Notes under the pieces: model-generated
Told to the model about the DNA's origin: nothing
Database searches by the model: none
Seen by the model: the letters and a program-made list of their open reading frames with translations, nothing else
Part shown: positions 1 to 64,000 of the stretch, piece after piece
Layout: each line of letters starts with the position of its first letter
Position numbering within the stretch: position 1 is the first letter of the stretch
Made by a program: the position numbers and the translations under genes
From: a virus
Direction: 5' to 3' (one strand)
Length of the DNA stretch: 64,000 bases
IMG/VR virus record: IMGVR_UViG_3300028840_008160
Coordinates: 186,001 to 250,000 of that record

Positions 1-14
1 ATCAACAGAGTAAG

Positions 15-245
15 ATGGCGATGTTGAAGAAGAATGACGTTGTCATTCTATCATTGAAAAATAGTTCAAAATATTTTCATCCTTTGCTTATAAAATTTGA
101 GTCGGTAATCATATCAGCGACAAATGAACAGATTACTATACCAGCTCCGGTAAAAAGCGCGTCAGAAAAAACTTGGACGATTAAACATGATGACATTGAT
201 TTGTTACTATTGAAAATTGGCAATGAAAAAAGCACTCTTAGTTGA
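15..245 (+). CDS. Hypothetical protein, 76 aa
   Basis: Small open frame starting near the window edge, with a second possible ATG two codons in. It has no recognisable motif; the middle is hydrophobic/beta-like and the end is Leu-rich. It overlaps the exonuclease gene by about 20 bases, the tight packing seen throughout this window, which supports it being real. Function unknown. Confidence 0.5.
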   Translation: MAMLKKNDVVILSLKNSSKYFHPLLIKFESVIISATNEQITIPAPVKSASEKTWTIKHDDIDLLLLKIGNEKSTLS

Positions 246-1131
246 CGCACATCATCTGTTAAGCCGAACATATCATGTTCCGTCTTTTCAGAATATGTCT
301 ATAGAGATTGATGGTGAACGAGTACATACAGGCGCTGCATACGGATTTTTATTGTCATTGAAGAAATTTATTGAATTACATAAGCATAATGATGATGTTT
401 TAATTGTGGTCTGGGATGGTGGTCGTGGATTTAGAGTAAAATTAAGTCCTACATATAAAGCAAACAGAACTAAAAGAACATCTGAGTTCATTGAACAGTT
501 GAAATTAACTAGACAATTTTTACACGTCATGGGCGTAATGCAGTGTCAAGTCGCTGATGCTGAAGCAGATGATGTAATTGGCACATTAACTCGTAGAGCT
601 AGAAGTACCGGTTATCAAGTTCTAATTTTATCTGGCGATAAAGATTTCAATCAATTAGTAAGTAAACACGTAAATATATTGAATCCAAAAGGCAAAGATG
701 AATATATTTTAGTTACGCCACAATATGTAAAAGAAAAATATGGTATAACTCCTAGTTTATTTATCGATTATTTAGCTCTTCTAGGTGATTCGTCAGATAA
801 TGTAGCTGGTTTAGAAGGCTGCGGAAAGAAAACTGCTTCTGAACTTGTTCAATGCAACGGTACAATTGAAGATATTATTGCAGCTAAAACTCTCTTTAAG
901 TTTGGTCGTGATGGATCTAAAAAATCTGTAAGTAAAAAATTGGAAGAAAAAATTAAATTAGCCACTGATCAACTTAAATTATCAAAGCAGTTGGTTAGTA
1001 TAAGAACAACAGAAAATGCTGAAATAGAATATGATAAACCTAATTTTTTGACTCTCAAGGCGATGTTTAAAACTTATGGATTCAAGACATTTTTAAATAG
1101 GTTCAACGAGTTTGTTGCTGCGTTTTCTTAA
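223..1131 (+). CDS. 5'-3' exonuclease / flap endonuclease (T5 FEN/RNase H type)
   Basis: Structure-specific 5' nuclease that would remove RNA primers and 5' flaps during phage replication. Seen in the sequence: N-terminal LLVDAHHLL, the central DAEADDVIGT metal-binding motif, SGDKDFNQLV, then the helix-hairpin-helix region YLALLGDSSDNVAGLEGCGKKTA. These are the acidic clusters and H3TH of the PolI N-domain/T5 exonuclease family. The length of 302 aa matches stand-alone phage FENs; no polymerase domain follows. ATG 223 is preferred over a TTG two codons upstream. It overlaps the preceding small gene and sits upstream of the HU-like gene and modification cluster. Confidence 0.9.
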   Translation: MKKALLVDAHHLLSRTYHVPSFQNMSIEIDGERVHTGAAYGFLLSLKKFIELHKHNDDVLIVVWDGGRGFRVKLSPTYKANRTKRTSEFIEQLKLTRQFLHVMGVMQCQVADAEADDVIGTLTRRARSTGYQVLILSGDKDFNQLVSKHVNILNPKGKDEYILVTPQYVKEKYGITPSLFIDYLALLGDSSDNVAGLEGCGKKTASELVQCNGTIEDIIAAKTLFKFGRDGSKKSVSKKLEEKIKLATDQLKLSKQLVSIRTTENAEIEYDKPNFLTLKAMFKTYGFKTFLNRFNEFVAAFS

Positions 1132-1224
1132 AACAATGATTTAAACACTGCGAACTTTACGACATACATGTATATAAGCATTTCACAACATAACAGTACT
1201 AATGTAATACGAGACCAACTTTTT

Positions 1225-1256
1225 TTGTAAATTTAAGCTTGCTACAAGTATATAAT
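1225..1256 (+). promoter_or_regulatory. Candidate promoter for the HU-like gene
   Basis: The 190-base gap before the HU-like gene holds a perfect TATAAT (1251-1256). A weak -35-like TTGTAA lies 20 bases upstream, longer than the usual 17, so only the -10 box is convincing. The gap is one of the few sizeable ones on the plus strand, and the gene is closed by its own terminator, consistent with an independent transcript. Confidence 0.35.
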
Positions 1257-1320
1257 GACAAAGTAGACAATGGAAATAACTTATCAGTTTAACCGGCCTT
1301 AACCAAAATAGGAGGTGTTT

Positions 1321-1677
1321 ATGGCCACTCGCAGAAAGACAAAAGATCAGCAGTTTAGAATGCCTGATCTGATCACTGTCGTTCAGGAAGTTACAAGCCT
1401 TTCTCGCCGTGAATCAAAGGTGGCAATTCAAGCTGTTATTTATGCCATCAAGAAGGGTCTGGTGGAAAAAGGTTATGTGAAGATTCCTGGTTTTGGTAAG
1501 TTTGTCAAGGTTCACAAGGATGCAACTGAACGTAAGTCATTTGGTAAGATGACAAAAATTCCTGCAAAGGATGTCGTGAAGTTCCGTCCGTTGAAGAACC
1601 TCAAGCTGCTCACCAATGGACAGATTGAACTTGAAGTTTATGATGATGAGGAAGAAGAAGCAGACGACGAAGAATAA
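1321..1677 (+). CDS. HU/IHF-family DNA-binding protein
   Basis: Nucleoid-type DNA-bending protein of 118 aa. Seen: LSRRESKVAIQAVIYAIKKGL for the helical dimer region, then IPGFGKFVKVHK, the hallmark glycine-phenylalanine turn of HU/IHF, then a beta-arm region ending in an acidic tail (DDEEEEADDEE). ATG 1321 is chosen because a strong GGAGG lies just upstream; an in-frame GTG two codons earlier overlaps that site. Codon use is visibly richer in G/C third positions than in flanking genes, as for a highly expressed gene. It stands alone between a TATAAT box and a strong terminator. Likely role: compaction or architecture of phage DNA. Confidence 0.85.
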   Translation: MATRRKTKDQQFRMPDLITVVQEVTSLSRRESKVAIQAVIYAIKKGLVEKGYVKIPGFGKFVKVHKDATERKSFGKMTKIPAKDVVKFRPLKNLKLLTNGQIELEVYDDEEEEADDEE

Positions 1678-1702
1678 ACTTCATTCATTTCTGGATAAAG
1701 TC

Positions 1703-1732
1703 AAAGCTGGCGCTTATGCGCCAGCTTTTTTT
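1703..1732 (+). terminator. Intrinsic terminator after the HU-like gene
   Basis: A perfect 11-bp stem (1703-1713 with 1718-1728), TTAT loop and run of seven T. It lies 25 bases after the HU stop codon. Confidence 0.92.
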
Positions 1733-1788
1733 CTGTAAAGTTGACGATAAAAAATGTATAGAAAAATAAAATTGGAAGGATTGTAAAT

Positions 1789-1950
1789 ATGAAAATTAAA
1801 TGTTCACATTGCGGGTTAGAAAAAGAAAAGAAACGAACAGTCGTCAGAGCTGTCGATTCGCATAACAATTTAGTTGAATATTTTTGTAATGAATGCAAAA
1901 ATGTTACTGTCAAACTTGAAAATATAGAGGATGGGGCGTATGAAAAATGA
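1789..1950 (+). CDS. Small zinc-ribbon protein, 53 aa
   Basis: Short gene with an upstream GGAAGGA ribosome site. It encodes two Cys pairs, CSHC at residues 5-8 and CNEC at 33-36, spaced as a zinc ribbon. It overlaps the start of the hydroxymethylase gene by 11 bases, so the two are probably translationally coupled. Function unknown; such phage ribbons often bind nucleic acid or proteins. Confidence 0.7.
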   Translation: MKIKCSHCGLEKEKKRTVVRAVDSHNNLVEYFCNECKNVTVKLENIEDGAYEK

Positions 1951-2659
1951 AGATGTTGTAGTTCAAAATGTGTTTGTTCCGTTTGTAAAAAAGATTAACA
2001 ATGGTGAATTTGTAATTGATAAGACAGGCGTAAAAACTGTTGAGATATTAGGATTACGTATGGAATTAGATCCTAATCAGAAAATGTTAGATTTTTTTGG
2101 CATTCGTAAAACTCCACAACAATATGTTGAGCAAGAAATAGCATGGTATGATAGTCAGGATTTATCTGTTAAAGATATTGGTCAACATGCAAAAATTTGG
2201 TTGAATGTTTGTTCTAAAGACGATAAACAATTAGTTAATAGTAATTATGGTTATTTAGTCTATAGCGAAGCTAATGGTAACCAATTTGTGAATGTGAAAA
2301 ATGAATTACAAAAAAATCCATTTTCAAGACGTGCTTTAATGATTTACAATCGACCGTCAATGCATGTAGATTACTGTATTAATGGAATGTCTGATTTTGT
2401 CTGTACATTAGGTCAACAATTTTTTATTCGTGACAACAAATTAATTTCTATCGTTGAAATGAGAAGTTCAGACATGATGTATGGTTTCTTTTCTGATTTT
2501 CCGTGGTTTGCTACAGTTCAAGAAAGACTATTAACGTCACTGAAAGAGACAAACAATGAACTTGACATGGGTCAATTGATTTGGATATCAAATAGCGGTC
2601 ATCTTTATGAACGACATTTTGATATGGTTCAAAATATAGTTGCTGCTGCAAAGTCATAA
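1940..2659 (+). CDS. Thymidylate synthase-family dCMP hydroxymethylase
   Basis: Predicted to convert dCMP to 5-hydroxymethyl-dCMP with methylene-tetrahydrofolate. Thymidylate synthase landmarks are visible in order: NYGY (about 102-105), NPFSRR phosphate-binding arginines (126-131), the catalytic Cys155 in FVCTLGQQF, RSSD (175-178), and the substrate-closing HLYERH near the C-terminus. The residue that is Asn in dUMP-specific synthases is Asp186 here (in FFSDFPWF). By family knowledge Asp at this site is the signature of dCMP hydroxymethylases. Length 239 aa is within the family range. ATG 1940 is chosen because GAGG lies 9 bases upstream. It is followed closely by a glycosyltransferase, supporting a DNA hypermodification role. 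Confidence 0.82.
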   Translation: MKNEDVVVQNVFVPFVKKINNGEFVIDKTGVKTVEILGLRMELDPNQKMLDFFGIRKTPQQYVEQEIAWYDSQDLSVKDIGQHAKIWLNVCSKDDKQLVNSNYGYLVYSEANGNQFVNVKNELQKNPFSRRALMIYNRPSMHVDYCINGMSDFVCTLGQQFFIRDNKLISIVEMRSSDMMYGFFSDFPWFATVQERLLTSLKETNNELDMGQLIWISNSGHLYERHFDMVQNIVAAAKS

Positions 2660-2674
2660 ATCAAGGGAATTAAA

Positions 2675-3793
2675 ATGAAAATTGGTTATTCTGCATGGGG
2701 ATTTGTCGGCGACGGCGTGCTAGATTCACCAGATGGTGGTCGATTAACTCGATCTTTAATGTTATCTCATCTTATTAAGCGAGGTCATACTGTTGTATGG
2801 TTACAACAAAACCGTGACATTGATGCAGACGGACAGCCTTTATTTATAAGCGGTCGATTATACAAAGACGAACAAAAACAACTGTTATGTTCTATTGAAT
2901 ATGCAAGCGAAGGATTTCCTGAATTAGACGTATTGTTTCTCGAATGGCGGTGGAAATTACCTGGTCGCAATTGTAACGTTGATACAACCAGTAAAGCATA
3001 TACACCAGATTTAGATCGACAAAGCCAGTTATTGAATTGTTATTTAAAAACTGGAACAAAAGTTTTGATTTGGGATAAAGACGAAACATTAAGTAGAGAC
3101 GATGAAAAAGAACTTATGGAATTAAGTAATAATGGCGGCAAGAATATTTCAATTATGTCGCCGGCATTATTTCCAGAATCTCATTTATTTGGTCGATATT
3201 CTCTTTTGTTTCCTTGTGATTTACAGAAGATAAAAGGAACAAAAGTAAATAAAGATGCTAGATATTTGATTGGTTATGTCGGTTCGCAGTATGAACGCGA
3301 TTATCAAGTATATAAGTATATCAATCCGTTTGCATTTAAATATCCACAGCAAGTCATTTTTGCTGGCAATTGGACAAAATATCTAGAAAAAGCGGAAAGA
3401 AATCATAGTAATTTTCCTTGCATAACATTTGTTGATCGTATTTTACCAAAAGATATGTGGAAAGTTTATCGCGAATGTATGACATCAGTTTTATTATGTA
3501 AGAGTAATTATGCAATACATGGACATATTACACAGCGAATTCATGAAGTAGCTGCGAATGGTGTAATTGGAATTGGACTGGCTGAACAAAAAGGAATTGA
3601 ACAATTTGTAGTTGACAATAATAGGATACAAGATGCTTATGATTTGATTCATTGTATTGAATATCTTCAGTCATTAGATATTGACAAGCGTCAAGCAATT
3701 TTAGATGAACAGATAGATAGATTAGAACCATTTGATATAAACAATGTAATGCGAAAATTGGAAGATATATTTGCCACAGAAGGCATTAAATAA
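2675..3793 (+). CDS. GT-B-like glycosyltransferase, probably acting on modified DNA bases
   Basis: 372-aa protein with a Rossmann-like N-terminus (MKIGYSAWGFVGDG, then a Gly-rich turn and HLIKRGHTVVWL). The C-terminal half looks like a GT-B donor domain: GYVGSQYERDY near 200 and HITQRIHEVAANGVIGIG near 285. It lies 15 bases after the dCMP hydroxymethylase and abuts the DUF1848 gene, so the inferred role is transfer of a sugar to 5-hydroxymethylcytosine in phage DNA, analogous to T-even glucosyltransferases. The sugar and linkage cannot be told from sequence. An alternative is glycosylation of a surface or protein target, but the neighbours argue for DNA. Confidence 0.7.
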   Translation: MKIGYSAWGFVGDGVLDSPDGGRLTRSLMLSHLIKRGHTVVWLQQNRDIDADGQPLFISGRLYKDEQKQLLCSIEYASEGFPELDVLFLEWRWKLPGRNCNVDTTSKAYTPDLDRQSQLLNCYLKTGTKVLIWDKDETLSRDDEKELMELSNNGGKNISIMSPALFPESHLFGRYSLLFPCDLQKIKGTKVNKDARYLIGYVGSQYERDYQVYKYINPFAFKYPQQVIFAGNWTKYLEKAERNHSNFPCITFVDRILPKDMWKVYRECMTSVLLCKSNYAIHGHITQRIHEVAANGVIGIGLAEQKGIEQFVVDNNRIQDAYDLIHCIEYLQSLDIDKRQAILDEQIDRLEPFDINNVMRKLEDIFATEGIK

Positions 3794-4498
3794 ATGTTTA
3801 TAGGTGTTACTGAGCGCGGTGATCCGGCTCATGATTTTTCATGGACTGAATGGGTTTACGATAATAAGCCTGCGATTTTAATTACAAAAAATCCAGTAAA
3901 AATATGTGAAGTGTTAAGCAAAATGAGCGTACGTAATGTTATAGTGCACGCTAATATTACAGGTTTTGGTGGGTCAATCATCGAGCCAAATGTATTAAAA
4001 CCAGACGAAGCCATACTTGGTTATTGGGAGTTGATCAAATTGCTTGGTACTGATAGAGTTGTTTTAAGAGTAGATCCAGTTGTGCCGACTGTTAATGGTG
4101 TAATTACAGCAAAAGCTATTCTGCATATGACTAGAAGTACCAGAACTAGAATATCGTTTATAGATTTGTATGACCACGTAAAAGAACGATTTAAACTTCA
4201 TTCAATTGATATTCAGTCTGAAAATTCTGAATCATATTTGCCATGGAATGATTTTCATGCACCGTTATCACTTAGAAAGAAAGTATGGGAAGAACTTGGA
4301 AAACCTGAAGTTTGTGGTGAACCAGGGTTTGAATGTTTAGGATGTGTTTCTAAAATTGATTGTAAAATTTTAGGTGTAGATCCCATAGATGGAAATAAAG
4401 GACAAAGACCATATTGTGCATGCGTAGCTAATAAGAAAGAATTATTAATAAAACGAGGTCAATGTCCACATGGATGTCTTTATTGCTACTGGAAATGA
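3794..4498 (+). CDS. DUF1848-family protein with C-terminal CX3CX2C motif
   Basis: 234 aa. The N-terminal part (GVTERGDP, ITKNP, VHANITGFG, VVLRVDPVVP) has the barrel-like pattern of DUF1848. The C-terminal 60 residues are Cys-rich and end in CPHGCLYCYWK, giving C224, C228 and C231, the CX3CX2C spacing that binds the 4Fe-4S cluster in radical SAM enzymes but placed at the C-terminus. Function of the family is not established. The ATG follows the glycosyltransferase stop by one base, and DNA polymerase follows 3 bases later, so it belongs to the modification operon. It may perform or support a radical base modification; this is inference. Confidence 0.72.
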   Translation: MFIGVTERGDPAHDFSWTEWVYDNKPAILITKNPVKICEVLSKMSVRNVIVHANITGFGGSIIEPNVLKPDEAILGYWELIKLLGTDRVVLRVDPVVPTVNGVITAKAILHMTRSTRTRISFIDLYDHVKERFKLHSIDIQSENSESYLPWNDFHAPLSLRKKVWEELGKPEVCGEPGFECLGCVSKIDCKILGVDPIDGNKGQRPYCACVANKKELLIKRGQCPHGCLYCYWK

Positions 4499-4501
4499 AA
4501 A

Positions 4502-6412
4502 ATGATCGATAAAGAAGAATTAAGACAAAGATTATATAATACAGGTGAGAAGAAAGATTTTGTGCATTTGCATTTGCATAGTGATTTTTCTTTGAAAGAT
4601 GGCATCGGGAAACCAAATCAATATGCTAAAAAAGCAATTGCGCTTGGCATGCCGGCTTTGGCAATAACTGATCATGGTAGTATTGGTGCACATCCATCAT
4701 TTTTTATGTTTTGTAAGTCAAATGGTATTAAACCTATAGTTGGTGTTGAAGCATATTTGCAAGATCGACGTTATGAATATAAAGATGTTGAAGAGCAATT
4801 AAGTGATATTGATAAAAAAATTAAGTTGTTGAAACAAGCATTAAAGCATAAGAAATTAAATAAGCAGTTTGTGAACAAATATATTGAATATTATCGAAAA
4901 ATGTTGGATATGTCAGACGCTGAATTTGAAGATATTGATGCTTTAGATTTCAGTGAAGTAAAAGAATGTGTAAACAATACGTTACTTAAATTTCAACAGA
5001 TACAAAAAGATGTAGTTAATGAACGTGATAGTCTTAGAAAGAATCAGCATATTGTTTTATTGGCAAAAAATGAGCAAGGTCGTAAAAATATTACAAAAAT
5101 AGTTAGTGATGCTGCAAGGAATGGATTTTATTATAAGCCTAGAACATCATTTGATTTTGTTGCAGAAAATCATCACGGCATAATAGCAATGTCAGCTTGT
5201 CTTGGTGGCATTATTAATAATGTAATGTTACAATATGACAATGAAGCTGAAGCTGAAGCTGCAGGATTAGAAGTAGCAAAACAATACAAAGACGTTTTTG
5301 GCGATGATTTTTTTATTGAAATTATGATAATTGATATCGATCGTCAGAGACAAGCAAATACATTATTAGTCAAAATTGCTAAAAAACTTGGTATTAAGTT
5401 AGTCATTACAAATGATGTTCATTATTTAGATAAAGACGGAGCCCGGGCACAAGAAATATCTCTTATGCTTGGTTCAAAAGACGAAGTTGGACAGCAAGTT
5501 ACAATGCGAGATAAAAAGAGACAAGCAGCTATTAAAGAAATATTAGAAACTATTGGTAATGACAATTCTGCTGCTCACATTAAAAGAGTATACAACGATT
5601 ATATTGAATTAGACAGATTTGCTGAATTTAAACCGACAAAACAAAAGAATAAGTTATCAATCACATTGGACGAAATATCTGACATTGTTAGTGGTAAAGT
5701 TAAATTTAAACGTATATGGGAATTTTCTACAAAAGATTTTTGGTTTAAAGATCGACATGAGATGGTTGATGTTTATATAGATCAAGGGCATTACGAATAT
5801 TTAGATTCTGAAATTTTTGTTGAAGCATTAAATAACACGATTAAAGTAGCAAATATGATTGATGAATGGGAATGGGATACAAAAGAGAAATTGCCAAAAA
5901 TTGAGTTAGAAGAAGGTAAAAGCAGCTATGATTATATGGTCGAAATGGTTCGTGATGGGTGGCAACGAAAAGCTGAAGATAGTTGGTATGAAGAAAATAA
6001 TGTTTATGCGAAGCGCGTCAAATATGAATTGAGCGTAATACGACGAATTGATTTAGCAGACTATTTTGTTATTGTAGCAGATTACATTAAATTTGCAAAA
6101 AATCATAACATACTTGTTGGCGCAGGAAGAGGATGTTTTTTGCCTGAAGTTAATAAAGTAAAAATGGCTAATGGAACGCAGAAACAAATTGAACAAGTCA
6201 ACAGAGGTGATAAAGTTGCAAATAAGTTTTGGGGTGAGGCTAAAGTTGAAGAACATTTTGTATATGACATTGATGAAGATGTTGTAGAATTAACTTTTGA
6301 AAATAAAGTTATTATTTGTACTATGGATCATAGATTTTTTACTAGAAATAGAGGCGAAGTAAAGGCAATTGATTTAACAGAAGAAGATGAGATTTTATAT
6401 GAACTGGACTAA
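4502..6412 (+). CDS. dnaE: DNA polymerase III alpha-like (family C), N-terminal part with PHP domain and N-terminal intein half
   Basis: Residues 1-544 are the PHP and first polymerase part: HLHLHSDFS (H24, H26), AITDHGS (D57, H58), GVEAYL and NDVHYL, all metal-site positions that look intact, so the PHP may be an active proofreader. At residue 545, inside the conserved GRGSAAGS loop, the frame switches to an intein: Cys545 starts block A (CFLPEVNKV), and TMDHRFFT is block B. The frame stops 92 residues later at the usual endonuclease insertion point. The rest of the intein and extein is in the next, overlapping frame. It may act by trans-splicing or by frameshifting; which one cannot be decided here. 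Confidence 0.88.
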
Positions 6413-7427
6413 ATTTAGAATTACCAGATATAAAAAGAAATTTCCCAATATTCCTGAAAATTTGCTAAATATATTAGTTGAATCTGCTGATAGATTTTTA
6501 ACAATTGATGAAGCACAATTATTTAAAAATCAAAACATTCAATCAAAACGAAAAATTAAATCTAATTGTGACATTTGTAAAGAGGATTTCACTATAGGTT
6601 TAACAAAATGGCTTAAACGAAAACATTCTGTTAGTATATGTCGAAAATGTTATGTTCCAAAGTTTGTTACAAAACAAAAAGACTGGTTAGACTCTCAATC
6701 TCGATGTCAAATTATAGCTCAAAATCGACAAGAGGTTAAAGTAAAAATGAGTGAATCTATTAAGAAAATGTGGAAAGAAAATCCTGAGAAATTAGAACAA
6801 ATGAGACAAAAAATAATTGAAAAAATCGATTCATCTTCTAACTATAGAGACGCAATATTAGGTTCTGATAATAAAGGCTTTATTCATTGTAGATTTGGAA
6901 AAATTAGATTTGATTCTTTGGCAGAATTAATGTTTATTATACAATGTGATAAGGACAATAAAATCGTAAGTTTAACAAGGTGGAATAAGCCTGGAATAAT
7001 TTATGAAGGGCAGACAAAAACAAAAAGATATTACCCTGATTTTGTAGTTGATGAAAAATTAATTGTAGATATAAAAAGCGGATTTGTTCAAAGTAAAGAT
7101 GAAAATTTAAACAATAAAATTCTAGCAACTAAAAATAATTATCCATTATTTGATGTTCAAATTATTAGTCCATCTATTTTGACAACATATAAATTTAGAA
7201 ATTTGATCAAATTGAATTATAATATTGAATTTTCGCATAAGTATAAACAGATTTTATATGAAAATGGTACTAAATTAGCCTCATCTTTTCAAAAAAAAAT
7301 CAGTGAAAAATCTGAATTTACTACATTAAAAAGTAAAAGAATAATACATTATAAAGGTCAAGTTCATGATCTTAAAGTGTCAACTCCAGATAGATCTTAT
7401 ATTGTGAATAACATAGTTGTTCATAAT
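6134..7427 (+). other. Fractured intein in the GRGSAAGS motif of the polymerase
   Basis: Intein from Cys (6134-6136) to His-Asn (7422-7427), followed by extein Ser (7428-7430). Blocks A and B lie in the upstream gene; block F ([19 protein letters not shown]) and block G (VVHN) lie in the downstream gene, one frame away. Between them is a nuclease-like domain. Removing the intein restores GAGRG joined to [11 protein letters not shown], the expected DnaE sequence. Confidence 0.88.
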
Positions 7428-7658
7428 TCCGCTGCAGGCAGCCTTGTATGTTATCTTTTAGATATAACAAATGTCGATCCGATACAGCACGGGTTGTTGT
7501 TTGAGAGATTTTTGAGTATGTCTAGAAGTATGGCAATATATGATTTGTCAATTGATGACTTGTCAAGTGATGATGTTGAAGATGTAATAATTAATACAGA
7601 TAGTAAACAGTTTCATAATTGGTATGAGAATGAACGATTAATTAGGTTAGAAGAATGA
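6387..7658 (+). CDS. Intein C-terminal half with PD-(D/E)XK homing nuclease domain, fused to DnaE extein segment
   Basis: 423 aa if ATG 6387 is used; ATG 6399 is an alternative, and both lie in a GA-rich stretch of the upstream gene. Order: a treble-clef-like zinc site (C61, C64, C85, C88); a helical NUMOD-like stretch; a nuclease core with E180 (DSLAELMF), D218 (RYYPDF), D228 and K230 (VDIK), the PD-(D/E)XK pattern; intein blocks F and G ending VVHN; then extein [11 protein letters not shown]...LLFERFL (348-423). The nuclease is thus fused to the C-intein rather than free-standing. It ends in an acidic tail and overlaps the next polymerase gene by 4 bases (ATGA). Confidence 0.85.
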
Positions 7659-10636
7659 CAAAATTAGATTATATTCAGTTTCTTTGCGAAGAACGGTTGA
7701 CTAAACTTGGTTTACAAGATGACAAACGGTACATCCAACGGTTAGAACGAGAATTGACAAACATTGAAGTTCAAAATATACAAAATTATGTTTTGACTGC
7801 AGCTACAAAAGGCAAACACATAGACAGTCATGGTTCATTAGTTTATTTTTTACTTGGCATATCAAATAGTGATCCTATTCAAACAAACGAACCGCTTGTA
7901 ATAAAAAAGCAATCATCATTTCCTGATATTGATAGTGATTTTAGTATTAATGAAAGAGAACAAGTTGTCAAATATTTTATTGACAAATATGGTAGCGACC
8001 ATGTGGCGCCAATTGGTTCTTATGGTCAAATGAAAATGAAAATGGTTACACGAGATATTGCTCGAATTTTTGACATTGATTTAGATGACACAAATGAAGT
8101 TGTAAGAAATTTGCGAGATGATGTTGATGCTATGACAGAAGAAGAATTTGATGTCGCTATTGCAATAGAACCTGGTGAAGAAGGTTTTAGACAAGATTTA
8201 TACGATTTACGATTGTATTTTGATAGACATCCACAAGTTCGCGAAATCATATTTATGCTTAAGGGACAGCTTCGTCATTTAACAAAACATCCGGCTGGTG
8301 TTGTAGCTGTGCCGACAAAGATTGACGAAACAATACCATTAATGAGGCATAAAGACACATTGATTACTAGTTGGGTTGATGGTATTACAAGAAAAGATTT
8401 ACAATCATCAGGTTTTATTAAATTTGATATACTTGGTTTGAAAACTTTAACTATTATCAAAGAAATTTTAGAATTAATTCGATCAAGAGGCAAGTACAAT
8501 GCTAATGCTGATTTTGATTTGCAATCAATTGACAACGGACAGATGACATCTCAATTTTATGAAGACTTTTCAATACGATTACCACTTGATGGGAATAATG
8601 AAATATATGAACGATTTAGAAAAGCAGATACTAATGGTATATTTCAATTTGAATGTGTACACGGTGATACGTGGATCGGCAATTATAGAATGCGAGAACT
8701 ATATAATAAATTCGAAATAGATCCAGAATCAGTACATAAAATAGGTTGTTATAACTTTCAGAAAAAAACTAAAGTACGACAACAAATAGACGCGATGCAG
8801 AAAAAGCAAAAACGGTTATTTAGATTAGTTATTGAAGGTGACAGATGTATAGTTATTAGTTTCACGCATAGATTTTATACAAAGAATGGTTGGACGACGT
8901 TAGGTAGATTGACTACTAATGATAAAGTATTAATTGATCATGCAAGGTGTCGAACGCAATATTATTGCGATCAATCTGATACTATTGTTGATGGTTGGGG
9001 GACAGGGCCAAAATGTGCTCAGTGTATAAAAGAAAAACGACGTGTTTGTCCTTCGCAAGTTTTAGGAAAGTTTAAACGTCATTTTAAACATAGATATTCT
9101 TTTGTAAAAGTCAAATCAATAACTGATATTGGCATTCATGATGCATATGATATTGGATTTGATGTTAATAAGTTAAGACATAATTATGTTGCTAATGGAT
9201 TTATCGTTCATAATAGTGCTTTGATGAAATCATTGTTGAAAGAGATTAAGCCAACTGCATTTGCTGACATTACTTCTGCTACAGCATTAGGTCGCCCCGG
9301 TCCGCTTGATATGGGCATGCATCATGAGTATGCTGCTAGGAAAAATGGGAAACAATTTGATTTTGGTTCACCTCACATTGAAGCATGTTTAAAAGAAAGT
9401 TTTGGTATTCTAGTATATCAAGAAGATGTGATGAGATTGTGTCACATGGTTGCTGGGTTTCCATTAGATTTGACAGACACTGTTAGAAAAAATCTAATGA
9501 AGTCAATTCGCGATACTGATGCTAAAGATAAGGCTGCTAAGCAACGAAAAGAAATCACAGACATGTTTATTAAAGGCTGTATGGATAAAGGCCTTAGTCA
9601 AAAAGTTGCTGAATCTTGGTGGCAAAATTGTTGTTCTTTTGCACGTTATGGATTTAATAAATCTCATGCGGTAGCATATACAATTTTAAGTTATCAAATG
9701 ATGTGGTTTAAAGTTTATTATCCATTGGAGTTCTATGTAGTGTTATTTTCAAATTCACCAAAAGAAAAATTTACAAATTATTTTTCTGAGACTATGAATA
9801 AAGGCATAAGCATCGTTCCTGTCGACATTAGGTTAGCTAATGAAGGATTTTCAATACATGGTGAAGATAGCATTATGTTTGGATTAAGTCATATCATGGG
9901 CGTTGGACCGTCTGTTGTTAAGATAATATTAGATGCACAACCGTTTAATTCATTCGATGAATTTTGGGCTAGAACTGCTAGTGTTAAAAAGGTTGGGAAA
10001 GCAGCAATGTTGGCGCTAATTAACGCACATGCGTTTGACGCATTTGGGCCACAAAATGAAATATTAGAACGATATTTTCTTCATTTTAGACATGAGAAAA
10101 AATGGTCTAGAGATGTTGATTATGACAATAAACAATTTGAGCATGAGAAATTTATTGAAGCATATAGTCTTGATTGGCGTACGAAATTATCAGAAGCTCA
10201 AAAAGCAATATTGAAAAGTTTGAATGCGAAATTGTTAACAAGATTAGTAAATCCAACTGTTAATATGCGGCGCAATGTATGGGGTGTTGTAACAGATATT
10301 ACATTAAAAACTAGTAAAAATGGTAATCGTTATTATTATGTGTTTTTGACCGATTCAAGATTTAATATTGTGAAAATACGTATACCGTGTTACAATAGAC
10401 GATGTAAAAAAGCGTTTATGTTGAATCAGTCAACTGGAAAATACACAAAAGTTAATATTGATGATGTAATAAAGTTGAGCAACATATTAACTGGTCAAGC
10501 AGAAACAAGCGAGTATATGGGCCGAATATTTATTGATTTATACGATGTTTGTTGTATTGGTAATATATATGAAAAGTCAGTCCAACAAAAAGAACGATTA
10601 GCAAAATACGAGAAAGTTTTAAGTGAAGAACAATAA
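7655..10636 (+). CDS. dnaE: DNA polymerase III alpha-like, catalytic part, containing a mini-intein
   Basis: 993 aa, 806 after intein removal. The catalytic palm motif PDIDSDF is at 90-96 and the third Asp motif FDILGLKTL follows at about 250. The finger region [11 protein letters not shown] and a C-terminal OB-like segment ([10 protein letters not shown] to KIRIPCYN) complete a family C polymerase. A mini-intein occupies residues 334-520, inserted after GIFQFE. Residues 25-75 ([12 protein letters not shown]...[18 protein letters not shown]) repeat the region found just before and after the first intein in the upstream genes, so the polymerase is natively made as two polypeptides with a duplicated boundary module. 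No separate gene for a 3'-5' exonuclease was seen. Confidence 0.9.
8654..9214 (+). other. Mini-intein (187 aa) in the catalytic polymerase subunit
   Basis: Starts at Cys334 (CVHGDTWIG, block A), has FTHRFYT (block B) and [11 protein letters not shown] (block F), and ends FIVHN before extein Ser521. Excision joins FQFE to [13 protein letters not shown], the expected DnaE sequence. There is no large endonuclease domain; a four-Cys zinc-like insert (CDQ...[12 protein letters not shown]) lies between B and F. Confidence 0.9.
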
Positions 10637-10671
10637 AACTTTAGACCTTTTCTGCATACTATATAAAACAA

Positions 10672-11313
10672 ATGAATGGTAAAAAAGGAAAAATGGGAAA
10701 GCAAGGATCGACATCATCGCTAATGATGTCTGAGTCATCATCAACATCTATAACAATGCGTGGGGATGATGATTTTGATCTTACTGTAAGTATGAAAGTT
10801 GGGGACAATATATTAAAGATTGATGTGGATGATAAGTTGCATATTCCATCAATTGATGTACTGACGCCTCAAAAGGCATGTAATATGATGGCTGAAAATC
10901 CAGCTATTCATGCAAGATGGAATGTATTAGCGAATCAAGCTGCAGTTAGAGCTGATTATGAAAAAATTAAATTTGAAATTTGGGTAAAAGAGCAAGCACG
11001 AGTATATAGATCAGAACTTACAGAATCAACAGGAAAACGCGTAACTGATAAACAAGTTGAAGAAGCTGTACTTACTGATCCTGAATATTCTAGAAGATAT
11101 CGATCATATTTAAAAAAACGCGAAGATGCAGCAAATTTGAAGTCTATTGCTATTGGTTTTGCTGAACGAGGTGATAGATTAGTCAATATTGTCTCAATGA
11201 TGAAGTGGGAGAAACCATCATCTGTTATTAAAAGTGATAAAAAAGTATATGCAGATGACGATGAGACTGAAAAAAATGCTTTTACTGACGATGACAATGA
11301 TGACAATAATTAA
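10672..11313 (+). CDS. Hypothetical recombination-region protein, possibly UvsY-like mediator
   Basis: 213 aa: low-complexity Gly/Lys/Ser N-terminus, a charged helical middle (ARWNVLANQAAVRADYEKI, then DPEYSRRYRSYLKKRE), and an acidic Asp-rich tail. It lies directly upstream of the SSB and RecA genes. Position, helical pattern and a terminal segment of the form IAIGFAERGDRLVNI recall the T4 recombination mediator UvsY, but similarity is too weak to be sure. No good ribosome site precedes ATG 10672; an internal ATG at 10693 follows AAAGGA. Confidence 0.6.
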   Translation: MNGKKGKMGKQGSTSSLMMSESSSTSITMRGDDDFDLTVSMKVGDNILKIDVDDKLHIPSIDVLTPQKACNMMAENPAIHARWNVLANQAAVRADYEKIKFEIWVKEQARVYRSELTESTGKRVTDKQVEEAVLTDPEYSRRYRSYLKKREDAANLKSIAIGFAERGDRLVNIVSMMKWEKPSSVIKSDKKVYADDDETEKNAFTDDDNDDNN

Positions 11314-11337
11314 GAATCACATTTAACAGGAGGGTTT

Positions 11338-12648
11338 ATGCCACACGAAGACAATCCTTGGGCAAAAGAAGCTGAGGAAAATCAGTCAAGACAGAGGCAG
11401 TCTGACATCAACAACATGACATGGAAGCCTGGCGAGCATACAATTCGTATATTGCCGGCAAAGAAAAAAGGTGGTATGCCATTTGCCAAGTATATTGTAC
11501 ATTGGATACCTGTTAAAACGGCAAAAAATGACCGCCCTATTGTTCATGCTGTTGATTACAAATGTCCTGTTTGTGAATTTGTTGGCGAATTGTGGAGTGA
11601 GATTTATCGGCTTAAAGAAGAAGAGGAGATGACAGACAAGTCGCCTGAAGTTCAAAAACTTGTTAAACAGGCATCAAAACTTCGCGGGAAGAAAACGTAT
11701 GATATGAATGTCATACATCGCGATGATGCTAGAACTGATTCTGGTAAGATAAAAGTTAAGAGACTAGTTGCTGGTCCAACAATTTGGAAAGCTATTATTG
11801 AACTAGGTAATAGCGAAAAGTGGGGTAATCCATCTTCTGCTGGTAAGAGAGGTTATGATTTAACAGTAACAGTTGATGGTGAAGGATTAAAGAGAGAATA
11901 TACAATTCTTCCTGATCCAGATCGAAAGCCATTAACAGATGATGAGCTTGAAGCAGTGGAATCTGCATATGATCTGGAAAAATTGCGGAAGTTTTCTACT
12001 GCAAAGGATATTTTAGACATTTTGAAGAGTGCTAAAGCGCCGCTTGATTCAGTTGATCTGCAGAAAGTTAAAAAGTCTTTATCTGTTGATTTTGAAAAAT
12101 CAACTAATAATAGCGATGATGACGACGATACTACAGAATCAACTGATGCACCTAGCCATGATGACGACGATGATGATAATGATGTCGCTGCTCCTTCTAA
12201 TGATGATAGCGATGATGATAATGACGGTAGCAGCGATGATGATAATGACGGTAGCAGCGATGATGATAATGATAGCGACGATGACGATGATGAAGAAGAT
12301 CAGAAGAAAAACAAACAAAACAAGAAAGAAGCAGCTGCGTTTTCGTCAAGTGATGATTCAGGCGACGATTCAGATGATGATGGATTAACTGCTATGGATT
12401 GTCGCGGGACATATGATGGCGAAGATATAGGTTGTCAGGAATGTGATTATGTAGGTGATTGTAAGCGATTACAAAAAGATTTTGCTAGCAAAGCTAAAGA
12501 GCTAGATATTGATATTGATGGTATGAATGGTGAAGCAATTGAAAAGGCAATTAAAGCAAAGGAAGCTAGCAAAAAATCAGGTAAAGCCGGCAAAGTTGGT
12601 AAAGCTGGCAAAGAAAATTCAGGAAAGAAACGTGATTTACCATTCTAA
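11338..12648 (+). CDS. gp32-like single-stranded DNA-binding protein with acidic tail
   Basis: 436 aa. The N-terminal half matches the T4 gp32 plan: a basic start, WKPGEHTIRILP, then YKCPVCEF and a core with WKAIIELGNSEKWG. The centre is an extreme Asp/Ser/Asn tract of about 60 residues. A Cys cluster (CRGTYDGEDIGCQEC...GDC) and a Lys/Gly-rich stretch follow, and the protein ends KKRDLPF, resembling the DIPF tip by which bacterial SSBs recruit partners. AGGAGG precedes ATG 11338 by 3 bases. It is next to recA and terminated by a strong hairpin, so probably highly expressed. It coats replication and recombination intermediates. Confidence 0.8.
   Translation: MPHEDNPWAKEAEENQSRQRQSDINNMTWKPGEHTIRILPAKKKGGMPFAKYIVHWIPVKTAKNDRPIVHAVDYKCPVCEFVGELWSEIYRLKEEEEMTDKSPEVQKLVKQASKLRGKKTYDMNVIHRDDARTDSGKIKVKRLVAGPTIWKAIIELGNSEKWGNPSSAGKRGYDLTVTVDGEGLKREYTILPDPDRKPLTDDELEAVESAYDLEKLRKFSTAKDILDILKSAKAPLDSVDLQKVKKSLSVDFEKSTNNSDDDDDTTESTDAPSHDDDDDDNDVAAPSNDDSDDDNDGSSDDDNDGSSDDDNDSDDDDDEEDQKKNKQNKKEAAAFSSSDDSGDDSDDDGLTAMDCRGTYDGEDIGCQECDYVGDCKRLQKDFASKAKELDIDIDGMNGEAIEKAIKAKEASKKSGKAGKVGKAGKENSGKKRDLPF
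12208..12272 (+). repeat. 24-base tandem repeat in the SSB acidic tail
   Basis: Two exact copies of a 24-base unit (12208-12231, 12232-12255) and a partial third (to about 12272), encoding SDDDNDGS repeats. It is likely to vary in copy number by slippage. Confidence 0.85.
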
Positions 12649-12660
12649 ATCGTCATAATT

Positions 12661-12693
12661 AAAGGGCAGACGAATAAACGTCTGCCCTTTTTT
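12661..12693 (+). terminator. Intrinsic terminator between SSB and RecA genes
   Basis: A perfect 12-bp stem (12661-12672 with 12679-12690), AATAAA loop and six T. It lies 12 bases after the SSB stop; the recA ribosome site follows immediately. Confidence 0.92.
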
Positions 12694-12707
12694 GCGAGGA
12701 GATTTAT

Positions 12708-14093
12708 ATGAGCAAAGGTGAAGAAAAAGCAAAAGAACGCGGGTCAGCAATTGTGACTGCAGCATCGTTGATTCAGAAGAAATTTGGTCGATCAATTGAA
12801 CCTGCAGGAGATAAATTCAATAGTATCGTGAAATCAATATCTTCTGGTTCAATGCTATTAGACAATGCAATTGGCGAATGTAAAGGTTATCCTGTTGGTT
12901 CAGTTATTGAGGTATTTGGATGGGAAGGCGCAGGAAAGACATTAATGCTTTATTTAGCTTATGCTGAAGCACAACGTCTTTATCCAGATCAACCATGTGT
13001 TTTGATTGATGCAGAACGACAATTTCAATTTCAAGCTAAATGGGCTGAAAAAGTCGGTGTTGATGTATCAAAATTGATTGTTTTACCTTGTTCAACTGCT
13101 GAAGAAGCGTTTGACATGATACACGCATTAATTTTAGGTAAGCATGAAGTTGATAAAAAAACTGGTGAAGTTATCAAAGTTATTGAGCCTGGTCGTTATG
13201 CGATTATTGGTGTTGATAGTGTAACACAATTGGTGTCAATAACTGATGCGTCAAAAGGTATGGAAGAATCTAGACAACGAGGAACTCAAGCTACGGCAAT
13301 TGGTTTAGGACTTAAGAAAGTCTCGTCTGCTATGGCTAGATCTGATGTTGATTCAAAAACAATATTGTTTTTTATTAATCAATTACGCAAAAATCCAAAT
13401 GCGATGTTTGGAAATCCAGAATATCGCACTGGCGGCAATGCACTACCATTTTATGACACAATTGCTTTTAAAGTAGCAAAGATATGGAAATCAGAAGAAC
13501 GTGATGATAATGGCGACATTATTTCGCATGGCGTAAAAATCACGTTTGAAAAAAACAAAGCTGGATCATTACCAGAAAATGCAATAACATTTACGTTGAT
13601 GCATGATGGCACTGGTGTTAACAATGAGCAAGAGTTCTTTGATGTTGCACTTATAAATGGTGTGATAAAAGAATTTGAAATCGTTGGCAAACGGGATAAA
13701 GTTGCTACACGATATAATTTCTTTGACCCAAACACTGGTGAAAAATTAGATGATAGTATTAAAGATTTTGCCAAACGATCATTTTATAAGATATTAGAAC
13801 AACATCCAGAAATTGAAGAACAACTTAAAGAACTTATAGCTGAACGAAAAATATTCGTACAAAAAGATTCTGTTGAAGAATATATTCCTGATTCAGCTGT
13901 TAAAGAACCAGATGATAATGAGGATGATGAAGAAGAAAATAATGACAAAAATCAGACTAGTGATCAGTCAGATGATGATAATCAGAATGATGAAGGTGCA
14001 TTTAGCGATGACGAACAATCTTCTGAAAGACGATCAAAAAGAAAGATCGGTCGAAAAGGTAAATTGGGACGAAAGAAATTAAAAATGAGATGA
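12708..14093 (+). CDS. RecA/UvsX-family recombinase
   Basis: 461 aa. ATPase core: Walker A GWEGAGKT (71-78), DAERQFQFQAKW, Walker B-like YAIIGVDSVTQL, and the loop region ESRQRGTQATAIG followed by FFINQLRKNP and RTGGNALPFYD, all typical of RecA. The C-terminal 90 residues are a very acidic tract followed by a Lys/Arg-rich end (KRKIGRKGKLGRKK), longer than bacterial RecA. It forms the strand-exchange filament with the neighbouring SSB. GCGAGGAGA precedes the ATG. Confidence 0.92.
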   Translation: MSKGEEKAKERGSAIVTAASLIQKKFGRSIEPAGDKFNSIVKSISSGSMLLDNAIGECKGYPVGSVIEVFGWEGAGKTLMLYLAYAEAQRLYPDQPCVLIDAERQFQFQAKWAEKVGVDVSKLIVLPCSTAEEAFDMIHALILGKHEVDKKTGEVIKVIEPGRYAIIGVDSVTQLVSITDASKGMEESRQRGTQATAIGLGLKKVSSAMARSDVDSKTILFFINQLRKNPNAMFGNPEYRTGGNALPFYDTIAFKVAKIWKSEERDDNGDIISHGVKITFEKNKAGSLPENAITFTLMHDGTGVNNEQEFFDVALINGVIKEFEIVGKRDKVATRYNFFDPNTGEKLDDSIKDFAKRSFYKILEQHPEIEEQLKELIAERKIFVQKDSVEEYIPDSAVKEPDDNEDDEEENNDKNQTSDQSDDDNQNDEGAFSDDEQSSERRSKRKIGRKGKLGRKKLKMR

Positions 14094-14380
14094 TTGCCAA
14101 CGCACAACAGATTGTTGATGATTCAAGTCGAGTAAAAATTGTTTTTGGCAGACGCAGATCTGGCAAGACGACAGTTATACAACAATGCCTTAGACAATTT
14201 AAAAATGAATGTGTTGTTGTTGTCCCATATGAAAGTGCGAAAAACGTATATCGAATTCAAGGTTTAAGCACAAACGCAATTATATCTGTGCGCGAGTTTC
14301 TAGATATAGATTCTCGTCAAATAGGAATACAAATTTTCTGTTTGACGAGTTTTTATTGTATAATAACATTGAAGACTTGA
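14090..14380 (+). CDS. P-loop ATPase, N-terminal fragment (frameshifted)
   Basis: Walker A FGRRRSGKTT at about 19-28, then VVVVPYESAKN. It overlaps recA by 4 bases. The frame then runs out of protein-like sequence at about 14330. The downstream frame, one base back, continues with NFLFDEFLLYNN (Walker B) and VLTGTPDS. A single-base slip at CAAATTTT (14330-14337) would join them as ...IQNFLFDEF. The intact product would be about 200 aa, a small terminase- or helicase-fold ATPase of unknown role. Confidence 0.65.
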   Translation: MIANAQQIVDDSSRVKIVFGRRRSGKTTVIQQCLRQFKNECVVVVPYESAKNVYRIQGLSTNAIISVREFLDIDSRQIGIQIFCLTSFYCIITLKT

Positions 14381-14691
14381 CTTTTAATCATTTGTTTGAT
14401 ACGATTGTATTAACAGGGACACCGGATAGTCAAGTTTTATTTAATAAAGACTACGCAAATAATTTAAACTTTTTAAAGTCGTTTATTAAACGACTTGATG
14501 GCACAGTATCTTTATTTGAATTGACAAATGGCGCGTTAATTGACGGCGAAGAAGAAATATATGAAACTATTTTGAGAGATATTGATGATACTGTATATGA
14601 AGCGACGTATACTAATCATAACGGAATTGCTTTTACAAAATTTGAATTGATTTTAGGAGATGACAATGAACAAATTAATAATGGGAATTGA
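14356..14691 (+). CDS. P-loop ATPase, C-terminal fragment (frameshifted)
   Basis: Continuation of the preceding ATPase in another frame. The real protein-like frame extends upstream to about 14332, giving NFLFDEFLLYN (Walker B with catalytic-looking Glu) and IVLTGTPDS, a sensor-like motif. The TTG at 14356 is only the first formal start after the shift and has no ribosome site. It overlaps the resolvase start. Confidence 0.55.
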   Translation: MYNNIEDLTFNHLFDTIVLTGTPDSQVLFNKDYANNLNFLKSFIKRLDGTVSLFELTNGALIDGEEEIYETILRDIDDTVYEATYTNHNGIAFTKFELILGDDNEQINNGN

Positions 14692-15421
14692 CATTTCAAG
14701 TAGAAGTACAGGTTGGGCATTGATTCAAGGCGACAAATTTGTTGATTATGGTAAAATAAATCCTACAGGGCGAATGACAAATGCTCAAAAAATGCATTTG
14801 TTTCATGTTGAATTGCGAAAGATTATAGAAAGTAAACAACCTGATGAAATAGCTATAGAAGACGTTGTACAAGTTAGAAGCGTGAGTGTATTAAAGTTGC
14901 TTGCTAGGTTTAATGGCATAGCAATAATTGAAGCTTATCGCAAATTACAAAAAGATCCTGTATTGTTTGAACCAACAAAATGGAAAACATATGTTGATGG
15001 TTGTACAGGATCATCAAAAAAATGTCAAGTTCAATTAGCTATATGTCAGAAGTACGGATTACTGACGCAAGAAAAAATTGATGCATATAAAATTAGAATT
15101 AATGATGCTTTGATGAAGTTAAAAACTTGTGGTGATGATGATTCAAAAGGCCAATTAAAACAATTGAAAAAAGAATTGCGACGGTGTAAAAAGAGAGACT
15201 CCAGCAATAAAGAAAAAATAACAGATATTGAACAAAAAATAGACAAACTTAAGCAGCAAAATGTAAAAAGTAAAAAGGTAGATAAAAAGAAATTGTCAGA
15301 AGTGTTTGATAAAATAAGTGTTGATATTTATACTGAAACATCAATAAATGAAGATATTGCAGATGCTACTGGTGTTGCAATAGCATTTCAAAAAACTAAT
15401 GGCAATCAAGAAACAAAATGA
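14666..15421 (+). CDS. RuvC-like Holliday junction resolvase
   Basis: 251 aa with the RNase H-fold plan: MGIDISSRSTGWAL (Asp9), EIAIEDVVQ (Glu65 area), WKTYV...SSKKCQVQ, and C-terminal NEDIADATGVAIAF with the last acidic residues. A charged Lys-rich helical insert (about 145-205) precedes the last motif and is not in bacterial RuvC. AGGAGA before ATG 14666 favours it over ATG 14660. It would resolve recombination junctions or debranch DNA before packaging. Confidence 0.82.
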   Translation: MNKLIMGIDISSRSTGWALIQGDKFVDYGKINPTGRMTNAQKMHLFHVELRKIIESKQPDEIAIEDVVQVRSVSVLKLLARFNGIAIIEAYRKLQKDPVLFEPTKWKTYVDGCTGSSKKCQVQLAICQKYGLLTQEKIDAYKIRINDALMKLKTCGDDDSKGQLKQLKKELRRCKKRDSSNKEKITDIEQKIDKLKQQNVKSKKVDKKKLSEVFDKISVDIYTETSINEDIADATGVAIAFQKTNGNQETK

Positions 15422-15782
15422 TCTGCAAATTAGCGCTGACGGCACAATACCAGTCATAACTGGTGATATCAAAGTAAAGTATTCAAAACATGATATCAAT
15501 ACTAATTGGTTGCTTAATCGGGTATTGGGTACAAAGCATTTACAGATTACAAAAATATCAGACAATGAGTTGATGCAATTTTTGAACATATTGAATACAA
15601 GCAGATTAAAAATGCCTGATGGAACTGACTCATTAGAGTGGTTGAAGCGACGTTTAGTCAAACGATATAATGATTCTACCAGTCAAAGAGGGATGACGTG
15701 GGAAAATATTTCTCGTAGATATCGATTTATTTTACAGCAAATCGATATTCTGCTGGTTACAAAACCATTAGATGACCATTAA
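15399..15782 (+). CDS. Hypothetical protein, 127 aa
   Basis: It overlaps the resolvase end by 23 bases and precedes the nrdD leader. The C-terminal half is helical and basic (EWLKRRLVKRYND, WENISRRYRFILQQID). No family recognised. Confidence 0.6.
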   Translation: MAIKKQNDLQISADGTIPVITGDIKVKYSKHDINTNWLLNRVLGTKHLQITKISDNELMQFLNILNTSRLKMPDGTDSLEWLKRRLVKRYNDSTSQRGMTWENISRRYRFILQQIDILLVTKPLDDH

Positions 15783-15802
15783 AACTCATTTAATAGTTGT
15801 CT

Positions 15803-15825
15803 AAAATATTACCGACGAATATTTT
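15803..15825 (+). promoter_or_regulatory. Inverted repeat in the nrdD leader
   Basis: A perfect 8-bp A/T stem (15803-15810 with 15818-15825) around a 7-base loop, 30 bases upstream of nrdD. It could be a weak terminator for the preceding gene or an operator; it does not look like an NrdR box. Confidence 0.3.
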
Positions 15826-15854
15826 CTCACTATTTACTTATAAGGAGACCACGA

Positions 15855-17969
15855 ATGATTTCTATGATTCGTAAACGTGACGGTGAATGTGTTGCTTATG
15901 ATAAAGCAAAAATTGAAGGCGCCATTGACAAGGCGATTAAAGCTGTAGGTGATGTTCTTGGCAATGCTAGCGACTTAACAGATCAAGTCGAAAAACAGCT
16001 TTATAGTACAATACCTACAATTGAAGAAATACAAGACGCAGTTGAGCGAGTGCTAATAGCTAATAATTTACAAAAAGTAGCTAAAGCATACATTATTTAT
16101 AGAAGTGAACACGGGAAAATACGTGATACAAAGAAATTGGTTCTTGATATCTCGCATACAATGGATGGATATCTTAGTCAAAATGATTGGCGTGTTAATG
16201 AAAATTCAAACGTTAATTATTCATTAGGTGGTTTAATTCTTCATAATAGTGGAGCAATTACGGCGAATTATTGGTTAAGTCATATTTATAGTCCTGAAAT
16301 TGCTGATGCTCATAAGAACGGTGATTTTCATATTCACGATTTAAGTATGTTTTCTGGTTATTGCGCTGGTTGGTCGCTTAGAGACTTGTTGACTGAAGGT
16401 TTGGGTAATGTTCCAGGCAAAATTACATCAAGACCAGCTAAGCATCTCTCAACAGTTGTGAATCAGATGGTCAATTTTTTAGGCATATTACAAAATGAAT
16501 GGGCTGGAGCAATGGCTTTTTCATCGTTTGATACATATCTAGCGCCGTTTGTTAAGATTGAAAAGTTGTCATATGATGATGTTAAACAAAATATTCAATC
16601 GTTTATTTATGGTGTAAACACACCATCAAGATGGGGTTCTCAAAGCCCATTTACAAATGTGACGTTTGATTGGACTGTGCCGACTGATTTAGCAGATCAG
16701 CAGGCAATTGTTGGTGGAAAAGCAATGGAGTTTACATATGCAGATTGTCAGCAAGAAATGAATATGATAAATAAAGCATTTTTGGAAATATTCTTAGAAG
16801 GAGATGCAGCTGGTAGAGGTTTTTCTTATCCCATTCCGACATACAATTTGACGAGAAATTTTGATTGGCATGGCGAAAATACTGATTTGTTATTCAAGAT
16901 GACAGGTAAATATGGAACGCCATACTTTCAGAATTTTATCAATTCAGATTTGAATCCAGAAGATGTGCGGTCAATGTGTTGTCGATTACAATTAGATAAA
17001 CGAGAATTACGCAAACGCGGTGGTGGATTATTTGGGGCATCAGAATTGACAGGTTCTGTTGGTGTTGTGACAATCAATCTTCCACGAATAGGATTTCTTG
17101 CAATTTCAAAAGAAGATTATTATGCTCGTTTGGATCGCTTGATGGATCTTGCTCGTGATTCTTTAGAATTAAAACGAAAAGTCGTAATGAAATTGCTTGA
17201 TCAAGGCTTGTTTCCATATTCAAAACGTTATTTGACAAATGGTTTACGAAATCATTTTTCTACGATTGGTCTTATTGGTATGAATGAATCAACGTTGAAT
17301 TTTATGAATAAACCATTGACAAATAATGAAGCTAGAAAGTTTGCTGAAGAAGTGCTCATTCATATGCGAGAGAGACTCAGTCAGTATCAAACTAGTACAG
17401 ATAATTTGTATAATCTTGAGGCGACACCAGGAGAGGGCACGTCTTATCGTTTAGCTAAAATTGATAAAAAAATGTATAAAGGTATTGTTGTTTCAGGAGG
17501 AGACAATCCATACTATACAAATTCGACACAATTACCAGTAGGCGCGACTGATGATATCTTTGAGGCATTAGATATGCAAAATAAATTGCAAACGCTTTAT
17601 ACTGGAGGAACGGTTTTTCATGCATTTCTAGGTGAATCAATTGATGATATTGAGATTAGCAGAAATCTAGTGAAAAGAATTGCATATAATTACAATATAC
17701 CATATTTTACATTTTCACCGACTTTTTCGATATGTGCAACGCATGGATATTTGAAAGGTGAACATTTTATTTGCCCAAAGTGTGAAAAGCAAGCTGAAGT
17801 TTATTCTCGAATCGTTGGTTATTATAGACCCGTGCAAAATTGGAATGTAGGAAAAAAATCTGAATATGCTGAACGCAAAGAATTTGGTGTGGTGAATACG
17901 ACGACAAGTAATGAATTAAATTCATTTGCTGAAGTTAAAGAAGATATTGAAGTACCAATGTTGACATGA
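15855..17969 (+). CDS. nrdD: Anaerobic (class III) ribonucleoside-triphosphate reductase
   Basis: 704 aa. It reduces NTPs to dNTPs using a glycyl radical. Seen: an N-terminal ATP-cone (IRKRDGECVAYDKAKIEGAI), the catalytic barrel, CATHGYL and CPKC zinc-site cysteines, and the glycyl radical motif SRIVGYYRP with Gly655. AAGGAG precedes ATG 15855. The stop overlaps the start of the activase gene (ATGA). Oxygen sensitivity of this enzyme class implies replication under anaerobic conditions. Confidence 0.96.
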   Translation: MISMIRKRDGECVAYDKAKIEGAIDKAIKAVGDVLGNASDLTDQVEKQLYSTIPTIEEIQDAVERVLIANNLQKVAKAYIIYRSEHGKIRDTKKLVLDISHTMDGYLSQNDWRVNENSNVNYSLGGLILHNSGAITANYWLSHIYSPEIADAHKNGDFHIHDLSMFSGYCAGWSLRDLLTEGLGNVPGKITSRPAKHLSTVVNQMVNFLGILQNEWAGAMAFSSFDTYLAPFVKIEKLSYDDVKQNIQSFIYGVNTPSRWGSQSPFTNVTFDWTVPTDLADQQAIVGGKAMEFTYADCQQEMNMINKAFLEIFLEGDAAGRGFSYPIPTYNLTRNFDWHGENTDLLFKMTGKYGTPYFQNFINSDLNPEDVRSMCCRLQLDKRELRKRGGGLFGASELTGSVGVVTINLPRIGFLAISKEDYYARLDRLMDLARDSLELKRKVVMKLLDQGLFPYSKRYLTNGLRNHFSTIGLIGMNESTLNFMNKPLTNNEARKFAEEVLIHMRERLSQYQTSTDNLYNLEATPGEGTSYRLAKIDKKMYKGIVVSGGDNPYYTNSTQLPVGATDDIFEALDMQNKLQTLYTGGTVFHAFLGESIDDIEISRNLVKRIAYNYNIPYFTFSPTFSICATHGYLKGEHFICPKCEKQAEVYSRIVGYYRPVQNWNVGKKSEYAERKEFGVVNTTTSNELNSFAEVKEDIEVPMLT

Positions 17970-18670
17970 ATGAGTTAAATTTAGATAACATTATTGGCTG
18001 GCAAAAAAACTCGTTTAATGACTTTCCGAGGGCAGTATCTACTGTCCTCTTTTTTTCTGGGTGCAATTTAAGGTGCCCGTACTGTCATAATAAACAGATC
18101 GTGCTGAGTGAACTGTCTCCAATTGACGCTGATGAATTACGACTTTTTTTAACAAATAGAAAAAATGTAATTGATGGCGTTGTTTTAACGGGTGGAGAAC
18201 CGACAATTCATGAAAACATTGTTGATGTAATTACATATCTAAAAAGTATGTCATATCTTGTGAAATTAGATACAAATGGTTTGATGTTTGAGACAGTGAA
18301 ACGAGTTATTGCTAAAATTGATTATTTGGCTATTGATGTTAAAACCACGCCACGGTTATATAAGTCAAAGTTGAAATCTTCATATGATAATAATCATGAA
18401 CGATTGAGTTCAACTATCAATATTGCTACTATTAGTAAAGTTCCATTTGAAATTAGAGTGACAGCTGTTCCTGGATTGATTGATGATGATATTTGTCATG
18501 AAATTGGATTAATGATTAATGGCATCAAACAATTATATTTGCAAAATATGAATGTTGGAGTTGAAACATTGGATCCAACATATAGTCAGTTAAAACAATT
18601 TTCAAAAGAAGATATGGAAAGATTTCAACAGATTTTTTTGAAATATGTAAAGTACTGTGATATAAGGTAA
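17966..18670 (+). CDS. nrdG: Anaerobic ribonucleotide reductase activating protein (radical SAM)
   Basis: 234 aa. It installs the glycyl radical on NrdD using S-adenosylmethionine. The cluster motif is SGCNLRCPYCHNK with C33, C37 and C40 (CX3CX2C), followed by VVLTGGEPT. It is 4-base overlapped with nrdD. Codons 21-31 also form a strong terminator-like hairpin followed by seven T, which may reduce its transcription relative to nrdD. Confidence 0.95.
   Translation: MNELNLDNIIGWQKNSFNDFPRAVSTVLFFSGCNLRCPYCHNKQIVLSELSPIDADELRLFLTNRKNVIDGVVLTGGEPTIHENIVDVITYLKSMSYLVKLDTNGLMFETVKRVIAKIDYLAIDVKTTPRLYKSKLKSSYDNNHERLSSTINIATISKVPFEIRVTAVPGLIDDDICHEIGLMINGIKQLYLQNMNVGVETLDPTYSQLKQFSKEDMERFQQIFLKYVKYCDIR
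18028..18056 (+). terminator. Terminator-like hairpin inside nrdG (possible attenuator)
   Basis: A stem of 9-10 bp (18028-18037 with 18040-18049, one G-T pair) directly followed by seven T (18050-18056). It lies about 60 bases into nrdG. It has the full form of an intrinsic terminator but is within coding sequence. Confidence 0.6.
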
Positions 18671-18672
18671 AT

Positions 18673-19869
18673 ATGAAGCTAGCAATTGTATCAGACCCGC
18701 ATATCGGTGATTATCCTTATGGTAAGACGGATACAACAACCGGATTGAATACAAGATTGCTTGATTTTCTAAATAATTTAGATCAAACAATCGATTTTGC
18801 TATTGAAAAACAGGTTGATGTATATATCATTGTCGGTGACATATATCGCGTAAAACATCCGAATTCTAAAATCAGAAAACAATTTGCCCCACGTATACGA
18901 AGACTTATTGAAGCAGGAATCAAAGTTATTTTACTTACTGGCAATCATGACATGACAACAAGCGCAGCTGGGGCACATGCTTTGTCAGAAATGGAAGAAC
19001 TTGGACCATTGATTGATAAGCTTATGGTGCTGTCTAATCCCGCTGTTGTTAAAGAAAACAACACTGATTTATATCTATTGCCATTTGTTAACAGAGGTGA
19101 AAAAGGTCTATTGACGCCACAGGAATTTATTACATATCAATTAGATATGATTAAAGAGTACAATTTGCAGACGAAGAAGAGTAAAGCAAAATACAAATTG
19201 TTTTTTGGTCATTTTGGCACTGATAAGTCTGTTATTGGCAACAGTTTTGATTTAGACATGTCGACAGACGAAAATGAGAATAAAGTTTCATTGACTGCGT
19301 TTGACGACGGCGACTGGACACATATCTATTTAGGGCATATACATAAACAACAAAATTTGAGCAATATAGCAAAACATGTTGGTTCACTTGGCCGCGTTGA
19401 CTTTTCAGAAGAGAAAGAACAGAAAGGTTTTTATTATTTTGAAGATGGACGTGATGAATTTATTCTTTTAAATGATCGATTGTTTAAAACATTTACTCTA
19501 AAACTGAATGCAGATTATGATGATAAATTAAGTGCGTTTTTGACAAAGATAAGATCACTTGATTTGTCGCGATCTATTGTTAGAGTCAAAGCTGATGTGC
19601 AACAAACATATTTACCTGAAATTAGTTTTACTGAAATTGAGTCATATTTAAAAGAACATTCATGGCATTCATTAGGCGTCAGCATTGATATTATTGCTGA
19701 TGAAGAAAATGATGTTGACACAGAACATCAAATTACTAGTGTGGATTTACCGGATGATGCACTTAAGAAACATATTGAAAAACATCCAAGTAGATTTAAA
19801 GGCATTGAAGAAAAAGCTTTTGCTGTCGGATTAGAAATATTGAAACAAGTCAAACAAATTAAGGAATAG
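18673..19869 (+). CDS. SbcD/Mre11-like (T4 gp47-like) nuclease subunit
   Basis: 398 aa calcineurin-like phosphoesterase. Metal motifs in order: SDPHIGD (near residue 7), VGDIYRV, TGNHDMTT, FFGHFGTDK and YLGHIHKQ. It pairs with the SbcC-like ATPase encoded about 4 kb downstream to process DNA ends, as gp46/gp47 do in T4. It starts 3 bases after nrdG. Confidence 0.9.
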   Translation: MKLAIVSDPHIGDYPYGKTDTTTGLNTRLLDFLNNLDQTIDFAIEKQVDVYIIVGDIYRVKHPNSKIRKQFAPRIRRLIEAGIKVILLTGNHDMTTSAAGAHALSEMEELGPLIDKLMVLSNPAVVKENNTDLYLLPFVNRGEKGLLTPQEFITYQLDMIKEYNLQTKKSKAKYKLFFGHFGTDKSVIGNSFDLDMSTDENENKVSLTAFDDGDWTHIYLGHIHKQQNLSNIAKHVGSLGRVDFSEEKEQKGFYYFEDGRDEFILLNDRLFKTFTLKLNADYDDKLSAFLTKIRSLDLSRSIVRVKADVQQTYLPEISFTEIESYLKEHSWHSLGVSIDIIADEENDVDTEHQITSVDLPDDALKKHIEKHPSRFKGIEEKAFAVGLEILKQVKQIKE

Positions 19870-19872
19870 GTT

Positions 19873-20439
19873 ATGGTACTTACAGGATTAGAAATCGTAA
19901 AGCAAATAGAAGAAGGACATATTTTTATTAGCGATTTTGATCGCAAGCGACTCAATCCAAACTCGTATAATCTACGATTGCATGATGAATTGAAAGTTTA
20001 TCATTTTGATGCAATTATAGCAGAAGATCGTGTTGAAAATCAAGGTCATGGTATACTTGATATGAAGTCGCAGAATCCAACTCGTACTATAAAAATTCCT
20101 GAAACTGGATTTGTCTTGTGGCCTAACGAATTATATCTTGGTCGAACAGTAGAAATGACACGAACAAATGGATTTGTTCCACAAATTGAAGGTCGAAGTT
20201 CTATTGCTAGATTAGGCATTGATATTCATAAAACAGCAGGTTGGGGCGATGATGGGTTTGAAAATTATTGGACATTAGAAATTGTGGCGACACATCCTGT
20301 ACGCGTATATCCGTTTGTTGAATTTTGTCAGATTATTTATATGAAGACATTTGGTGATGCGTCAATGAAGTATAAAGGCAAGTATCAAAAAACGGAAATG
20401 ATTGATGGATCAAAATTATACGAAGAATTTCAAAAGTGA
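19873..20439 (+). CDS. dCTP deaminase / dUTPase-family protein
   Basis: 188 aa. Signature regions: RLNPNSYNLRLHDEL at the N-terminus and IEGRSSIARLGI followed by TAGWGDDGFENYWTLEI, the trimeric deaminase/dUTPase fold. It would deaminate dCTP to dUTP. In a phage that likely makes hydroxymethyl-dCMP it could also drain unmodified dCTP, but this is inference. It follows the SbcD-like gene by 3 bases. Confidence 0.88.
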   Translation: MVLTGLEIVKQIEEGHIFISDFDRKRLNPNSYNLRLHDELKVYHFDAIIAEDRVENQGHGILDMKSQNPTRTIKIPETGFVLWPNELYLGRTVEMTRTNGFVPQIEGRSSIARLGIDIHKTAGWGDDGFENYWTLEIVATHPVRVYPFVEFCQIIYMKTFGDASMKYKGKYQKTEMIDGSKLYEEFQK

Positions 20440-20483
20440 TTGCTTTGATAATTATCATGATTATGATTCAGTAAGGAGGAGAT

Positions 20484-20672
20484 ATGAAATATAAAGTTAC
20501 GATTGATCGTGAAGGTGGATGGAAAACTTCTGTATTAAATCCAGAGACGCACCACTGCAAAGATATTGTGACAGCTGTTGGTTCTTTTGGTGAAGTTGTC
20601 AGTGTATCAGATAAACAAGACGACGTACCTGTAAGCGATAATGTACAGATTGGAGGCAGTCATGTCGACTGA
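20484..20672 (+). CDS. DUF2997-like small protein
   Basis: 62 aa with AAGGAGGAG upstream. The pattern KVTIDREGGWKTSVLNPE, HHCKDIV and FGEV resembles DUF2997, a small family usually encoded beside a DUF1257 (Ycf35-like) protein. Here the DUF1257-like gene overlaps its end by 11 bases, which reinforces the call. Function not established. Confidence 0.65.
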   Translation: MKYKVTIDREGGWKTSVLNPETHHCKDIVTAVGSFGEVVSVSDKQDDVPVSDNVQIGGSHVD

Positions 20673-20973
20673 AGTCATTGGAACTACTCAAATTCGCGAT
20701 ATGTTAATTCTTAAGAAAACGCTTGAAGAAATGGGTATATCATTTCAAGAACTTAGTGAAGAAACTCTTGCATGGGGCACAAGATATAACAGAATGCAAG
20801 TGAATGTTGCAACTGGTCAAATCAAATATGATTCAATGAACAAGTCGCAAGTTCAAGAATTGCAACAACAATATGGTAAGCAATTCATCATGTATGAAAT
20901 TGCTAAGAAGGGTCATTGTGTTGAATCTGTACAAACTGTAGGTGATAATATTGAAATTATTGCTGGATATTAG
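20662..20973 (+). CDS. DUF1257 (Ycf35-like) protein
   Basis: 103 aa from ATG 20662, GGAGG 5 bases upstream. Pattern: TQIRDMLILKKTLEEMGI, a two-strand middle, then QQYGKQFIMYEIAKKGH and a final beta hairpin, matching the Ycf35/DUF1257 layout. In bacteria and chloroplasts this family co-occurs with the Ycf46-type AAA ATPase, and such an ATPase lies 1 kb downstream. Function unknown. Confidence 0.65.
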   Translation: MSTEVIGTTQIRDMLILKKTLEEMGISFQELSEETLAWGTRYNRMQVNVATGQIKYDSMNKSQVQELQQQYGKQFIMYEIAKKGHCVESVQTVGDNIEIIAGY

Positions 20974-20975
20974 AT

Positions 20976-21098
20976 GTGAAGATTCGATTTTTCTTTGCGT
21001 GGTATGATGGATGGGTAGGATATTTTTGGGACAGGAAAAAACAAATATTATATATATGTATATTGCCATGCTGCGTAATTGAAATTCGATTTCGATAG
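20976..21098 (+). CDS. Small Trp/aromatic-rich protein, 40 aa (GTG start)
   Basis: GTG 20976 begins a basic, aromatic-rich peptide with FFFAWYDGWVGYFWDR and a hydrophobic CC-containing end. It starts 2 bases after the DUF1257 gene and is closed by a terminator 10 bases on. The W-Y-D-x-W-V-G pattern looks like a recurrent phage mini-protein; role unknown. Confidence 0.6.
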   Translation: MKIRFFFAWYDGWVGYFWDRKKQILYICILPCCVIEIRFR

Positions 21099-21107
21099 AT
21101 AATTATG

Positions 21108-21138
21108 GTCAATTGCATAAGCAGTTGACTTTTTTTTT
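21108..21138 (+). terminator. Intrinsic terminator
   Basis: A 9-bp stem (21108-21116 with 21121-21129, one wobble), ATAA loop and nine T. Confidence 0.85.
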
Positions 21139-21147
21139 GGACAAATA

Positions 21148-21300
21148 ATGCTTAAAAAAGAACATGATATTTCTGTGTTTTACAAGGCATTAAGTGGTTT
21201 AGTGCCAGTAAGCGATGAAAACAGTTGGTTGACTTTTGATACGCCCACAAAAGCATTTGTGACTGCTATTGGTGCTGGTCCATGGAAAAGTGAATCGTAG
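21148..21300 (+). CDS. HhH-GPD-like protein, N-terminal fragment (frameshifted)
   Basis: 50 codons from ATG 21148 ending in TAG. The last protein-like residues, IGAGPWK, continue naturally into VNRRASVQANARAIVG of the next frame if one A is removed from the AAAA at 21285-21288. It is therefore probably the true N-terminus of the gene that follows. Confidence 0.55.
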   Translation: MLKKEHDISVFYKALSGLVPVSDENSWLTFDTPTKAFVTAIGAGPWKSES

Positions 21301-21931
21301 AGCTAGTGTTCAGGCGAATGCTAGAGCAATTGTTGGTTGTCGTGATCTTGTTGAACTGACTGACAAAGAAATAAGATTGATGTATCCGTTTTGGTGGCAA
21401 CAATTAGCATTATTAAAAACAAAACAAAATTGTCTTAAAGCAGATCAGTCATTTGCAATAGAAGTTTACAACATTCAAAATTTTTTACCTGAGAATCACA
21501 CACTTGCGTGGTCGCAATATAGAGATCTTGTGGGAGGAAAAGTTACAAAAGCGACGTCGTTATTTGCCAGGGATTATCTTAACATTAATTGTTTTCCAAT
21601 TGATAGACATGTTCGTAGATGGCTACAAGAAAGAAACATGGAGGATTGCGATGAAGAATATTTGATTAGTTTAGGTATAGAATTGAAAGAGCGTTTTGAT
21701 ATAGATATTAGACGATATGCTAGAGCGATATTCTTGAATAAATCATCTAATCCTCCGATACAACAAACAAATGACACGCAAAAGTTTGTGATTAGACCAG
21801 ATGGCTCAATTTATGTTGAATGGGTAAATCCTGCTTTTTCTGATGTTATACTTGAATTATATCCTGAAGAGCAAAGACAACAAATGATCAAATTAAATGC
21901 GCCAAATGAACCAAAAATCTGGTGTGGATAA
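21269..21931 (+). CDS. Probable HhH-GPD/OGG-fold DNA glycosylase-like protein, C-terminal fragment
   Basis: Main body of a protein interrupted near 21288. The core TKATSLFARDYLNI followed by CFPIDRHVRRWL resembles the helix-hairpin-helix and catalytic-Asp region of OGG-type glycosylases. The formal TTG start at 21269 has no ribosome site; with one base removed the gene would run from ATG 21148 to 21931, about 260 aa. A role in base-excision repair or in distinguishing modified DNA is possible but unproven. It ends by overlapping the AAA ATPase start (TAATG). Confidence 0.6.
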   Translation: MVLVHGKVNRRASVQANARAIVGCRDLVELTDKEIRLMYPFWWQQLALLKTKQNCLKADQSFAIEVYNIQNFLPENHTLAWSQYRDLVGGKVTKATSLFARDYLNINCFPIDRHVRRWLQERNMEDCDEEYLISLGIELKERFDIDIRRYARAIFLNKSSNPPIQQTNDTQKFVIRPDGSIYVEWVNPAFSDVILELYPEEQRQQMIKLNAPNEPKIWCG

Positions 21932-23613
21932 TGTATAAAGCACATACAATTGAAAATATTCAATCAAAATTTGCACAAATGGTGCCATTAGTGTACATTT
22001 TGTCTGAAGATGAGCATAGGACGATTTTGGGTATTAAAGATATGACCCAAAAGACATCTAGTAGATTTGCGACAGAAGTGTATGTTTATAGAAAAACATA
22101 CGGTATTGTGACAATTGACAATTATGAACGTGAAATAAATGAAAAACGCTGTAATATAGATGCAGCAACATCTGAAATAAATAATGCATTAATTCATATT
22201 CATCGACAGTCTAAAAAAGATAGACGGCAAATCTACATTATAACTGATGCAGATAGAGAATTAACAGACAATCAAGTAGTTCGTCGGTTAAAAGATTTTG
22301 CTATACAGGCAGATAATAGTGATAGTAATTTGAAAATAATAGTATTACTGTCATCGAAATTGTTTTTGCCAGATAAATTGGAAAAATATGTAGATGTTGT
22401 CACATATCCATATCCAAGTGATGACGAAATCAAGTATATTATTGAAAATTGGATCGGTAAATTTAATGCTGCAATCAAAAAACAAAGTAATAAAATTGAA
22501 CCGCGAACTGATTTTGAAATTGTTAGTTCATTACGAGGGCTCATAGTACCACAAATACGTAACGCATTGACTGCATGTATTAATGAAACTAAACATGATG
22601 GTCAAGCAAGATTAGATGCAATTATTTTGAATCAACTTAAACGAGAAGCAATTAATAAGACGTCCTTTTTGAAATTTCGTGAACCAAAAGTTACATTTGA
22701 TGATGTTGGTGGGTTAGGTCGATTGAAAAAATGGTTTTGTCAAATGTATGGTGGTTGGACTAATGAGGGTCGAAAGTTTGGTTTACCATTACTTAAAGGT
22801 GCATTATTGTTAGGTTTACCAGGATGTGGTAAGACTAGAATCTGCGAAGCTTTGGCTGCTGAATGGAAATTAAATTTGTTACAATTTGATCCTTCACGAG
22901 TGTTTTCTTCTAGAGTCGGTGAAAGTGAAGGTAACATGCATCTTACGCTGGCTAGAATAGAGAGTATGGCGCCTTGTATTTTATTTATAGATGAAGTTGA
23001 AAAAGGTTTTGCTGGAATGCAAAGTTCATCTATGTCTGATGCTGGTACGACAGCTAGAACAATTAGTATTTTTCTTATTTGGATGAATGATAATGAGTCG
23101 TCAGTTTTTAACGTATCTACTTGCAACCAAGTTCACTATTTGCCACCAGAATTAATATCAAGATATGATGAAATATTCTATATTGGGCCGCCAGACATTC
23201 AAGAACGAGCAGAAATTTTAAATATTCAAATTCGTGAAAATGGTCGTGATCCAAGTAAATTTAATACATCAGAATTGGCAACTGTTTGTTCTCATTTATC
23301 AGGCAGAGAAATAATGCAAGCTGTAAGAGAAGCTATGTATAAAGCTTTTCATGAAAGAAAGATTGATGGTAAAACTGATTTGAATGACGCTATTTTGCGT
23401 AATGTTTTGCAAAATAAAATTCCAGTAGTTAAAACAATGCAAAAGCAATTGGAATATTTAGTGAAATGGGTTGGTTATGATAAAACTAGACGCGATGGTA
23501 TTAGAGCAAGATTTGGCAATAATGAAGTAGATGAAATTGACGATATGTTTGCTGAAATTATTAGCAAACAAGACTCTGCAATAGAAGATCCTCAACAACC
23601 TCCTACTTATTAA
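21931..23613 (+). CDS. Ycf46-like AAA+ ATPase
   Basis: 560 aa. The N-terminal 250 residues contain an alpha/beta domain (YIITDADRELTDNQVV, KIIVLLSS) and the C-terminal part is a AAA+ module: FDDVGGLGRLKKWF, Walker A GLPGCGKT (about 295), Walker B CILFIDEVEKGF, then STCNQVHYLPPELISRYDEIF with the arginine region. The N-domain plus this AAA sequence closely follow the bacterial/plastid Ycf46 plan. Start ATG 21931 overlaps the preceding stop. Likely works with the DUF2997 and DUF1257 proteins encoded just upstream; the substrate is unknown. Confidence 0.82.
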   Translation: MYKAHTIENIQSKFAQMVPLVYILSEDEHRTILGIKDMTQKTSSRFATEVYVYRKTYGIVTIDNYEREINEKRCNIDAATSEINNALIHIHRQSKKDRRQIYIITDADRELTDNQVVRRLKDFAIQADNSDSNLKIIVLLSSKLFLPDKLEKYVDVVTYPYPSDDEIKYIIENWIGKFNAAIKKQSNKIEPRTDFEIVSSLRGLIVPQIRNALTACINETKHDGQARLDAIILNQLKREAINKTSFLKFREPKVTFDDVGGLGRLKKWFCQMYGGWTNEGRKFGLPLLKGALLLGLPGCGKTRICEALAAEWKLNLLQFDPSRVFSSRVGESEGNMHLTLARIESMAPCILFIDEVEKGFAGMQSSSMSDAGTTARTISIFLIWMNDNESSVFNVSTCNQVHYLPPELISRYDEIFYIGPPDIQERAEILNIQIRENGRDPSKFNTSELATVCSHLSGREIMQAVREAMYKAFHERKIDGKTDLNDAILRNVLQNKIPVVKTMQKQLEYLVKWVGYDKTRRDGIRARFGNNEVDEIDDMFAEIISKQDSAIEDPQQPPTY

Positions 23614-23708
23614 TCTTTCATACATTTTCGTAAAAAATAAGAGCTCGTAAGTCAATAATTTTCTTACGGCAGTTATTGTTATGTCTTTAAAATATTTAGA
23701 GGTTTGTA

Positions 23709-25973
23709 ATGATTATTGAACAAGTGAAATTGAAAGGGTTTATCAGTTTTATTGATGAAATAGTTGATTTACGAAATGCTCATGTTATGTTAGTATTTGG
23801 GCCAAATGGTGAAGGAAAAAGTGCATTATTAGAGTCAATACCTTTTTGTTTTTGGGGCATTGGTCGAGGTAAGACTTTAGCAGATTATATTAATGATAGT
23901 CGTGACACGCTACGTGTTGAAGTTACTTTTCAAATGGAGAATGTTAGATATAAGAAGATTCGTCAATATGGCAAATCAGGAAATATTAATGAATTGTACG
24001 TTGACAGCAATACTACTAGTTTAGAACATGCAAAATGGAAATTGATATCTGATGATACGAAAAGAAAGACAGATAAAGAATTATCAGATATTTTAGGTTT
24101 AGATTATGACATTTTTTCTAATAGTATATTTTTTGGTCAAAAAGATGCGTCGTCATTTATTGAAGGATCTGCTAGTGACAGAAAAGAATTGTTATGTAAT
24201 TTGTTAGGCATTCAAGTATATGAAGACGCTGAGAGTATAGCCAAAGATAAGATACGTGATATTGAAACCAGAATTCAGACTAAAACAGCAGTGTTGAATG
24301 CTAAAAAAGAGTTAGCAGAGAAAAAAGATAGTTTACAGACTGATTGTATAACTGTTAATGCAAAATTGAAAGCTGTTAATAAAGATATAAAGAGTTTGCA
24401 AGAGAATATAGAAACTAGCAGGAAGCAGCAAGAACAATTAACAGTAGACGCTGCTAGTATTGAGCAAAATAAAGAACGAAAGAAAGAAATTGAATTACAA
24501 TTAGCTAAGACAGACAGACAACGATCAATTATAGAAGCAGATGCAGCAAAAACAACAACTGAATTGGAAACTATTATCGACGAAGGTATTGAAAAAGTGG
24601 AAGATTTGCAATCTATTATTGATAGTAAAGATGAATTATTGGCGTCGCAAATGAAATGCAAAGATCAATTAGAAAACATAGAGCGAGAGAAAAATAAAAT
24701 TGCAAAATTAAAAGATAAAACGACTGCACAACAATCAACAAAAGAACATTTAATTCAACAAAAATCTGAGCTAGAGACTCAAATTAGTGCTAATGAGAAA
24801 AAACAAAAAAGAATTGAATCGTCAGGTGCAATTTGTCCTGTTATTGATAAACCTTGTGATAAATTATCAAAAGTTAGTAAAGCACAAATGATTGCTGAAA
24901 TAGATAATGAAAATAATAGTTTCAAACAGAAACTTGAAGTGATTATTACAAATTTGAAAGACACTCATGATAAGTTAACAGAAATTGATGGCCAATTAGA
25001 TGCAGTAATTAAGAGAATAGAGGCTGAGCCTAAGCTAACAGCAAAGCTTGCTGCTATTGAAAGTGATTTGAAAACTGTTGATGAAGCTACAAAGAGATTA
25101 CCAGAAGTTAAAAAAAGTTATAGAAAACGCGTTGACGACTTAACAGCAACAAAAGAAAAATTAGAACAAAGATTGGTTGAAGCTGTTGAAGAATTGAATC
25201 GTTTGAAGAAAGAATTAACAAAGTTAGATAAAGCTACAACTAGAGATTTTGACACTGAACTAAAACAGATTAGGAAACAACTTGCTGCTTATGCTTCTGA
25301 TGTTGCTGATTTAGAAGACGATAAAAACAATTTGATGGCAGAATTTGGTAGATTGAAAGGCGAACTTGAACAAGCAAAATTAGCGGAGCAAGATGCGGCT
25401 AAAATTCAAAGTGATATTGACGAGTTAAAAATTGATTTACGAATTTATACTGAATTAAGTACAACTTTTGGTAAGAATGGTATTCAAAAAGATATCATTG
25501 CTGGTAATGTGCCAGTGTTAGAAGAAAAGACTAACGATTTGCTTGCTAAATTTACAAAAAATAGTGATTTTAGTGTTAAGTTTGATTTAGATCCAAGAAC
25601 TCAATCAGGCAAATTTAAGAAACGGGGCGGTTTAGACATCATAATTTATAGAAAAGGCAAAAAACCACGAGCGCTGAATATGTACAGCGGTGGCGAGACT
25701 GTCAGAATTGTCTTCGCTATTTTGTTGTCTTTATCTAATTTGTTAACAAAACGAGCGGGAAAGAAAAGTCAAACGCTAATAATTGATGAACGGATCGCTG
25801 CATTAGATACAGAAGGTATTGGCCAATTTATTGAAATTGTAAAATATATCGCAGATCAGTACAAGAAAATTCTTATAGTATCACATATTTCTGAACTTAA
25901 TGAAGCATTTTCAAATGTAATAACTGTAAATAAGAGTGATATAGACGGCAGTAAAGTACAATATAGTTACTGA
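23709..25973 (+). CDS. SbcC/Rad50-like (T4 gp46-like) ATPase subunit
   Basis: 754 aa. N-terminal Walker A FGPNGEGKSALLE, a long coiled coil (about 170-560) with a central hook-like CPVIDKPC (spacing differs from the usual CXXC), and a C-terminal ABC head: MYSGGETVRIVF signature, TLIIDERIAALD Walker B, VSHI switch. It partners the SbcD-like nuclease at 18673-19869 in end resection. It is separated from its partner by the dCTP deaminase and AAA module. Confidence 0.9.
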   Translation: MIIEQVKLKGFISFIDEIVDLRNAHVMLVFGPNGEGKSALLESIPFCFWGIGRGKTLADYINDSRDTLRVEVTFQMENVRYKKIRQYGKSGNINELYVDSNTTSLEHAKWKLISDDTKRKTDKELSDILGLDYDIFSNSIFFGQKDASSFIEGSASDRKELLCNLLGIQVYEDAESIAKDKIRDIETRIQTKTAVLNAKKELAEKKDSLQTDCITVNAKLKAVNKDIKSLQENIETSRKQQEQLTVDAASIEQNKERKKEIELQLAKTDRQRSIIEADAAKTTTELETIIDEGIEKVEDLQSIIDSKDELLASQMKCKDQLENIEREKNKIAKLKDKTTAQQSTKEHLIQQKSELETQISANEKKQKRIESSGAICPVIDKPCDKLSKVSKAQMIAEIDNENNSFKQKLEVIITNLKDTHDKLTEIDGQLDAVIKRIEAEPKLTAKLAAIESDLKTVDEATKRLPEVKKSYRKRVDDLTATKEKLEQRLVEAVEELNRLKKELTKLDKATTRDFDTELKQIRKQLAAYASDVADLEDDKNNLMAEFGRLKGELEQAKLAEQDAAKIQSDIDELKIDLRIYTELSTTFGKNGIQKDIIAGNVPVLEEKTNDLLAKFTKNSDFSVKFDLDPRTQSGKFKKRGGLDIIIYRKGKKPRALNMYSGGETVRIVFAILLSLSNLLTKRAGKKSQTLIIDERIAALDTEGIGQFIEIVKYIADQYKKILIVSHISELNEAFSNVITVNKSDIDGSKVQYSY

Positions 25974-25984
25974 TTAGGCTGACG

Positions 25985-26899
25985 ATGACTGATTTTATTA
26001 AATTGATGGATCCGAAAATATTACGATTTGAGAAAGCGGATCAATTTTTTGACGACTCTGATTGGTTGATGGAGCCTAAGATTAATGGTCGACGAATACA
26101 AACTTTAGTAGATAATAATAATATATCTTTTGCTGGTAGATATGCAAGAGAAGGTCATGAGAATTTAGACGATTTTCGGTACAAATTTCGAAACATTAGA
26201 AATGATTTGCAAGAAATGTTGCCAAAAAACACTTTATTGGATGGTGAAGTACATTTGCCGGGTCGGCCGTCGTCGCAAACATTTCAAATAATTAATGCAT
26301 CTAGTATTGATACAGCTATTACGTTGCAAGAACAATATGGATTTTTGGTATATGTTGTATTTGACATCATGTTTTTTGAAGGTCAATCGTTATTATCATG
26401 CAGTCTAAATTACCGTCGTAGAAAATTGCAATCAATTATTTCAAAAACCTGTAATGTTGAATTGATTGAAAATTTGCAGACAACAAATGATAAGCAAAGA
26501 CGGTGGAATGAAATTCTTGAGTCAGATTGCGAAGAAAAAGGTGTTGTATTTAAATTTGCTGAGTCAGATTATGATTGTATAAGATCTAAATGGTGGAGAA
26601 AATTAAAACGATTTGAAACATATGACGGTGTGATTACTGGATTTAATCTAGACAAGAAATATCCTGCTGATTTTATTTCATCAATTCAAGTTGCTCAATA
26701 TCGAAACAATTGTTTAGTTCATGTGGCTAATGTGAGTAATTTGACAAGGGAACAAGCTGCTGAGTTTAGAATGTACATTGATGTTTATTTGGGTAAAGTT
26801 ATTCAATTCAAAGCTGAATCTAGAACATCATCTAGTTATAAAAATCCTAGATTTGACAGAATGAGACCAGACAAAGAACCGCAATCATGTGTGTGGTAA
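25985..26899 (+). CDS. ATP-dependent DNA ligase
   Basis: 304 aa. Nucleotidyltransferase motifs: EPKINGRR with the adenylated Lys32 (KxNGxR in place of the usual KxDGxR), LDGEVH, YVVFDIMF, EKGVVFKF and WWRKLKRF, then an OB domain ending near RTSSSYKNPRF. It would seal Okazaki fragments and nicks after repair. It starts 11 bases after the SbcC-like gene. Confidence 0.9.
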   Translation: MTDFIKLMDPKILRFEKADQFFDDSDWLMEPKINGRRIQTLVDNNNISFAGRYAREGHENLDDFRYKFRNIRNDLQEMLPKNTLLDGEVHLPGRPSSQTFQIINASSIDTAITLQEQYGFLVYVVFDIMFFEGQSLLSCSLNYRRRKLQSIISKTCNVELIENLQTTNDKQRRWNEILESDCEEKGVVFKFAESDYDCIRSKWWRKLKRFETYDGVITGFNLDKKYPADFISSIQVAQYRNNCLVHVANVSNLTREQAAEFRMYIDVYLGKVIQFKAESRTSSSYKNPRFDRMRPDKEPQSCVW

Positions 26900-26911
26900 G
26901 GAAGGGGGTTT

Positions 26912-27094
26912 ATGTTTAAAAAAACTGGGAGTCCTCAACCAATAGATGTAGTATATACTTGTTGTCTTTGTGATATGGCTGCGTCGAAAATAATAAACGG
27001 TAAAAATTATTGCGATAAACATGCTCCTGATGTTGCTTTAATTGATACTAATATTATTATACAACCAGAACCATTGAATGTACCAGATGAATAA
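26912..27094 (+). CDS. Small zinc-binding protein, 60 aa
   Basis: GGAAGGGGG ribosome site. Cys/His pattern CCLCDM and NYCDKHAP suggests one zinc site. It overlaps the sigma-like gene by 8 bases. Function unknown. Confidence 0.65.
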   Translation: MFKKTGSPQPIDVVYTCCLCDMAASKIINGKNYCDKHAPDVALIDTNIIIQPEPLNVPDE

Positions 27095-28064
27095 ATCTTT
27101 TTTTAATGAATTACCACAAGATTTGCTAAATGACGATCAGACAGCTGCTGATGCTGTGTTTGACGCGTTTAACGACAGCAAGTATGATGCATTTATGGTT
27201 AAAAATAGAGACAATTATATTAAGTCTCTATATAAATCTGTTGGGTTTAAAAAAGAAATAGCTATAGATAGTACGATTTTAGCTGACTTTTTTTCTACAG
27301 AAGAATCTGCTACGGTTCGTGCTAAGAGTTTTTATGATGATAGTGATGAAGAAAGATTATTAGAAATTCGATTTATTATTCATAATTTGTTGCCTAATTT
27401 TGAACGTGATATAATGTCATTAATTTTCGATTATAATAAAATTCAAGAAGATATTGGTGTTATTTTAGGTTTGTCACAAGAGATGGTTAATTATTACAAG
27501 AAACGAGCAATTCATAGGATTTTACATTTTTATCATCATCGAAAGATTGATATAAATGATATGAGAGCTTGTTTATTGCAATACATTTCTAAAAGACAAC
27601 TTGAAGCGATGATGCTATATTTTTTCAAACACAATCAACGTATCGTGTCTAAAGAGTTAGGCATTTCACAATCTGCTGTATCTGCTAGATTAAAACAAGG
27701 ACTTAAGAAACTAAAACGTAGAGCTAGATATGATAAGCGTGTGGCAAAATATTATGATGTATTTGATAATTTAACAAAGCAGAAATCGTTATATAGTTCA
27801 CAGACGAGAATGAATGTTATTTCTGAAGTAAATAATTATTCACAATTTGATGATGATAATCAACGAATTAGCGCTGCTAAAACGTCTAAGAAGAAAAAAG
27901 CTCCGCAAAAAGTTGAATTAAAATCTACAGAATCAAAACCTAAAGTCAAACTCCATATCAGACGAAAGATATCAAAACCAGTAATAGCTAATATAGCTAG
28001 ACCCAAAAAAATTAAGTTTAATAGATCTAAACTTAAGACGCTTAGACGATTTTTCAAGAGATGA
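27087..28064 (+). CDS. Sigma-factor-like protein with helix-turn-helix motifs
   Basis: 325 aa. Two HTH-like segments: around FERDIMSLIFDYNKIQED...LGLSQEMVNYYKKRA and, later, SKELGISQSAVSARLKQGLKKLKRR, the latter like sigma-70 region 4. The C-terminal 80 residues are very basic. It could direct RNA polymerase to middle or late phage promoters; an alternative is a general DNA-binding regulator. ATG 27087 preferred over 27078. Confidence 0.6.
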   Translation: MNKSFFNELPQDLLNDDQTAADAVFDAFNDSKYDAFMVKNRDNYIKSLYKSVGFKKEIAIDSTILADFFSTEESATVRAKSFYDDSDEERLLEIRFIIHNLLPNFERDIMSLIFDYNKIQEDIGVILGLSQEMVNYYKKRAIHRILHFYHHRKIDINDMRACLLQYISKRQLEAMMLYFFKHNQRIVSKELGISQSAVSARLKQGLKKLKRRARYDKRVAKYYDVFDNLTKQKSLYSSQTRMNVISEVNNYSQFDDDNQRISAAKTSKKKKAPQKVELKSTESKPKVKLHIRRKISKPVIANIARPKKIKFNRSKLKTLRRFFKR

Positions 28065-28162
28065 TGTTTTATGTTGAAACTTTCTTTATAACTACACAAT
28101 ATTTGAGTTATTATATTTGTGTTGAAACATCAATTTTGGAAAATCTATTAGGAGGCTTAATT

Positions 28163-28603
28163 ATGGCTGTCTTAAACTTAAAAGGAAATGCAAACGCTGT
28201 CGAAGCAATTGTTAATGCTGTAGTTGCTGGCTATAGAGACGATTTGATTTTGGAGGAATTAGCACAGGCGATTGAAGATGAAGTAATTACAAGAGAACAA
28301 TTTCGGTCAGCAATTGAGGGACTTAAGCTTTATGTTGCTAGATTTGCTGATTCTATTAAAGATGTTACTAATTCAATGTCTCAGTTCGAATTTAATGAAA
28401 GACGGTCAATCATTAAGAATCGACCGCTTAATCTAGCACAGCAAGTGATGCAAGATGTTGAAGGTTTTGAACAAGCAGCGAATGAATTTTATGGTGATGA
28501 GGAACAGGAAATTGAGGCTGACATTAAAAAGCCTAATAATCCAATTGCACCAAAACAAGATATTAAGAAAGATGATGAAAAAGTTGTTGTAGGTTCAAAA
28601 TGA
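28163..28603 (+). CDS. Hypothetical protein, 146 aa
   Basis: Strong AGGAGG 8 bases before ATG 28163. Mostly helical (VEAIVNAVVAGYRDDLILEE), with an acidic, Lys-rich end. First gene of a tightly coupled unknown cluster; ATGA overlap with the next gene. No family recognised. Confidence 0.7.
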   Translation: MAVLNLKGNANAVEAIVNAVVAGYRDDLILEELAQAIEDEVITREQFRSAIEGLKLYVARFADSIKDVTNSMSQFEFNERRSIIKNRPLNLAQQVMQDVEGFEQAANEFYGDEEQEIEADIKKPNNPIAPKQDIKKDDEKVVVGSK

Positions 28604-28863
28604 ATGTGCTAGATAGGATTGCTGCTGATCATATAGATTTATTGGACGAAAATGATTTGCAAACAGATGAATACGAGTCACAATTAGTTTTATCTAAGAC
28701 AATGTTTATTTGTGATGGTCATCAAAAAACAGCGTCTTTTATTCCTAGTAGAGTAGCGCAAATTGCTGATTTAGATATGCATCAAGATGATGAAACAAGA
28801 GCTTTTTGGATTACTAAAAAGGGGAAAATAATTAGAACAGTACCACACTTTGTAAAGGGGTGA
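28600..28863 (+). CDS. Hypothetical protein with C-terminal AFWxI domain, 87 aa
   Basis: The C-terminal part, ETRAFWITKKGKIIRTV, is matched by NAFWKISDDKQKVIRTF at the end of the following protein. The two therefore share a small domain and are probably paralogous there. Function unknown. Confidence 0.68.
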   Translation: MNVLDRIAADHIDLLDENDLQTDEYESQLVLSKTMFICDGHQKTASFIPSRVAQIADLDMHQDDETRAFWITKKGKIIRTVPHFVKG

Positions 28864-28867
28864 CATT

Positions 28868-29461
28868 ATGATTAGTAGAAGAGAAGGTCAGTCAGATTTT
28901 TTAGATAAAGTTGTTAATGATATAGTTGAAAAATCAGAAGGAACAAAAAAGACAGCCAGTGATAATGTTGGCATTGGCACAAATCATCCTGCAGCAAAGC
29001 TAGATGTTGTTGCAACTGGTGGATCATCTACTAATCATCCTGCCGAAAAAATAGCTGAAGATGAAAAGAAAGCAGACGAGTTGTCAACAGAAAAGACTGC
29101 TGGTTCAATTGCTGGACCGGGCATTCCTGATGGAACAGGACCCTGCGCTGATACACCTGAATGTCAAATGAATATAAAAACTGGACCTGGAGGACATATA
29201 CCTGACGGTACAGGACCACATGGTATGGGTAGAGGACCTGGTAATGGTAAAGGTGATGGCTCAGGAATGGCTAGATCATCAGAAAATGAAATGACACTTC
29301 ATCAGGCTAGAGTTGCTCGTAGAGAAGGCAGATTTGCAAAAGTTGCTGGGCGCAATGATTTATATCAAGAAGCTAGCACTAATGCATTTTGGAAAATTTC
29401 AGATGATAAGCAAAAAGTTATTCGTACATTTGAAGATAATAACGGCGTTGTTGCAGAATAG
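28868..29461 (+). CDS. Hypothetical Gly/Pro-rich protein with AFWxI domain, 197 aa
   Basis: The N-terminal quarter has NVGIGTNHPAAKLDVV, close to the VGIGTxxPxxKLDV pattern common in tail fibre proteins. A Gly/Pro-rich linker with two PDGTGP copies follows. The C-terminus carries the AFWxI domain shared with the preceding protein. It might be a virion or adhesin-associated protein, but there is no direct evidence. Confidence 0.65.
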   Translation: MISRREGQSDFLDKVVNDIVEKSEGTKKTASDNVGIGTNHPAAKLDVVATGGSSTNHPAEKIAEDEKKADELSTEKTAGSIAGPGIPDGTGPCADTPECQMNIKTGPGGHIPDGTGPHGMGRGPGNGKGDGSGMARSSENEMTLHQARVARREGRFAKVAGRNDLYQEASTNAFWKISDDKQKVIRTFEDNNGVVAE

Positions 29462-29469
29462 GAATTTAT

Positions 29470-31368
29470 ATGAGAAAAAAATCGTCTCTTTTATTTGATG
29501 ATCAGCATCAGCCAATGTCTAGTTGGATGGACAAATTGGCAGAAGACGAGTCGTCAAATTTTGCTGAAGCTGATTTGGTTGATGAGCAAGTGTCTGATAA
29601 ATCAGCTAAAAAGTATGCTGGAATTTCGACGACATGGGACAAGAATCGTCCTGTCAATGCTGCAATATTGAATGATTCAACACGTCATATTAGTAATAGA
29701 CAGATTGAATCAACATCTGCTGATCAAATAGAAAAAGAGGCGAAGTCTCTTTTGATGTCAGGATTGACTATTGAGAAGATCGCATCTGTTTTAAAGAAGA
29801 AGTTTTCTAGTAAAGAAATGAAGTCTTTTACTAGTGAGATTGTGCCAAAACTCGAGCAAGAATATGGTCGACTTGGATGTTCTTATATAGATGCTAATTT
29901 AACAAACAGCTGTGACGATCTTTCTACAATAATGAAGACATCAAATAAAGTGGCTAGTTTAGCTATTAACGATGTCAAGAAATCAGCTAAATGCAATGAT
30001 TGCAATTTTAACAAGAAAAGTCAATGTTTAAAATTAGGATTGAACATCGTTGATGAACCAACAATTAAAACAGCTAAAGAAGCAAAGTTTATATTAAATA
30101 AATTTGCTTCTTTAAAGTATATCAATTCATATTTTGTTAAAGCAGCAGATATTACTAGTTATTATGAACGTTTAGCTAATGAAAGTCCAGATAAAGTTAT
30201 ACAAGATTTTTTAGTTGATGTCAATACTAGAAGGGCAGCAAAGCAGACATCTTCTTCGATACGACTTAAGGCAGAAGAAACTGTGGCCGAGAAAATTGCC
30301 AATAAGCAGAGACAAGTTAAAATTGGTAAAGCAGATACTGAATTAGGTAATGCTTTTAAGCAATTTTTGGTGACAAATCAGTCATTGCGTACGGCAAAAT
30401 CAGAATTATCAAAAAAATACGGACAAGAACGTGTCGATGCTTATTTTAAGAGCGCTAGATCTGATTTGGGGAAGTTTGTCAAATTTGTTACAGCTAAATC
30501 GGAAAAGATAGTTGATCGTATAGCATCGACAGAACAAGCACATATGCCATTGATTAACAAAATTTCATCTGCTAAAATTGTTAGCGCAATGAAAATGGCG
30601 AAATCATTGAAGACATTAAGAACTTCTTCATCTAATATAAAGAAAAATATTGAAAGAACATTTGGTGTTAAAGTTGCAAAATATATTGTTAATAGAATGG
30701 CTAATGACAACGAGTTAGGGTTGTTAGGGTTGACTTATATTGATGCTGGATTATATAAAAATGCAACAGAAATGAAACAAGTTCTTGGTGTGTTGAACAG
30801 ACGAGTCGGCAATATGATAGCTTTTGTTAAAGAGGGAACTGCTTGCAAATTATCAGACAATCCTAATGGTATTTGTTCTATTACTGGATTAAGAATTGTT
30901 AAGAATGCCACAGTAGATACGAGACGACAAGCTATGAGAATACTTGGTCATGCTAGAAAAGTAGGTTTTACGACCAAGCATGAGATTGATAAAATTGAAT
31001 CAAAATTAGCTAATAAAGGTAATTTCAAATTAATTAGAGCATTTATTGTTAATGGTTCAACAATAAGGAAAGCTGTAAGTGATAGTCTGGTTAAACAAGT
31101 AACAGATGTAGCATTAAAGTATGCTAAAGATATTGCTGATGTTCGCAAAGTCGCCAGAGCAACATGGGCAACGACAGAATCATTAATTGATACACTTGAT
31201 AGTAAAGTAGTAAATAAACAAGCATTTCATGATGATTTGCAAAATATATTAAACAGATCAGCATCGGATGCTAATGTGTATTTGAGTACACTTAATCAGT
31301 ACAATACAGACATTTTTACTGATGATAAGGAAAAAACATCTGATGTTACACTTGGACAAACATTCTAA
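29470..31368 (+). CDS. Large hypothetical protein with internal duplication, 632 aa
   Basis: Helical, Lys/Ser/Ala-rich protein. Two copies of a Cys-containing module: LGCSYIDANL...CNDC...CLKLGLNIV (about 137-200) and LGLTYIDAGL...CKLSDNPNGICSITGLRIV (about 420-480). The long helical rest and the position after a fibre-like protein would suit a virion or structural component; no family recognised. Confidence 0.72.
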   Translation: MRKKSSLLFDDQHQPMSSWMDKLAEDESSNFAEADLVDEQVSDKSAKKYAGISTTWDKNRPVNAAILNDSTRHISNRQIESTSADQIEKEAKSLLMSGLTIEKIASVLKKKFSSKEMKSFTSEIVPKLEQEYGRLGCSYIDANLTNSCDDLSTIMKTSNKVASLAINDVKKSAKCNDCNFNKKSQCLKLGLNIVDEPTIKTAKEAKFILNKFASLKYINSYFVKAADITSYYERLANESPDKVIQDFLVDVNTRRAAKQTSSSIRLKAEETVAEKIANKQRQVKIGKADTELGNAFKQFLVTNQSLRTAKSELSKKYGQERVDAYFKSARSDLGKFVKFVTAKSEKIVDRIASTEQAHMPLINKISSAKIVSAMKMAKSLKTLRTSSSNIKKNIERTFGVKVAKYIVNRMANDNELGLLGLTYIDAGLYKNATEMKQVLGVLNRRVGNMIAFVKEGTACKLSDNPNGICSITGLRIVKNATVDTRRQAMRILGHARKVGFTTKHEIDKIESKLANKGNFKLIRAFIVNGSTIRKAVSDSLVKQVTDVALKYAKDIADVRKVARATWATTESLIDTLDSKVVNKQAFHDDLQNILNRSASDANVYLSTLNQYNTDIFTDDKEKTSDVTLGQTF

Positions 31369-31612
31369 TTTTATAAATCAACGAGGTCGTTTACGATATC
31401 CCGATGGCCAGATTGTTCAAGAGGGTGACATCGTTGAATATGACGGTAAAACTGGAACTGTCGTTAATTTTGATCGACAAACAGTTAATATAAGATATGA
31501 TGATGGTACAAGCGATAGTATGATTAATGCTTATGTAATAAGAAAAGTAGCATCATCAGATGTCGTAAATGATGTTGTAAAAGATTTATATTGGATTAAA
31601 AGAAATTTATGA
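31343..31612 (+). CDS. Small SH3/KOW-like beta-barrel protein
   Basis: Core PDGQIVQEGDIVEYDGKTGTVV and VNIRYDDGTSDS look like a KOW/SH3-type barrel. Overlaps the end of the preceding gene; start uncertain (31322 or 31343). The next gene starts at an ATGA overlap. Confidence 0.6.
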   Translation: MLHLDKHSNFINQRGRLRYPDGQIVQEGDIVEYDGKTGTVVNFDRQTVNIRYDDGTSDSMINAYVIRKVASSDVVNDVVKDLYWIKRNL

Positions 31613-32025
31613 GGAAGATTACAGCAATCCCGTCCAAAAAAATTGCATTTAAGAATGTGCCCGTTTCGGGCTTATTTTTTCTCAAAAGAACGTTGTACAA
31701 AAAAATTAGTATCAGAGAAGCTAGCTATTACGGTGAACAAAATACAGTTTATATAGAATCCCAAAAGATTGTTAGATTTGTAGCAAAACAACATGAAAAT
31801 ATAGCAGTTGATTTGTATGAATCTAAGCATATTAGTCAAGAAGAGGTTTGTTTTGCAATAAATGATGTAGTTGAAATTATTAGCAAGAACGTTTTAGGCA
31901 AAGTCGTTTCAGTAAATAGAAATTCATGTTTAATACAGTATAAGCAAGATAGCATTGTATCGTTTGATGAATTTAGTATTAAAGATTTGCGGAAAATTTC
32001 TTCGCATAGATTTAAAGGAGATTAA
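31609..32025 (+). CDS. Hypothetical protein, 138 aa
   Basis: Beta-rich, with a KOW-like GKVVSVNRNSCLIQYK near the end, echoing the preceding protein. A terminator-like hairpin lies inside its first third. No family recognised. Confidence 0.6.
   Translation: MRKITAIPSKKIAFKNVPVSGLFFLKRTLYKKISIREASYYGEQNTVYIESQKIVRFVAKQHENIAVDLYESKHISQEEVCFAINDVVEIISKNVLGKVVSVNRNSCLIQYKQDSIVSFDEFSIKDLRKISSHRFKGD
31659..31680 (+). terminator. Terminator-like hairpin inside a coding region
   Basis: A 5-bp GC stem (31659-31663 with 31667-31671), TTT loop, then TTATTTTTT. Short but GC-rich; possible attenuator about 50 bases into the gene. Confidence 0.4.
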
Positions 32026-32026
32026 G

Positions 32027-32764
32027 ATGGGTGAGGATGACAGATTAATCAATGACGTCGTTGCTGAGATGAACAGTTTAGATGAAAAAGAAGAAGAAAT
32101 TGAATTTATTGCTTCTCCTCATTTTAGCCGCAGAACAGCTACGGTTGATACTATTATCATTCATTATACTGGTGCTAACCGTATTGCTAGTACAATCAAT
32201 TGGTTCCAAGATCCAGTGTCTAAAGTTTCTGCTCACTACGTCATTGGTAGAGATGGTAGAATAGTGCAAATGGTTGACTGCGATAAGAAAGCGTGGCATG
32301 CTGGGGCATCAATATTTCGTGGTCGACAGAACATTAATAATACAAGCATTGGTATCGAAATGGTTGGTACAAAAGATAGCGGATTTACAAGTGAACAATA
32401 TTCAGCTTGCGCGAAAGTTTGCGCTTTAATGATAGAACAATATTCTATACCCATTGATAGAATAGTTGGTCATGAAGATATTGCTGGTGATGAAGCAGTT
32501 GCTTTAGGTATTAGAACTGAATCAAATAAAAAAATTGATCCTGGTAAAAATTGGTCTTGGGATGAATTTCATGCATGTTTAACAGTGTTAACTGAACAAT
32601 CAATTGTTGATGATGAACCAGAATTGATAAATGATGATGATAATAATAAAGAACTATATACACCAGATAAAATGATGAGGTCTGGTAAAGATCCTGAACC
32701 TGAGAGTATAATTTTAAAGATCATTATTGCTATACTTAGATTGTTTAGTTTGAAAAGTAAATAG
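32027..32764 (+). CDS. N-acetylmuramoyl-L-alanine amidase (Amidase_2), endolysin-like
   Basis: 245 aa from ATG 32027 (AAAGGAG upstream). It cleaves the muramyl-alanine bond of peptidoglycan. Zinc site: IIIHYTG (His about 45), GHEDIA, and DPGKNW, with an extra loop between the last two. HYVIGRDGRIVQMV and AWHAG are also typical. After an acidic linker the C-terminus is a hydrophobic basic helix (ILKIIIAILRLFSL), possibly membrane-active. No cell-wall-binding repeat seen. Confidence 0.88.
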   Translation: MGEDDRLINDVVAEMNSLDEKEEEIEFIASPHFSRRTATVDTIIIHYTGANRIASTINWFQDPVSKVSAHYVIGRDGRIVQMVDCDKKAWHAGASIFRGRQNINNTSIGIEMVGTKDSGFTSEQYSACAKVCALMIEQYSIPIDRIVGHEDIAGDEAVALGIRTESNKKIDPGKNWSWDEFHACLTVLTEQSIVDDEPELINDDDNNKELYTPDKMMRSGKDPEPESIILKIIIAILRLFSLKSK

Positions 32765-32803
32765 ATTGAGATGAAAATACTATAAAAGAATAGGTGGGAT
32801 TAC

Positions 32804-33109
32804 ATGAGTCTTGAAATTACTGATGTCCAAATTATATTTCCAAAAAGGCGAGACGCAACAAATGATAAGTTGAAAAGCTATGTTAATATTGTGTTTAATG
32901 GTATTTTCATTGTTAGGAATATTAGAGTTATTGAGTCGTCAAAAGGGTTTTTTGTTGTTATGCCAAATTTTAGAAAGAAAGATGGCACATATCAAGATAT
33001 AGCTCATCCATTATCTAATCAATTTCGACAAGAAATTGAAGATAAAGTGCTTGAAGCTTATGAAAATGCGTTACAAAAAAGAACAAAGGTAGCTAGTGAT
33101 TCATCATAA
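32804..33109 (+). CDS. SpoVG-family protein
   Basis: 101 aa. EITDVQIIFP at the start, VRNIRVIESSKGFFVVMPNFRKKDGTYQDIAHPL in the core (positions about 36-68) and a C-terminal helix match SpoVG, a nucleic-acid-binding regulator of Bacillota and some other bacteria. A phage copy could modulate host gene expression. GGTGGGA ribosome site precedes the ATG. Confidence 0.85.
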   Translation: MSLEITDVQIIFPKRRDATNDKLKSYVNIVFNGIFIVRNIRVIESSKGFFVVMPNFRKKDGTYQDIAHPLSNQFRQEIEDKVLEAYENALQKRTKVASDSS

Positions 33110-33116
33110 ACGAGAG

Positions 33117-33160
33117 GAGGGACGAATGAAGTCATCATGCATATCGTTTGCATGTCCCTC
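33117..33160 (+). promoter_or_regulatory. Hairpin that could mask the ribosome site of the next gene
   Basis: GAGGGAC (33117-33123) pairs with GTCCCTC (33154-33160), with a further ATGCA/TGCAT stem inside. Part of the GAGGAGG ribosome site is in the stem and ATG 33126 is in the enclosed loop, so folding would hide both. Confidence 0.45.
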
Positions 33161-33461
33161 TTGCAATACTAATTATGAAGTTTATTTGAAACGATCACCA
33201 CAGTTAATGATTATTAATTGTCCTTCATGCAAACAATCAATTTCAATTTGTGAAGGGCGAACTCAAATAGTAAACGAGTTAATAGTTTCACAAATTGAAA
33301 ATGCTGAAAATAATTTTGACTTGTTGTCTGTTTTGAATGGCATGTGTAAAAAAGTAGAGAGTCCGGCGCTGACTGCTGATGACATTATTAATTTACAAAT
33401 AGACTTACAGTCTTGCAAGTCTTTTGATGATGTAATGGATGTTATATGCAAGGCTCGATAA
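33126..33461 (+). CDS. Zinc-ribbon protein, 111 aa
   Basis: CPSC near residue 11 and CPSC near residue 31 form a zinc ribbon; the rest is helical. GAGGAGG ribosome site, but within a potential hairpin. No family recognised. Confidence 0.68.
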   Translation: MKSSCISFACPSCNTNYEVYLKRSPQLMIINCPSCKQSISICEGRTQIVNELIVSQIENAENNFDLLSVLNGMCKKVESPALTADDIINLQIDLQSCKSFDDVMDVICKAR

Positions 33462-33610
33462 GTAAAAAGCGATTGTATGAAGAACGAATCGTTAAAGTTA
33501 TTATGAAATTAGCGATATTGAAAGTGCTTAAATGTGATGAAATTGATATAGATAAATTTATAGATGAAAATTTCAATGATATAGTAACAGACGCATTAGA
33601 TTATGAGTGA
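33446..33610 (+). CDS. Hypothetical protein, 54 aa
   Basis: ATG 33446 overlaps the preceding end by 16 bases; ends overlapping the next ATG. Helical (IVKVIMKLAILKVLKC) then acidic. Packing supports translation; role unknown. Confidence 0.5.
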   Translation: MQGSISKKRLYEERIVKVIMKLAILKVLKCDEIDIDKFIDENFNDIVTDALDYE

Positions 33611-33923
33611 AAACAGACGATATCACATTTTAATAGAACAACAAATCAATATTTTTATTGATGTTTGTAGAAGCAGACTTAAAGAACAAGGTTTAGAGAA
33701 CAAAGTTTGGGTTGTTAAACACGAAGAAGAATCTATTGTAGGAATTGGCGACCCTGATAAATTGCCTCATAGTAAAGATTTTGGTTTCGTATTTTATTAT
33801 GAACAAATTTTGGGTAAGATGGAAGATGCAATAGCTGAATTTCAATTTAAGTTAGATCATTTTATCAAGGTCGCTAGATCAACTGGCAAATTTAAAGTAT
33901 TTAAAGATGGCTCGACGTCGTAA
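33603..33923 (+). CDS. Hypothetical protein, 106 aa
   Basis: Mixed alpha/beta; aromatic FGFVFYYEQI and helical end. Overlaps genes on both sides. No family recognised. Confidence 0.6.
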   Translation: MSENRRYHILIEQQINIFIDVCRSRLKEQGLENKVWVVKHEEESIVGIGDPDKLPHSKDFGFVFYYEQILGKMEDAIAEFQFKLDHFIKVARSTGKFKVFKDGSTS

Positions 33924-34431
33924 GAATAAGCTAATTAAGAGCATTGAACATGTTAATCTTGAATTAGATGAGATTGAGCACATTCTTGATTCAGCTAGTA
34001 TTACAGACGAAGTTGTTGATTTTTTAGCAAATAAATATCATGAGCAAATTGAATTAAATGAATCATATCGTAGGATTAGAGATATTATTGATCTTCTTGA
34101 CTTAACTAAACAAGATGAAATTGACATTTCAAATAGATTGTCTAAAGCTGCTAAGCGCAGCTTTTTTAGTTTAATGATATCAGGCGAGTTATCTAGATCT
34201 GATGTCATTTTTTTCGTCAAAAGTAATCTTGCTACTGATGATGATATCCAGCAAGTATTTGAAAAAACAGTATCGCACGATCTTGCCAGTATTGTGCTGC
34301 ATTGGCGACCATATTTATTTTTAAATCAACTTAAAAAATACTGTAGACGATATCATATTACAGAGCAGATGATTGAAGAATCGACACAACGTGTGATGCG
34401 AATAGAAAAGTTTAAATTCATGGTTCAATAA
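33907..34431 (+). CDS. Hypothetical helical protein, 174 aa
   Basis: Basic start MARRRKNK, then almost entirely charged helices. No catalytic motif. Overlaps the previous gene by 17 bases. Confidence 0.62.
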   Translation: MARRRKNKLIKSIEHVNLELDEIEHILDSASITDEVVDFLANKYHEQIELNESYRRIRDIIDLLDLTKQDEIDISNRLSKAAKRSFFSLMISGELSRSDVIFFVKSNLATDDDIQQVFEKTVSHDLASIVLHWRPYLFLNQLKKYCRRYHITEQMIEESTQRVMRIEKFKFMVQ

Positions 34432-34458
34432 AGCATATAGAATTTATTGGAGATAGTA

Positions 34459-35538
34459 ATGAATAGTTTAAATTTAGATGACTCAGATACAATAGATTTT
34501 GACGACGAGATAGATCTTGAATTACGTCGCCAGGAAGAGGATGATGAACAGAATGTCGATTCTGACAATTCTATTGACGATCAAAGCACTATAGAATTTG
34601 ATGATATCAATGTTGTTGATGATTTAGAAGAATTAGAAACTGAATTAACAGACAAAAGATCTGATAATGAAGTTATTGATGATTATTTGAAACCAAATTC
34701 ACGATGCATCTTATGTACAACGCCAATTTGGTCGCTCAAGTTAAACAAAGCTTATCTTGATGGCTGGTCATATAGTAAAATAATTGATGAGTTTTCAATC
34801 AAATTTGAAGAACGTACGGGGCGAGCATTAAATAAATCATTATTACATAGACATTTTAAGTCTCATTTTGATGCTAGAGCAGCTGCTATCGCCGAATACA
34901 ATAAACGACGATCTACAAGCAGTTCTGATCTTAGCCCGTCAACTGGTCAACGTGATATTTTTAGATTAGCAACGAATAAATATTTAGATGAATTAGAAAT
35001 ATTTGATGCTACTGCAAAAGAATTGATTACAAAGTATCAAGAATTAGAAGTATTAATTGAAGAAAAAAGATTTGCAGGAAAGAAATTTGGTATAGATGAA
35101 TTGATCACTAAGCAAGCACAGATACTTAATGCGTTAAATAAACAAGCGATATCAAAATTTAAAGCTTTATCTAGAGTTGATTTAGAAAGTAAACAAGGGC
35201 AGTTCTTAACTCAATTAAGTTTTATTGGCAGTAAAGCTGTCACGGGATTGTCACAATTTAGTAAACAACAACAGCTTTTAAGTCCACAAGAAATGGAACG
35301 AATCTATTTAAGTGTTGTCATTCGACAAATGCTTGCTAGATTGGAAGACCCGTTAAAAACTACATTTGGTGTTGTACCCAAAGATCAAAAAACATTGTTC
35401 TATAGAGAATTGAAAAAAGCTGTTGAAGGCATTCAGGATGGAATAAGTGCTGATTTTGATAAACAGATAAAAGTAGAAACGCAGAAATTGATCGAGCAGA
35501 AGAGCGGTCATTCTGATACTCCAACAATCATTCCTTAA
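34459..35538 (+). CDS. Hypothetical DNA-binding-like protein, 359 aa
   Basis: An acidic N-terminal 75 residues, then CILC followed by KLNKAYLDGWSYSKIIDEFS and LLHRHFKSHFD, an HTH-like layout seen in small-terminase-type proteins, then a helical C-terminal half. The terminase idea is speculative: no large subunit is in this window. ATG 34459 with TTGGAGA upstream is chosen. Confidence 0.6.
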   Translation: MNSLNLDDSDTIDFDDEIDLELRRQEEDDEQNVDSDNSIDDQSTIEFDDINVVDDLEELETELTDKRSDNEVIDDYLKPNSRCILCTTPIWSLKLNKAYLDGWSYSKIIDEFSIKFEERTGRALNKSLLHRHFKSHFDARAAAIAEYNKRRSTSSSDLSPSTGQRDIFRLATNKYLDELEIFDATAKELITKYQELEVLIEEKRFAGKKFGIDELITKQAQILNALNKQAISKFKALSRVDLESKQGQFLTQLSFIGSKAVTGLSQFSKQQQLLSPQEMERIYLSVVIRQMLARLEDPLKTTFGVVPKDQKTLFYRELKKAVEGIQDGISADFDKQIKVETQKLIEQKSGHSDTPTIIP

Positions 35539-35551
35539 AAGGAGGTTTTTT

Positions 35552-35878
35552 GTGGCTAATTTAACAAGCAACATTCAAACTCTCAAAGACGCGATTGCTG
35601 AGTTTGAAGCTCAGTATACTCGGTATACTGAGAATGATGTAAATTCTGCCGGTTCACGGTCACGTAAAGCATTGATGACTGCTAAAAAGGAAATCAATGG
35701 TTTACGTAAAGTGATTCTCGAAGAGCAGAAGGCAAAGAAAGCTGAGCGTCGTGCGAAAAAAGCTGATGCAAAAGCTGCAAAAGCTGCTAAAGCTGAGAAT
35801 AAAGCAGAAGGTAAGAAAGGTAAGAAGGGCAAAAAAGGAAAAGCAGCAGAGGCAACGGAAGAAAGTTCTGAAGAATAA
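35552..35878 (+). CDS. Histone H1/Hc1-like basic DNA-binding protein (GTG start)
   Basis: 108 aa from GTG 35552 with AAAGGAGG upstream. The middle SAGSRSRKALMTAKKEING followed by LRKVILEEQKAKK recalls chlamydial-type Hc1. The C-terminus is Lys/Ala/Gly-rich (GKKGKKGKKGKA) with an acidic tip. G/C-richer codons than its neighbours suggest high expression. Probably compacts DNA, possibly with the HU-like protein. Confidence 0.68.
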   Translation: MANLTSNIQTLKDAIAEFEAQYTRYTENDVNSAGSRSRKALMTAKKEINGLRKVILEEQKAKKAERRAKKADAKAAKAAKAENKAEGKKGKKGKKGKAAEATEESSEE

Positions 35879-35900
35879 TTGAAGAATAATTGCAATTTGT

Positions 35901-35930
35901 GGGCAGTGACAAATGTCACTGCCCATATTT
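35901..35930 (+). terminator. Probable terminator after the Hc1-like gene
   Basis: A 10-11-bp perfect stem (35901-35911 with 35914-35924) followed by ATATTTAT. The stem is very strong but the T tract is poor. Confidence 0.65.
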
Positions 35931-35948
35931 ATAAGGAGAAAAATTACA

Positions 35949-36215
35949 ATGATTATTAAGAAATCACAAAGAGATGAAACAAAGGGAACGTTGGTTATAA
36001 CGAGCGACGACAAAATTGGCCGGTCAGATGCAAGATTAGTATCGTTAATTAATCGTGTTGGACGTGAAATAGGTCGAGATAATTTTGAATCTTCGTATCA
36101 TTGTGAAGATACATATAAACAAGATACATCAGTGTTAACATTTGATTGGGCTGTTAGAGACAAAGTGTCTAAAGTTGTACGGTTGTGTAATTTTATGGTA
36201 AGCATCGATGAATGA
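35949..36215 (+). CDS. Hypothetical protein, 88 aa
   Basis: AAGGAG upstream of ATG 35949. Basic N-terminus, mixed structure. No family recognised; overlaps the next gene by 8 bases. Confidence 0.65.
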   Translation: MIIKKSQRDETKGTLVITSDDKIGRSDARLVSLINRVGREIGRDNFESSYHCEDTYKQDTSVLTFDWAVRDKVSKVVRLCNFMVSIDE

Positions 36216-36420
36216 ACAACTTGATAACAAACAAATTAGAACTGAAATCTCAAAGTGGATGGGTGAGTTATTTGACAAAGATGTGCTTGTTAATGATGTC
36301 AAACGACATGTTGCTGCTGCAACTAAGAAAGTTGTCGAAGCACAACTTAAAGGTATAGTTATTACTAGAGAAATATTACGTAATTTGTTTAAGGAAACTG
36401 AAAGTGACTTTCAACGCTGA
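36208..36420 (+). CDS. Hypothetical protein, 70 aa
   Basis: Charged helical protein in a chain of overlapping small genes. No motif. Confidence 0.6.
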   Translation: MNEQLDNKQIRTEISKWMGELFDKDVLVNDVKRHVAAATKKVVEAQLKGIVITREILRNLFKETESDFQR

Positions 36421-36733
36421 AGAAAAACAAATTATTGTTGATTCAATGAAGCTGCATTTGCAAGTAATAAAACAGCGTTATAGCGAAGACAGAATTCGAC
36501 AGATGACAACAAAAATGGCTGGTGTTGCTCGCAAATTAGATGAAATTGATATATCAGAATCTGAAAAATTGCCAGGCATTACGGATGAACAATTCGAAAA
36601 TGTCTGTAAAATATGTGACAAATTTAAGGGTCATTGTATTGATGCAGTAGCAAAAAAATTTCCTGGAAAATGTGATCCGATACTTCATTACAATAGAGGA
36701 GTAGAAAATGGCAAGGAAAAAGAACAAAACTGA
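36404..36733 (+). CDS. Hypothetical Cys-containing protein, 109 aa (GTG start)
   Basis: GTG 36404, AAGGA upstream. The C-terminal half has CKICDKFKGHC...KC, a possible metal site. Overlaps both neighbours. Confidence 0.6.
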   Translation: MTFNAEEKQIIVDSMKLHLQVIKQRYSEDRIRQMTTKMAGVARKLDEIDISESEKLPGITDEQFENVCKICDKFKGHCIDAVAKKFPGKCDPILHYNRGVENGKEKEQN

Positions 36734-37085
36734 GCAAGGACAATCTGTAGATGAAGCGGCTCGGTTAAAAGAAGGAGATATTGTTGTCGATCCCGAGACA
36801 TATCTTCAGCTTCAGCTTGCTACAATTGATAATGATATTGCTTTAGCAGAAATACAAGTAGCTGATGCTCAACTTGAAGTGGCTAAAGCTAAACAACGAA
36901 AATCACAAACAATCATTGATTTTAATATTGATCAACTTAAGAAACGGCAAGCCGAAGATGCTAAAAACAACGAAAAACCTGTAGAAAAGTCTGCAGAAGC
37001 TACTATAGAAACTCCTGTAGTTAATGCACAACCTACGATGAATAGAGCAGCTCGTCGTCAACGAAAGAAAATGCGACTTAAATAG
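36708..37085 (+). CDS. Hypothetical coiled-coil protein, 125 aa
   Basis: AGGAG before ATG 36708. A helical Gln/Ala/Glu-rich middle (about 30-90) and a basic C-terminus (RAARRQRKKMRLK). Confidence 0.62.
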   Translation: MARKKNKTEQGQSVDEAARLKEGDIVVDPETYLQLQLATIDNDIALAEIQVADAQLEVAKAKQRKSQTIIDFNIDQLKKRQAEDAKNNEKPVEKSAEATIETPVVNAQPTMNRAARRQRKKMRLK

Positions 37086-37089
37086 TATT

Positions 37090-37281
37090 ATGTATAATGA
37101 TGAATTAGATTTTGATAGTGATGACAATTATTACTTTTTTGATGAAGAAGGTAATGTTGTTGATGAAGATATTGCTGATTTAATGAAGAATGCAATAACT
37201 AATGATATAGACAATTTAGATGGGTTAGATCAGTTAGATTTTGAAGATGCAGAAGACGAAGACGACTACGAAAGTTTATAA
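37090..37281 (+). CDS. Small highly acidic protein, 63 aa
   Basis: About 40% Asp/Glu. Acidic phage mini-proteins are often DNA mimics or protein inhibitors, but nothing here shows which. Overlaps the next gene. Confidence 0.55.
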   Translation: MYNDELDFDSDDNYYFFDEEGNVVDEDIADLMKNAITNDIDNLDGLDQLDFEDAEDEDDYESL

Positions 37282-37435
37282 GCAACGCTCACGAACAGAC
37301 ATTGAGAATGAGTTTTTGAGCATTAAAGATGCAATATTTAAGACATCTTTAACAGAGGCAATATTAAACAATCAGCGATTAATTTTAGAAATCCTCCTCG
37401 ATATCCGCGATCAACTGCATTCACGTAAATCTTAA
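37247..37435 (+). CDS. Hypothetical protein, 62 aa
   Basis: ATG 37247, overlapping the acidic protein by 35 bases. Basic start and a C-terminal Leu/Ile helix (QRLILEILLDIRDQL). No family recognised. Confidence 0.5.
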   Translation: MQKTKTTTKVYKQRSRTDIENEFLSIKDAIFKTSLTEAILNNQRLILEILLDIRDQLHSRKS

Positions 37436-37476
37436 ATTGATAATTTTACCCATTCTATAATTGTAAAGGATATAGT

Positions 37477-39000
37477 ATGGGTAAACATTACATTATAGTA
37501 CAAAAAGATTTTGTAAAATATGCTGCTGTCGATCGCTTGCGACAGTGGTGGGAGTCATTATCTTATAACGAGCAGCATCGTTATCTAAAACTCCATCCTA
37601 AAAGCAAACTTAAGCTGACAAAAACAAAAGAACAACAAGCTGTCAGCCTGTTAAGTTCCATTGTAAGACGATCACCGTTTAAAGGAAAAGCATTTCTTGC
37701 TGGTGGATACGTTAGAGATGAATTATTAGGTTTAAAACCAAAAGACATCGATGTTACTGTTGAATCATTAAACGGTGGAATAGATTTAGCTAACTATGTA
37801 GCATTTGAATTAGATCTTAGAGACCCTGTAATTTTTCCAACATTTGGCACAGCAAAAATAATGTTAAAATCAGGTGTTGACATTGAATTTGTTCAAACTA
37901 GAAATGAAGAATATGTTAGACATAGTCGTAAACCAAAAACAACATATGGCACATTGCAAGAAGATGTTGAGCGTCGAGATTTTACTATTAATACATTGTT
38001 GAAAGATCTATCTACAGGTGAAATTTTAGATTTGACAGGTAAAGGACTGAAAGATTTAAAAGATGGCATTGTTCGTACACCGTTAGATCCTAATATAACA
38101 TTCAATGACGATCCACTTAGAATGATTAGAGCTATTCGATTTGCGACAAAATATAATTTTAAATTAGCTGACAATATTGTACCTGCGATTAAAACTAATG
38201 CTAATGAATTAAAATGGGTGTCTAAAGAACGAATTAGAGATGAATTAAACAATATTTTGTTAACAAAAAGACCGAGTCAAGGTCTTGAGTTAATGAAAGA
38301 CACTGGTTTACTAAAAGTCGTTTTACCTGAATTATTAGATTTAGTTGGATTAAAACAAGGAAAATATCATTATACTGATGCATGGCGGCATACATTGCAA
38401 GTACTTGATAATACTAAACCAGTTCAAGATCTAGATTCTGGTGCGCCTATAGACAGACTTGCAGCGTTATTGCATGACATTGCTAAACCAAAAACTAAAT
38501 CTGTAACTGATCAAGGTGATATTCATTTTTACAGTCATGATGAGAAATCTAGTGAAATGGCTAAAGACATTTTAAGTAGATTAAAATATTCGAATAAAGT
38601 TATTGATGATGTGTCTAAAATTGTAGGCTTGCATATGAGAACTGTTGGAAGTAGCAAATGGAGTGATGCTGCTGTTCGTAGATTTATTAGAGACACTGAG
38701 CCATTGACTGATAATTTGTTTGATCTATTATTGGCAGATAGAAAGTCTCATCATCCACAAAAATCTGATCCGGCATCAATATTAATGTTGATGAAACGTG
38801 TTGATGAAGCAAAAAAAGAAATACATAAAGTAAGAAGTTTGCCAATCACGAGTCACAAAATAATGGAAATTTTGAATATAAAACCAGGGCCGCAAGTTGG
38901 CGAAGCGCGAGACTATTTAGCAGAAGAATTGCTAGAAGATCCAAATATGACAGAAACAGACGCAATCGAATTATTAAAGAAAAAGTTTTTAGTTGTTTGA
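37477..39000 (+). CDS. CCA-adding enzyme / tRNA nucleotidyltransferase with HD domain
   Basis: 507 aa. N-terminal 55 residues form a module shared with other proteins in this window (DFVKYA...WWESLSYNEQHRYLKLHPKSK). Then the class II nucleotidyltransferase core: AGGYVRDELLGLKPKDIDV, RRDFTINTLL, DDPLRMIRAIRFA; then an HD domain, LAALLHDIAKPK. It would repair or add tRNA 3' CCA. Could protect tRNAs from host anticodon-nuclease defence, which is inference. Confidence 0.9.
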   Translation: MGKHYIIVQKDFVKYAAVDRLRQWWESLSYNEQHRYLKLHPKSKLKLTKTKEQQAVSLLSSIVRRSPFKGKAFLAGGYVRDELLGLKPKDIDVTVESLNGGIDLANYVAFELDLRDPVIFPTFGTAKIMLKSGVDIEFVQTRNEEYVRHSRKPKTTYGTLQEDVERRDFTINTLLKDLSTGEILDLTGKGLKDLKDGIVRTPLDPNITFNDDPLRMIRAIRFATKYNFKLADNIVPAIKTNANELKWVSKERIRDELNNILLTKRPSQGLELMKDTGLLKVVLPELLDLVGLKQGKYHYTDAWRHTLQVLDNTKPVQDLDSGAPIDRLAALLHDIAKPKTKSVTDQGDIHFYSHDEKSSEMAKDILSRLKYSNKVIDDVSKIVGLHMRTVGSSKWSDAAVRRFIRDTEPLTDNLFDLLLADRKSHHPQKSDPASILMLMKRVDEAKKEIHKVRSLPITSHKIMEILNIKPGPQVGEARDYLAEELLEDPNMTETDAIELLKKKFLVV

Positions 39001-39054
39001 TAGCATCATTATATCTAAGAGAATTTGACTTGAATATTATTTGGAGGTTGAATG

Positions 39055-40404
39055 ATGAATCACATTGCACAAATTTGCGATGAATTCGTGAAGCTGTCAG
39101 CACCATGGTGGCAGGGAAAACGCTTTAGGCACCCTGATACAGGTAATAGAGTTAGATTTAAGTCATTACCACCAGAAGAGCAGAAACGATTAAATGCTCT
39201 TCATAAAGGTAAAGCTGATAAAAAGAAAGAAAGAGTCAAAGCTAAAGCTGACAAAGCTAAGCTTAGAAAAGAGCGAGCTAAAAAACGTTTAGAGAGAAAG
39301 AAAGAAAGAGAACAACGTAAAAAAGATCGAGCTAAGAGACGCAAGGAACGTGAAAAGAAACGTTTAGAAAAAGCAAAAGCATTTAAAGAAATGACACCGG
39401 AATCGCATCCTAACTTTTTTACTAAAAGTGGCAAACGACTAAATACAACAAGAGGCATGTTGCCCGGTGTACCTGTCGAGATTAATCCTGATTGGGATCC
39501 TGAGAAAGATAATCATTATTATGCTAAACAAATTAATCCAAAGACAGGTCGGCCGCTTCATTATTATACAGAAGATTTTATTAAACGGCATGATAAAATC
39601 AAGTTTGCTAATAATCAACGTTTTGGGGAATTATTACCAAAAATTAGACAGAAATATACAAATCTTCTTCGTAGTGATAATCCTCGTGATAAAGTTTATG
39701 CTACAGCCATTGCGCTTGTTGATCAAGGTGCTATGAGGATTGGAAACAAGAAAAGTGAAGAAGATGATGTTCGTGGACTGCATAATTTGCAAGTCAAACA
39801 TCTTGATTTAACTGGCGATAAAGCTACATTTTCATATGTAGGAAAGAAGAAGAAAGATCAAAGACATTCGTTTAATGTTGATAAAACTGTTAAGAATAAT
39901 TTGCAAGAATTGACTGCTGGTAAAAATCCTGAAGATCCAATTTTTACATGGAAAAAAGATGATGAAGAGATCAGAATTGCTCCAAAATTAGTAAACAGAT
40001 TCTTGCGTCAAAAACTAGGATCAAATGTAACAATTCATCATTTCCGTCATTATCATGGTACTAGAATAGCTGATGAATATTTAAGAGGCATAGACACTGA
40101 AAAGATTACGCCAAGACAAGCTGCTAGAGCTGTTAGAGAGGCAACTGTTGCTGTATCTGAAAAGCTTGGTAATACGCCGAATGTTGCACGTAAACATTAT
40201 ATTGATCCAACAGTATTTCAAATGTTTTTTAAGAGGGCGGGTATGAAACCACCAAAAGCAGCAGCAGTCGAAGTTGGTATAAAGAAACGAGCGCAAGACG
40301 AATTTAGCATTTCTTCGTCATATGGTATTACACCAGAAGAAGAAGAATTTAATGCTAGATTATGGGAAGTCAAACTTGAAGATTTAGAATCAGATAATGC
40401 TTAA
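39055..40404 (+). CDS. Type IB DNA topoisomerase
   Basis: About 449 aa. Begins with the leader NHIAQICDEFVKLSAPWW, then a very basic Lys/Arg/Glu helix (about 55-110). The catalytic part has RIGNKKSEEDDVRGLHNLQ, IHHFRHYHGT and NTPNVARKHYIDP, whose Tyr is the likely nucleophile; these match poxvirus/bacterial type IB enzymes. It relaxes supercoils. The leader and basic helix are unusual and may target it to the virion. ATG 39055 has better spacing to GGAGG than 39052. Confidence 0.88.
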   Translation: MNHIAQICDEFVKLSAPWWQGKRFRHPDTGNRVRFKSLPPEEQKRLNALHKGKADKKKERVKAKADKAKLRKERAKKRLERKKEREQRKKDRAKRRKEREKKRLEKAKAFKEMTPESHPNFFTKSGKRLNTTRGMLPGVPVEINPDWDPEKDNHYYAKQINPKTGRPLHYYTEDFIKRHDKIKFANNQRFGELLPKIRQKYTNLLRSDNPRDKVYATAIALVDQGAMRIGNKKSEEDDVRGLHNLQVKHLDLTGDKATFSYVGKKKKDQRHSFNVDKTVKNNLQELTAGKNPEDPIFTWKKDDEEIRIAPKLVNRFLRQKLGSNVTIHHFRHYHGTRIADEYLRGIDTEKITPRQAARAVREATVAVSEKLGNTPNVARKHYIDPTVFQMFFKRAGMKPPKAAAVEVGIKKRAQDEFSISSSYGITPEEEEFNARLWEVKLEDLESDNA

Positions 40405-40436
40405 ATTCTCTAATTCTAATAACATATTAGATTAAT

Positions 40437-40814
40437 ATGGAAGAAGAACTGCGAAGTCTTATCGAGGATGTCATAAAGAACTGCAATCATTCTACGACGA
40501 CAGATTGGCTGTCGTACTGTATACTTAGATCTGTCAAGGCTGAAGTTCTTAGTGACAAAAAAGTAATTGATCGTCGATTACTTACTAGTGGCATTCCGGC
40601 AGTTAATTCAAAAAGATTAATGGATAATGATTTTTATCAAATGCAAAGTAATGAATGGAAACAAGCGTATAGACTTTTATGTAGACCAGAATTTACCATC
40701 TGTATTGACATTGTTGAAGACGTTAAAATAGATGAGGCTGATAATCATTTTGTAAACGTCTTTGCTCGTCAATTGTTTATTCTTTTTAGAGACCCAGATG
40801 GTCCTGCCAGATAA
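40437..40814 (+). CDS. Hypothetical protein, 125 aa
   Basis: Mixed alpha/beta with NEWKQAYRLLCRPEF. No strong ribosome site. No family recognised. Confidence 0.58.
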   Translation: MEEELRSLIEDVIKNCNHSTTTDWLSYCILRSVKAEVLSDKKVIDRRLLTSGIPAVNSKRLMDNDFYQMQSNEWKQAYRLLCRPEFTICIDIVEDVKIDEADNHFVNVFARQLFILFRDPDGPAR

Positions 40815-40891
40815 TCCTCGCAACAATTCTTCCAGTTGTTTTCTTGAAAAAAATCTTCTTGTTTCATCTTGATTAAAATAATGGATGAATT

Positions 40892-42400
40892 ATGAGTGTA
40901 GATGAAAATCAGAAAAAAGCAATATTAGACGTAATTAGTTTATTAAAGTCTTCGTTTGACATTAAAGACGATGACGCAGTTGTTATTGCTCAAAGATTTA
41001 GTGATCAAGAACATGCATTAAATGATAAGCTTGAAGTCATAAAAAAGCGAGAACAAGAGTTAGATCATAATACTAGATTGAAGTTGCAACAAATTAAAAG
41101 TGATCAAAATGAAATAAGAAAACAACAGCATGATATTAGTCAACAGTTTAGGGATTTGAAACTTAAGATTGATGCATTAACTAGTCAAGAACGATCGATG
41201 AATGATCGTACAAATAATCTTAAACAGAGAGAGCAACAATTACAAGGGCAAAAAGAACAAATATTACAAGAATTAGAAAAAGTTGCTAGTCTATCTAGAC
41301 ATGAAGCATTAAATCGATTGTGTTCTAAATTAGAAAATGAAGCTAAGTTAAAAGTTGATAGACGAATAAGTGAAATGTTAAATGAAGCACAGATGACAAT
41401 GCAGACAAAAGCTAGAGATATTTTAGCTTATACGATTCAAAAAGAAACTGTTGATGTTATAACTAATTTAGCAACATCAACTGTGGATTTACCGGATGAT
41501 TCAATTAAAGGTAAGATAATAGGTCGTGAGGGTCGAAATATTAAATCATTTGAAGAAATAACGGGTGTAACTGTACTTATAGATGATACTCCAGAAACAA
41601 TTGTTTTATCATGTTACGATCCTGCTCGTAGAGAAATTGCTAGATTAGCCATGGTGCGGTTGATTGCTGATGGCAGAATACACCCGAGACGAATTGAAGA
41701 AATTGTTGAATTAGCAACAAACGAATTTAATGAAGAAGTTGTACGAATCGGTCAGGAAATGATTACAAAACATGATGTGCCTGACGTTCACCCTGAATTG
41801 ATTAAAACATTAGGGAAATTAAAATATCGCTCAAGTTATTCGCAAAACGTATTAGCTCATAGTGAAGAAGTTGCTTTAATAGCAGCCGATATTGCTAGCG
41901 AACTAGGGTTTAATAAGAAATTACTATTACGTGCCGGATTATTTCATGATATAGGTAAAGTGTTAGATAGAAATGAAGCTGGATCTCATGCTGAATTGGG
42001 TGCTGAATTTGCAAGACGCTATAACGAATCAGATCAAATTTGTCGACTTATAGCAGAACATCATGATAACGAACCAGCATCAGTGCAAACATGGATTATT
42101 AAAACAGCTGATACAATATCATCTGCAAGACCTGGTGCAAGGCAAGATTCATTTGATGCGTATATAAAACGATTACAAGATCTTGAAAGGATTGCTACAT
42201 CGTTTGCAGGTATTAAAGCAGCGTATGCAATGATGGCCGGTAGAGAGTTAAGAGTCATTGTTGAGCCTGACAGTATATCTGATGCTCAAATTGAAATTAT
42301 TGCAGATAACATAACAAATAAAATTCAAGGAACAATGACTTATCCTGGTCAGATCAAAGTAATTGTAATACGAGAAAAGCGGCAAGTCAGATACGCATAG
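40892..42400 (+). CDS. Ribonuclease Y-like endoribonuclease
   Basis: 502 aa. Coiled coil (about 40-150), KH domain GKIIGREGRNIKSFEEITGV near 206, HD domain LFHDIGKVLDR near 350, and the conserved SARPGARQDSFDAYI and VIVEPDSI. It matches bacterial RNase Y throughout except that the N-terminal membrane anchor is missing, so it should be soluble. RNase Y starts mRNA decay in Bacillota. It sits beside a YhaM-like exonuclease gene. Confidence 0.92.
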   Translation: MSVDENQKKAILDVISLLKSSFDIKDDDAVVIAQRFSDQEHALNDKLEVIKKREQELDHNTRLKLQQIKSDQNEIRKQQHDISQQFRDLKLKIDALTSQERSMNDRTNNLKQREQQLQGQKEQILQELEKVASLSRHEALNRLCSKLENEAKLKVDRRISEMLNEAQMTMQTKARDILAYTIQKETVDVITNLATSTVDLPDDSIKGKIIGREGRNIKSFEEITGVTVLIDDTPETIVLSCYDPARREIARLAMVRLIADGRIHPRRIEEIVELATNEFNEEVVRIGQEMITKHDVPDVHPELIKTLGKLKYRSSYSQNVLAHSEEVALIAADIASELGFNKKLLLRAGLFHDIGKVLDRNEAGSHAELGAEFARRYNESDQICRLIAEHHDNEPASVQTWIIKTADTISSARPGARQDSFDAYIKRLQDLERIATSFAGIKAAYAMMAGRELRVIVEPDSISDAQIEIIADNITNKIQGTMTYPGQIKVIVIREKRQVRYA

Positions 42401-42409
42401 GAGGGCAAC

Positions 42410-43135
42410 GTGGTTATTAGACGTCGATATATTGTGATAGTAATTTTAATTGCAGTTGTGGCAATTGTTAGTTCTATTGTGTTTTATTGTGTATTAAAAA
42501 AAGAATTAACAAAAATTACGAAAGAACAATATCAACAAATTGTCGCTCATAAAAAAACAAATCAATTTTTATTGTCGACAATTGATTGGTCGACAAGACG
42601 ACAAAAAACCATTTTGTATCTTCGAGACAAAATTGTAGAAGCTCAAATAACAACAAAACAAAAAGTTGAGTATGAATATGCATATGAAATTGCTGAACAG
42701 GTTGTTGTCGAGTCTGAAAAATATCCAACAATTGATGAATTTTTTGTTTTAGCTGTTATGCATCGAGAATCATGCTTTAATGATAGTGCCAAAAGTGAAA
42801 AAGGTGCGATTGGTTTAATGCAGATTATGCCTGAAACAGCTAGGTTATTGTGTGGCTTTTTTAATATGTCATATAATGATCACATACTCTATAATACAGA
42901 AATTAACATTAAATTTGGTGTAAAACTGCTCGAAGTGTTATATGCTTCTTATGAAAATTATGAAATAGCACTTGCAGGGTACAATGGTGGTCCATATTCA
43001 GCATATTATTACAAAGTTAAAGACAAACGATTATCTGATCAAACAGAGAAGTTTGTACCTTACATTATGACAAAATGGAATGAATATTCAGAAGGATTTA
43101 CAACATTTAGAGTAGATTCAACTACGCAAAGTTAG
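42410..43135 (+). CDS. Membrane-anchored lytic transglycosylase (SLT type)
   Basis: 241 aa from GTG 42410 (GGAGGG upstream). A single N-terminal membrane helix (IVIVILIAVVAIVSSIVFY) then an SLT domain: VMHRESCFN with the catalytic Glu near 119, GAIGLMQIMPETA, and ALAGYNGGP. It would cut peptidoglycan from the outer face of the membrane, for lysis or envelope remodelling. Confidence 0.88.
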   Translation: MVIRRRYIVIVILIAVVAIVSSIVFYCVLKKELTKITKEQYQQIVAHKKTNQFLLSTIDWSTRRQKTILYLRDKIVEAQITTKQKVEYEYAYEIAEQVVVESEKYPTIDEFFVLAVMHRESCFNDSAKSEKGAIGLMQIMPETARLLCGFFNMSYNDHILYNTEINIKFGVKLLEVLYASYENYEIALAGYNGGPYSAYYYKVKDKRLSDQTEKFVPYIMTKWNEYSEGFTTFRVDSTTQS

Positions 43136-43143
43136 GAGAGATT

Positions 43144-44064
43144 ATGTTTAAAGGTATTAATAATGGTGATGTAATATCTGCTGTTGTTTTAATCAAGTCT
43201 ATTTTAAAGAATAAAACTCGGCAAGATACAGATTATTTGCGATTAAGCGTCAATGATGGTAAAGATGATATCACAGCTTTTATGTGGGACACTGCATCTT
43301 GTGAATTTAAAGAAGGCGATGTTGTAAGACTAAAGGGTTCATTTGGAACATACGACAATAAACCAAAAATTGATGTAATTGAGATTAAAGCTACAACAGA
43401 AAAACTTAAGTTGAAGTCATTATCTGGTGATGAAATGACAGATTTTGTTGACCGGTTTAAAAAATTACGAAAAAAGATTGATGATAAAGATCTTATGGAC
43501 TTACTTTCTAATATTTTTGACAATGATGTACTTTGGTCATTATATTGTACTGCTCCAGCTGCTAAATCAAATCACCATGCATATTTAGGAGGGTTATTAC
43601 AACATTCTGTAGAAGTTGCAGAGCATTGCTATGCATTATATAAACTTGATCCAATTTACATAAATGTAAGCTTGCTAATAACAGGGGCTCTGTTACACGA
43701 TATAGGTAAAATAAAAGAATATGAATATGAGAAACAATTCGATAGAACTACGTCTGGTAAGTTGATAGGGCATACTTCGTTAAGTCTGCTGATTATTAGT
43801 AGGATATTACCGGATGGATTTCCGCCAAAGAAATCTACAGAATTGATTCATTTGATTTTGTCACATCATGGAAAACGAGATTGGGGTGCGCCAGTAGAAC
43901 CAATGACAAAAGAAGCTGTAATATTGCATCATTGTGATATGGTCGCTTCTTATAATGGCAGATTTAATGAACAAAAAGCTAGTGCTAAAGGACATGAATT
44001 TTCAGCGTATGACAAAACTTACAATAGACACTGGTATTTCAAAACAACAGATGATAAAGCTTGA
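43144..44064 (+). CDS. YhaM-like 3'-5' exoribonuclease (OB + HD domain)
   Basis: 306 aa. N-terminal OB fold (LRLSVNDGKDDITAFMWD, VVRLKGSFGTYDNKPKIDV) and C-terminal HD domain (YLGGLLQHSVEVAEH, ALLHDIGKIKEY near 181, HLILSHHGKRDWGAPVEP). This is the YhaM/CBF1 layout known from Bacillota. Together with RNase Y it could remodel host or phage mRNA decay. Confidence 0.9.
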   Translation: MFKGINNGDVISAVVLIKSILKNKTRQDTDYLRLSVNDGKDDITAFMWDTASCEFKEGDVVRLKGSFGTYDNKPKIDVIEIKATTEKLKLKSLSGDEMTDFVDRFKKLRKKIDDKDLMDLLSNIFDNDVLWSLYCTAPAAKSNHHAYLGGLLQHSVEVAEHCYALYKLDPIYINVSLLITGALLHDIGKIKEYEYEKQFDRTTSGKLIGHTSLSLLIISRILPDGFPPKKSTELIHLILSHHGKRDWGAPVEPMTKEAVILHHCDMVASYNGRFNEQKASAKGHEFSAYDKTYNRHWYFKTTDDKA

Positions 44065-44422
44065 TTTTAGCATATTTGCACAGCAATTTGACTTGATGCT
44101 TAAAACTGTCGGATATGCTCGTGTTAAATTCTTTTTCTTTTTATATCATACTAGACCTATAAAATGCGCAGGATATTTACATAGCGTACGACAAGCGAAG
44201 TTTTTTGGTGATTCAGTTATTGTGATAAAATTTACTCATTTAAAATGCGGGCAATATTCACGACATGGTGTATTACCTTTGCGAAATATTAGATTTATTA
44301 AAAGTAGTTTAGGTGATTACGCACAATATATCAAGAATAATAATGTGCTTGATCAATTTTTAGCAAATCATATTGAACAACATGAGCGAACATTAACAAA
44401 GTTCAACATAATAGCTGATTAA
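44051..44422 (+). CDS. Hypothetical protein, 123 aa
   Basis: Beta-rich; FFFFLYHTRPIKCAGYLH and FGDSVIVIKFTHLKCG. ATG 44051 overlaps YhaM by 14 bases; ATG 44009 is an alternative. No family recognised. Confidence 0.58.
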   Translation: MIKLDFSIFAQQFDLMLKTVGYARVKFFFFLYHTRPIKCAGYLHSVRQAKFFGDSVIVIKFTHLKCGQYSRHGVLPLRNIRFIKSSLGDYAQYIKNNNVLDQFLANHIEQHERTLTKFNIIAD

Positions 44423-44423
44423 T

Positions 44424-44552
44424 GAGGGAGCGGAAGAGTTGCCGGTGAGCAGGTGTCTGGCGCCAGAAACTGTTAACTTAATAGAATTTGAGATCTGGTA
44501 AGTAGTAGCAAGATGCTTTGCGAAAAACTTTATCTTCCGCTCCCTCTTTTTT
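44424..44552 (+). ncRNA. Structured RNA element with a 14-bp closing stem
   Basis: 44424-44437 pairs perfectly with 44533-44546, then six T. The 95 bases between include a self-complementary TCTGGCGCCAGA. No ORF of note and no tRNA pattern. It could be a small RNA ending in its own terminator, or a complex terminator/leader for the membrane-protein gene that follows. Confidence 0.6.
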
Positions 44553-44586
44553 AGAAATGGTTGTATTGGAATTTTCAGAGGACAAT

Positions 44587-44796
44587 ATGTCAAAGAGTGT
44601 TAAAATCTTCGTAATCTTTATGATAGTAATATCAACATTATTTACAATAAGCGTCGTTTACATTTTGATATCTTGTTTAGGATCATCTGTTTGCTTACCT
44701 GTTGAAAAAAATCTCAACGACAGTTTATATGAGATTATTTGGATTGATACTTTACCAAAAACAGAGTACGGTATAGCAGCTAAGCGTATATGGTAA
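44587..44796 (+). CDS. Small membrane protein, 69 aa
   Basis: AGAGGA before ATG 44587. One N-terminal membrane helix (IFVIFMIVISTLFTISVVYI), then a short polar tail with two Cys. Could be a lysis (spanin/holin-like) or inner-membrane protein; cannot be decided. Confidence 0.6.
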   Translation: MSKSVKIFVIFMIVISTLFTISVVYILISCLGSSVCLPVEKNLNDSLYEIIWIDTLPKTEYGIAAKRIW

Positions 44797-44860
44797 GCCA
44801 AAAAATTAATTGCTACGTAAATTGTCATGACTACTCACAACTATAGGATGAGGAGATGTC

Positions 44861-45385
44861 ATGGCAAAATCTACCAAGCCATTAAATTACAAACAAGTTG
44901 ATGAATTTGTTAAAACTCAAAAAAATCCTACCTATAGTATTTTCAAAACTGCGCATCCCAAATCAAAAGTTTCTCGAACATCTTTCGGTCGTCGTAAAAA
45001 TTTCCTTCAAACAGGAAAAAAGCGCGATCAGTCGAGGCGTCATTTAAAAGGTCCGGCAGGATATCATAGAATTGATTACACAGTTGTTGACAAATTCATA
45101 AGACAACAACCAGATGCTTTGTATCAGGATTTCAAAGCTAAAAACAGAAGTTTTAATATTTGTTTGGGCACATTTAATGTTCGAAGAAAAAAAATACTTG
45201 GACAATCGGTCAGTTTAGATAAACCACAACTTTACATGAGATTATGGTCAGGCAAATGTAGTGATGAAACAATAAAAGTTATTAGATCGATTATTACTGT
45301 TTTGAACAAAACTGGTAGAGCTAGAATAGAAGCAATCGAATTATCCAACCCATCCATATTAGAGATAAGGGAGGCAGGCAAATGA
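44861..45385 (+). CDS. Hypothetical protein with two repeated domains, 174 aa
   Basis: GAGGAGA upstream. Two similar halves: NYKQVDEFVKTQ...RTSFGRRKNFL and DYTVVDKFIRQQ...GTFNVRRKKIL. The basic, repeated HTH-like pattern would fit DNA or RNA binding. No family recognised. Confidence 0.65.
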   Translation: MAKSTKPLNYKQVDEFVKTQKNPTYSIFKTAHPKSKVSRTSFGRRKNFLQTGKKRDQSRRHLKGPAGYHRIDYTVVDKFIRQQPDALYQDFKAKNRSFNICLGTFNVRRKKILGQSVSLDKPQLYMRLWSGKCSDETIKVIRSIITVLNKTGRARIEAIELSNPSILEIREAGK

Positions 45386-45681
45386 CAAAAACAGAGATGA
45401 AGATCAAGTCAAATATAACAAAGAAAAAAGCATCGCCTGTTTTAAACGGTCGTGTTTCATTTCAAAGTGTTCGTAATATATTGATTGTTGATAAGTATTT
45501 TACAGTCAATACAACAGGACAAGAAATTGGTATTGCTCGAATGGTTCGTGGCAAACCGATTAGATTGTCACTTACATGTACAAAGAACGGTATTTTTGTC
45601 AAACCACCAAAATATGTGTTTGTAAGTACAAATTCGTGGTTCGACTATCCTGACCTTGAAGAACGATTTTCGCGCGATTAA
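45382..45681 (+). CDS. Hypothetical protein, 99 aa, possibly truncated by an in-frame stop
   Basis: ATGA overlap with the preceding gene. Basic N-terminus and beta-rich body. After the TAA at 45679-45681 the same frame stays open and protein-like for 47 more codons. Confidence 0.6.
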   Translation: MTKTEMKIKSNITKKKASPVLNGRVSFQSVRNILIVDKYFTVNTTGQEIGIARMVRGKPIRLSLTCTKNGIFVKPPKYVFVSTNSWFDYPDLEERFSRD

Positions 45682-45825
45682 AAAATACTCGGCGATTTTA
45701 TCAAAAGATTGAAGAAGCTTGGCATTTGGCAGCATATTGGCAATAAGAATTTCTTTAGCGTGAATCAACAAAACAAAAAATTGAATCGTGACAAGGCTTT
45801 TGCTGAAATGCGTCGCATGAAATAA
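45682..45825 (+). pseudogene. In-frame continuation after a stop codon
   Basis: Same frame as the preceding gene. Encodes KILGDFIKRLKKLGIWQHIG and further basic residues up to TAA 45823-45825, with no ATG near its start. It looks like the lost C-terminus of that gene; a TTG at 45709 could restart it. Confidence 0.45.
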
Positions 45826-45849
45826 TTGTCAAACATTAATTTTTTATCA

Positions 45850-45871
45850 GGCTAATGCTAATGCATTAGCC
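45850..45871 (+). terminator. Hairpin, weak terminator candidate
   Basis: A perfect 9-bp stem (45850-45858 with 45863-45871), TAAT loop, followed by GTTGTTGTGT rather than a T run. Confidence 0.4.
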
Positions 45872-45914
45872 GTTGTTGTGTAAATGTGTAGATTACGATA
45901 GTATATATAATAAT

Positions 45915-46484
45915 ATGGACATAGATATCAAAAAAATGGAACGATTGATTGAATCAATCGAGCCAACAAATGTTGCTGTCGTTGTCAAGTCTGTTTTAAT
46001 TCCTCCAAAAATAATTGAAGGTGATGAATGGAAAGAAAGTGTGCCGTCATTTTCTGATGATTTGTTAAAAGATGGTATAACAATTCCACTGATTATTGGT
46101 AATCAACTAGTATATTGTGATTTAAATGAAGCAGAAGAATCAAAATTTGTTGAAATCATCGTTGACATAATGCGAAATTTTAGTATGCAAGGTCGGCGTG
46201 TGATGGTCGGGCCAGAAGATGCTAAAGAACTTGAAGAACGGCTGATTGATTTTAATTTAGATCAGCAACAATTCAATTTGTTTAAGCCATTATGGGAACA
46301 AGAACAAGCTGTTTGTGTCGAATATAGAGCATACGTTGGTTCAATGAATGATTTGAGAGATGTTGACAAGAAAAAACAAATCATTCTTCCTAATCTTTTA
46401 TTTTCTGTTGGTGGCGTTTGGGATGAAAAATCTAAATCATGGATGTATGAGCCATTCAGTCAACCTCAAGAGATTTGGGCATGA
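45915..46484 (+). CDS. Hypothetical protein, 189 aa
   Basis: ATG 45915 chosen over upstream TTG; a TATAAT (45906-45911) lies just before it, so the ATG has no clear ribosome site. Acidic, mixed alpha/beta. Overlaps the next gene by 4 bases. Confidence 0.6.
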   Translation: MDIDIKKMERLIESIEPTNVAVVVKSVLIPPKIIEGDEWKESVPSFSDDLLKDGITIPLIIGNQLVYCDLNEAEESKFVEIIVDIMRNFSMQGRRVMVGPEDAKELEERLIDFNLDQQQFNLFKPLWEQEQAVCVEYRAYVGSMNDLRDVDKKKQIILPNLLFSVGGVWDEKSKSWMYEPFSQPQEIWA

Positions 46485-47389
46485 ATGGTGTCAATGTTTT
46501 ATTAACTTCATTTTGGCACGCCAAAAAATACGATACTGATCAAAGGTACAATGTCGCGAGAATAAAGCCGGACTGGTGCAAGTATTTTGACTTACCATTT
46601 TTAGCACCTATCAATCCAAACGGTAAAAAAATCTTATTAGGTGATAATTACTTTAGCGAATTGCGAAACGCTTATATATACAGATGGTCTGTAATTAAAG
46701 CATGGTTAGATTGTTTAAAAAATAACGAGTTTATTATATTGTGTTGTTGGTGTCCTCATAACAAACTGTCAAAACAGCAGTTGGCAACGAATAAAACTTT
46801 TGATTGCCATACATTGTTAATCGGATCTATGATTAGAATACATAGACCCGATTTGATCATTGCTTTAGATGATGATAGAGATCAATATGGCAATGTTGAT
46901 TGGAAACGTTGGTATTATGAAACTGAATTAGTCAAAGTTATTTCTGGCGGTCAAACTGGAGCAGATCAGGGCGGATTACAAGCAGCTAAAGCAGTTGGAT
47001 TAAAGACTGGCGGGTGGATGCCAAAAGGCTATGTTACTCAAACCGGAAATCGTCCTGATTTTGCAGATTTATATGGAATTAAAGAACATACTTCATCTAA
47101 ATATCCGCCAAGAACGTTTGCAAACGTAAAAGATTCAGACGGTACAATACGATTAGCTAGGGATTTCGAATCGTCAGGTGAACGGTTAACATTGAAAGCA
47201 ATCACTCAATATAAACGACCGTATTTTGATGTTAATATTGATAATCCGCCATTGCCAGTTATTGTGCGAGAATGGCTTAGAAAACATAAAATACAGACAC
47301 TAAATGTAGCGGGTAATGCTGAACGCAGAGCTAATGGTGTCAATGCATTCACAATTGATTATTTAGCAAAAGTATTTAAACAACGATAA
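46481..47389 (+). CDS. DUF488-like and SLOG (cpYpsA, MoCo-carrier-like) fusion protein
   Basis: 302 aa. The N-terminal half (WHAKKYDTDQRYNVARIKP, IILCCWCPHNKLS) resembles DUF488. The C-terminal half has ISGGQTGADQGGLQAAKA, GWMPKGYVTQTG, LYGIKEH and NVKDSDGTI, the nucleotide-binding SLOG pattern of predicted molybdenum-cofactor-carrier/YpsA proteins. SLOG proteins bind or process nucleotide-derived ligands, often in conflict systems. Role in the phage unknown. Confidence 0.8.
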   Translation: MNGVNVLLTSFWHAKKYDTDQRYNVARIKPDWCKYFDLPFLAPINPNGKKILLGDNYFSELRNAYIYRWSVIKAWLDCLKNNEFIILCCWCPHNKLSKQQLATNKTFDCHTLLIGSMIRIHRPDLIIALDDDRDQYGNVDWKRWYYETELVKVISGGQTGADQGGLQAAKAVGLKTGGWMPKGYVTQTGNRPDFADLYGIKEHTSSKYPPRTFANVKDSDGTIRLARDFESSGERLTLKAITQYKRPYFDVNIDNPPLPVIVREWLRKHKIQTLNVAGNAERRANGVNAFTIDYLAKVFKQR

Positions 47390-47397
47390 TATGATAA

Positions 47398-47601
47398 ATG
47401 TATTATTTCATTTCATACAGGCGAAAAAGTCATTGCGGTGAGTTTTGGTCTCATGCAAATGATGCTATAGATATTCATCCATTTGTGTGGTTAGCAAAAA
47501 TGAATAATAGCATTGAGAAAGCAGTGTTAATTAGTTATCAACAAATTACTTCAGATGAGTATGAACTATTTAAGCAAGTGGTGAATAATGGCAAAAGTTA
47601 A
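47398..47601 (+). CDS. Hypothetical protein, 67 aa
   Basis: Short aromatic-rich protein, overlapping the next gene by 14 bases. No family recognised. Confidence 0.55.
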   Translation: MYYFISYRRKSHCGEFWSHANDAIDIHPFVWLAKMNNSIEKAVLISYQQITSDEYELFKQVVNNGKS

Positions 47602-47905
47602 ATTTGAATTTCATTGTACTGAATGTAATAAATATTTTGATTTTAAGTTAGATACATCGTTAAACGGCAATTATAGAATTCATTGTCCAAACTGTGGACA
47701 TATTCATTATAGGAAAGTTTCTAAAGGTCAGATAACAGCAGATAGATTTGACAGAAATCCTACTGATCCATTGTTACACGATATTAGACCAATGAAGTCA
47801 TCTTGTCGTGATATTCAACACGAAACGTTTAATGATTCAAACGCGCCAGATGCTAAAGTATTTATGTGGCAATTATGGCGCGATAGATTTTCAGCAAGGG
47901 TGTAA
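47588..47905 (+). CDS. Zinc-ribbon protein, 105 aa
   Basis: CTEC and CPNC pairs in the first 40 residues form a zinc ribbon; the rest is polar. First of a run of tightly packed small genes. Confidence 0.68.
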   Translation: MAKVKFEFHCTECNKYFDFKLDTSLNGNYRIHCPNCGHIHYRKVSKGQITADRFDRNPTDPLLHDIRPMKSSCRDIQHETFNDSNAPDAKVFMWQLWRDRFSARV

Positions 47906-47907
47906 AT

Positions 47908-48309
47908 ATGTCAAAAGACAAAAATGTGATTCCGTTTCTTGTTAATAGTCGTGGCGCAAAAAAGTCTAATGATGGAAGCATAATTGATCACGGTGATATT
48001 GGCGATCTTAAGTTTGAAGTCTATTCAAGAAATGATCGATTCCGTGTTATTCATATTTTCAATGCAAAGAAAACAGCATTGTTTAAAAAAGATGCTGAAG
48101 ATTTTAGAGATGCAATTGATGCAATCAATTTTGAAGATATGGCAGACGGAACAGAGCATGTGATTGAAGGTTCTGGTGACAATGATGATCTTATTTTTAC
48201 TTGCGTCAGTGGTGAAATTAAGTTGAATATTCGCCGAAAAGGACTTAGTGTCATAGATAAATTGAAATCAATTATTGGTGACAAGTCCAAAAAGGAGATA
48301 GACTCATGA
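47908..48309 (+). CDS. Hypothetical protein, 133 aa
   Basis: Starts 2 bases after the preceding gene. Strand-helix-strand pattern (RFRVIHIFNAKKTALF, then EDFRDAIDAI, then LIFTCVSGEIKLNI), similar in outline to the 48727-49014 product. ATGA overlap with the next gene. Function unknown. Confidence 0.65.
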   Translation: MSKDKNVIPFLVNSRGAKKSNDGSIIDHGDIGDLKFEVYSRNDRFRVIHIFNAKKTALFKKDAEDFRDAIDAINFEDMADGTEHVIEGSGDNDDLIFTCVSGEIKLNIRRKGLSVIDKLKSIIGDKSKKEIDS

Positions 48310-48722
48310 GTACTGAACTTGTAATGGATCAACTTATTGTTTGGGATGCTGGTAATAAGAAACAAGTTGAAGAAGCTAAAATTCAAATTCTTCAATTCAA
48401 ACGACTTGGTTATGAAATATTATTAGCAAATGGCAAACCAATGGTATGGTTTCGACCATATTATGAACAAGTGCTTGTAAAAGCAAGACGCGTTTGCAAG
48501 AATGTTATGAAGATACTTAATGCAAACGGTGATGACCGAATTGTATGGGACAGGGATAATGGATTTGAAGCTATGGAAGCAAAGAAAAAATTTGAAGATT
48601 TGCTTCGAAAAGGTTATAAAGCTTATAGCGTTGGTCCTGATGGGAAAAAAGGCCGACGAATTAAAGAATTTGATGTTGATGCTGAAGACATAATAATGGT
48701 ACCCAAAACAAGTAAAGGTTGA
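48306..48722 (+). CDS. Hypothetical protein with duplicated IVWD module, 138 aa
   Basis: Two related halves: DQLIVWDAGNKKQVEEAK...LGYEILLANGK and DRIVWDRDNGFEAMEAKK...KGYKAYSVGPDGK. Unknown function. Confidence 0.65.
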   Translation: MSTELVMDQLIVWDAGNKKQVEEAKIQILQFKRLGYEILLANGKPMVWFRPYYEQVLVKARRVCKNVMKILNANGDDRIVWDRDNGFEAMEAKKKFEDLLRKGYKAYSVGPDGKKGRRIKEFDVDAEDIIMVPKTSKG

Positions 48723-48726
48723 TAAT

Positions 48727-49014
48727 ATGGGCGGCACAAGCGAAGAAAAAATCAATGGTTTAAGATTGCACATTAATAGCGGACTGGTTCATGTTCATGA
48801 TGACGCAAAAGGTTTGAAGTTTTCTTGTGACCAAACTACGTTCAAGTTAGAAATCGAAAGTGCAATGCAAACATTGAAAAGTTCAGATGGTATTGTGAAA
48901 ATTACTGGCACCGGCGCGACACTTTGTATAATGAAAGATAATAAGTCATATGATATGTTTCTTGCGGGTGCAAGTATTAAAACGAAACTGAATGATTTTA
49001 TAAGGAAATGCTAG
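48727..49014 (+). CDS. Hypothetical protein, 95 aa
   Basis: Beta-rich, possibly a distant paralogue of the 47908-48309 product (INSGLVHVHDDAKGLKFS). Unknown function. Confidence 0.62.
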   Translation: MGGTSEEKINGLRLHINSGLVHVHDDAKGLKFSCDQTTFKLEIESAMQTLKSSDGIVKITGTGATLCIMKDNKSYDMFLAGASIKTKLNDFIRKC

Positions 49015-49015
49015 T

Positions 49016-49924
49016 ATGACACTAGTAGCGGAAGTAAAGAACTTTGAATCGTCGTGTCAGAGACCAAAACCAAAAGAAGTTAAAACAGACAATGGTTTCT
49101 GTATCTATAATGATAATAAACAGCTTTATATTTCAGGCGATCAAAAAGCAAAAATCACTTTAGATTTAAATAGTAAGTATCTATATAAGCCAATGACAGC
49201 AGAAACAATGCATAATTTAACTGCTGATGTAAATAGTGCTCTTACTGGTTATTATACAGCATCTAATGTTACGTTTGAAAATTGCATATTTAAATATACA
49301 TCATCGGCAACATTCCCTGTTGACTCCATTGAACATATCGCTAGTGACAATAGTAGTGATTATTTTCATATAAATCAACGGCCGACAGATTCATGGGTTT
49401 CTGCTTATTCAATTAATCATACGACAAATTCTGTTGAAGTTACATTTGGTAATGATTTTACTACAGGAACAACGCCAACTATTACAATTGGAAATAGTTG
49501 TGTTTGGCCAATAGTTTCTGAGACAAAAGAAGAATTTGCTCGTAAACAAATGCGAAGTAACATGGTTATATGTGTCAAATCTAGGGCAGAAGAATTTGCA
49601 TTACGTAATGCTCCGCAAAATGAATTGCTTGCACTTGAAATGTTGCGAGAAATGATATCTGAAGAAGCATTTCGAAAATATTTGAAACATGGTTTTATAT
49701 TAGTTGAAGGTCGTGATGGTCGTATTTATCAGATATTCCGCAATAAATGGCATACTAAAGTTTGGCGGGGTGGAAAAGTCATTGAAGAAATTTGTGTAAG
49801 AATTTCTAGTGATGTGAAAGTTCCTGATACTGATAACGTTATAGCATTTAAAACAATGATTGAAGCTGATGAAGATGAATTTAGAAAAATTGGGAATTTA
49901 TATAAGATGCAAAAAGCTGCATAA
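49016..49924 (+). CDS. Hypothetical two-domain protein, 302 aa
   Basis: The N-terminal half is beta/Thr/Ser-rich. The C-terminal 130 residues (LREMISEEAFRKYLKHGFIL, GRIYQIFRNKWHTKVW, DNVIAFKTMIEADEDEFRKI) form a compact domain that looks like one recurring in phage proteins, but I cannot name it. Directly upstream of the PARP gene. Confidence 0.65.
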   Translation: MTLVAEVKNFESSCQRPKPKEVKTDNGFCIYNDNKQLYISGDQKAKITLDLNSKYLYKPMTAETMHNLTADVNSALTGYYTASNVTFENCIFKYTSSATFPVDSIEHIASDNSSDYFHINQRPTDSWVSAYSINHTTNSVEVTFGNDFTTGTTPTITIGNSCVWPIVSETKEEFARKQMRSNMVICVKSRAEEFALRNAPQNELLALEMLREMISEEAFRKYLKHGFILVEGRDGRIYQIFRNKWHTKVWRGGKVIEEICVRISSDVKVPDTDNVIAFKTMIEADEDEFRKIGNLYKMQKAA

Positions 49925-49933
49925 GGAATAGCA

Positions 49934-51379
49934 ATGGCTACAAGATTCAAAGAACGAAAAGTTAAGCCGGGTGACAAAGATTATGATCCACAGCAATGTG
50001 GATTTACAGAAACTAAGAAGTTCAAGGTTCTTCATTGTAGTAATGTCGAAGGCAATAACAATAAATTTTATTGCATTGAATTGCAGTATAATCCATCAAC
50101 AAGTTGTTATAGACTATTCTCTCATTATGGTCGACTCGTAACATCTGAAGTGTTTGGCATTCGTGATTACGATTATATTTCAAATGGGACAATTAAAGAT
50201 TCATCTTATCTTGAGACTGAAATGGATTCAATTGTTAAGAAGAAACTTCGTGGCAAAACCATTAAAGATAAAGATACAAATCAAGAGTGGCGGGAAAACT
50301 ACGAAGAAGTTGAAACATTTGCACCAACAGTTGGATCTTCAAACATTCGCGGAAAATCAAGTACTGTTACAACTAAAACAGCTGTGATTGACACATCGAC
50401 TATATCTAACAAGAAAATTATTCGTATTATTGACCAAGTTGTGAATGAAAATATTCACAATATTACGTCTGTAACAACACTAACACTGACATCTAATGGT
50501 TTTGAAACTCCACTTGGTCCTGTAACAAAAGAACATGTACAACGAGCAAGAACAGCATTAGATTCCATGAAGGCTGAATTGAAAGACGATAAGCTTAGTA
50601 GTTCATCGTCGGCTGTGATTAAAGGTAATAATTTATACTATTCATTAATTCCGCACGAGTTTGGCCGAAAGATTACTGAAGCTGATTGGATTCTTGATTC
50701 TGCAAAACTTATTGAAGAATATGATTTGCTTGATCAGCTTGAGTCTGCTGTTCAAATGGGTGCTGCGCTTAATCAAAGTGCTTCGCAACGAATGAATGCG
50801 CTTGGTATTGATTTTGATGAACTTACTGATGATCAGGAATTTAAACGTTTAGAAAATTATGTTCATCAATCAAAAGCGTCAAACCATCGAAGTTTAGATG
50901 TTTGGGGTTGGAAAGTTAAGAATATCTTCACTGTAAAAATACCTAAAGAAAGACAACGTTTCGAACCAGTGGCAAAACGACTTGGTAATGTTAAAGAACT
51001 TTTTCATGGTTCTCGAAATTGTAATATTCTAAGTATTTTGTCGAATGGATTAATTATTCCTCCATGTCATGCTGGTCATGTAACTGGTCGATTGTATGGC
51101 AATGGAATTTATGGTGCACATCACAGTACTAAATCGTTAAATTATTCAACTGGTTGGTGGTCAGGATCGCGAAATAAATATGACAATGCTTTTCTGTTTG
51201 TTGTCAAATTTGCAATGGGTAACACTTATATAGTAAAACATCATAGTGGCGGACCGCCTCGTGGTTATGATAGTTTATGGGCAAAATCAAGTCCTGGTGG
51301 TTTATATAATGATGAATATATTGTTTATACATTACCACAAGCGACAATAACTCATTTGATTGAAATGGCAAAAAGATGA
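49934..51379 (+). CDS. Poly(ADP-ribose) polymerase-like protein (WGR + regulatory + ART domains)
   Basis: 481 aa. A WGR-like domain (about 30-105: FYCIELQYNPSTSCYRLF, SHYGRLVTSEVFG), a helical PARP regulatory region (about 235-310: YYSLIPHEFGRK, LLDQLESA), then the catalytic ART domain. The H-Y-E triad is present: His358 in LFHGSRN, Tyr404 in SLNYSTG, Glu461 in YNDEYIVYT. Eukaryotic-type PARPs use this triad for poly- rather than mono-ADP-ribosylation. It would consume NAD+. Possible target: DNA ends, host proteins or RNA. The full three-domain layout is unusual for a phage. Confidence 0.88.
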   Translation: MATRFKERKVKPGDKDYDPQQCGFTETKKFKVLHCSNVEGNNNKFYCIELQYNPSTSCYRLFSHYGRLVTSEVFGIRDYDYISNGTIKDSSYLETEMDSIVKKKLRGKTIKDKDTNQEWRENYEEVETFAPTVGSSNIRGKSSTVTTKTAVIDTSTISNKKIIRIIDQVVNENIHNITSVTTLTLTSNGFETPLGPVTKEHVQRARTALDSMKAELKDDKLSSSSSAVIKGNNLYYSLIPHEFGRKITEADWILDSAKLIEEYDLLDQLESAVQMGAALNQSASQRMNALGIDFDELTDDQEFKRLENYVHQSKASNHRSLDVWGWKVKNIFTVKIPKERQRFEPVAKRLGNVKELFHGSRNCNILSILSNGLIIPPCHAGHVTGRLYGNGIYGAHHSTKSLNYSTGWWSGSRNKYDNAFLFVVKFAMGNTYIVKHHSGGPPRGYDSLWAKSSPGGLYNDEYIVYTLPQATITHLIEMAKR

Positions 51380-51392
51380 AAGGAGATGCATT

Positions 51393-52052
51393 ATGAATGA
51401 TGTCATAAAAGCAAAAGTCGCTGACATGATGCAAAAGCAAGTGATGTTTACGTCTGTTAATATTTGTAATGCGATAAAGACAGATGGGACGTGGTTTTCT
51501 AATCGTGACGTAGCTAAATGGCTAAGACAAAATTTTGCAGAGTTAAATGATGACTTGAATGCAGATTACATTGCTACGCAGATTTCTGTAAATGGTAGTT
51601 CGTCTGCCAATTTGTATCATCATTTTTCTGCTGATTCTGACAACTATACTGATCGAGGGTTAAAAGCAATTACGCCGGCTGAGTTTAAAATGATGCATGG
51701 TAGAGATCCTTTTGCAGCACAGTCAAAGCCGGTAGCAAAAGCTGCAGTAAAGACTATGCGTGTCATGAAGCAAGTCACTTCTTCTTCAACACGATGCATT
51801 CATGAATTCAAGCGTGGTAGAATTCGAGTTCCTGGAGCATTTGTAAAAGCCATTGGTTTAAAACCGGGCAGTACAATTGATGTCTCTAAGTTTATGCTTA
51901 ATAAAACTGATTTATCAGACAAACTTAAAGTTCATAACGATGGTAGAGTAAGTGTACCTCGCAAATGTCTTGATTTTAAGGGTATGAAAGACAAAGGTCA
52001 ATCTGTTGAAATTTTTGTTAAAGACAATCTTATCGGTTTCAACGTAGTGTGA
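51393..52052 (+). CDS. Hypothetical protein with AbrB-like C-terminal motifs, 219 aa
   Basis: AAAGGAGA before ATG 51393. N-terminal HTH-like region (FSNRDVAKWLRQNF). The C-terminal half has two swapped-hairpin-like stretches, GRIRVPGAFVKAIGLKPG and GRVSVPRKCLDF, recalling AbrB-type DNA-binding. Followed by a terminator. Confidence 0.62.
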   Translation: MNDVIKAKVADMMQKQVMFTSVNICNAIKTDGTWFSNRDVAKWLRQNFAELNDDLNADYIATQISVNGSSSANLYHHFSADSDNYTDRGLKAITPAEFKMMHGRDPFAAQSKPVAKAAVKTMRVMKQVTSSSTRCIHEFKRGRIRVPGAFVKAIGLKPGSTIDVSKFMLNKTDLSDKLKVHNDGRVSVPRKCLDFKGMKDKGQSVEIFVKDNLIGFNVV

Positions 52053-52075
52053 TTTTAATTTAACACTGACTTTAT

Positions 52076-52105
52076 AAGCTGTACAAATTGTACAGCTTTC
52101 TTTTT
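52076..52105 (+). terminator. Intrinsic terminator
   Basis: A 10-bp perfect stem (52076-52085 with 52089-52098), AAT loop, then TTCTTTTT. Confidence 0.85.
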
Positions 52106-52151
52106 GCTTAAATTTTGAAATAAAAAAAGTCTATAGTTACTTGGAGATATT

Positions 52152-52769
52152 ATGACTGAAAAAGTACGACTGTATTTTTACAGAGAAAATGATGTACTTA
52201 AGAAATACACTTATTGTTCTTTATGTGGTGCAGGACCTTTTACTGAATCTGAAAAACATCGAGGCGAAATTAAACATTTGGCTGGGGATAGAGGGTCTGA
52301 GATTAACTATTGCAGACAATGCATGTTTAATCAAGGTTTATTAGTTGATATAAAAGACGAAAAAATAATTGAACAACAGATGCTTAAGACTGTTTCAAAT
52401 GAAGATGTTAGTATAAAAACTACAGTCAAACAAGAGATTAAACAACAAACATCAGTACCACAAAATGGATCATTATTTGTTTATATGATGGAAGGGGCAG
52501 ATGGAATTCTATTTTGTCATTTTGGTCGTGATATAGAAGAACATATTAAAGATGTTAATAAAGGAACTGTTAAACATGCCGGTATTAGATTGACTTCTTA
52601 TCCATTTGTATTAGTTTATAAACGTGCAGTGAATGATGAGATTGAAGCAACATCATTCGTTAAAATTATTAGAACATTACCAAAAGCATTTAAGGTAGCG
52701 TTGATTGATAATTATAAGAAATCGATTATGCAATCAATTAAAATGAAGGAGGATGAAAATGAATATTAG
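52152..52769 (+). CDS. Zinc-finger protein with a degenerate GIY-YIG domain
   Basis: 205 aa. N-terminal Cys pairs (CSLC, CRQC). The C-terminal half aligns by eye with YhbQ-type GIY-YIG: FVYMMEGADGILFCHFGRDI, EEHIKDVNKGT, YPFVLVYKRA, and a KALI-like end. The tyrosines, the catalytic Arg and the metal-binding Glu appear changed (CHFG for YIG, His for Arg, SFVKII for REkxIK), so it is probably not a nuclease. TTGGAGATATT upstream. Confidence 0.6.
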   Translation: MTEKVRLYFYRENDVLKKYTYCSLCGAGPFTESEKHRGEIKHLAGDRGSEINYCRQCMFNQGLLVDIKDEKIIEQQMLKTVSNEDVSIKTTVKQEIKQQTSVPQNGSLFVYMMEGADGILFCHFGRDIEEHIKDVNKGTVKHAGIRLTSYPFVLVYKRAVNDEIEATSFVKIIRTLPKAFKVALIDNYKKSIMQSIKMKEDENEY

Positions 52770-53499
52770 TGGGCTTAACATCAAATCATCTGATGGATCA
52801 CATAATCGACCTGTAAAAGAAATAGTGAAATTGCCAAAAGATTTAATGATTGTCATATGTCTTCCTGGATCAAATTTTTCTGCTACATTTCTTAAATGTA
52901 TACTTAATACAGTAGTTTGGTTTATGGAAAACGGAATTAAATTTGTAATTTCGCAACATGAATCAAGTGTTGTATACTTTGTTCGAAATTTATGTCTTGG
53001 CGCTCATGTTTGTCGCGGGATTCATCAAAAACCGTTTAATGGCGAATTTAAATACTCGCATATTTTATGGATTGATTCAGACTCTGTTTGGGACCCACAG
53101 CAACATATTTTACCTTTAATATTACGAGATGTTGATGTTGTTGGTGGCGTATACCCGCTAGCTAATAGACAATCATATGCTGTCGTTACAAATTGGGACA
53201 AGTCGCATTATAAGAAACATGGCATTTTCCCGTTTCTTACAATAAAAGATATTGAAAGAAAAACTGATCTGATAGAAGCATACTATATTGGATTTGGTTT
53301 AACGTTAATGAAATATGGAGTGATGGAATCTCTTGAATATCCATGGTTTAAACAGATTGAAACGCCGATATCAAAAGAAATATGTGATATGGCAGGTGAA
53401 GATGTTAGTTGCTGTTTACGTTTGCGAGAAAAAGGATTCAAAATATGGGCGGATCCAACAGTTCGTGTTGGACACGAGAAACGTCAAATATTAGTCTAG
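52759..53499 (+). CDS. GT-A-type glycosyltransferase (family 2-like)
   Basis: 246 aa. MIVICLPGSNFSATFLKCIL start, the metal-binding DxD in LWIDSDSVW, GGVYPLA, YIGFGLTLMK, and GEDVSCCLRLREKGFKIW, the layout of phage GT-A enzymes. ATG 52759 follows AGGAGG by 6 bases. Target may be DNA bases, or a host or virion protein. Confidence 0.8.
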   Translation: MNISGLNIKSSDGSHNRPVKEIVKLPKDLMIVICLPGSNFSATFLKCILNTVVWFMENGIKFVISQHESSVVYFVRNLCLGAHVCRGIHQKPFNGEFKYSHILWIDSDSVWDPQQHILPLILRDVDVVGGVYPLANRQSYAVVTNWDKSHYKKHGIFPFLTIKDIERKTDLIEAYYIGFGLTLMKYGVMESLEYPWFKQIETPISKEICDMAGEDVSCCLRLREKGFKIWADPTVRVGHEKRQILV

Positions 53500-53660
53500 T
53501 TAAATCACGGTTTATTTCTAGTGGTAAAATGATATCATTGGATGGACATACATATTTTGTGAACGAAGATGATTATGACAAAATATTAAAAGGCGATATA
53601 AATATTCGACAATTAACAAGACACGAACTTATAAATGAGTTTTTACATTTAGAAGAATGA
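53445..53660 (+). CDS. Hypothetical protein, 71 aa
   Basis: ATG 53445 with AAAGGA upstream overlaps the glycosyltransferase by 55 bases; ATG 53529 is a shorter option with no ribosome site. HTYFVNEDDYDKIL suggests a small alpha/beta fold. Confidence 0.5.
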   Translation: MGGSNSSCWTRETSNISLVKSRFISSGKMISLDGHTYFVNEDDYDKILKGDINIRQLTRHELINEFLHLEE

Positions 53661-53667
53661 GGTTGTT

Positions 53668-54021
53668 ATGTATGAATATAAAGCGACCGTCATGCGCATC
53701 ATTGATGGTGATACAATTGAAGTTGTTATTGATCTTGGGTTTTTTGTTACTATTAAACAAACAGTAAGATTTGCAAGAATTGATGCATATGAAATTAAAA
53801 AATATGCAGGTGTAACAGATGAAGAAAAAGCAAAGGGAATTGAAGGGAAAAATTATCTAGAATCATTGTTATTGAATAGAGAAATTCGAGTTGTAACAGT
53901 TAAAGATCAAGGAAAATATGGTCGATATATAGCTGATGTATTTTTGGATGAAGATGGTATGAATATTAACGTCAATGACGAGATGGTTAAATTAGGGTTT
54001 GCGCAATATGTTAAATACTGA
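53668..54021 (+). CDS. Thermonuclease (SNase)-like protein
   Basis: 117 aa. MRIIDGDTIEVVID, VRFARIDAYEIKK and KYGRYIADVF carry the staphylococcal nuclease Asp, Arg and Glu/Arg positions. No signal peptide, so it would act inside the cell. Could degrade host nucleic acid. Confidence 0.85.
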   Translation: MYEYKATVMRIIDGDTIEVVIDLGFFVTIKQTVRFARIDAYEIKKYAGVTDEEKAKGIEGKNYLESLLLNREIRVVTVKDQGKYGRYIADVFLDEDGMNINVNDEMVKLGFAQYVKY

Positions 54022-54096
54022 ACTATGATATCTATTGTGATTAAATTAAAGGATGGTCAAGATTGTCAATGAATTTATTGATGGTTATGAAGCAAA

Positions 54097-54597
54097 ATGA
54101 AAAAATATTTAGTTTGGTTGTTCAAATTCTTTTGTTCACGAAAATTAAAAACGTTAAATGATAGCCCATATGACGAGAAGTCTTTTGGATTCGTACAACA
54201 ATTAGAAGGCAAAAAAGTGAGAGTGTTATACATCAATGAAATTATTAAAGAAAATATTCAGCGAATGATTAAAAACGCTGAAGCGAATAAAATAGACATT
54301 AATCAAATGAGAAAAATATCAGAAGGTTTATTACCAGCTGTTGGTTACGATGCTAATTTTACATGCAATATTGAACATGGATTTAAAGTAGTATTTAGTA
54401 TTGAGCAACAATTAGATAAAAATTGGTATAGACATATGTCGGTTTCCATAAATGATAAATCCAAGTTACCAAGTATACCTGCTGTTGAATTGTTAATGCA
54501 AGAATTTGGATTTATTGGTGGTATACATGATTGTGATCATGTATGGATCGAACGAAATATTTCACCTATGGCTGTAAATATTATACAAAAGAGGTAG
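54097..54597 (+). CDS. Hypothetical protein, 166 aa
   Basis: Basic start (MKKYLVWLFKFFCSRK) that could be a membrane-peripheral helix, then alpha/beta. No family recognised. Confidence 0.6.
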   Translation: MKKYLVWLFKFFCSRKLKTLNDSPYDEKSFGFVQQLEGKKVRVLYINEIIKENIQRMIKNAEANKIDINQMRKISEGLLPAVGYDANFTCNIEHGFKVVFSIEQQLDKNWYRHMSVSINDKSKLPSIPAVELLMQEFGFIGGIHDCDHVWIERNISPMAVNIIQKR

Positions 54598-54598
54598 T

Positions 54599-54751
54599 AT
54601 GATCGAACATATTCGCGTGCCTATTAAAGGTGTGTTAGCAGGAGATAACTCTATAAACAATGCACTGGCTAAATATGGTAAGCGAGCAGTTGATGTAATT
54701 AGTATAACTGTTGTAGGTGAAGAATTTGTTGTTTTTTATAGAGAAGATTAA
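54599..54751 (+). CDS. Hypothetical protein, 50 aa
   Basis: AGAGGTAGT before ATG 54599. Mixed small protein; its end meets the convergent minus-strand gene with 4 bases of overlap. Confidence 0.5.
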   Translation: MIEHIRVPIKGVLAGDNSINNALAKYGKRAVDVISITVVGEEFVVFYRED

Positions 54752-55431
54752 TATACATCTGCTAGGATCATGTAATTCTTTTTATCAACAATTTCTGGCG
54801 AAGTAGCAGCAGCCCATTGATCAATCGCGTTTGAAATCTCATCTTTACGATTCGCTAATATTCTTTTCATATTATTGTCATTTGTCATTAGATCAAATTG
54901 TTCAACTGGTATTTGTGGCTCTTTGATTTTTGGAGCCGGTACATGTCTAATGAGTTCGTCAAACTTTTTTCTATCGCATAAAGCTCGTATAATTAGATTA
55001 TGCAATTTGTTTTTGTTACCGTATGTTTTTGCGTTTAGCTTAGCTTTTTTTAGTTCAATAATTCGGTAGTCATTTTTTTCTCGTAGATTCATTAACTGGT
55101 CTCGAATCATTTTTCTATATGTTTCAGCGTCGTTTTTTATCATATCATATACGGATTTTATTGTTTTTGCAAATGTAGCTTTTGCCGCTGGTGTCATGTC
55201 ATTTGCAAAGTTACTTAAAGTTTTGAGTAAGTTTGATCCTACAACGCCTGCCTGTATAATTTTATCAATTTTTTCATAAGCTGGTTTATACTTCTCTTGC
55301 TCCTGCAATGACAACGATCTGATTTTGACGCGATTGCGTTGGCCTGTTGGTGTTATGTGCCATACGAATCTATCTCTCCAGTTCATAGCAAGCTTTAGAA
55401 ATTCAGCTTGAATTTGAGCTAAATGTTTCAT
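54748..55431 (-). CDS. Hypothetical protein with virion-type leader, 227 aa
   Basis: Starts MKHLAQIQAEFLKLAMNW, nearly the same leader as the proteins at 39055 and 60733, and shares a TGQRNRVKIRSLSLQEQ segment with the topoisomerase. The rest is Lys-rich helix. A single minus-strand gene inside a plus-strand region. Function unknown; may be carried in the virion. Confidence 0.68.
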   Translation of the reverse strand: MKHLAQIQAEFLKLAMNWRDRFVWHITPTGQRNRVKIRSLSLQEQEKYKPAYEKIDKIIQAGVVGSNLLKTLSNFANDMTPAAKATFAKTIKSVYDMIKNDAETYRKMIRDQLMNLREKNDYRIIELKKAKLNAKTYGNKNKLHNLIIRALCDRKKFDELIRHVPAPKIKEPQIPVEQFDLMTNDNNMKRILANRKDEISNAIDQWAAATSPEIVDKKNYMILADVY

Positions 55432-55519
55432 TTCATCGTCCTTCTGACTGATTATAAAAACTATTCACTATTATATTGCGATAGATAAAAACACAATTAA
55501 ACTGTTGAAAGTAAATGCG

Positions 55520-55546
55520 TTGATTATGACAACATACAATTATAAC
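55520..55546 (+). promoter_or_regulatory. Candidate promoter in the divergent gap
   Basis: TTGATT (55520-55525), 15-base spacer and TATAAC (55541-55546). The gap separates the minus-strand leader protein from the plus-strand genes that resume. A NotI-type GCGGCCGC (55553-55560) abuts the ATG of the next gene. Confidence 0.35.
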
Positions 55547-55560
55547 AGAATAGCGGCCGC

Positions 55561-55728
55561 ATGATTGCGTTTGATGAATTCAAACGCAGACAATTGATTG
55601 AGGCAATTGTCAACTTACCATTATTTGCTGACGGCATTCAAATCAATGCCGGTGCAGAACTAACTATTATAGAAATAATCCCACTGAACGAAAACGTGTT
55701 AAGCATGTCAGTTAAAAACTTAACGTGA
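55561..55728 (+). CDS. Hypothetical protein, 55 aa
   Basis: ATG 55561 directly follows the GCGGCCGC palindrome, leaving no ribosome site. Frame is open and protein-like (FDEFKRRQLIEAIVNLPL). The next gene has GTGAGGAG in its tail. Confidence 0.48.
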   Translation: MIAFDEFKRRQLIEAIVNLPLFADGIQINAGAELTIIEIIPLNENVLSMSVKNLT

Positions 55729-55738
55729 GGAGTATCAT

Positions 55739-56869
55739 ATGTTACAGAAAAAAGTTGCTAGCACACTAGTAAATGTGCTCGACACACCAAGAATGCAAAC
55801 CATTCTTGACAAATCACAACCTATACAACCTGTTATTGATGAATTGACAAGTCATTGGAGTTATGATTTGTATTCAAGGAAACCTGGGGCTGCTTATACA
55901 AACGACGGTATTTTTGTTGGTACTGATCTTGATCTTGCTTGTTTTCTTTTTGCTTTGGCTGAACGCGGCGCAGTCATTAACATTCCAAAATATACAAGTC
56001 GTCGACCAAAGCAAGTGACTGAGGGCGAAATTATTACTTCAGCAGACAATCGTCACGGTAAAATTCTTAGCGTTTTGGCTAATAAAGAAAATTCTTCTTT
56101 TTCAATTCGCATTAATGATGCAAATGTTATGACGACAGATTCTGTCGGTAATTTCCGAAATTTTATGCTTGTTGATGTTGACGGTACATGGTATGATGGT
56201 TGGGCTACAATTGAGTTTATACCGGATGCCAAAGAGAATGATTTTTTGAAGAACAACAATCTTTGGTCAGGCAATTCTGTAGTTTTTAAGAATTTTATTC
56301 ATCCTAATCGGTGGATTTCGTTTTTTGGTCAACATTATTTTGCAACCAAAGTGTTGCTTGATCGACTTACTGATGAAGCCAAATTTCTCAAAGATGTTGC
56401 TAAAATTATGAGAGAACGAGGAATTAAAATTGGTGGCAATGGTGTAGAAAAAAAACAATGGCCAAAGAAAACTGTTGTCGGAGAACAGCAGAGCATTAAA
56501 GTAGATGTGATTGAAGCTGAAGTCGAGTATCCTGCATTTACAGGTGATTATCCTAATCCTGTTAGTCCAATGTTGCCACAATATTCAGGATCAAGTGATT
56601 CAGAATTATTGAAAGCTGTGGAAGATCGTTCAAGATCGCTGACATATTCAATCATTCCTAAGTTACGGTTTGCTACTCGTGCAACTGAATTTGCTTTTAT
56701 GAAGCATGGCGACAAGGGATTAAAGATGCCGTCGTGGATTGAAAATTCACGATGGGATCGATTATATGTGCAAAAGGGCAAAAAGAAAGTATGGAGTAGA
56801 ATGGTTTTTACAAGAGGAATTGCTCTTCGATATCGCGTATTTCAGAAGAGTGAGATTGTAGCAAAATGA
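55739..56869 (+). CDS. Hypothetical protein, 376 aa
   Basis: GTGAGGAG upstream. Mixed fold with a middle Asp-rich beta part (VDVDGTWYDGW) and a basic C-terminus. Overlaps the next gene by 4 bases. No family recognised. Confidence 0.68.
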   Translation: MLQKKVASTLVNVLDTPRMQTILDKSQPIQPVIDELTSHWSYDLYSRKPGAAYTNDGIFVGTDLDLACFLFALAERGAVINIPKYTSRRPKQVTEGEIITSADNRHGKILSVLANKENSSFSIRINDANVMTTDSVGNFRNFMLVDVDGTWYDGWATIEFIPDAKENDFLKNNNLWSGNSVVFKNFIHPNRWISFFGQHYFATKVLLDRLTDEAKFLKDVAKIMRERGIKIGGNGVEKKQWPKKTVVGEQQSIKVDVIEAEVEYPAFTGDYPNPVSPMLPQYSGSSDSELLKAVEDRSRSLTYSIIPKLRFATRATEFAFMKHGDKGLKMPSWIENSRWDRLYVQKGKKKVWSRMVFTRGIALRYRVFQKSEIVAK

Positions 56870-57306
56870 ATCAACAATCTGATGACAAGAGCTCTGCGAC
56901 ATATTTCGCAGAGCTCTTAACTGGCACAAATGTTGATAAAGCGAGCGAATTATATAAGGCTCGTTTTTGTGCAATGCTGTCTTTAGTTAATTTTCGTTTG
57001 ATTCATAATTTGTTAAAGACTAAGTTTAGAGACACATCGCACGAAGAGGAGGTAAATACATTACCTAAGTTAATTGTTGACGTGTGGAAAGAAAGTGAAA
57101 TTGAATTATTGCGAACTGAGTTTGAAGAATATTCTAAACATATGGATTCAGCTTTGGGTCAATTGTTTAAAGGTTTGACAGGCTCACCAGATGATGTTAT
57201 GAAAAAACGTATTGCAAAGATAGTTGATGTTGCTAACATAATAACTGAATCATTAACAAAATCAAGCGGGTTTACTTTTGAGAAAAAAGATGAATCAAAA
57301 CAGTGA
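56866..57306 (+). CDS. Hypothetical helical protein, 146 aa
   Basis: ATGA overlap with the previous gene. Helical. A 13-bp hairpin lies inside its first 50 bases. No family recognised. Confidence 0.62.
   Translation: MNQQSDDKSSATYFAELLTGTNVDKASELYKARFCAMLSLVNFRLIHNLLKTKFRDTSHEEEVNTLPKLIVDVWKESEIELLRTEFEEYSKHMDSALGQLFKGLTGSPDDVMKKRIAKIVDVANIITESLTKSSGFTFEKKDESKQ
56887..56918 (+). promoter_or_regulatory. Strong hairpin at a gene start
   Basis: 56887-56899 pairs perfectly with 56906-56918 (13 bp, 6-base loop), no T tract. It starts 18 bases after the preceding stop codon, inside the next coding region. Confidence 0.5.
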
Positions 57307-57505
57307 TATTAAAGTGACTAGTGATCCTGATGACGACAGCGTTTTGCATGTTTCATTTACACTAAGACCAAATTATTCCATTAAAGGAAAAATGGGATTT
57401 CTTACTAAGAATGGTTCATTTATGTCTATGGACATGTTGCGAAAGTCTATTGAAAAAACTAAAAGTGCGGATCAAATTTTTTCAATTGGGACGAAATTAG
57501 AATGA
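57290..57505 (+). CDS. Hypothetical protein, 71 aa
   Basis: ATG 57290 overlaps the previous gene by 17 bases. Beta-rich. Ends by overlapping the epimerase-like start (ATGA). Confidence 0.55.
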   Translation: MNQNSDIKVTSDPDDDSVLHVSFTLRPNYSIKGKMGFLTKNGSFMSMDMLRKSIEKTKSADQIFSIGTKLE

Positions 57506-57645
57506 TTTTAGTTACTGGTGTGGCAGGTTTTATTGGCTATCATGTGGCTAAGGAATTACTAGAGCAGAGTAGAGAGCTAGTACTCTCGTACGCGGGCCCA
57601 GATTGCAGACTGTCTACGCTTGCAAACTTTCAGCCTAGGCCCTAA
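57502..57645 (+). pseudogene. Truncated NAD-dependent epimerase/dehydratase start
   Basis: MILVTGVAGFIGYHVAKELL is the Rossmann N-terminus of a nucleotide-sugar epimerase (GxxGxxG). After about codon 22 the sequence abruptly changes to GC-rich, non-protein-like DNA and the frame ends at TAA 57643. The gene appears cut off at about 57566. Confidence 0.65.
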
Positions 57646-57843
57646 CAAACTGCTTACTTGCTCTTGCTGAGTCTGCAGTCTATTGTCTCTATCGTCAGCA
57701 TATAGCTTATGCCGACTGTCTCAACAGCTGGCGCACTAACTGCCCTACAATAGCCGCCCTCTAGTCAGCGTGTAAGAGAGGATAGGGTGCCACTTAACAG
57801 CATATGTTCAATGACATCGACAGTATTACTCTGAGTGGACACT
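57566..57843 (+). other. GC-rich gene-free block
   Basis: About 49% G+C in 57601-57780 (89 of 180 counted), against 25-38% in nearby lines. Stops in every frame; no gene seen. Contains short inverted repeats (GGGCC/GGCCC, GCATA/TATGC, GCAGACT/AGTCTGC) and the repeated GACTGTCT. Could be inserted foreign DNA, a structured RNA or packaging region, or an assembly artefact. Confidence 0.55.
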
Positions 57844-58557
57844 TTAGAACGCTGATGCCGGTTTGATATCTAAGTATCTTTCAAGATGTATTGGTTCATT
57901 AAGATTTTCTACATGCACATCTGCGTAAACAGTAAACTCACCCCATACTACTAAATCTAGTTTAAAATTTTCGTCTTTGTTTGTCATCTCTCTGACTGGT
58001 GGTTTGAACGTTTCATGTAAATGATATACGACTTTAGTGATTTTGCTGTATGTATCTTGGTCGTGAGCTAATGTTTCTATTCGAATTCTAAAATGTCTGC
58101 GGCGGTTTACTATACGTTCAAACGCTGAATAATGTGTCAAGTATATTAGTTTTGAATAACGTTCTATAAGTTCTTGCGTCAACTGTTTTTGGGATGCCTG
58201 TGGTAGTATTGATTGATTTGTTTTTTCTACAATTGTTGGTTTACCAATTACGATTTTTGGTGGGCTTTTAGGATTTGATTTGACAGGTGCATCTGTGACT
58301 TCTAATTGTTGTTCTATTTCTTTAACTTCGTCTTTGATTTTTGTAATAGTTGTGTCTTTAGCATCTAGATTTGGAATTTCACCAAGTTCAAAATATTGAC
58401 CGATTTTAACGTTACTACCCATTAGAATTCTTTGTTTTAATGCATCAAGAACATCTTTTGACAACAATATCAGAATTACGATAAATATTGGCCAAATAAG
58501 TTTGCTAATTAAAGGAAGTATCAATTCCCACGTTTTTGTTTTTTCAGTCGGTAACAT
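57844..58557 (-). CDS. Membrane protein with C-terminal pYEATS-like domain, 237 aa
   Basis: One N-terminal membrane helix (LIWPIFIVILILLSKDVL), a charged linker, and a C-terminal domain (about 165-235) with KVVYHLHETFKPP, FKLDLVVWGEFTVYADVHV, the YEATS pattern of a Leu-His motif and a W-G-x-F turn. Prokaryotic YEATS domains are found in predicted conflict and signalling proteins; no acyl-lysine binding has been shown here. Encoded downstream of the GH5 gene on the minus strand. Confidence 0.7.
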   Translation of the reverse strand: MLPTEKTKTWELILPLISKLIWPIFIVILILLSKDVLDALKQRILMGSNVKIGQYFELGEIPNLDAKDTTITKIKDEVKEIEQQLEVTDAPVKSNPKSPPKIVIGKPTIVEKTNQSILPQASQKQLTQELIERYSKLIYLTHYSAFERIVNRRRHFRIRIETLAHDQDTYSKITKVVYHLHETFKPPVREMTNKDENFKLDLVVWGEFTVYADVHVENLNEPIHLERYLDIKPASAF

Positions 58558-58735
58558 TAATAGCCTTCTTTTTTAATAACGATTTATGATATGCTAATAA
58601 TGATTTGCGTGTTGATTTGATGTGCTTCCGCCAATTGCAACTTGATCGCAAACAAACTTTTGCTAATCCTTTAGTTTGACCGTTGTAGCATAGTATTGAT
58701 TTGTGCAATCCAAGACGACATAATAAATTTTTCAT
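58544..58735 (-). CDS. Small Cys-rich DUF1660-like protein, 63 aa
   Basis: KNLLCRLGLHKS start, CYNG and CLRSSC, similar in pattern to phage DUF1660 proteins. It overlaps the pYEATS gene by 14 bases and abuts GH5. ATG 58735 is preferred to 58744. Confidence 0.55.
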   Translation of the reverse strand: MKNLLCRLGLHKSILCYNGQTKGLAKVCLRSSCNWRKHIKSTRKSLLAYHKSLLKKKAINVTD

Positions 58736-60135
58736 TACGACCACCTAACAATAATTTCTTGTTTTGCTAATTGCATATCATTTGCGTGCATATAAATTTC
58801 ATAAGGTGGATAACCAGTCCATGGAGTAGTTATACCATTTGCTTCTACAGTGACATTGGACAATGTCGGCGGTATATACACGTTTGTCGGTGCTGCGATT
58901 GGTAAACTGTCGTATGTCAATGTAAATTTTTTGCCGATTATGCCCCATACAGGATTTGCTCCGGATATGTTTCTTGGATATACACGAACTAATTTGTCTA
59001 TAACTGGTTTGGGATTACCGCTATCATCTAACATACCATAAGTATTATACGACGATTTATCATAACTCCAATAACACCAACCAACTTTATATTTATCTGC
59101 TAAATCACAAAAATCATTTACATAATTTAAATATCCTGGCACATCTGGTGGTGCGCCAAATTCACCGAAGACTAATGGAACGCCGTAAGATTTTGCTTCG
59201 TCAACTTTGATTTTTATAGCTTGTTCCATGATACTTCTATTATACCATTTGTATGGTCTGCCTTCATGTACTAAGGCGTCATAATAATGTGGAAAATATA
59301 TTGCTCTGTTGTTTTGTGGTGCAAATTTTAGAAAACTTGGTATTCCAGAACTTGTTGATATCCACGGTTCAAAAAACATATTAGAATATAATGAACTGTT
59401 AAGTAGTCTAGCCCACATATCTTTATAAAAATTTGTTAACACTTTACTTTCAAATGCTGTCGTTAAACCCGGAAAAGGTTCATTCATTACATCAAAACCA
59501 ACTAATGTTGGTGGTTGATTTGGCAATGAAGCTTCGATTCTATTCATTGTGTATTCGACAGCATTCAAGTATTGTGTTTTGCGCGAACTGCTTTTCCAAA
59601 AATTTGTAAATGCTGTAAGCACTGCTGGTTGTAAATAATTTCGACTCCAAGGCTCCCATGCTGGCGTAATAAAGTTAACAGTTTGATATACATCACCAAT
59701 AAAAGGAATCGTAATTTTAACTCTTTGATCAATTGACCAATCAGGAAAACCGTTTCCTGTAAAACGTTCTGCCATTAAATCTTGATGAAAGTCGACTATT
59801 GAATAAATTCCTGCATTTCTTAATAAGTTAAGATCAGTTATAACCTGATCAATGTATGCGTTATTGTAATTACCTGCTGTTGGTTCTATTTCACTCCAAA
59901 ATACTAGGTACCTGACAAGGCTAAACCCCCAGCTTCTAAGTTTTAAAATATCTAGAACTTCGGGCCACATTTCATGTCCTGGTGAATGTTTTTGATAATT
60001 TGAAATATTAACACCATGAAATATGAAGATTCTGTTATGTGAATCATAAATATAGTTAGTATCAGATATTACAGGCGGTTCATAATTTTGTTTTATATAG
60101 TTGATCATTTGAATTAAATATCTACTTATAGCCAT
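58735..60135 (-). CDS. GH5-family glycoside hydrolase (endoglycoceramidase-like)
   Basis: 466 aa. TIM-barrel glycosidase: SLVRYLVFWSEIEP, VDFHQDL, VGFDVMNEPFPG (acid/base Glu, about 216), and PLVFGEFGAPP (nucleophile Glu, about 324). A beta C-terminal domain follows. No signal peptide. CCTCC on the plus strand (60141-60145) is its ribosome site, so ATG 60135 is used. Unusual in a phage: it may be a tail-associated depolymerase or a cargo enzyme acquired from a bacterium. Confidence 0.85.
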   Translation of the reverse strand: MAISRYLIQMINYIKQNYEPPVISDTNYIYDSHNRIFIFHGVNISNYQKHSPGHEMWPEVLDILKLRSWGFSLVRYLVFWSEIEPTAGNYNNAYIDQVITDLNLLRNAGIYSIVDFHQDLMAERFTGNGFPDWSIDQRVKITIPFIGDVYQTVNFITPAWEPWSRNYLQPAVLTAFTNFWKSSSRKTQYLNAVEYTMNRIEASLPNQPPTLVGFDVMNEPFPGLTTAFESKVLTNFYKDMWARLLNSSLYSNMFFEPWISTSSGIPSFLKFAPQNNRAIYFPHYYDALVHEGRPYKWYNRSIMEQAIKIKVDEAKSYGVPLVFGEFGAPPDVPGYLNYVNDFCDLADKYKVGWCYWSYDKSSYNTYGMLDDSGNPKPVIDKLVRVYPRNISGANPVWGIIGKKFTLTYDSLPIAAPTNVYIPPTLSNVTVEANGITTPWTGYPPYEIYMHANDMQLAKQEIIVRWS

Positions 60136-60174
60136 GTAGTCCTCCAATTTTTTTGACGTGTATAGTTACTGTGT

Positions 60175-60203
60175 TTATCAAAAATTGATAACACATGTAT
60201 AAT
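60175..60203 (+). promoter_or_regulatory. Candidate promoter for the 60.2 kb genes
   Basis: TTATCA (60175-60180), 17-base spacer, TATAAT (60198-60203), in the 80-base gap between the divergent GH5 and plus-strand genes. Confidence 0.45.
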
Positions 60204-60216
60204 TTAAGGAGGATAC

Positions 60217-60729
60217 GTGAAAAAAGTCTCTCGAAAATGGCAGGATTTGACATACGAAGAACAGACGAAATATCTTCGTAAACATAGGAAAAGTAAACAA
60301 CGTCCGACAGGTATGCCTGTAGATCCACGATTTGTTGAAGTTAATGAGATTAAGCAGACTATGGGTGGATTGAATAAAATGGTTGAAGGAAAAGAAGAAC
60401 AAGTACAGCAGCAAGCAGATGAATGGTTAACGAAATTAAAACAATTGGGATTCACAGAACTAGATACTGATGGTCATGTGATAAAGCTTCAACGAGGAAA
60501 TGTTTTGGCATCTGTTGGTATAGGTAAAGGCAAAATGCGATGGTTTGCTCATTTTGACATAAATCCAATACATACAGCTAATTGCAAGTACATCAAAAAA
60601 GATGACGTGTATTATATGAAATGTGATGGTGAGAATATTCCTGTAGACATTGATGCTCCACCAAAATTTAAAGCTAATTCAGAAATGATTATAAAACAAG
60701 CTGTGAAAGAATTTTTAACAAGGGAGTAG
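60217..60729 (+). CDS. Hypothetical protein with shared WxxLxYEEQ module, 170 aa (GTG start)
   Basis: AAGGAGG before GTG 60217. Starts KWQDLTYEEQTKYLRKHRKS, matching the module in the neighbouring 60733 product and in the CCA enzyme. The middle (QRGNVLASVGIGKGKMRWFA) looks globular. Function unknown. Confidence 0.65.
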   Translation: MKKVSRKWQDLTYEEQTKYLRKHRKSKQRPTGMPVDPRFVEVNEIKQTMGGLNKMVEGKEEQVQQQADEWLTKLKQLGFTELDTDGHVIKLQRGNVLASVGIGKGKMRWFAHFDINPIHTANCKYIKKDDVYYMKCDGENIPVDIDAPPKFKANSEMIIKQAVKEFLTRE

Positions 60730-60732
60730 TTT

Positions 60733-61215
60733 ATGTTGAAGTATCTTGCAGCTATTCAAGCTGAATTTCTTAAACTCGCCCGAAAATGGGATGATTTATC
60801 GTATGAGCAGCAAAGAGGTTATTTATCTCGTCATCCTCGTACGAAACGCCGAGTTACTGCAATGCCACCTCGAAGATCGCCAACTAGTGGATTAAGGGTG
60901 GAAGATCCACATAGAGGTCAATCTAGAGATATTTTAGGTATGCTTCGTGATGTCACTAATGCAGCTTCACAAACACCCGTATGGCGCAAATACGTGACTG
61001 TAAGAAATGATCGCAATAACAAATATCATTATTTTGGCGTTTTTGAAAATAAAGATGGCGGATTTACTGCAGCTAATGTGTATGGTCGTATTGGTTATCC
61101 TCCAAGAGGCGCTGTTGTTTTAGCCACAGCAGCAAAACCTGACGGTGCAATAAGAGCTGCTGAAGCTAAACTTGCTAAGAAAATGCAAAAAGGATATGTG
61201 CCGACAAAACTCTAG
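60733..61215 (+). CDS. Hypothetical protein with leader and shared module, 160 aa
   Basis: LKYLAAIQAEFLKLA leader, then KWDDLSYEQQRGYLSRHP and a globular C-terminus. It combines both halves of the recurrent N-terminal module, so it helps to define it. Followed by a strong terminator. Confidence 0.7.
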   Translation: MLKYLAAIQAEFLKLARKWDDLSYEQQRGYLSRHPRTKRRVTAMPPRRSPTSGLRVEDPHRGQSRDILGMLRDVTNAASQTPVWRKYVTVRNDRNNKYHYFGVFENKDGGFTAANVYGRIGYPPRGAVVLATAAKPDGAIRAAEAKLAKKMQKGYVPTKL

Positions 61216-61244
61216 ACTTTTTTACATCTTTTGCTAGTGTGGTT

Positions 61245-61277
61245 AAGGGTGCCAAGAAATATCTTGGCACCCTTTTT
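61245..61277 (+). terminator. Intrinsic terminator
   Basis: A perfect 13-bp stem (61245-61257 with 61262-61274), AATA loop and a T run (61273-61277). It is further enclosed by a 10-bp outer inverted repeat (61229-61238 with 61298-61307) that ends next to the next gene's ribosome site. Confidence 0.88.
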
Positions 61278-61318
61278 CTTTGTCTTTCTACGTGACTACT
61301 AGCAAAAAGGAGATAATA

Positions 61319-61957
61319 ATGAGTAAAGTCAAAGAATTTGAAATGGATGATTTTCAAAAATCAATTATTGCTATACGATATTGGCTATTAGCAAAAGAAT
61401 ACTATATGGCATTGGATGCGATGGAATTCGCCGCCAATACTCATGTTGGACTTCGTAAAGACGGTGTTACGCCTGAATTTGCTCATCAATTAGCTGTCGC
61501 TACTTATGTTCGAACATTATACAATGGCTTGATATATCCCGAAGAATCATTTGCTGCAATGTTTTTACATGATATTGTAGAAGATTATGATATTAGTGTA
61601 CGGACTATTGCTAATCGATTTGGCGAAAGAGTAGCTAGATCAGTGCGTTTATTGTCAAAGAAAATTGATGGTGTCAAAAAGTCAATTGAAATGTATTATG
61701 ATGAAATGTCGCACGATGCAATTGCTTCAATTGGCAAGGGCGCTGATCGTATTCATAATTTACCGTCGATGATTGATGTATTTACTTTGAAAGGACAAAA
61801 GTGGTATATTGAAGAGACTAATACATATATTTTGCCAATGATTAAACAAGCTAGAAGACGATTTCCTCAGCAAGAACCTCTTTATGAGAATGCAAAACGA
61901 ATGCTACAATGTCAAGTGACGTTAATTGAAGCACTATTGAAAGAAAAAGAGAAATGA
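61319..61957 (+). CDS. SpoT/MESH1-like (p)ppGpp hydrolase
   Basis: 212 aa. HD-domain alarmone hydrolase pattern: AANTHVGLRKDGVTPEFAHQ, AAMFLHDIVEDYDI, NRFGERVARSVRLLSKK and GKGADRIHNLPSM. No synthetase domain. AAGGAG precedes ATG 61319; the start overlaps none. Would lower (p)ppGpp and keep the host growth-like, or hydrolyse another nucleotide. Confidence 0.85.
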   Translation: MSKVKEFEMDDFQKSIIAIRYWLLAKEYYMALDAMEFAANTHVGLRKDGVTPEFAHQLAVATYVRTLYNGLIYPEESFAAMFLHDIVEDYDISVRTIANRFGERVARSVRLLSKKIDGVKKSIEMYYDEMSHDAIASIGKGADRIHNLPSMIDVFTLKGQKWYIEETNTYILPMIKQARRRFPQQEPLYENAKRMLQCQVTLIEALLKEKEK

Positions 61958-62679
61958 AACCATTAACAATAAGTTTAGTAAGACATGGCGAGTCTGAAGG
62001 TAATGTTAATAAGACTATTTATCGTGATTTGCCAGATTACAAAGTACCTTTAACAGTTAATGGTTTAGAGCAAGCTAAATGTGCCGGACAACAAATTGAT
62101 AAGTTTGTAGCTAAGAATAATGAGATGTATGAACTGCCGTTTCCTGGCTGTATGGCTAGAATATATTGTTCTCCATGGTATCGCACAAGACAAACAGCAG
62201 ATGCTATTATTAGTCAACTGACATTTGATATTGAGTATAGAGAAGATCCTCGATTACGAGAACAAGAATGGGGCAATTATCAAATTGCTGAAATTGCTGA
62301 AAAGATTAAAAATGAACGATATAAATTTGGCACATTTTTTTATCGGATGCCAGACGGAGAATCTGGTGCAGATGTTTTTGATAGAGTGTCAGATTTTTTA
62401 GATACACTACATCGTGATTTTCAAAATTCAAATATGCAACCGCATGTAATAATTGTTACACACGGTTTAACGTTACGATTGTTTTTAATGCGTTGGTTTC
62501 ATTGGACAGTTGAAGAATTTGAGAGTTTAGAAAACCCTGATAATTGTCAGATTATAAATTTGAAGTTTAATGCAGATAAAGATAAGTATTATTTGGATTC
62601 TGAATTAATAACAGTTAATGGTCAAACTTTTCAAGGACCAAAAGACAATGAACGCCGAATCATTCGTAGATCTAATTAA
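61954..62679 (+). CDS. Histidine phosphatase (phosphoglycerate mutase-like)
   Basis: 241 aa. LVRHGESEGN (RHG motif), CSPWYRTRQTA, EQEWGNYQ and VTHGLTLRLF give the phosphatase active site. Overlaps the alarmone hydrolase by 4 bases. Substrate unknown; the context suggests a nucleotide or sugar phosphate. Confidence 0.85.
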   Translation: MKPLTISLVRHGESEGNVNKTIYRDLPDYKVPLTVNGLEQAKCAGQQIDKFVAKNNEMYELPFPGCMARIYCSPWYRTRQTADAIISQLTFDIEYREDPRLREQEWGNYQIAEIAEKIKNERYKFGTFFYRMPDGESGADVFDRVSDFLDTLHRDFQNSNMQPHVIIVTHGLTLRLFLMRWFHWTVEEFESLENPDNCQIINLKFNADKDKYYLDSELITVNGQTFQGPKDNERRIIRRSN

Positions 62680-63301
62680 AACAATTAATGGGTCTAACAC
62701 CAATCAGAACATATTATGTCTTCATATGTTTAAAACAATTATTGAATCATATGCAGAACCTCATAGGTTCTATCATACATGGACACATATTGTACATGGT
62801 TTAAATGAAATGATTGAAGAGATTAATGCTGATAACATTAATCTTCTTCGTCTAGCATATATGTATCACGATATTGTGTACATACCGTGCTATGAATATA
62901 ATGAAGAAGCAAGTGCAGCAAAATTATGGGTTGACGGACATCATTTAGGTATTGACACAAAAACTTTGTATGTTTTACGAGATCTGATATTAGTAACTGA
63001 TCATAAAAGTCCTGCTAAATTTCGAGATCACAGACTTATTGCAGATGTAGATTTAACAATTTTTGGTCAGGATTATGATACAATAAAAGAGTATAATAAT
63101 GATATTCGAAAAGAATATTTTTGGCTGCCTGACATGACATATTTGCTGGCACGAATCAAGATATTAAGTCGCTTTGTTAAGAAAGATAATATTTTTTATA
63201 CGCAATATTTTAGAACAAAATATGAAGAAATTGCAAGAAATAATTTACATCGTTTAATTGGTTCACTTCAAAGTGATTTATTAGCTGTTCCTCGGTGTTA
63301 A
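62648..63301 (+). CDS. HD-domain phosphohydrolase
   Basis: 217 aa. HRFYHTWTHIVHGL, YMYHDIVYIPCYEYNEEASA, TDHKS and ADVDLTIFG match the predicted metal-dependent HD phosphohydrolase family. ATG 62648 overlaps the previous gene by 32 bases. Substrate unknown. Confidence 0.8.
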   Translation: MNAESFVDLIKTINGSNTNQNILCLHMFKTIIESYAEPHRFYHTWTHIVHGLNEMIEEINADNINLLRLAYMYHDIVYIPCYEYNEEASAAKLWVDGHHLGIDTKTLYVLRDLILVTDHKSPAKFRDHRLIADVDLTIFGQDYDTIKEYNNDIRKEYFWLPDMTYLLARIKILSRFVKKDNIFYTQYFRTKYEEIARNNLHRLIGSLQSDLLAVPRC

Positions 63302-63302
63302 T

Positions 63303-64000
63303 GTGGATATTCAATTAAGTAAAACAATTTCTTATGTCTTGAGACATGGCCCTCACGAGTTTGGTGTTGAACTTGATGATGAAGGTTGGGTAGAACTTGA
63401 TAAATTGTATACAGCATTAGCTAAGCATAGTCGTTTCAAGACTGTCACTGTTCAAGATATTGAAACAATTATTCGTGAATCAAATAAACAACGATTTGAA
63501 TTGAAAAACAACAAAATTCGTGCATTTTATGGCCATTCAATCAAAAAGAAAATACATCGGTCTTCAGTTGTTCCACCCAGCATACTATATCATGGTACAT
63601 CACCAGAAGCAGCAAAGTTAATTTTTGAAAAAGGGCAAGGATTATTGCCTATGGGTCGTCAGCATGTCCATTTAGCATCGACGATCAAGACTGCTATTAT
63701 AACAGGACGAAGAAAAGCAAGAAAGCCTGTGATATTAATTGTTGATGTAGTTGCTGCTCTTGGACATGTCAAATTTTATGCTGGAAATGAAGATATTTGG
63801 TTGGCAGAACCTGTACAAGTTGAGTTTTTGTCAAGATTCGAACCAAGTAAAGTTGTTGTGTCCGAGGGTATTGGTGGTACATGGCACTATCATTTAAGTT
63901 TTGAAAACAGCATTGCTACATCACTGTGCAGTAAACAGACGATGGCTTCGAATTTGTCTAGGAATTCATGGGGAATTAAATCTCACCTTAATGAGCGATA
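63303..64000 (+). CDS. RNA 2'-phosphotransferase (KptA/Tpt1), incomplete at the window edge
   Basis: GTG start; the frame is open to the end of the window (at least 232 aa). LSKTISYVLRHGPHEFGVEL, KQRFELKNNKIRAFYGHS, LYHGTS, HVHLASTIKTAI and GRRKARKPVIL are the KptA core. It transfers an RNA 2'-phosphate to NAD+, giving ADP-ribose 1''-2'' cyclic phosphate. The core ends near residue 185, and the extra C-terminal 45+ residues are unrelated and unidentified. Confidence 0.88.
   Translation, partial: MDIQLSKTISYVLRHGPHEFGVELDDEGWVELDKLYTALAKHSRFKTVTVQDIETIIRESNKQRFELKNNKIRAFYGHSIKKKIHRSSVVPPSILYHGTSPEAAKLIFEKGQGLLPMGRQHVHLASTIKTAIITGRRKARKPVILIVDVVAALGHVKFYAGNEDIWLAEPVQVEFLSRFEPSKVVVSEGIGGTWHYHLSFENSIATSLCSKQTMASNLSRNSWGIKSHLNER

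Follow-up and report, generated by a model that had tools for sequence, protein, structure and literature searches.

A portable, modular N-terminal leader on unrelated proteins of a jumbo-phage lineage as a candidate virion-targeting tag

The Alt protein of phage T4 is an ADP-ribosyltransferase and one of the cargoes of the capsid-targeting sequence (CTS) of that phage. In T4 a conserved N-terminal CTS encapsidates highly diverse internal proteins (PMC3012670), and for IPIII the first 10 residues suffice, residues 4 and 7 being important for targeting (PMC9026906). The T4 signals comprise 10-20 residues, occur on few proteins and are cleaved off (PMC5694885, PMC9026906). In phage P1 the N-terminal 30 residues of DarB bring a reporter into the head (PMC9024508), and for the inner head proteins of the SPN3US/phiKZ type the N-terminal regions have been proposed to target the prohead (PMC5694885).

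The leader described here, a stretch of ~43 residues at the N-terminus, belongs to a new portable, protein-level family found in one jumbo-phage lineage. As in T4, one conserved N-terminal sequence stands on diverse proteins, here 107 proteins with 63 groups of cargo, and one of the cargoes is of the same class as Alt. Unlike the T4 signal, it is built from two or three exchangeable modules and is carried by about 24 proteins in one genome, and a conserved cleavage site was not found in it; module A alone, with its 15 residues, would fit the range of 10-20, whereas the full leader of modules A and B would not. Since the full leader exceeds the T4 length and no conserved cleavage site was found in it, it is not classed as a T4 CTS, and the likeness would be one of logic rather than of proven homology. 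With P1 it may be compared in that an N-terminal stretch of at most 30 residues of DarB is enough to package a reporter; the Dar proteins, however, share no consensus (PMC9024508), while the consensus here is strong and widespread. The proposed prohead-targeting regions of the SPN3US/phiKZ type are likewise N-terminal, but these propeptides are mostly longer than 100 residues and are removed by the prohead protease, and PMC5694885 describes for them no consensus that is portable between unrelated enzymes.

The window, that is, the whole stretch of 64,000 nucleotides that was analysed, covers bases 186001-250000 of a 329.8-kb virus record, and its source is a jumbo phage. The genes for terminase and portal lie at 42-54 kb of the genome along with those for the head maturation protease and the major head protein, between which a 596-aa protein is encoded; a tail sheath gene is also present. 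Among annotated phages the nearest major head protein is that of an uncultured 485-kb phage (51%), followed by that of Bacillus phage G (47%); no close cultured relative was found, and the topoisomerase or the sigma-like factor as query brought no further relatives. Kinship with the published bS21 phages of similar size was ruled out, the bS21 gene being absent here.

A first-pass annotation of the window had noticed related N-terminal motifs on five proteins, all of which were recovered at the places it had given, with small corrections in two of the patterns. Module A reads MNHIAQICDEFVKLS in the topoisomerase (39055), MKHLAQIQAEFLKLA in the minus-strand protein (55431) and LKYLAAIQAEFLKLA in the WGR protein (60733), and the CCA enzyme has QKDFVKYA plus WWESLSYNEQHRYL. 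Module B reads WQDLTYEEQTKYL in the product of 60217 and WDDLSYEQQRGYL in that of 60733. The pattern W-x-x-L-[ST]-Y-x-E-Q-x-x-Y-L, which had been ascribed to the CCA enzyme and to the 60217 and 60733 products, holds for the first two, and the third deviates from it with YEQQ, a Q standing where the pattern has E. The segment written as TGxxNRVxxxSL is indeed common to the topoisomerase and the 54.7-kb protein, with a two-residue gap between the two copies (TGNRVRFKSL versus TGQRNRVKIRSL), and represents module C. The leader features of the window are listed here, the other-record profile being one trained on 28 leaders from other phage records only.

37483..37626, plus strand: leader of the CCA-adding enzyme (degenerate module A, QKDFVKYA, and module B); gene 37477-39000; other-record profile E 2e-12
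39055..39099, plus strand: module A of topoisomerase IB; gene 39052-40404; module A profile E 4e-8, the topoisomerase being among the seeds of that profile
39124..39201, plus strand: module C (FRHPDTGNRVRFKSLPPEEQKRLNAL) of the topoisomerase; comparison of module C copies
55387..55431, minus strand: module A of the protein of gene 54748-55431; other-record profile E 6e-7
55279..55356, minus strand: module C of the protein of gene 54748-55431; comparison of module C copies
60217..60312, plus strand: module B without module A, protein of gene 60217-60729; other-record profile E 8e-12
60733..60864, plus strand: full leader (modules A and B) of the WGR-domain protein, gene 60733-61215; other-record profile E 1e-22, Pfam WGR

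The Pfam PolyA_pol domain of the CCA-adding enzyme begins only at residue 72, and the Topoisom_I domain of the topoisomerase at residue 176. The orthologs of the topoisomerase (55% identity) and of the WGR protein in phage record G001 both bear the leader. Directly 3' of the leader genes 60217 and 60733 a strong terminator-like hairpin (13 pairs, T-rich tail) lies at window positions 61245-61274.

Module A follows the pattern MKHLAxIQxEFLKxA and occupies residues 1-15; module B, RKWDDLSxEEQxxYLxRHPKSKRRLT, runs from RKW through a basic tail, of which the stretch HPKSKRR is conserved. The consensus of 29 aligned leaders is MKHLAxIQxEFxKEARKWxDLSxxEQKxYLKRHPKSKRRxTAKP. On some proteins A or B is present alone, in two proteins (genome positions 304910 and 315507) module B is doubled, and in the topoisomerase and the 54.7-kb protein module C stands where B would be; two additional copies of module C were found in G001. 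The AlphaFold model of the 60733 product (29 sequences) contains helices at residues 3-17 and 24-33, of good to high confidence, followed by a disordered stretch at residues 57-64 and a separate WGR-type domain, and on these grounds the leader is predicted to fold autonomously as a two-helix unit on a flexible joint, connected to its cargo by a disordered linker. In this unit helix A would lead through the WDDLS turn into helix B with its basic tail. The helical periodicity of leader conservation was not significant (p 0.35 and 0.15), and the leader gave no significant match to Pfam, PHROG or PDB families. Departures from the usual arrangement were also observed. In G001 a 217-aa frame (L042) has module A at its start and module B at its extreme C-terminus, and at G001:C1:216549-216671 (L036) an in-frame TGA interrupts the leader near the conserved tryptophan. 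At 301439-302471 of the present genome a frame change within module B disrupts a leader gene whose G001 ortholog is intact; the change is either a real mutation or an assembly error.

A motif search of the whole genome, which the first-pass annotation had proposed, raised the number of members from five to about 24. In this genome the profile of the other records' leaders recovered 22 open frames with E<0.01, the strongest at 4e-26, and none of 4,638 reversed or 4,638 shuffled control frames; its training leaders had first been recruited by the profile of this genome, so that the test is held out in sequence and not in discovery. The topoisomerase reached an E-value of only 0.035 with this profile because it lacks module B. 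Although the profile was free to match anywhere in an open frame, the N-terminal position not being imposed, the match started no more than 40 residues after the preceding stop codon in 72 of the 76 leader proteins of the first seven records. Altogether, 107 leader proteins were counted in 11 phage records (32 in G001, 24 in this genome, 14 in G010, 13 in G019, 10 in G018, and lower numbers in smaller fragments). No leader was detected in the 131 and 211 kb of records G002 and G003, which have an 83% identical major head protein and either are fragments or stem from a related lineage that lacks the system; nor was any found in phage G and Tunturi_5, whose heads are related. Scanning of 84,980 bacterial and archaeal genomes gave 30 pattern-matching stretches, none of which was confirmed as a leader.

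The claim that a common N-terminal leader stands on proteins with unrelated downstream domains is strongly supported by this collection. When the leader was removed and cargoes of at least 30 residues were compared (BLASTP E<1e-3, a threshold below which more distant homology is possible), 101 cargoes fell into 63 groups, 42 of them single, which excludes a leader intrinsic to one domain family. The CCA enzymes of phage G, Tunturi_5 and record G004 start near the catalytic domain and have no leader; the leaderless enzymes of phage G and Tunturi_5 indicate that the leader is an add-on. Phage topoisomerases align with that of the window only from residue 122 or later, and a G010 protein is 64% identical to the CCA enzyme of the window over a region confined to the leader. 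Orthologs of only 40-58% identity still retain their leaders, and the conserved residues are encoded by several synonymous codons, showing that the constraint acts on the protein.

The cargoes identified include topoisomerase IB, the CCA enzyme, the WGR protein, an FtsK/SpoIIIE-like ATPase, an ADP-ribosyltransferase (PF03496), an aldo-keto reductase, a rhodanese, a protein with a weak match to nucleoside deoxyribosyltransferase, an M17 aminopeptidase found in two records (Pfam), and a sigma-like factor encoded directly upstream of the terminase here, with leader-bearing orthologs in three other records. Most of the remaining cargoes had no match to anything. No leader was present on the major head protein, portal, terminase and protease, or on PolIII, RecA, the anaerobic ribonucleotide reductase and the 5'-3' exonuclease. 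WGR domains usually occur together with PARPs, and a protein with PARP catalytic and regulatory domains, without a leader, is encoded at window positions 49934-51379 of the genome that encodes the leader-bearing WGR protein. At window positions 4502-10633 the PolIII alpha subunit is encoded by two open frames separated by another gene; the first carries the PHP part, and the second the polymerase part together with an intein-splicing domain.

The leader genes are unevenly placed. None of the 24 lies at 130-223 kb of the genome, where 116 of 384 genes are located (P=1e-4, for an interval chosen after inspection of the map), and the part of this leader-free 93-kb block that falls in the window holds replication genes. 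Adjacent pairs of leader genes number 9 against 1.4 expected by chance, G019 contains a run of neighbouring leader genes, and some leader genes (at 41, 71-72 and 127 kb) are found within the structural gene region. In cultured phages no full leader was detected, only module B, in Yoloswag, SNUABM_5 and fHe-Yen9-02; a pattern scan beside the homologs in Y3 and AD1 gave no module B. In Yoloswag (Erwinia) and fHe-Yen9-02 (Yersinia) the gene of the module-B protein precedes that of the head maturation protease by a few genes. The annotated starts of these two genes (loci L065:2968-3966 and L066:1968-3005) are too late, the open frame running upstream through module B and overlapping a glycosyltransferase gene, and the full open frame of the Yoloswag protein begins WWNSLTRAEQERYLKRHPRSK. 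The profile gave E-values of 1e-8 and 1e-9 for one of these genomes. The Erwinia match lies not in the frame of the glycosyltransferase but in that of the following gene.

A trafficking tag that brings its cargo into the virion is the explanation that we favour, with a probability of roughly two in three (about 0.68), on the basis of the logic of the cargoes, the placement of the genes and the analogy with T4. The tagged enzymes act on DNA, tRNA, peptides and metabolites and the replication and shell proteins that were checked are untagged, so that a shared journey fits better than a shared workplace, and packaging into the head followed by injection is a known journey of such a sort. All leaders would dock to one shared component of the prohead as it grows, either the core or scaffold or the inner capsid surface, the docked cargo would be enclosed together with the phage genome, and it would then enter the next host, in the manner of the internal proteins that carry the T4 capsid-targeting sequence. 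Several cargoes, namely the sigma-like factor, the ADP-ribosyltransferase, topoisomerase IB, the CCA enzyme and the FtsK-like ATPase, are suited to the first minutes of infection, a head maturation protease is encoded in this genome, and in Yoloswag and fHe-Yen9-02 the gene of the module-B protein has the head protease gene nearby. Against this, the CCA enzyme and the aldo-keto reductase have no obvious need for injection, and the possibly fragmentary records G002 and G003, phage G and Tunturi_5 show no leader although their heads are related. No conserved cleavage site of the T4 type was found: in some leaders the pair E14-A15 is reminiscent of the T4 cleavage step, yet E14 precedes A15 in only 20 of 58, an [LVI]-K-E-A-like step occurs in a minority, and the nearly invariant E10 stands in a different context. 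The literature searched contained no virion proteomics of relatives.

It is unlikely that the leader uses the basic tail of module B to tether proteins to the DNA of the phage or to a body rich in DNA within infected cells, any packaging being secondary. Such tethering would account for the conserved HPKSKRR, the topoisomerase, the sigma-like factor and the FtsK-like protein act on DNA, and the best PDB profile match of module B was an HMG-box protein at a non-significant E of 0.5; however, phage DNA is not what the CCA enzyme, aminopeptidase, rhodanese or ADP-ribosyltransferase acts on, PolIII, RecA and the exonuclease have no leader, and several proteins have module A only and hence no basic tail. 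The untagged replication proteins also weigh against an import or sorting signal that leads to a compartment of infected cells, either a phage nucleus or a vesicle, or else to a target in the host or a membrane, since they are the ones that would need import. Sorting by short portable N-terminal signals is common, and in jumbo phages of the Chimalliviridae, which build compartments, replication proteins are imported (PMC13282480), but the CCA enzyme and the topoisomerase would be expected to reside in different compartments, the phage has a major head protein of the phage G type and only 24 proteins bear the leader, which leaves this reading improbable.

The presence of some leader genes inside the structural region could suggest that their products are ordinary structural proteins and that the role of the leader lies in head or tail morphogenesis itself; the cargoes identified are enzymes, though, and the identified head proteins, portal and terminase are without it, so that we regard this as very improbable. 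The least credible of the readings takes the leader for a mobile DNA cassette, or for an artefact left by gene duplication, that has no function of its own. The leader genes do lie in tandem clusters and recombination may well have spread the leader, but its invariant residues with varying synonymous codons and its maintenance on orthologs of 40-58% identity point to selection at the protein level.

Which proteins giant phages inject, and how these are selected, is largely unknown, and their identification has so far needed mass spectrometry of cultured phages. It is on balance probable that one modular two-helix sequence defines the injected proteome of this jumbo-phage lineage, and that the gain of a leader makes the product of any gene virion cargo. 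Dozens of enzymes, most without an assigned function but with an ADP-ribosyltransferase and a sigma-like factor among them, would then be loaded by one mechanism and could be listed from sequence alone, and the discovery of injected proteins would become a motif search. Such a readable tag would single out, in uncultured phages, dozens of proteins of unknown function as candidates for injection, and it could be transferred to other proteins in order to load them into phage heads.
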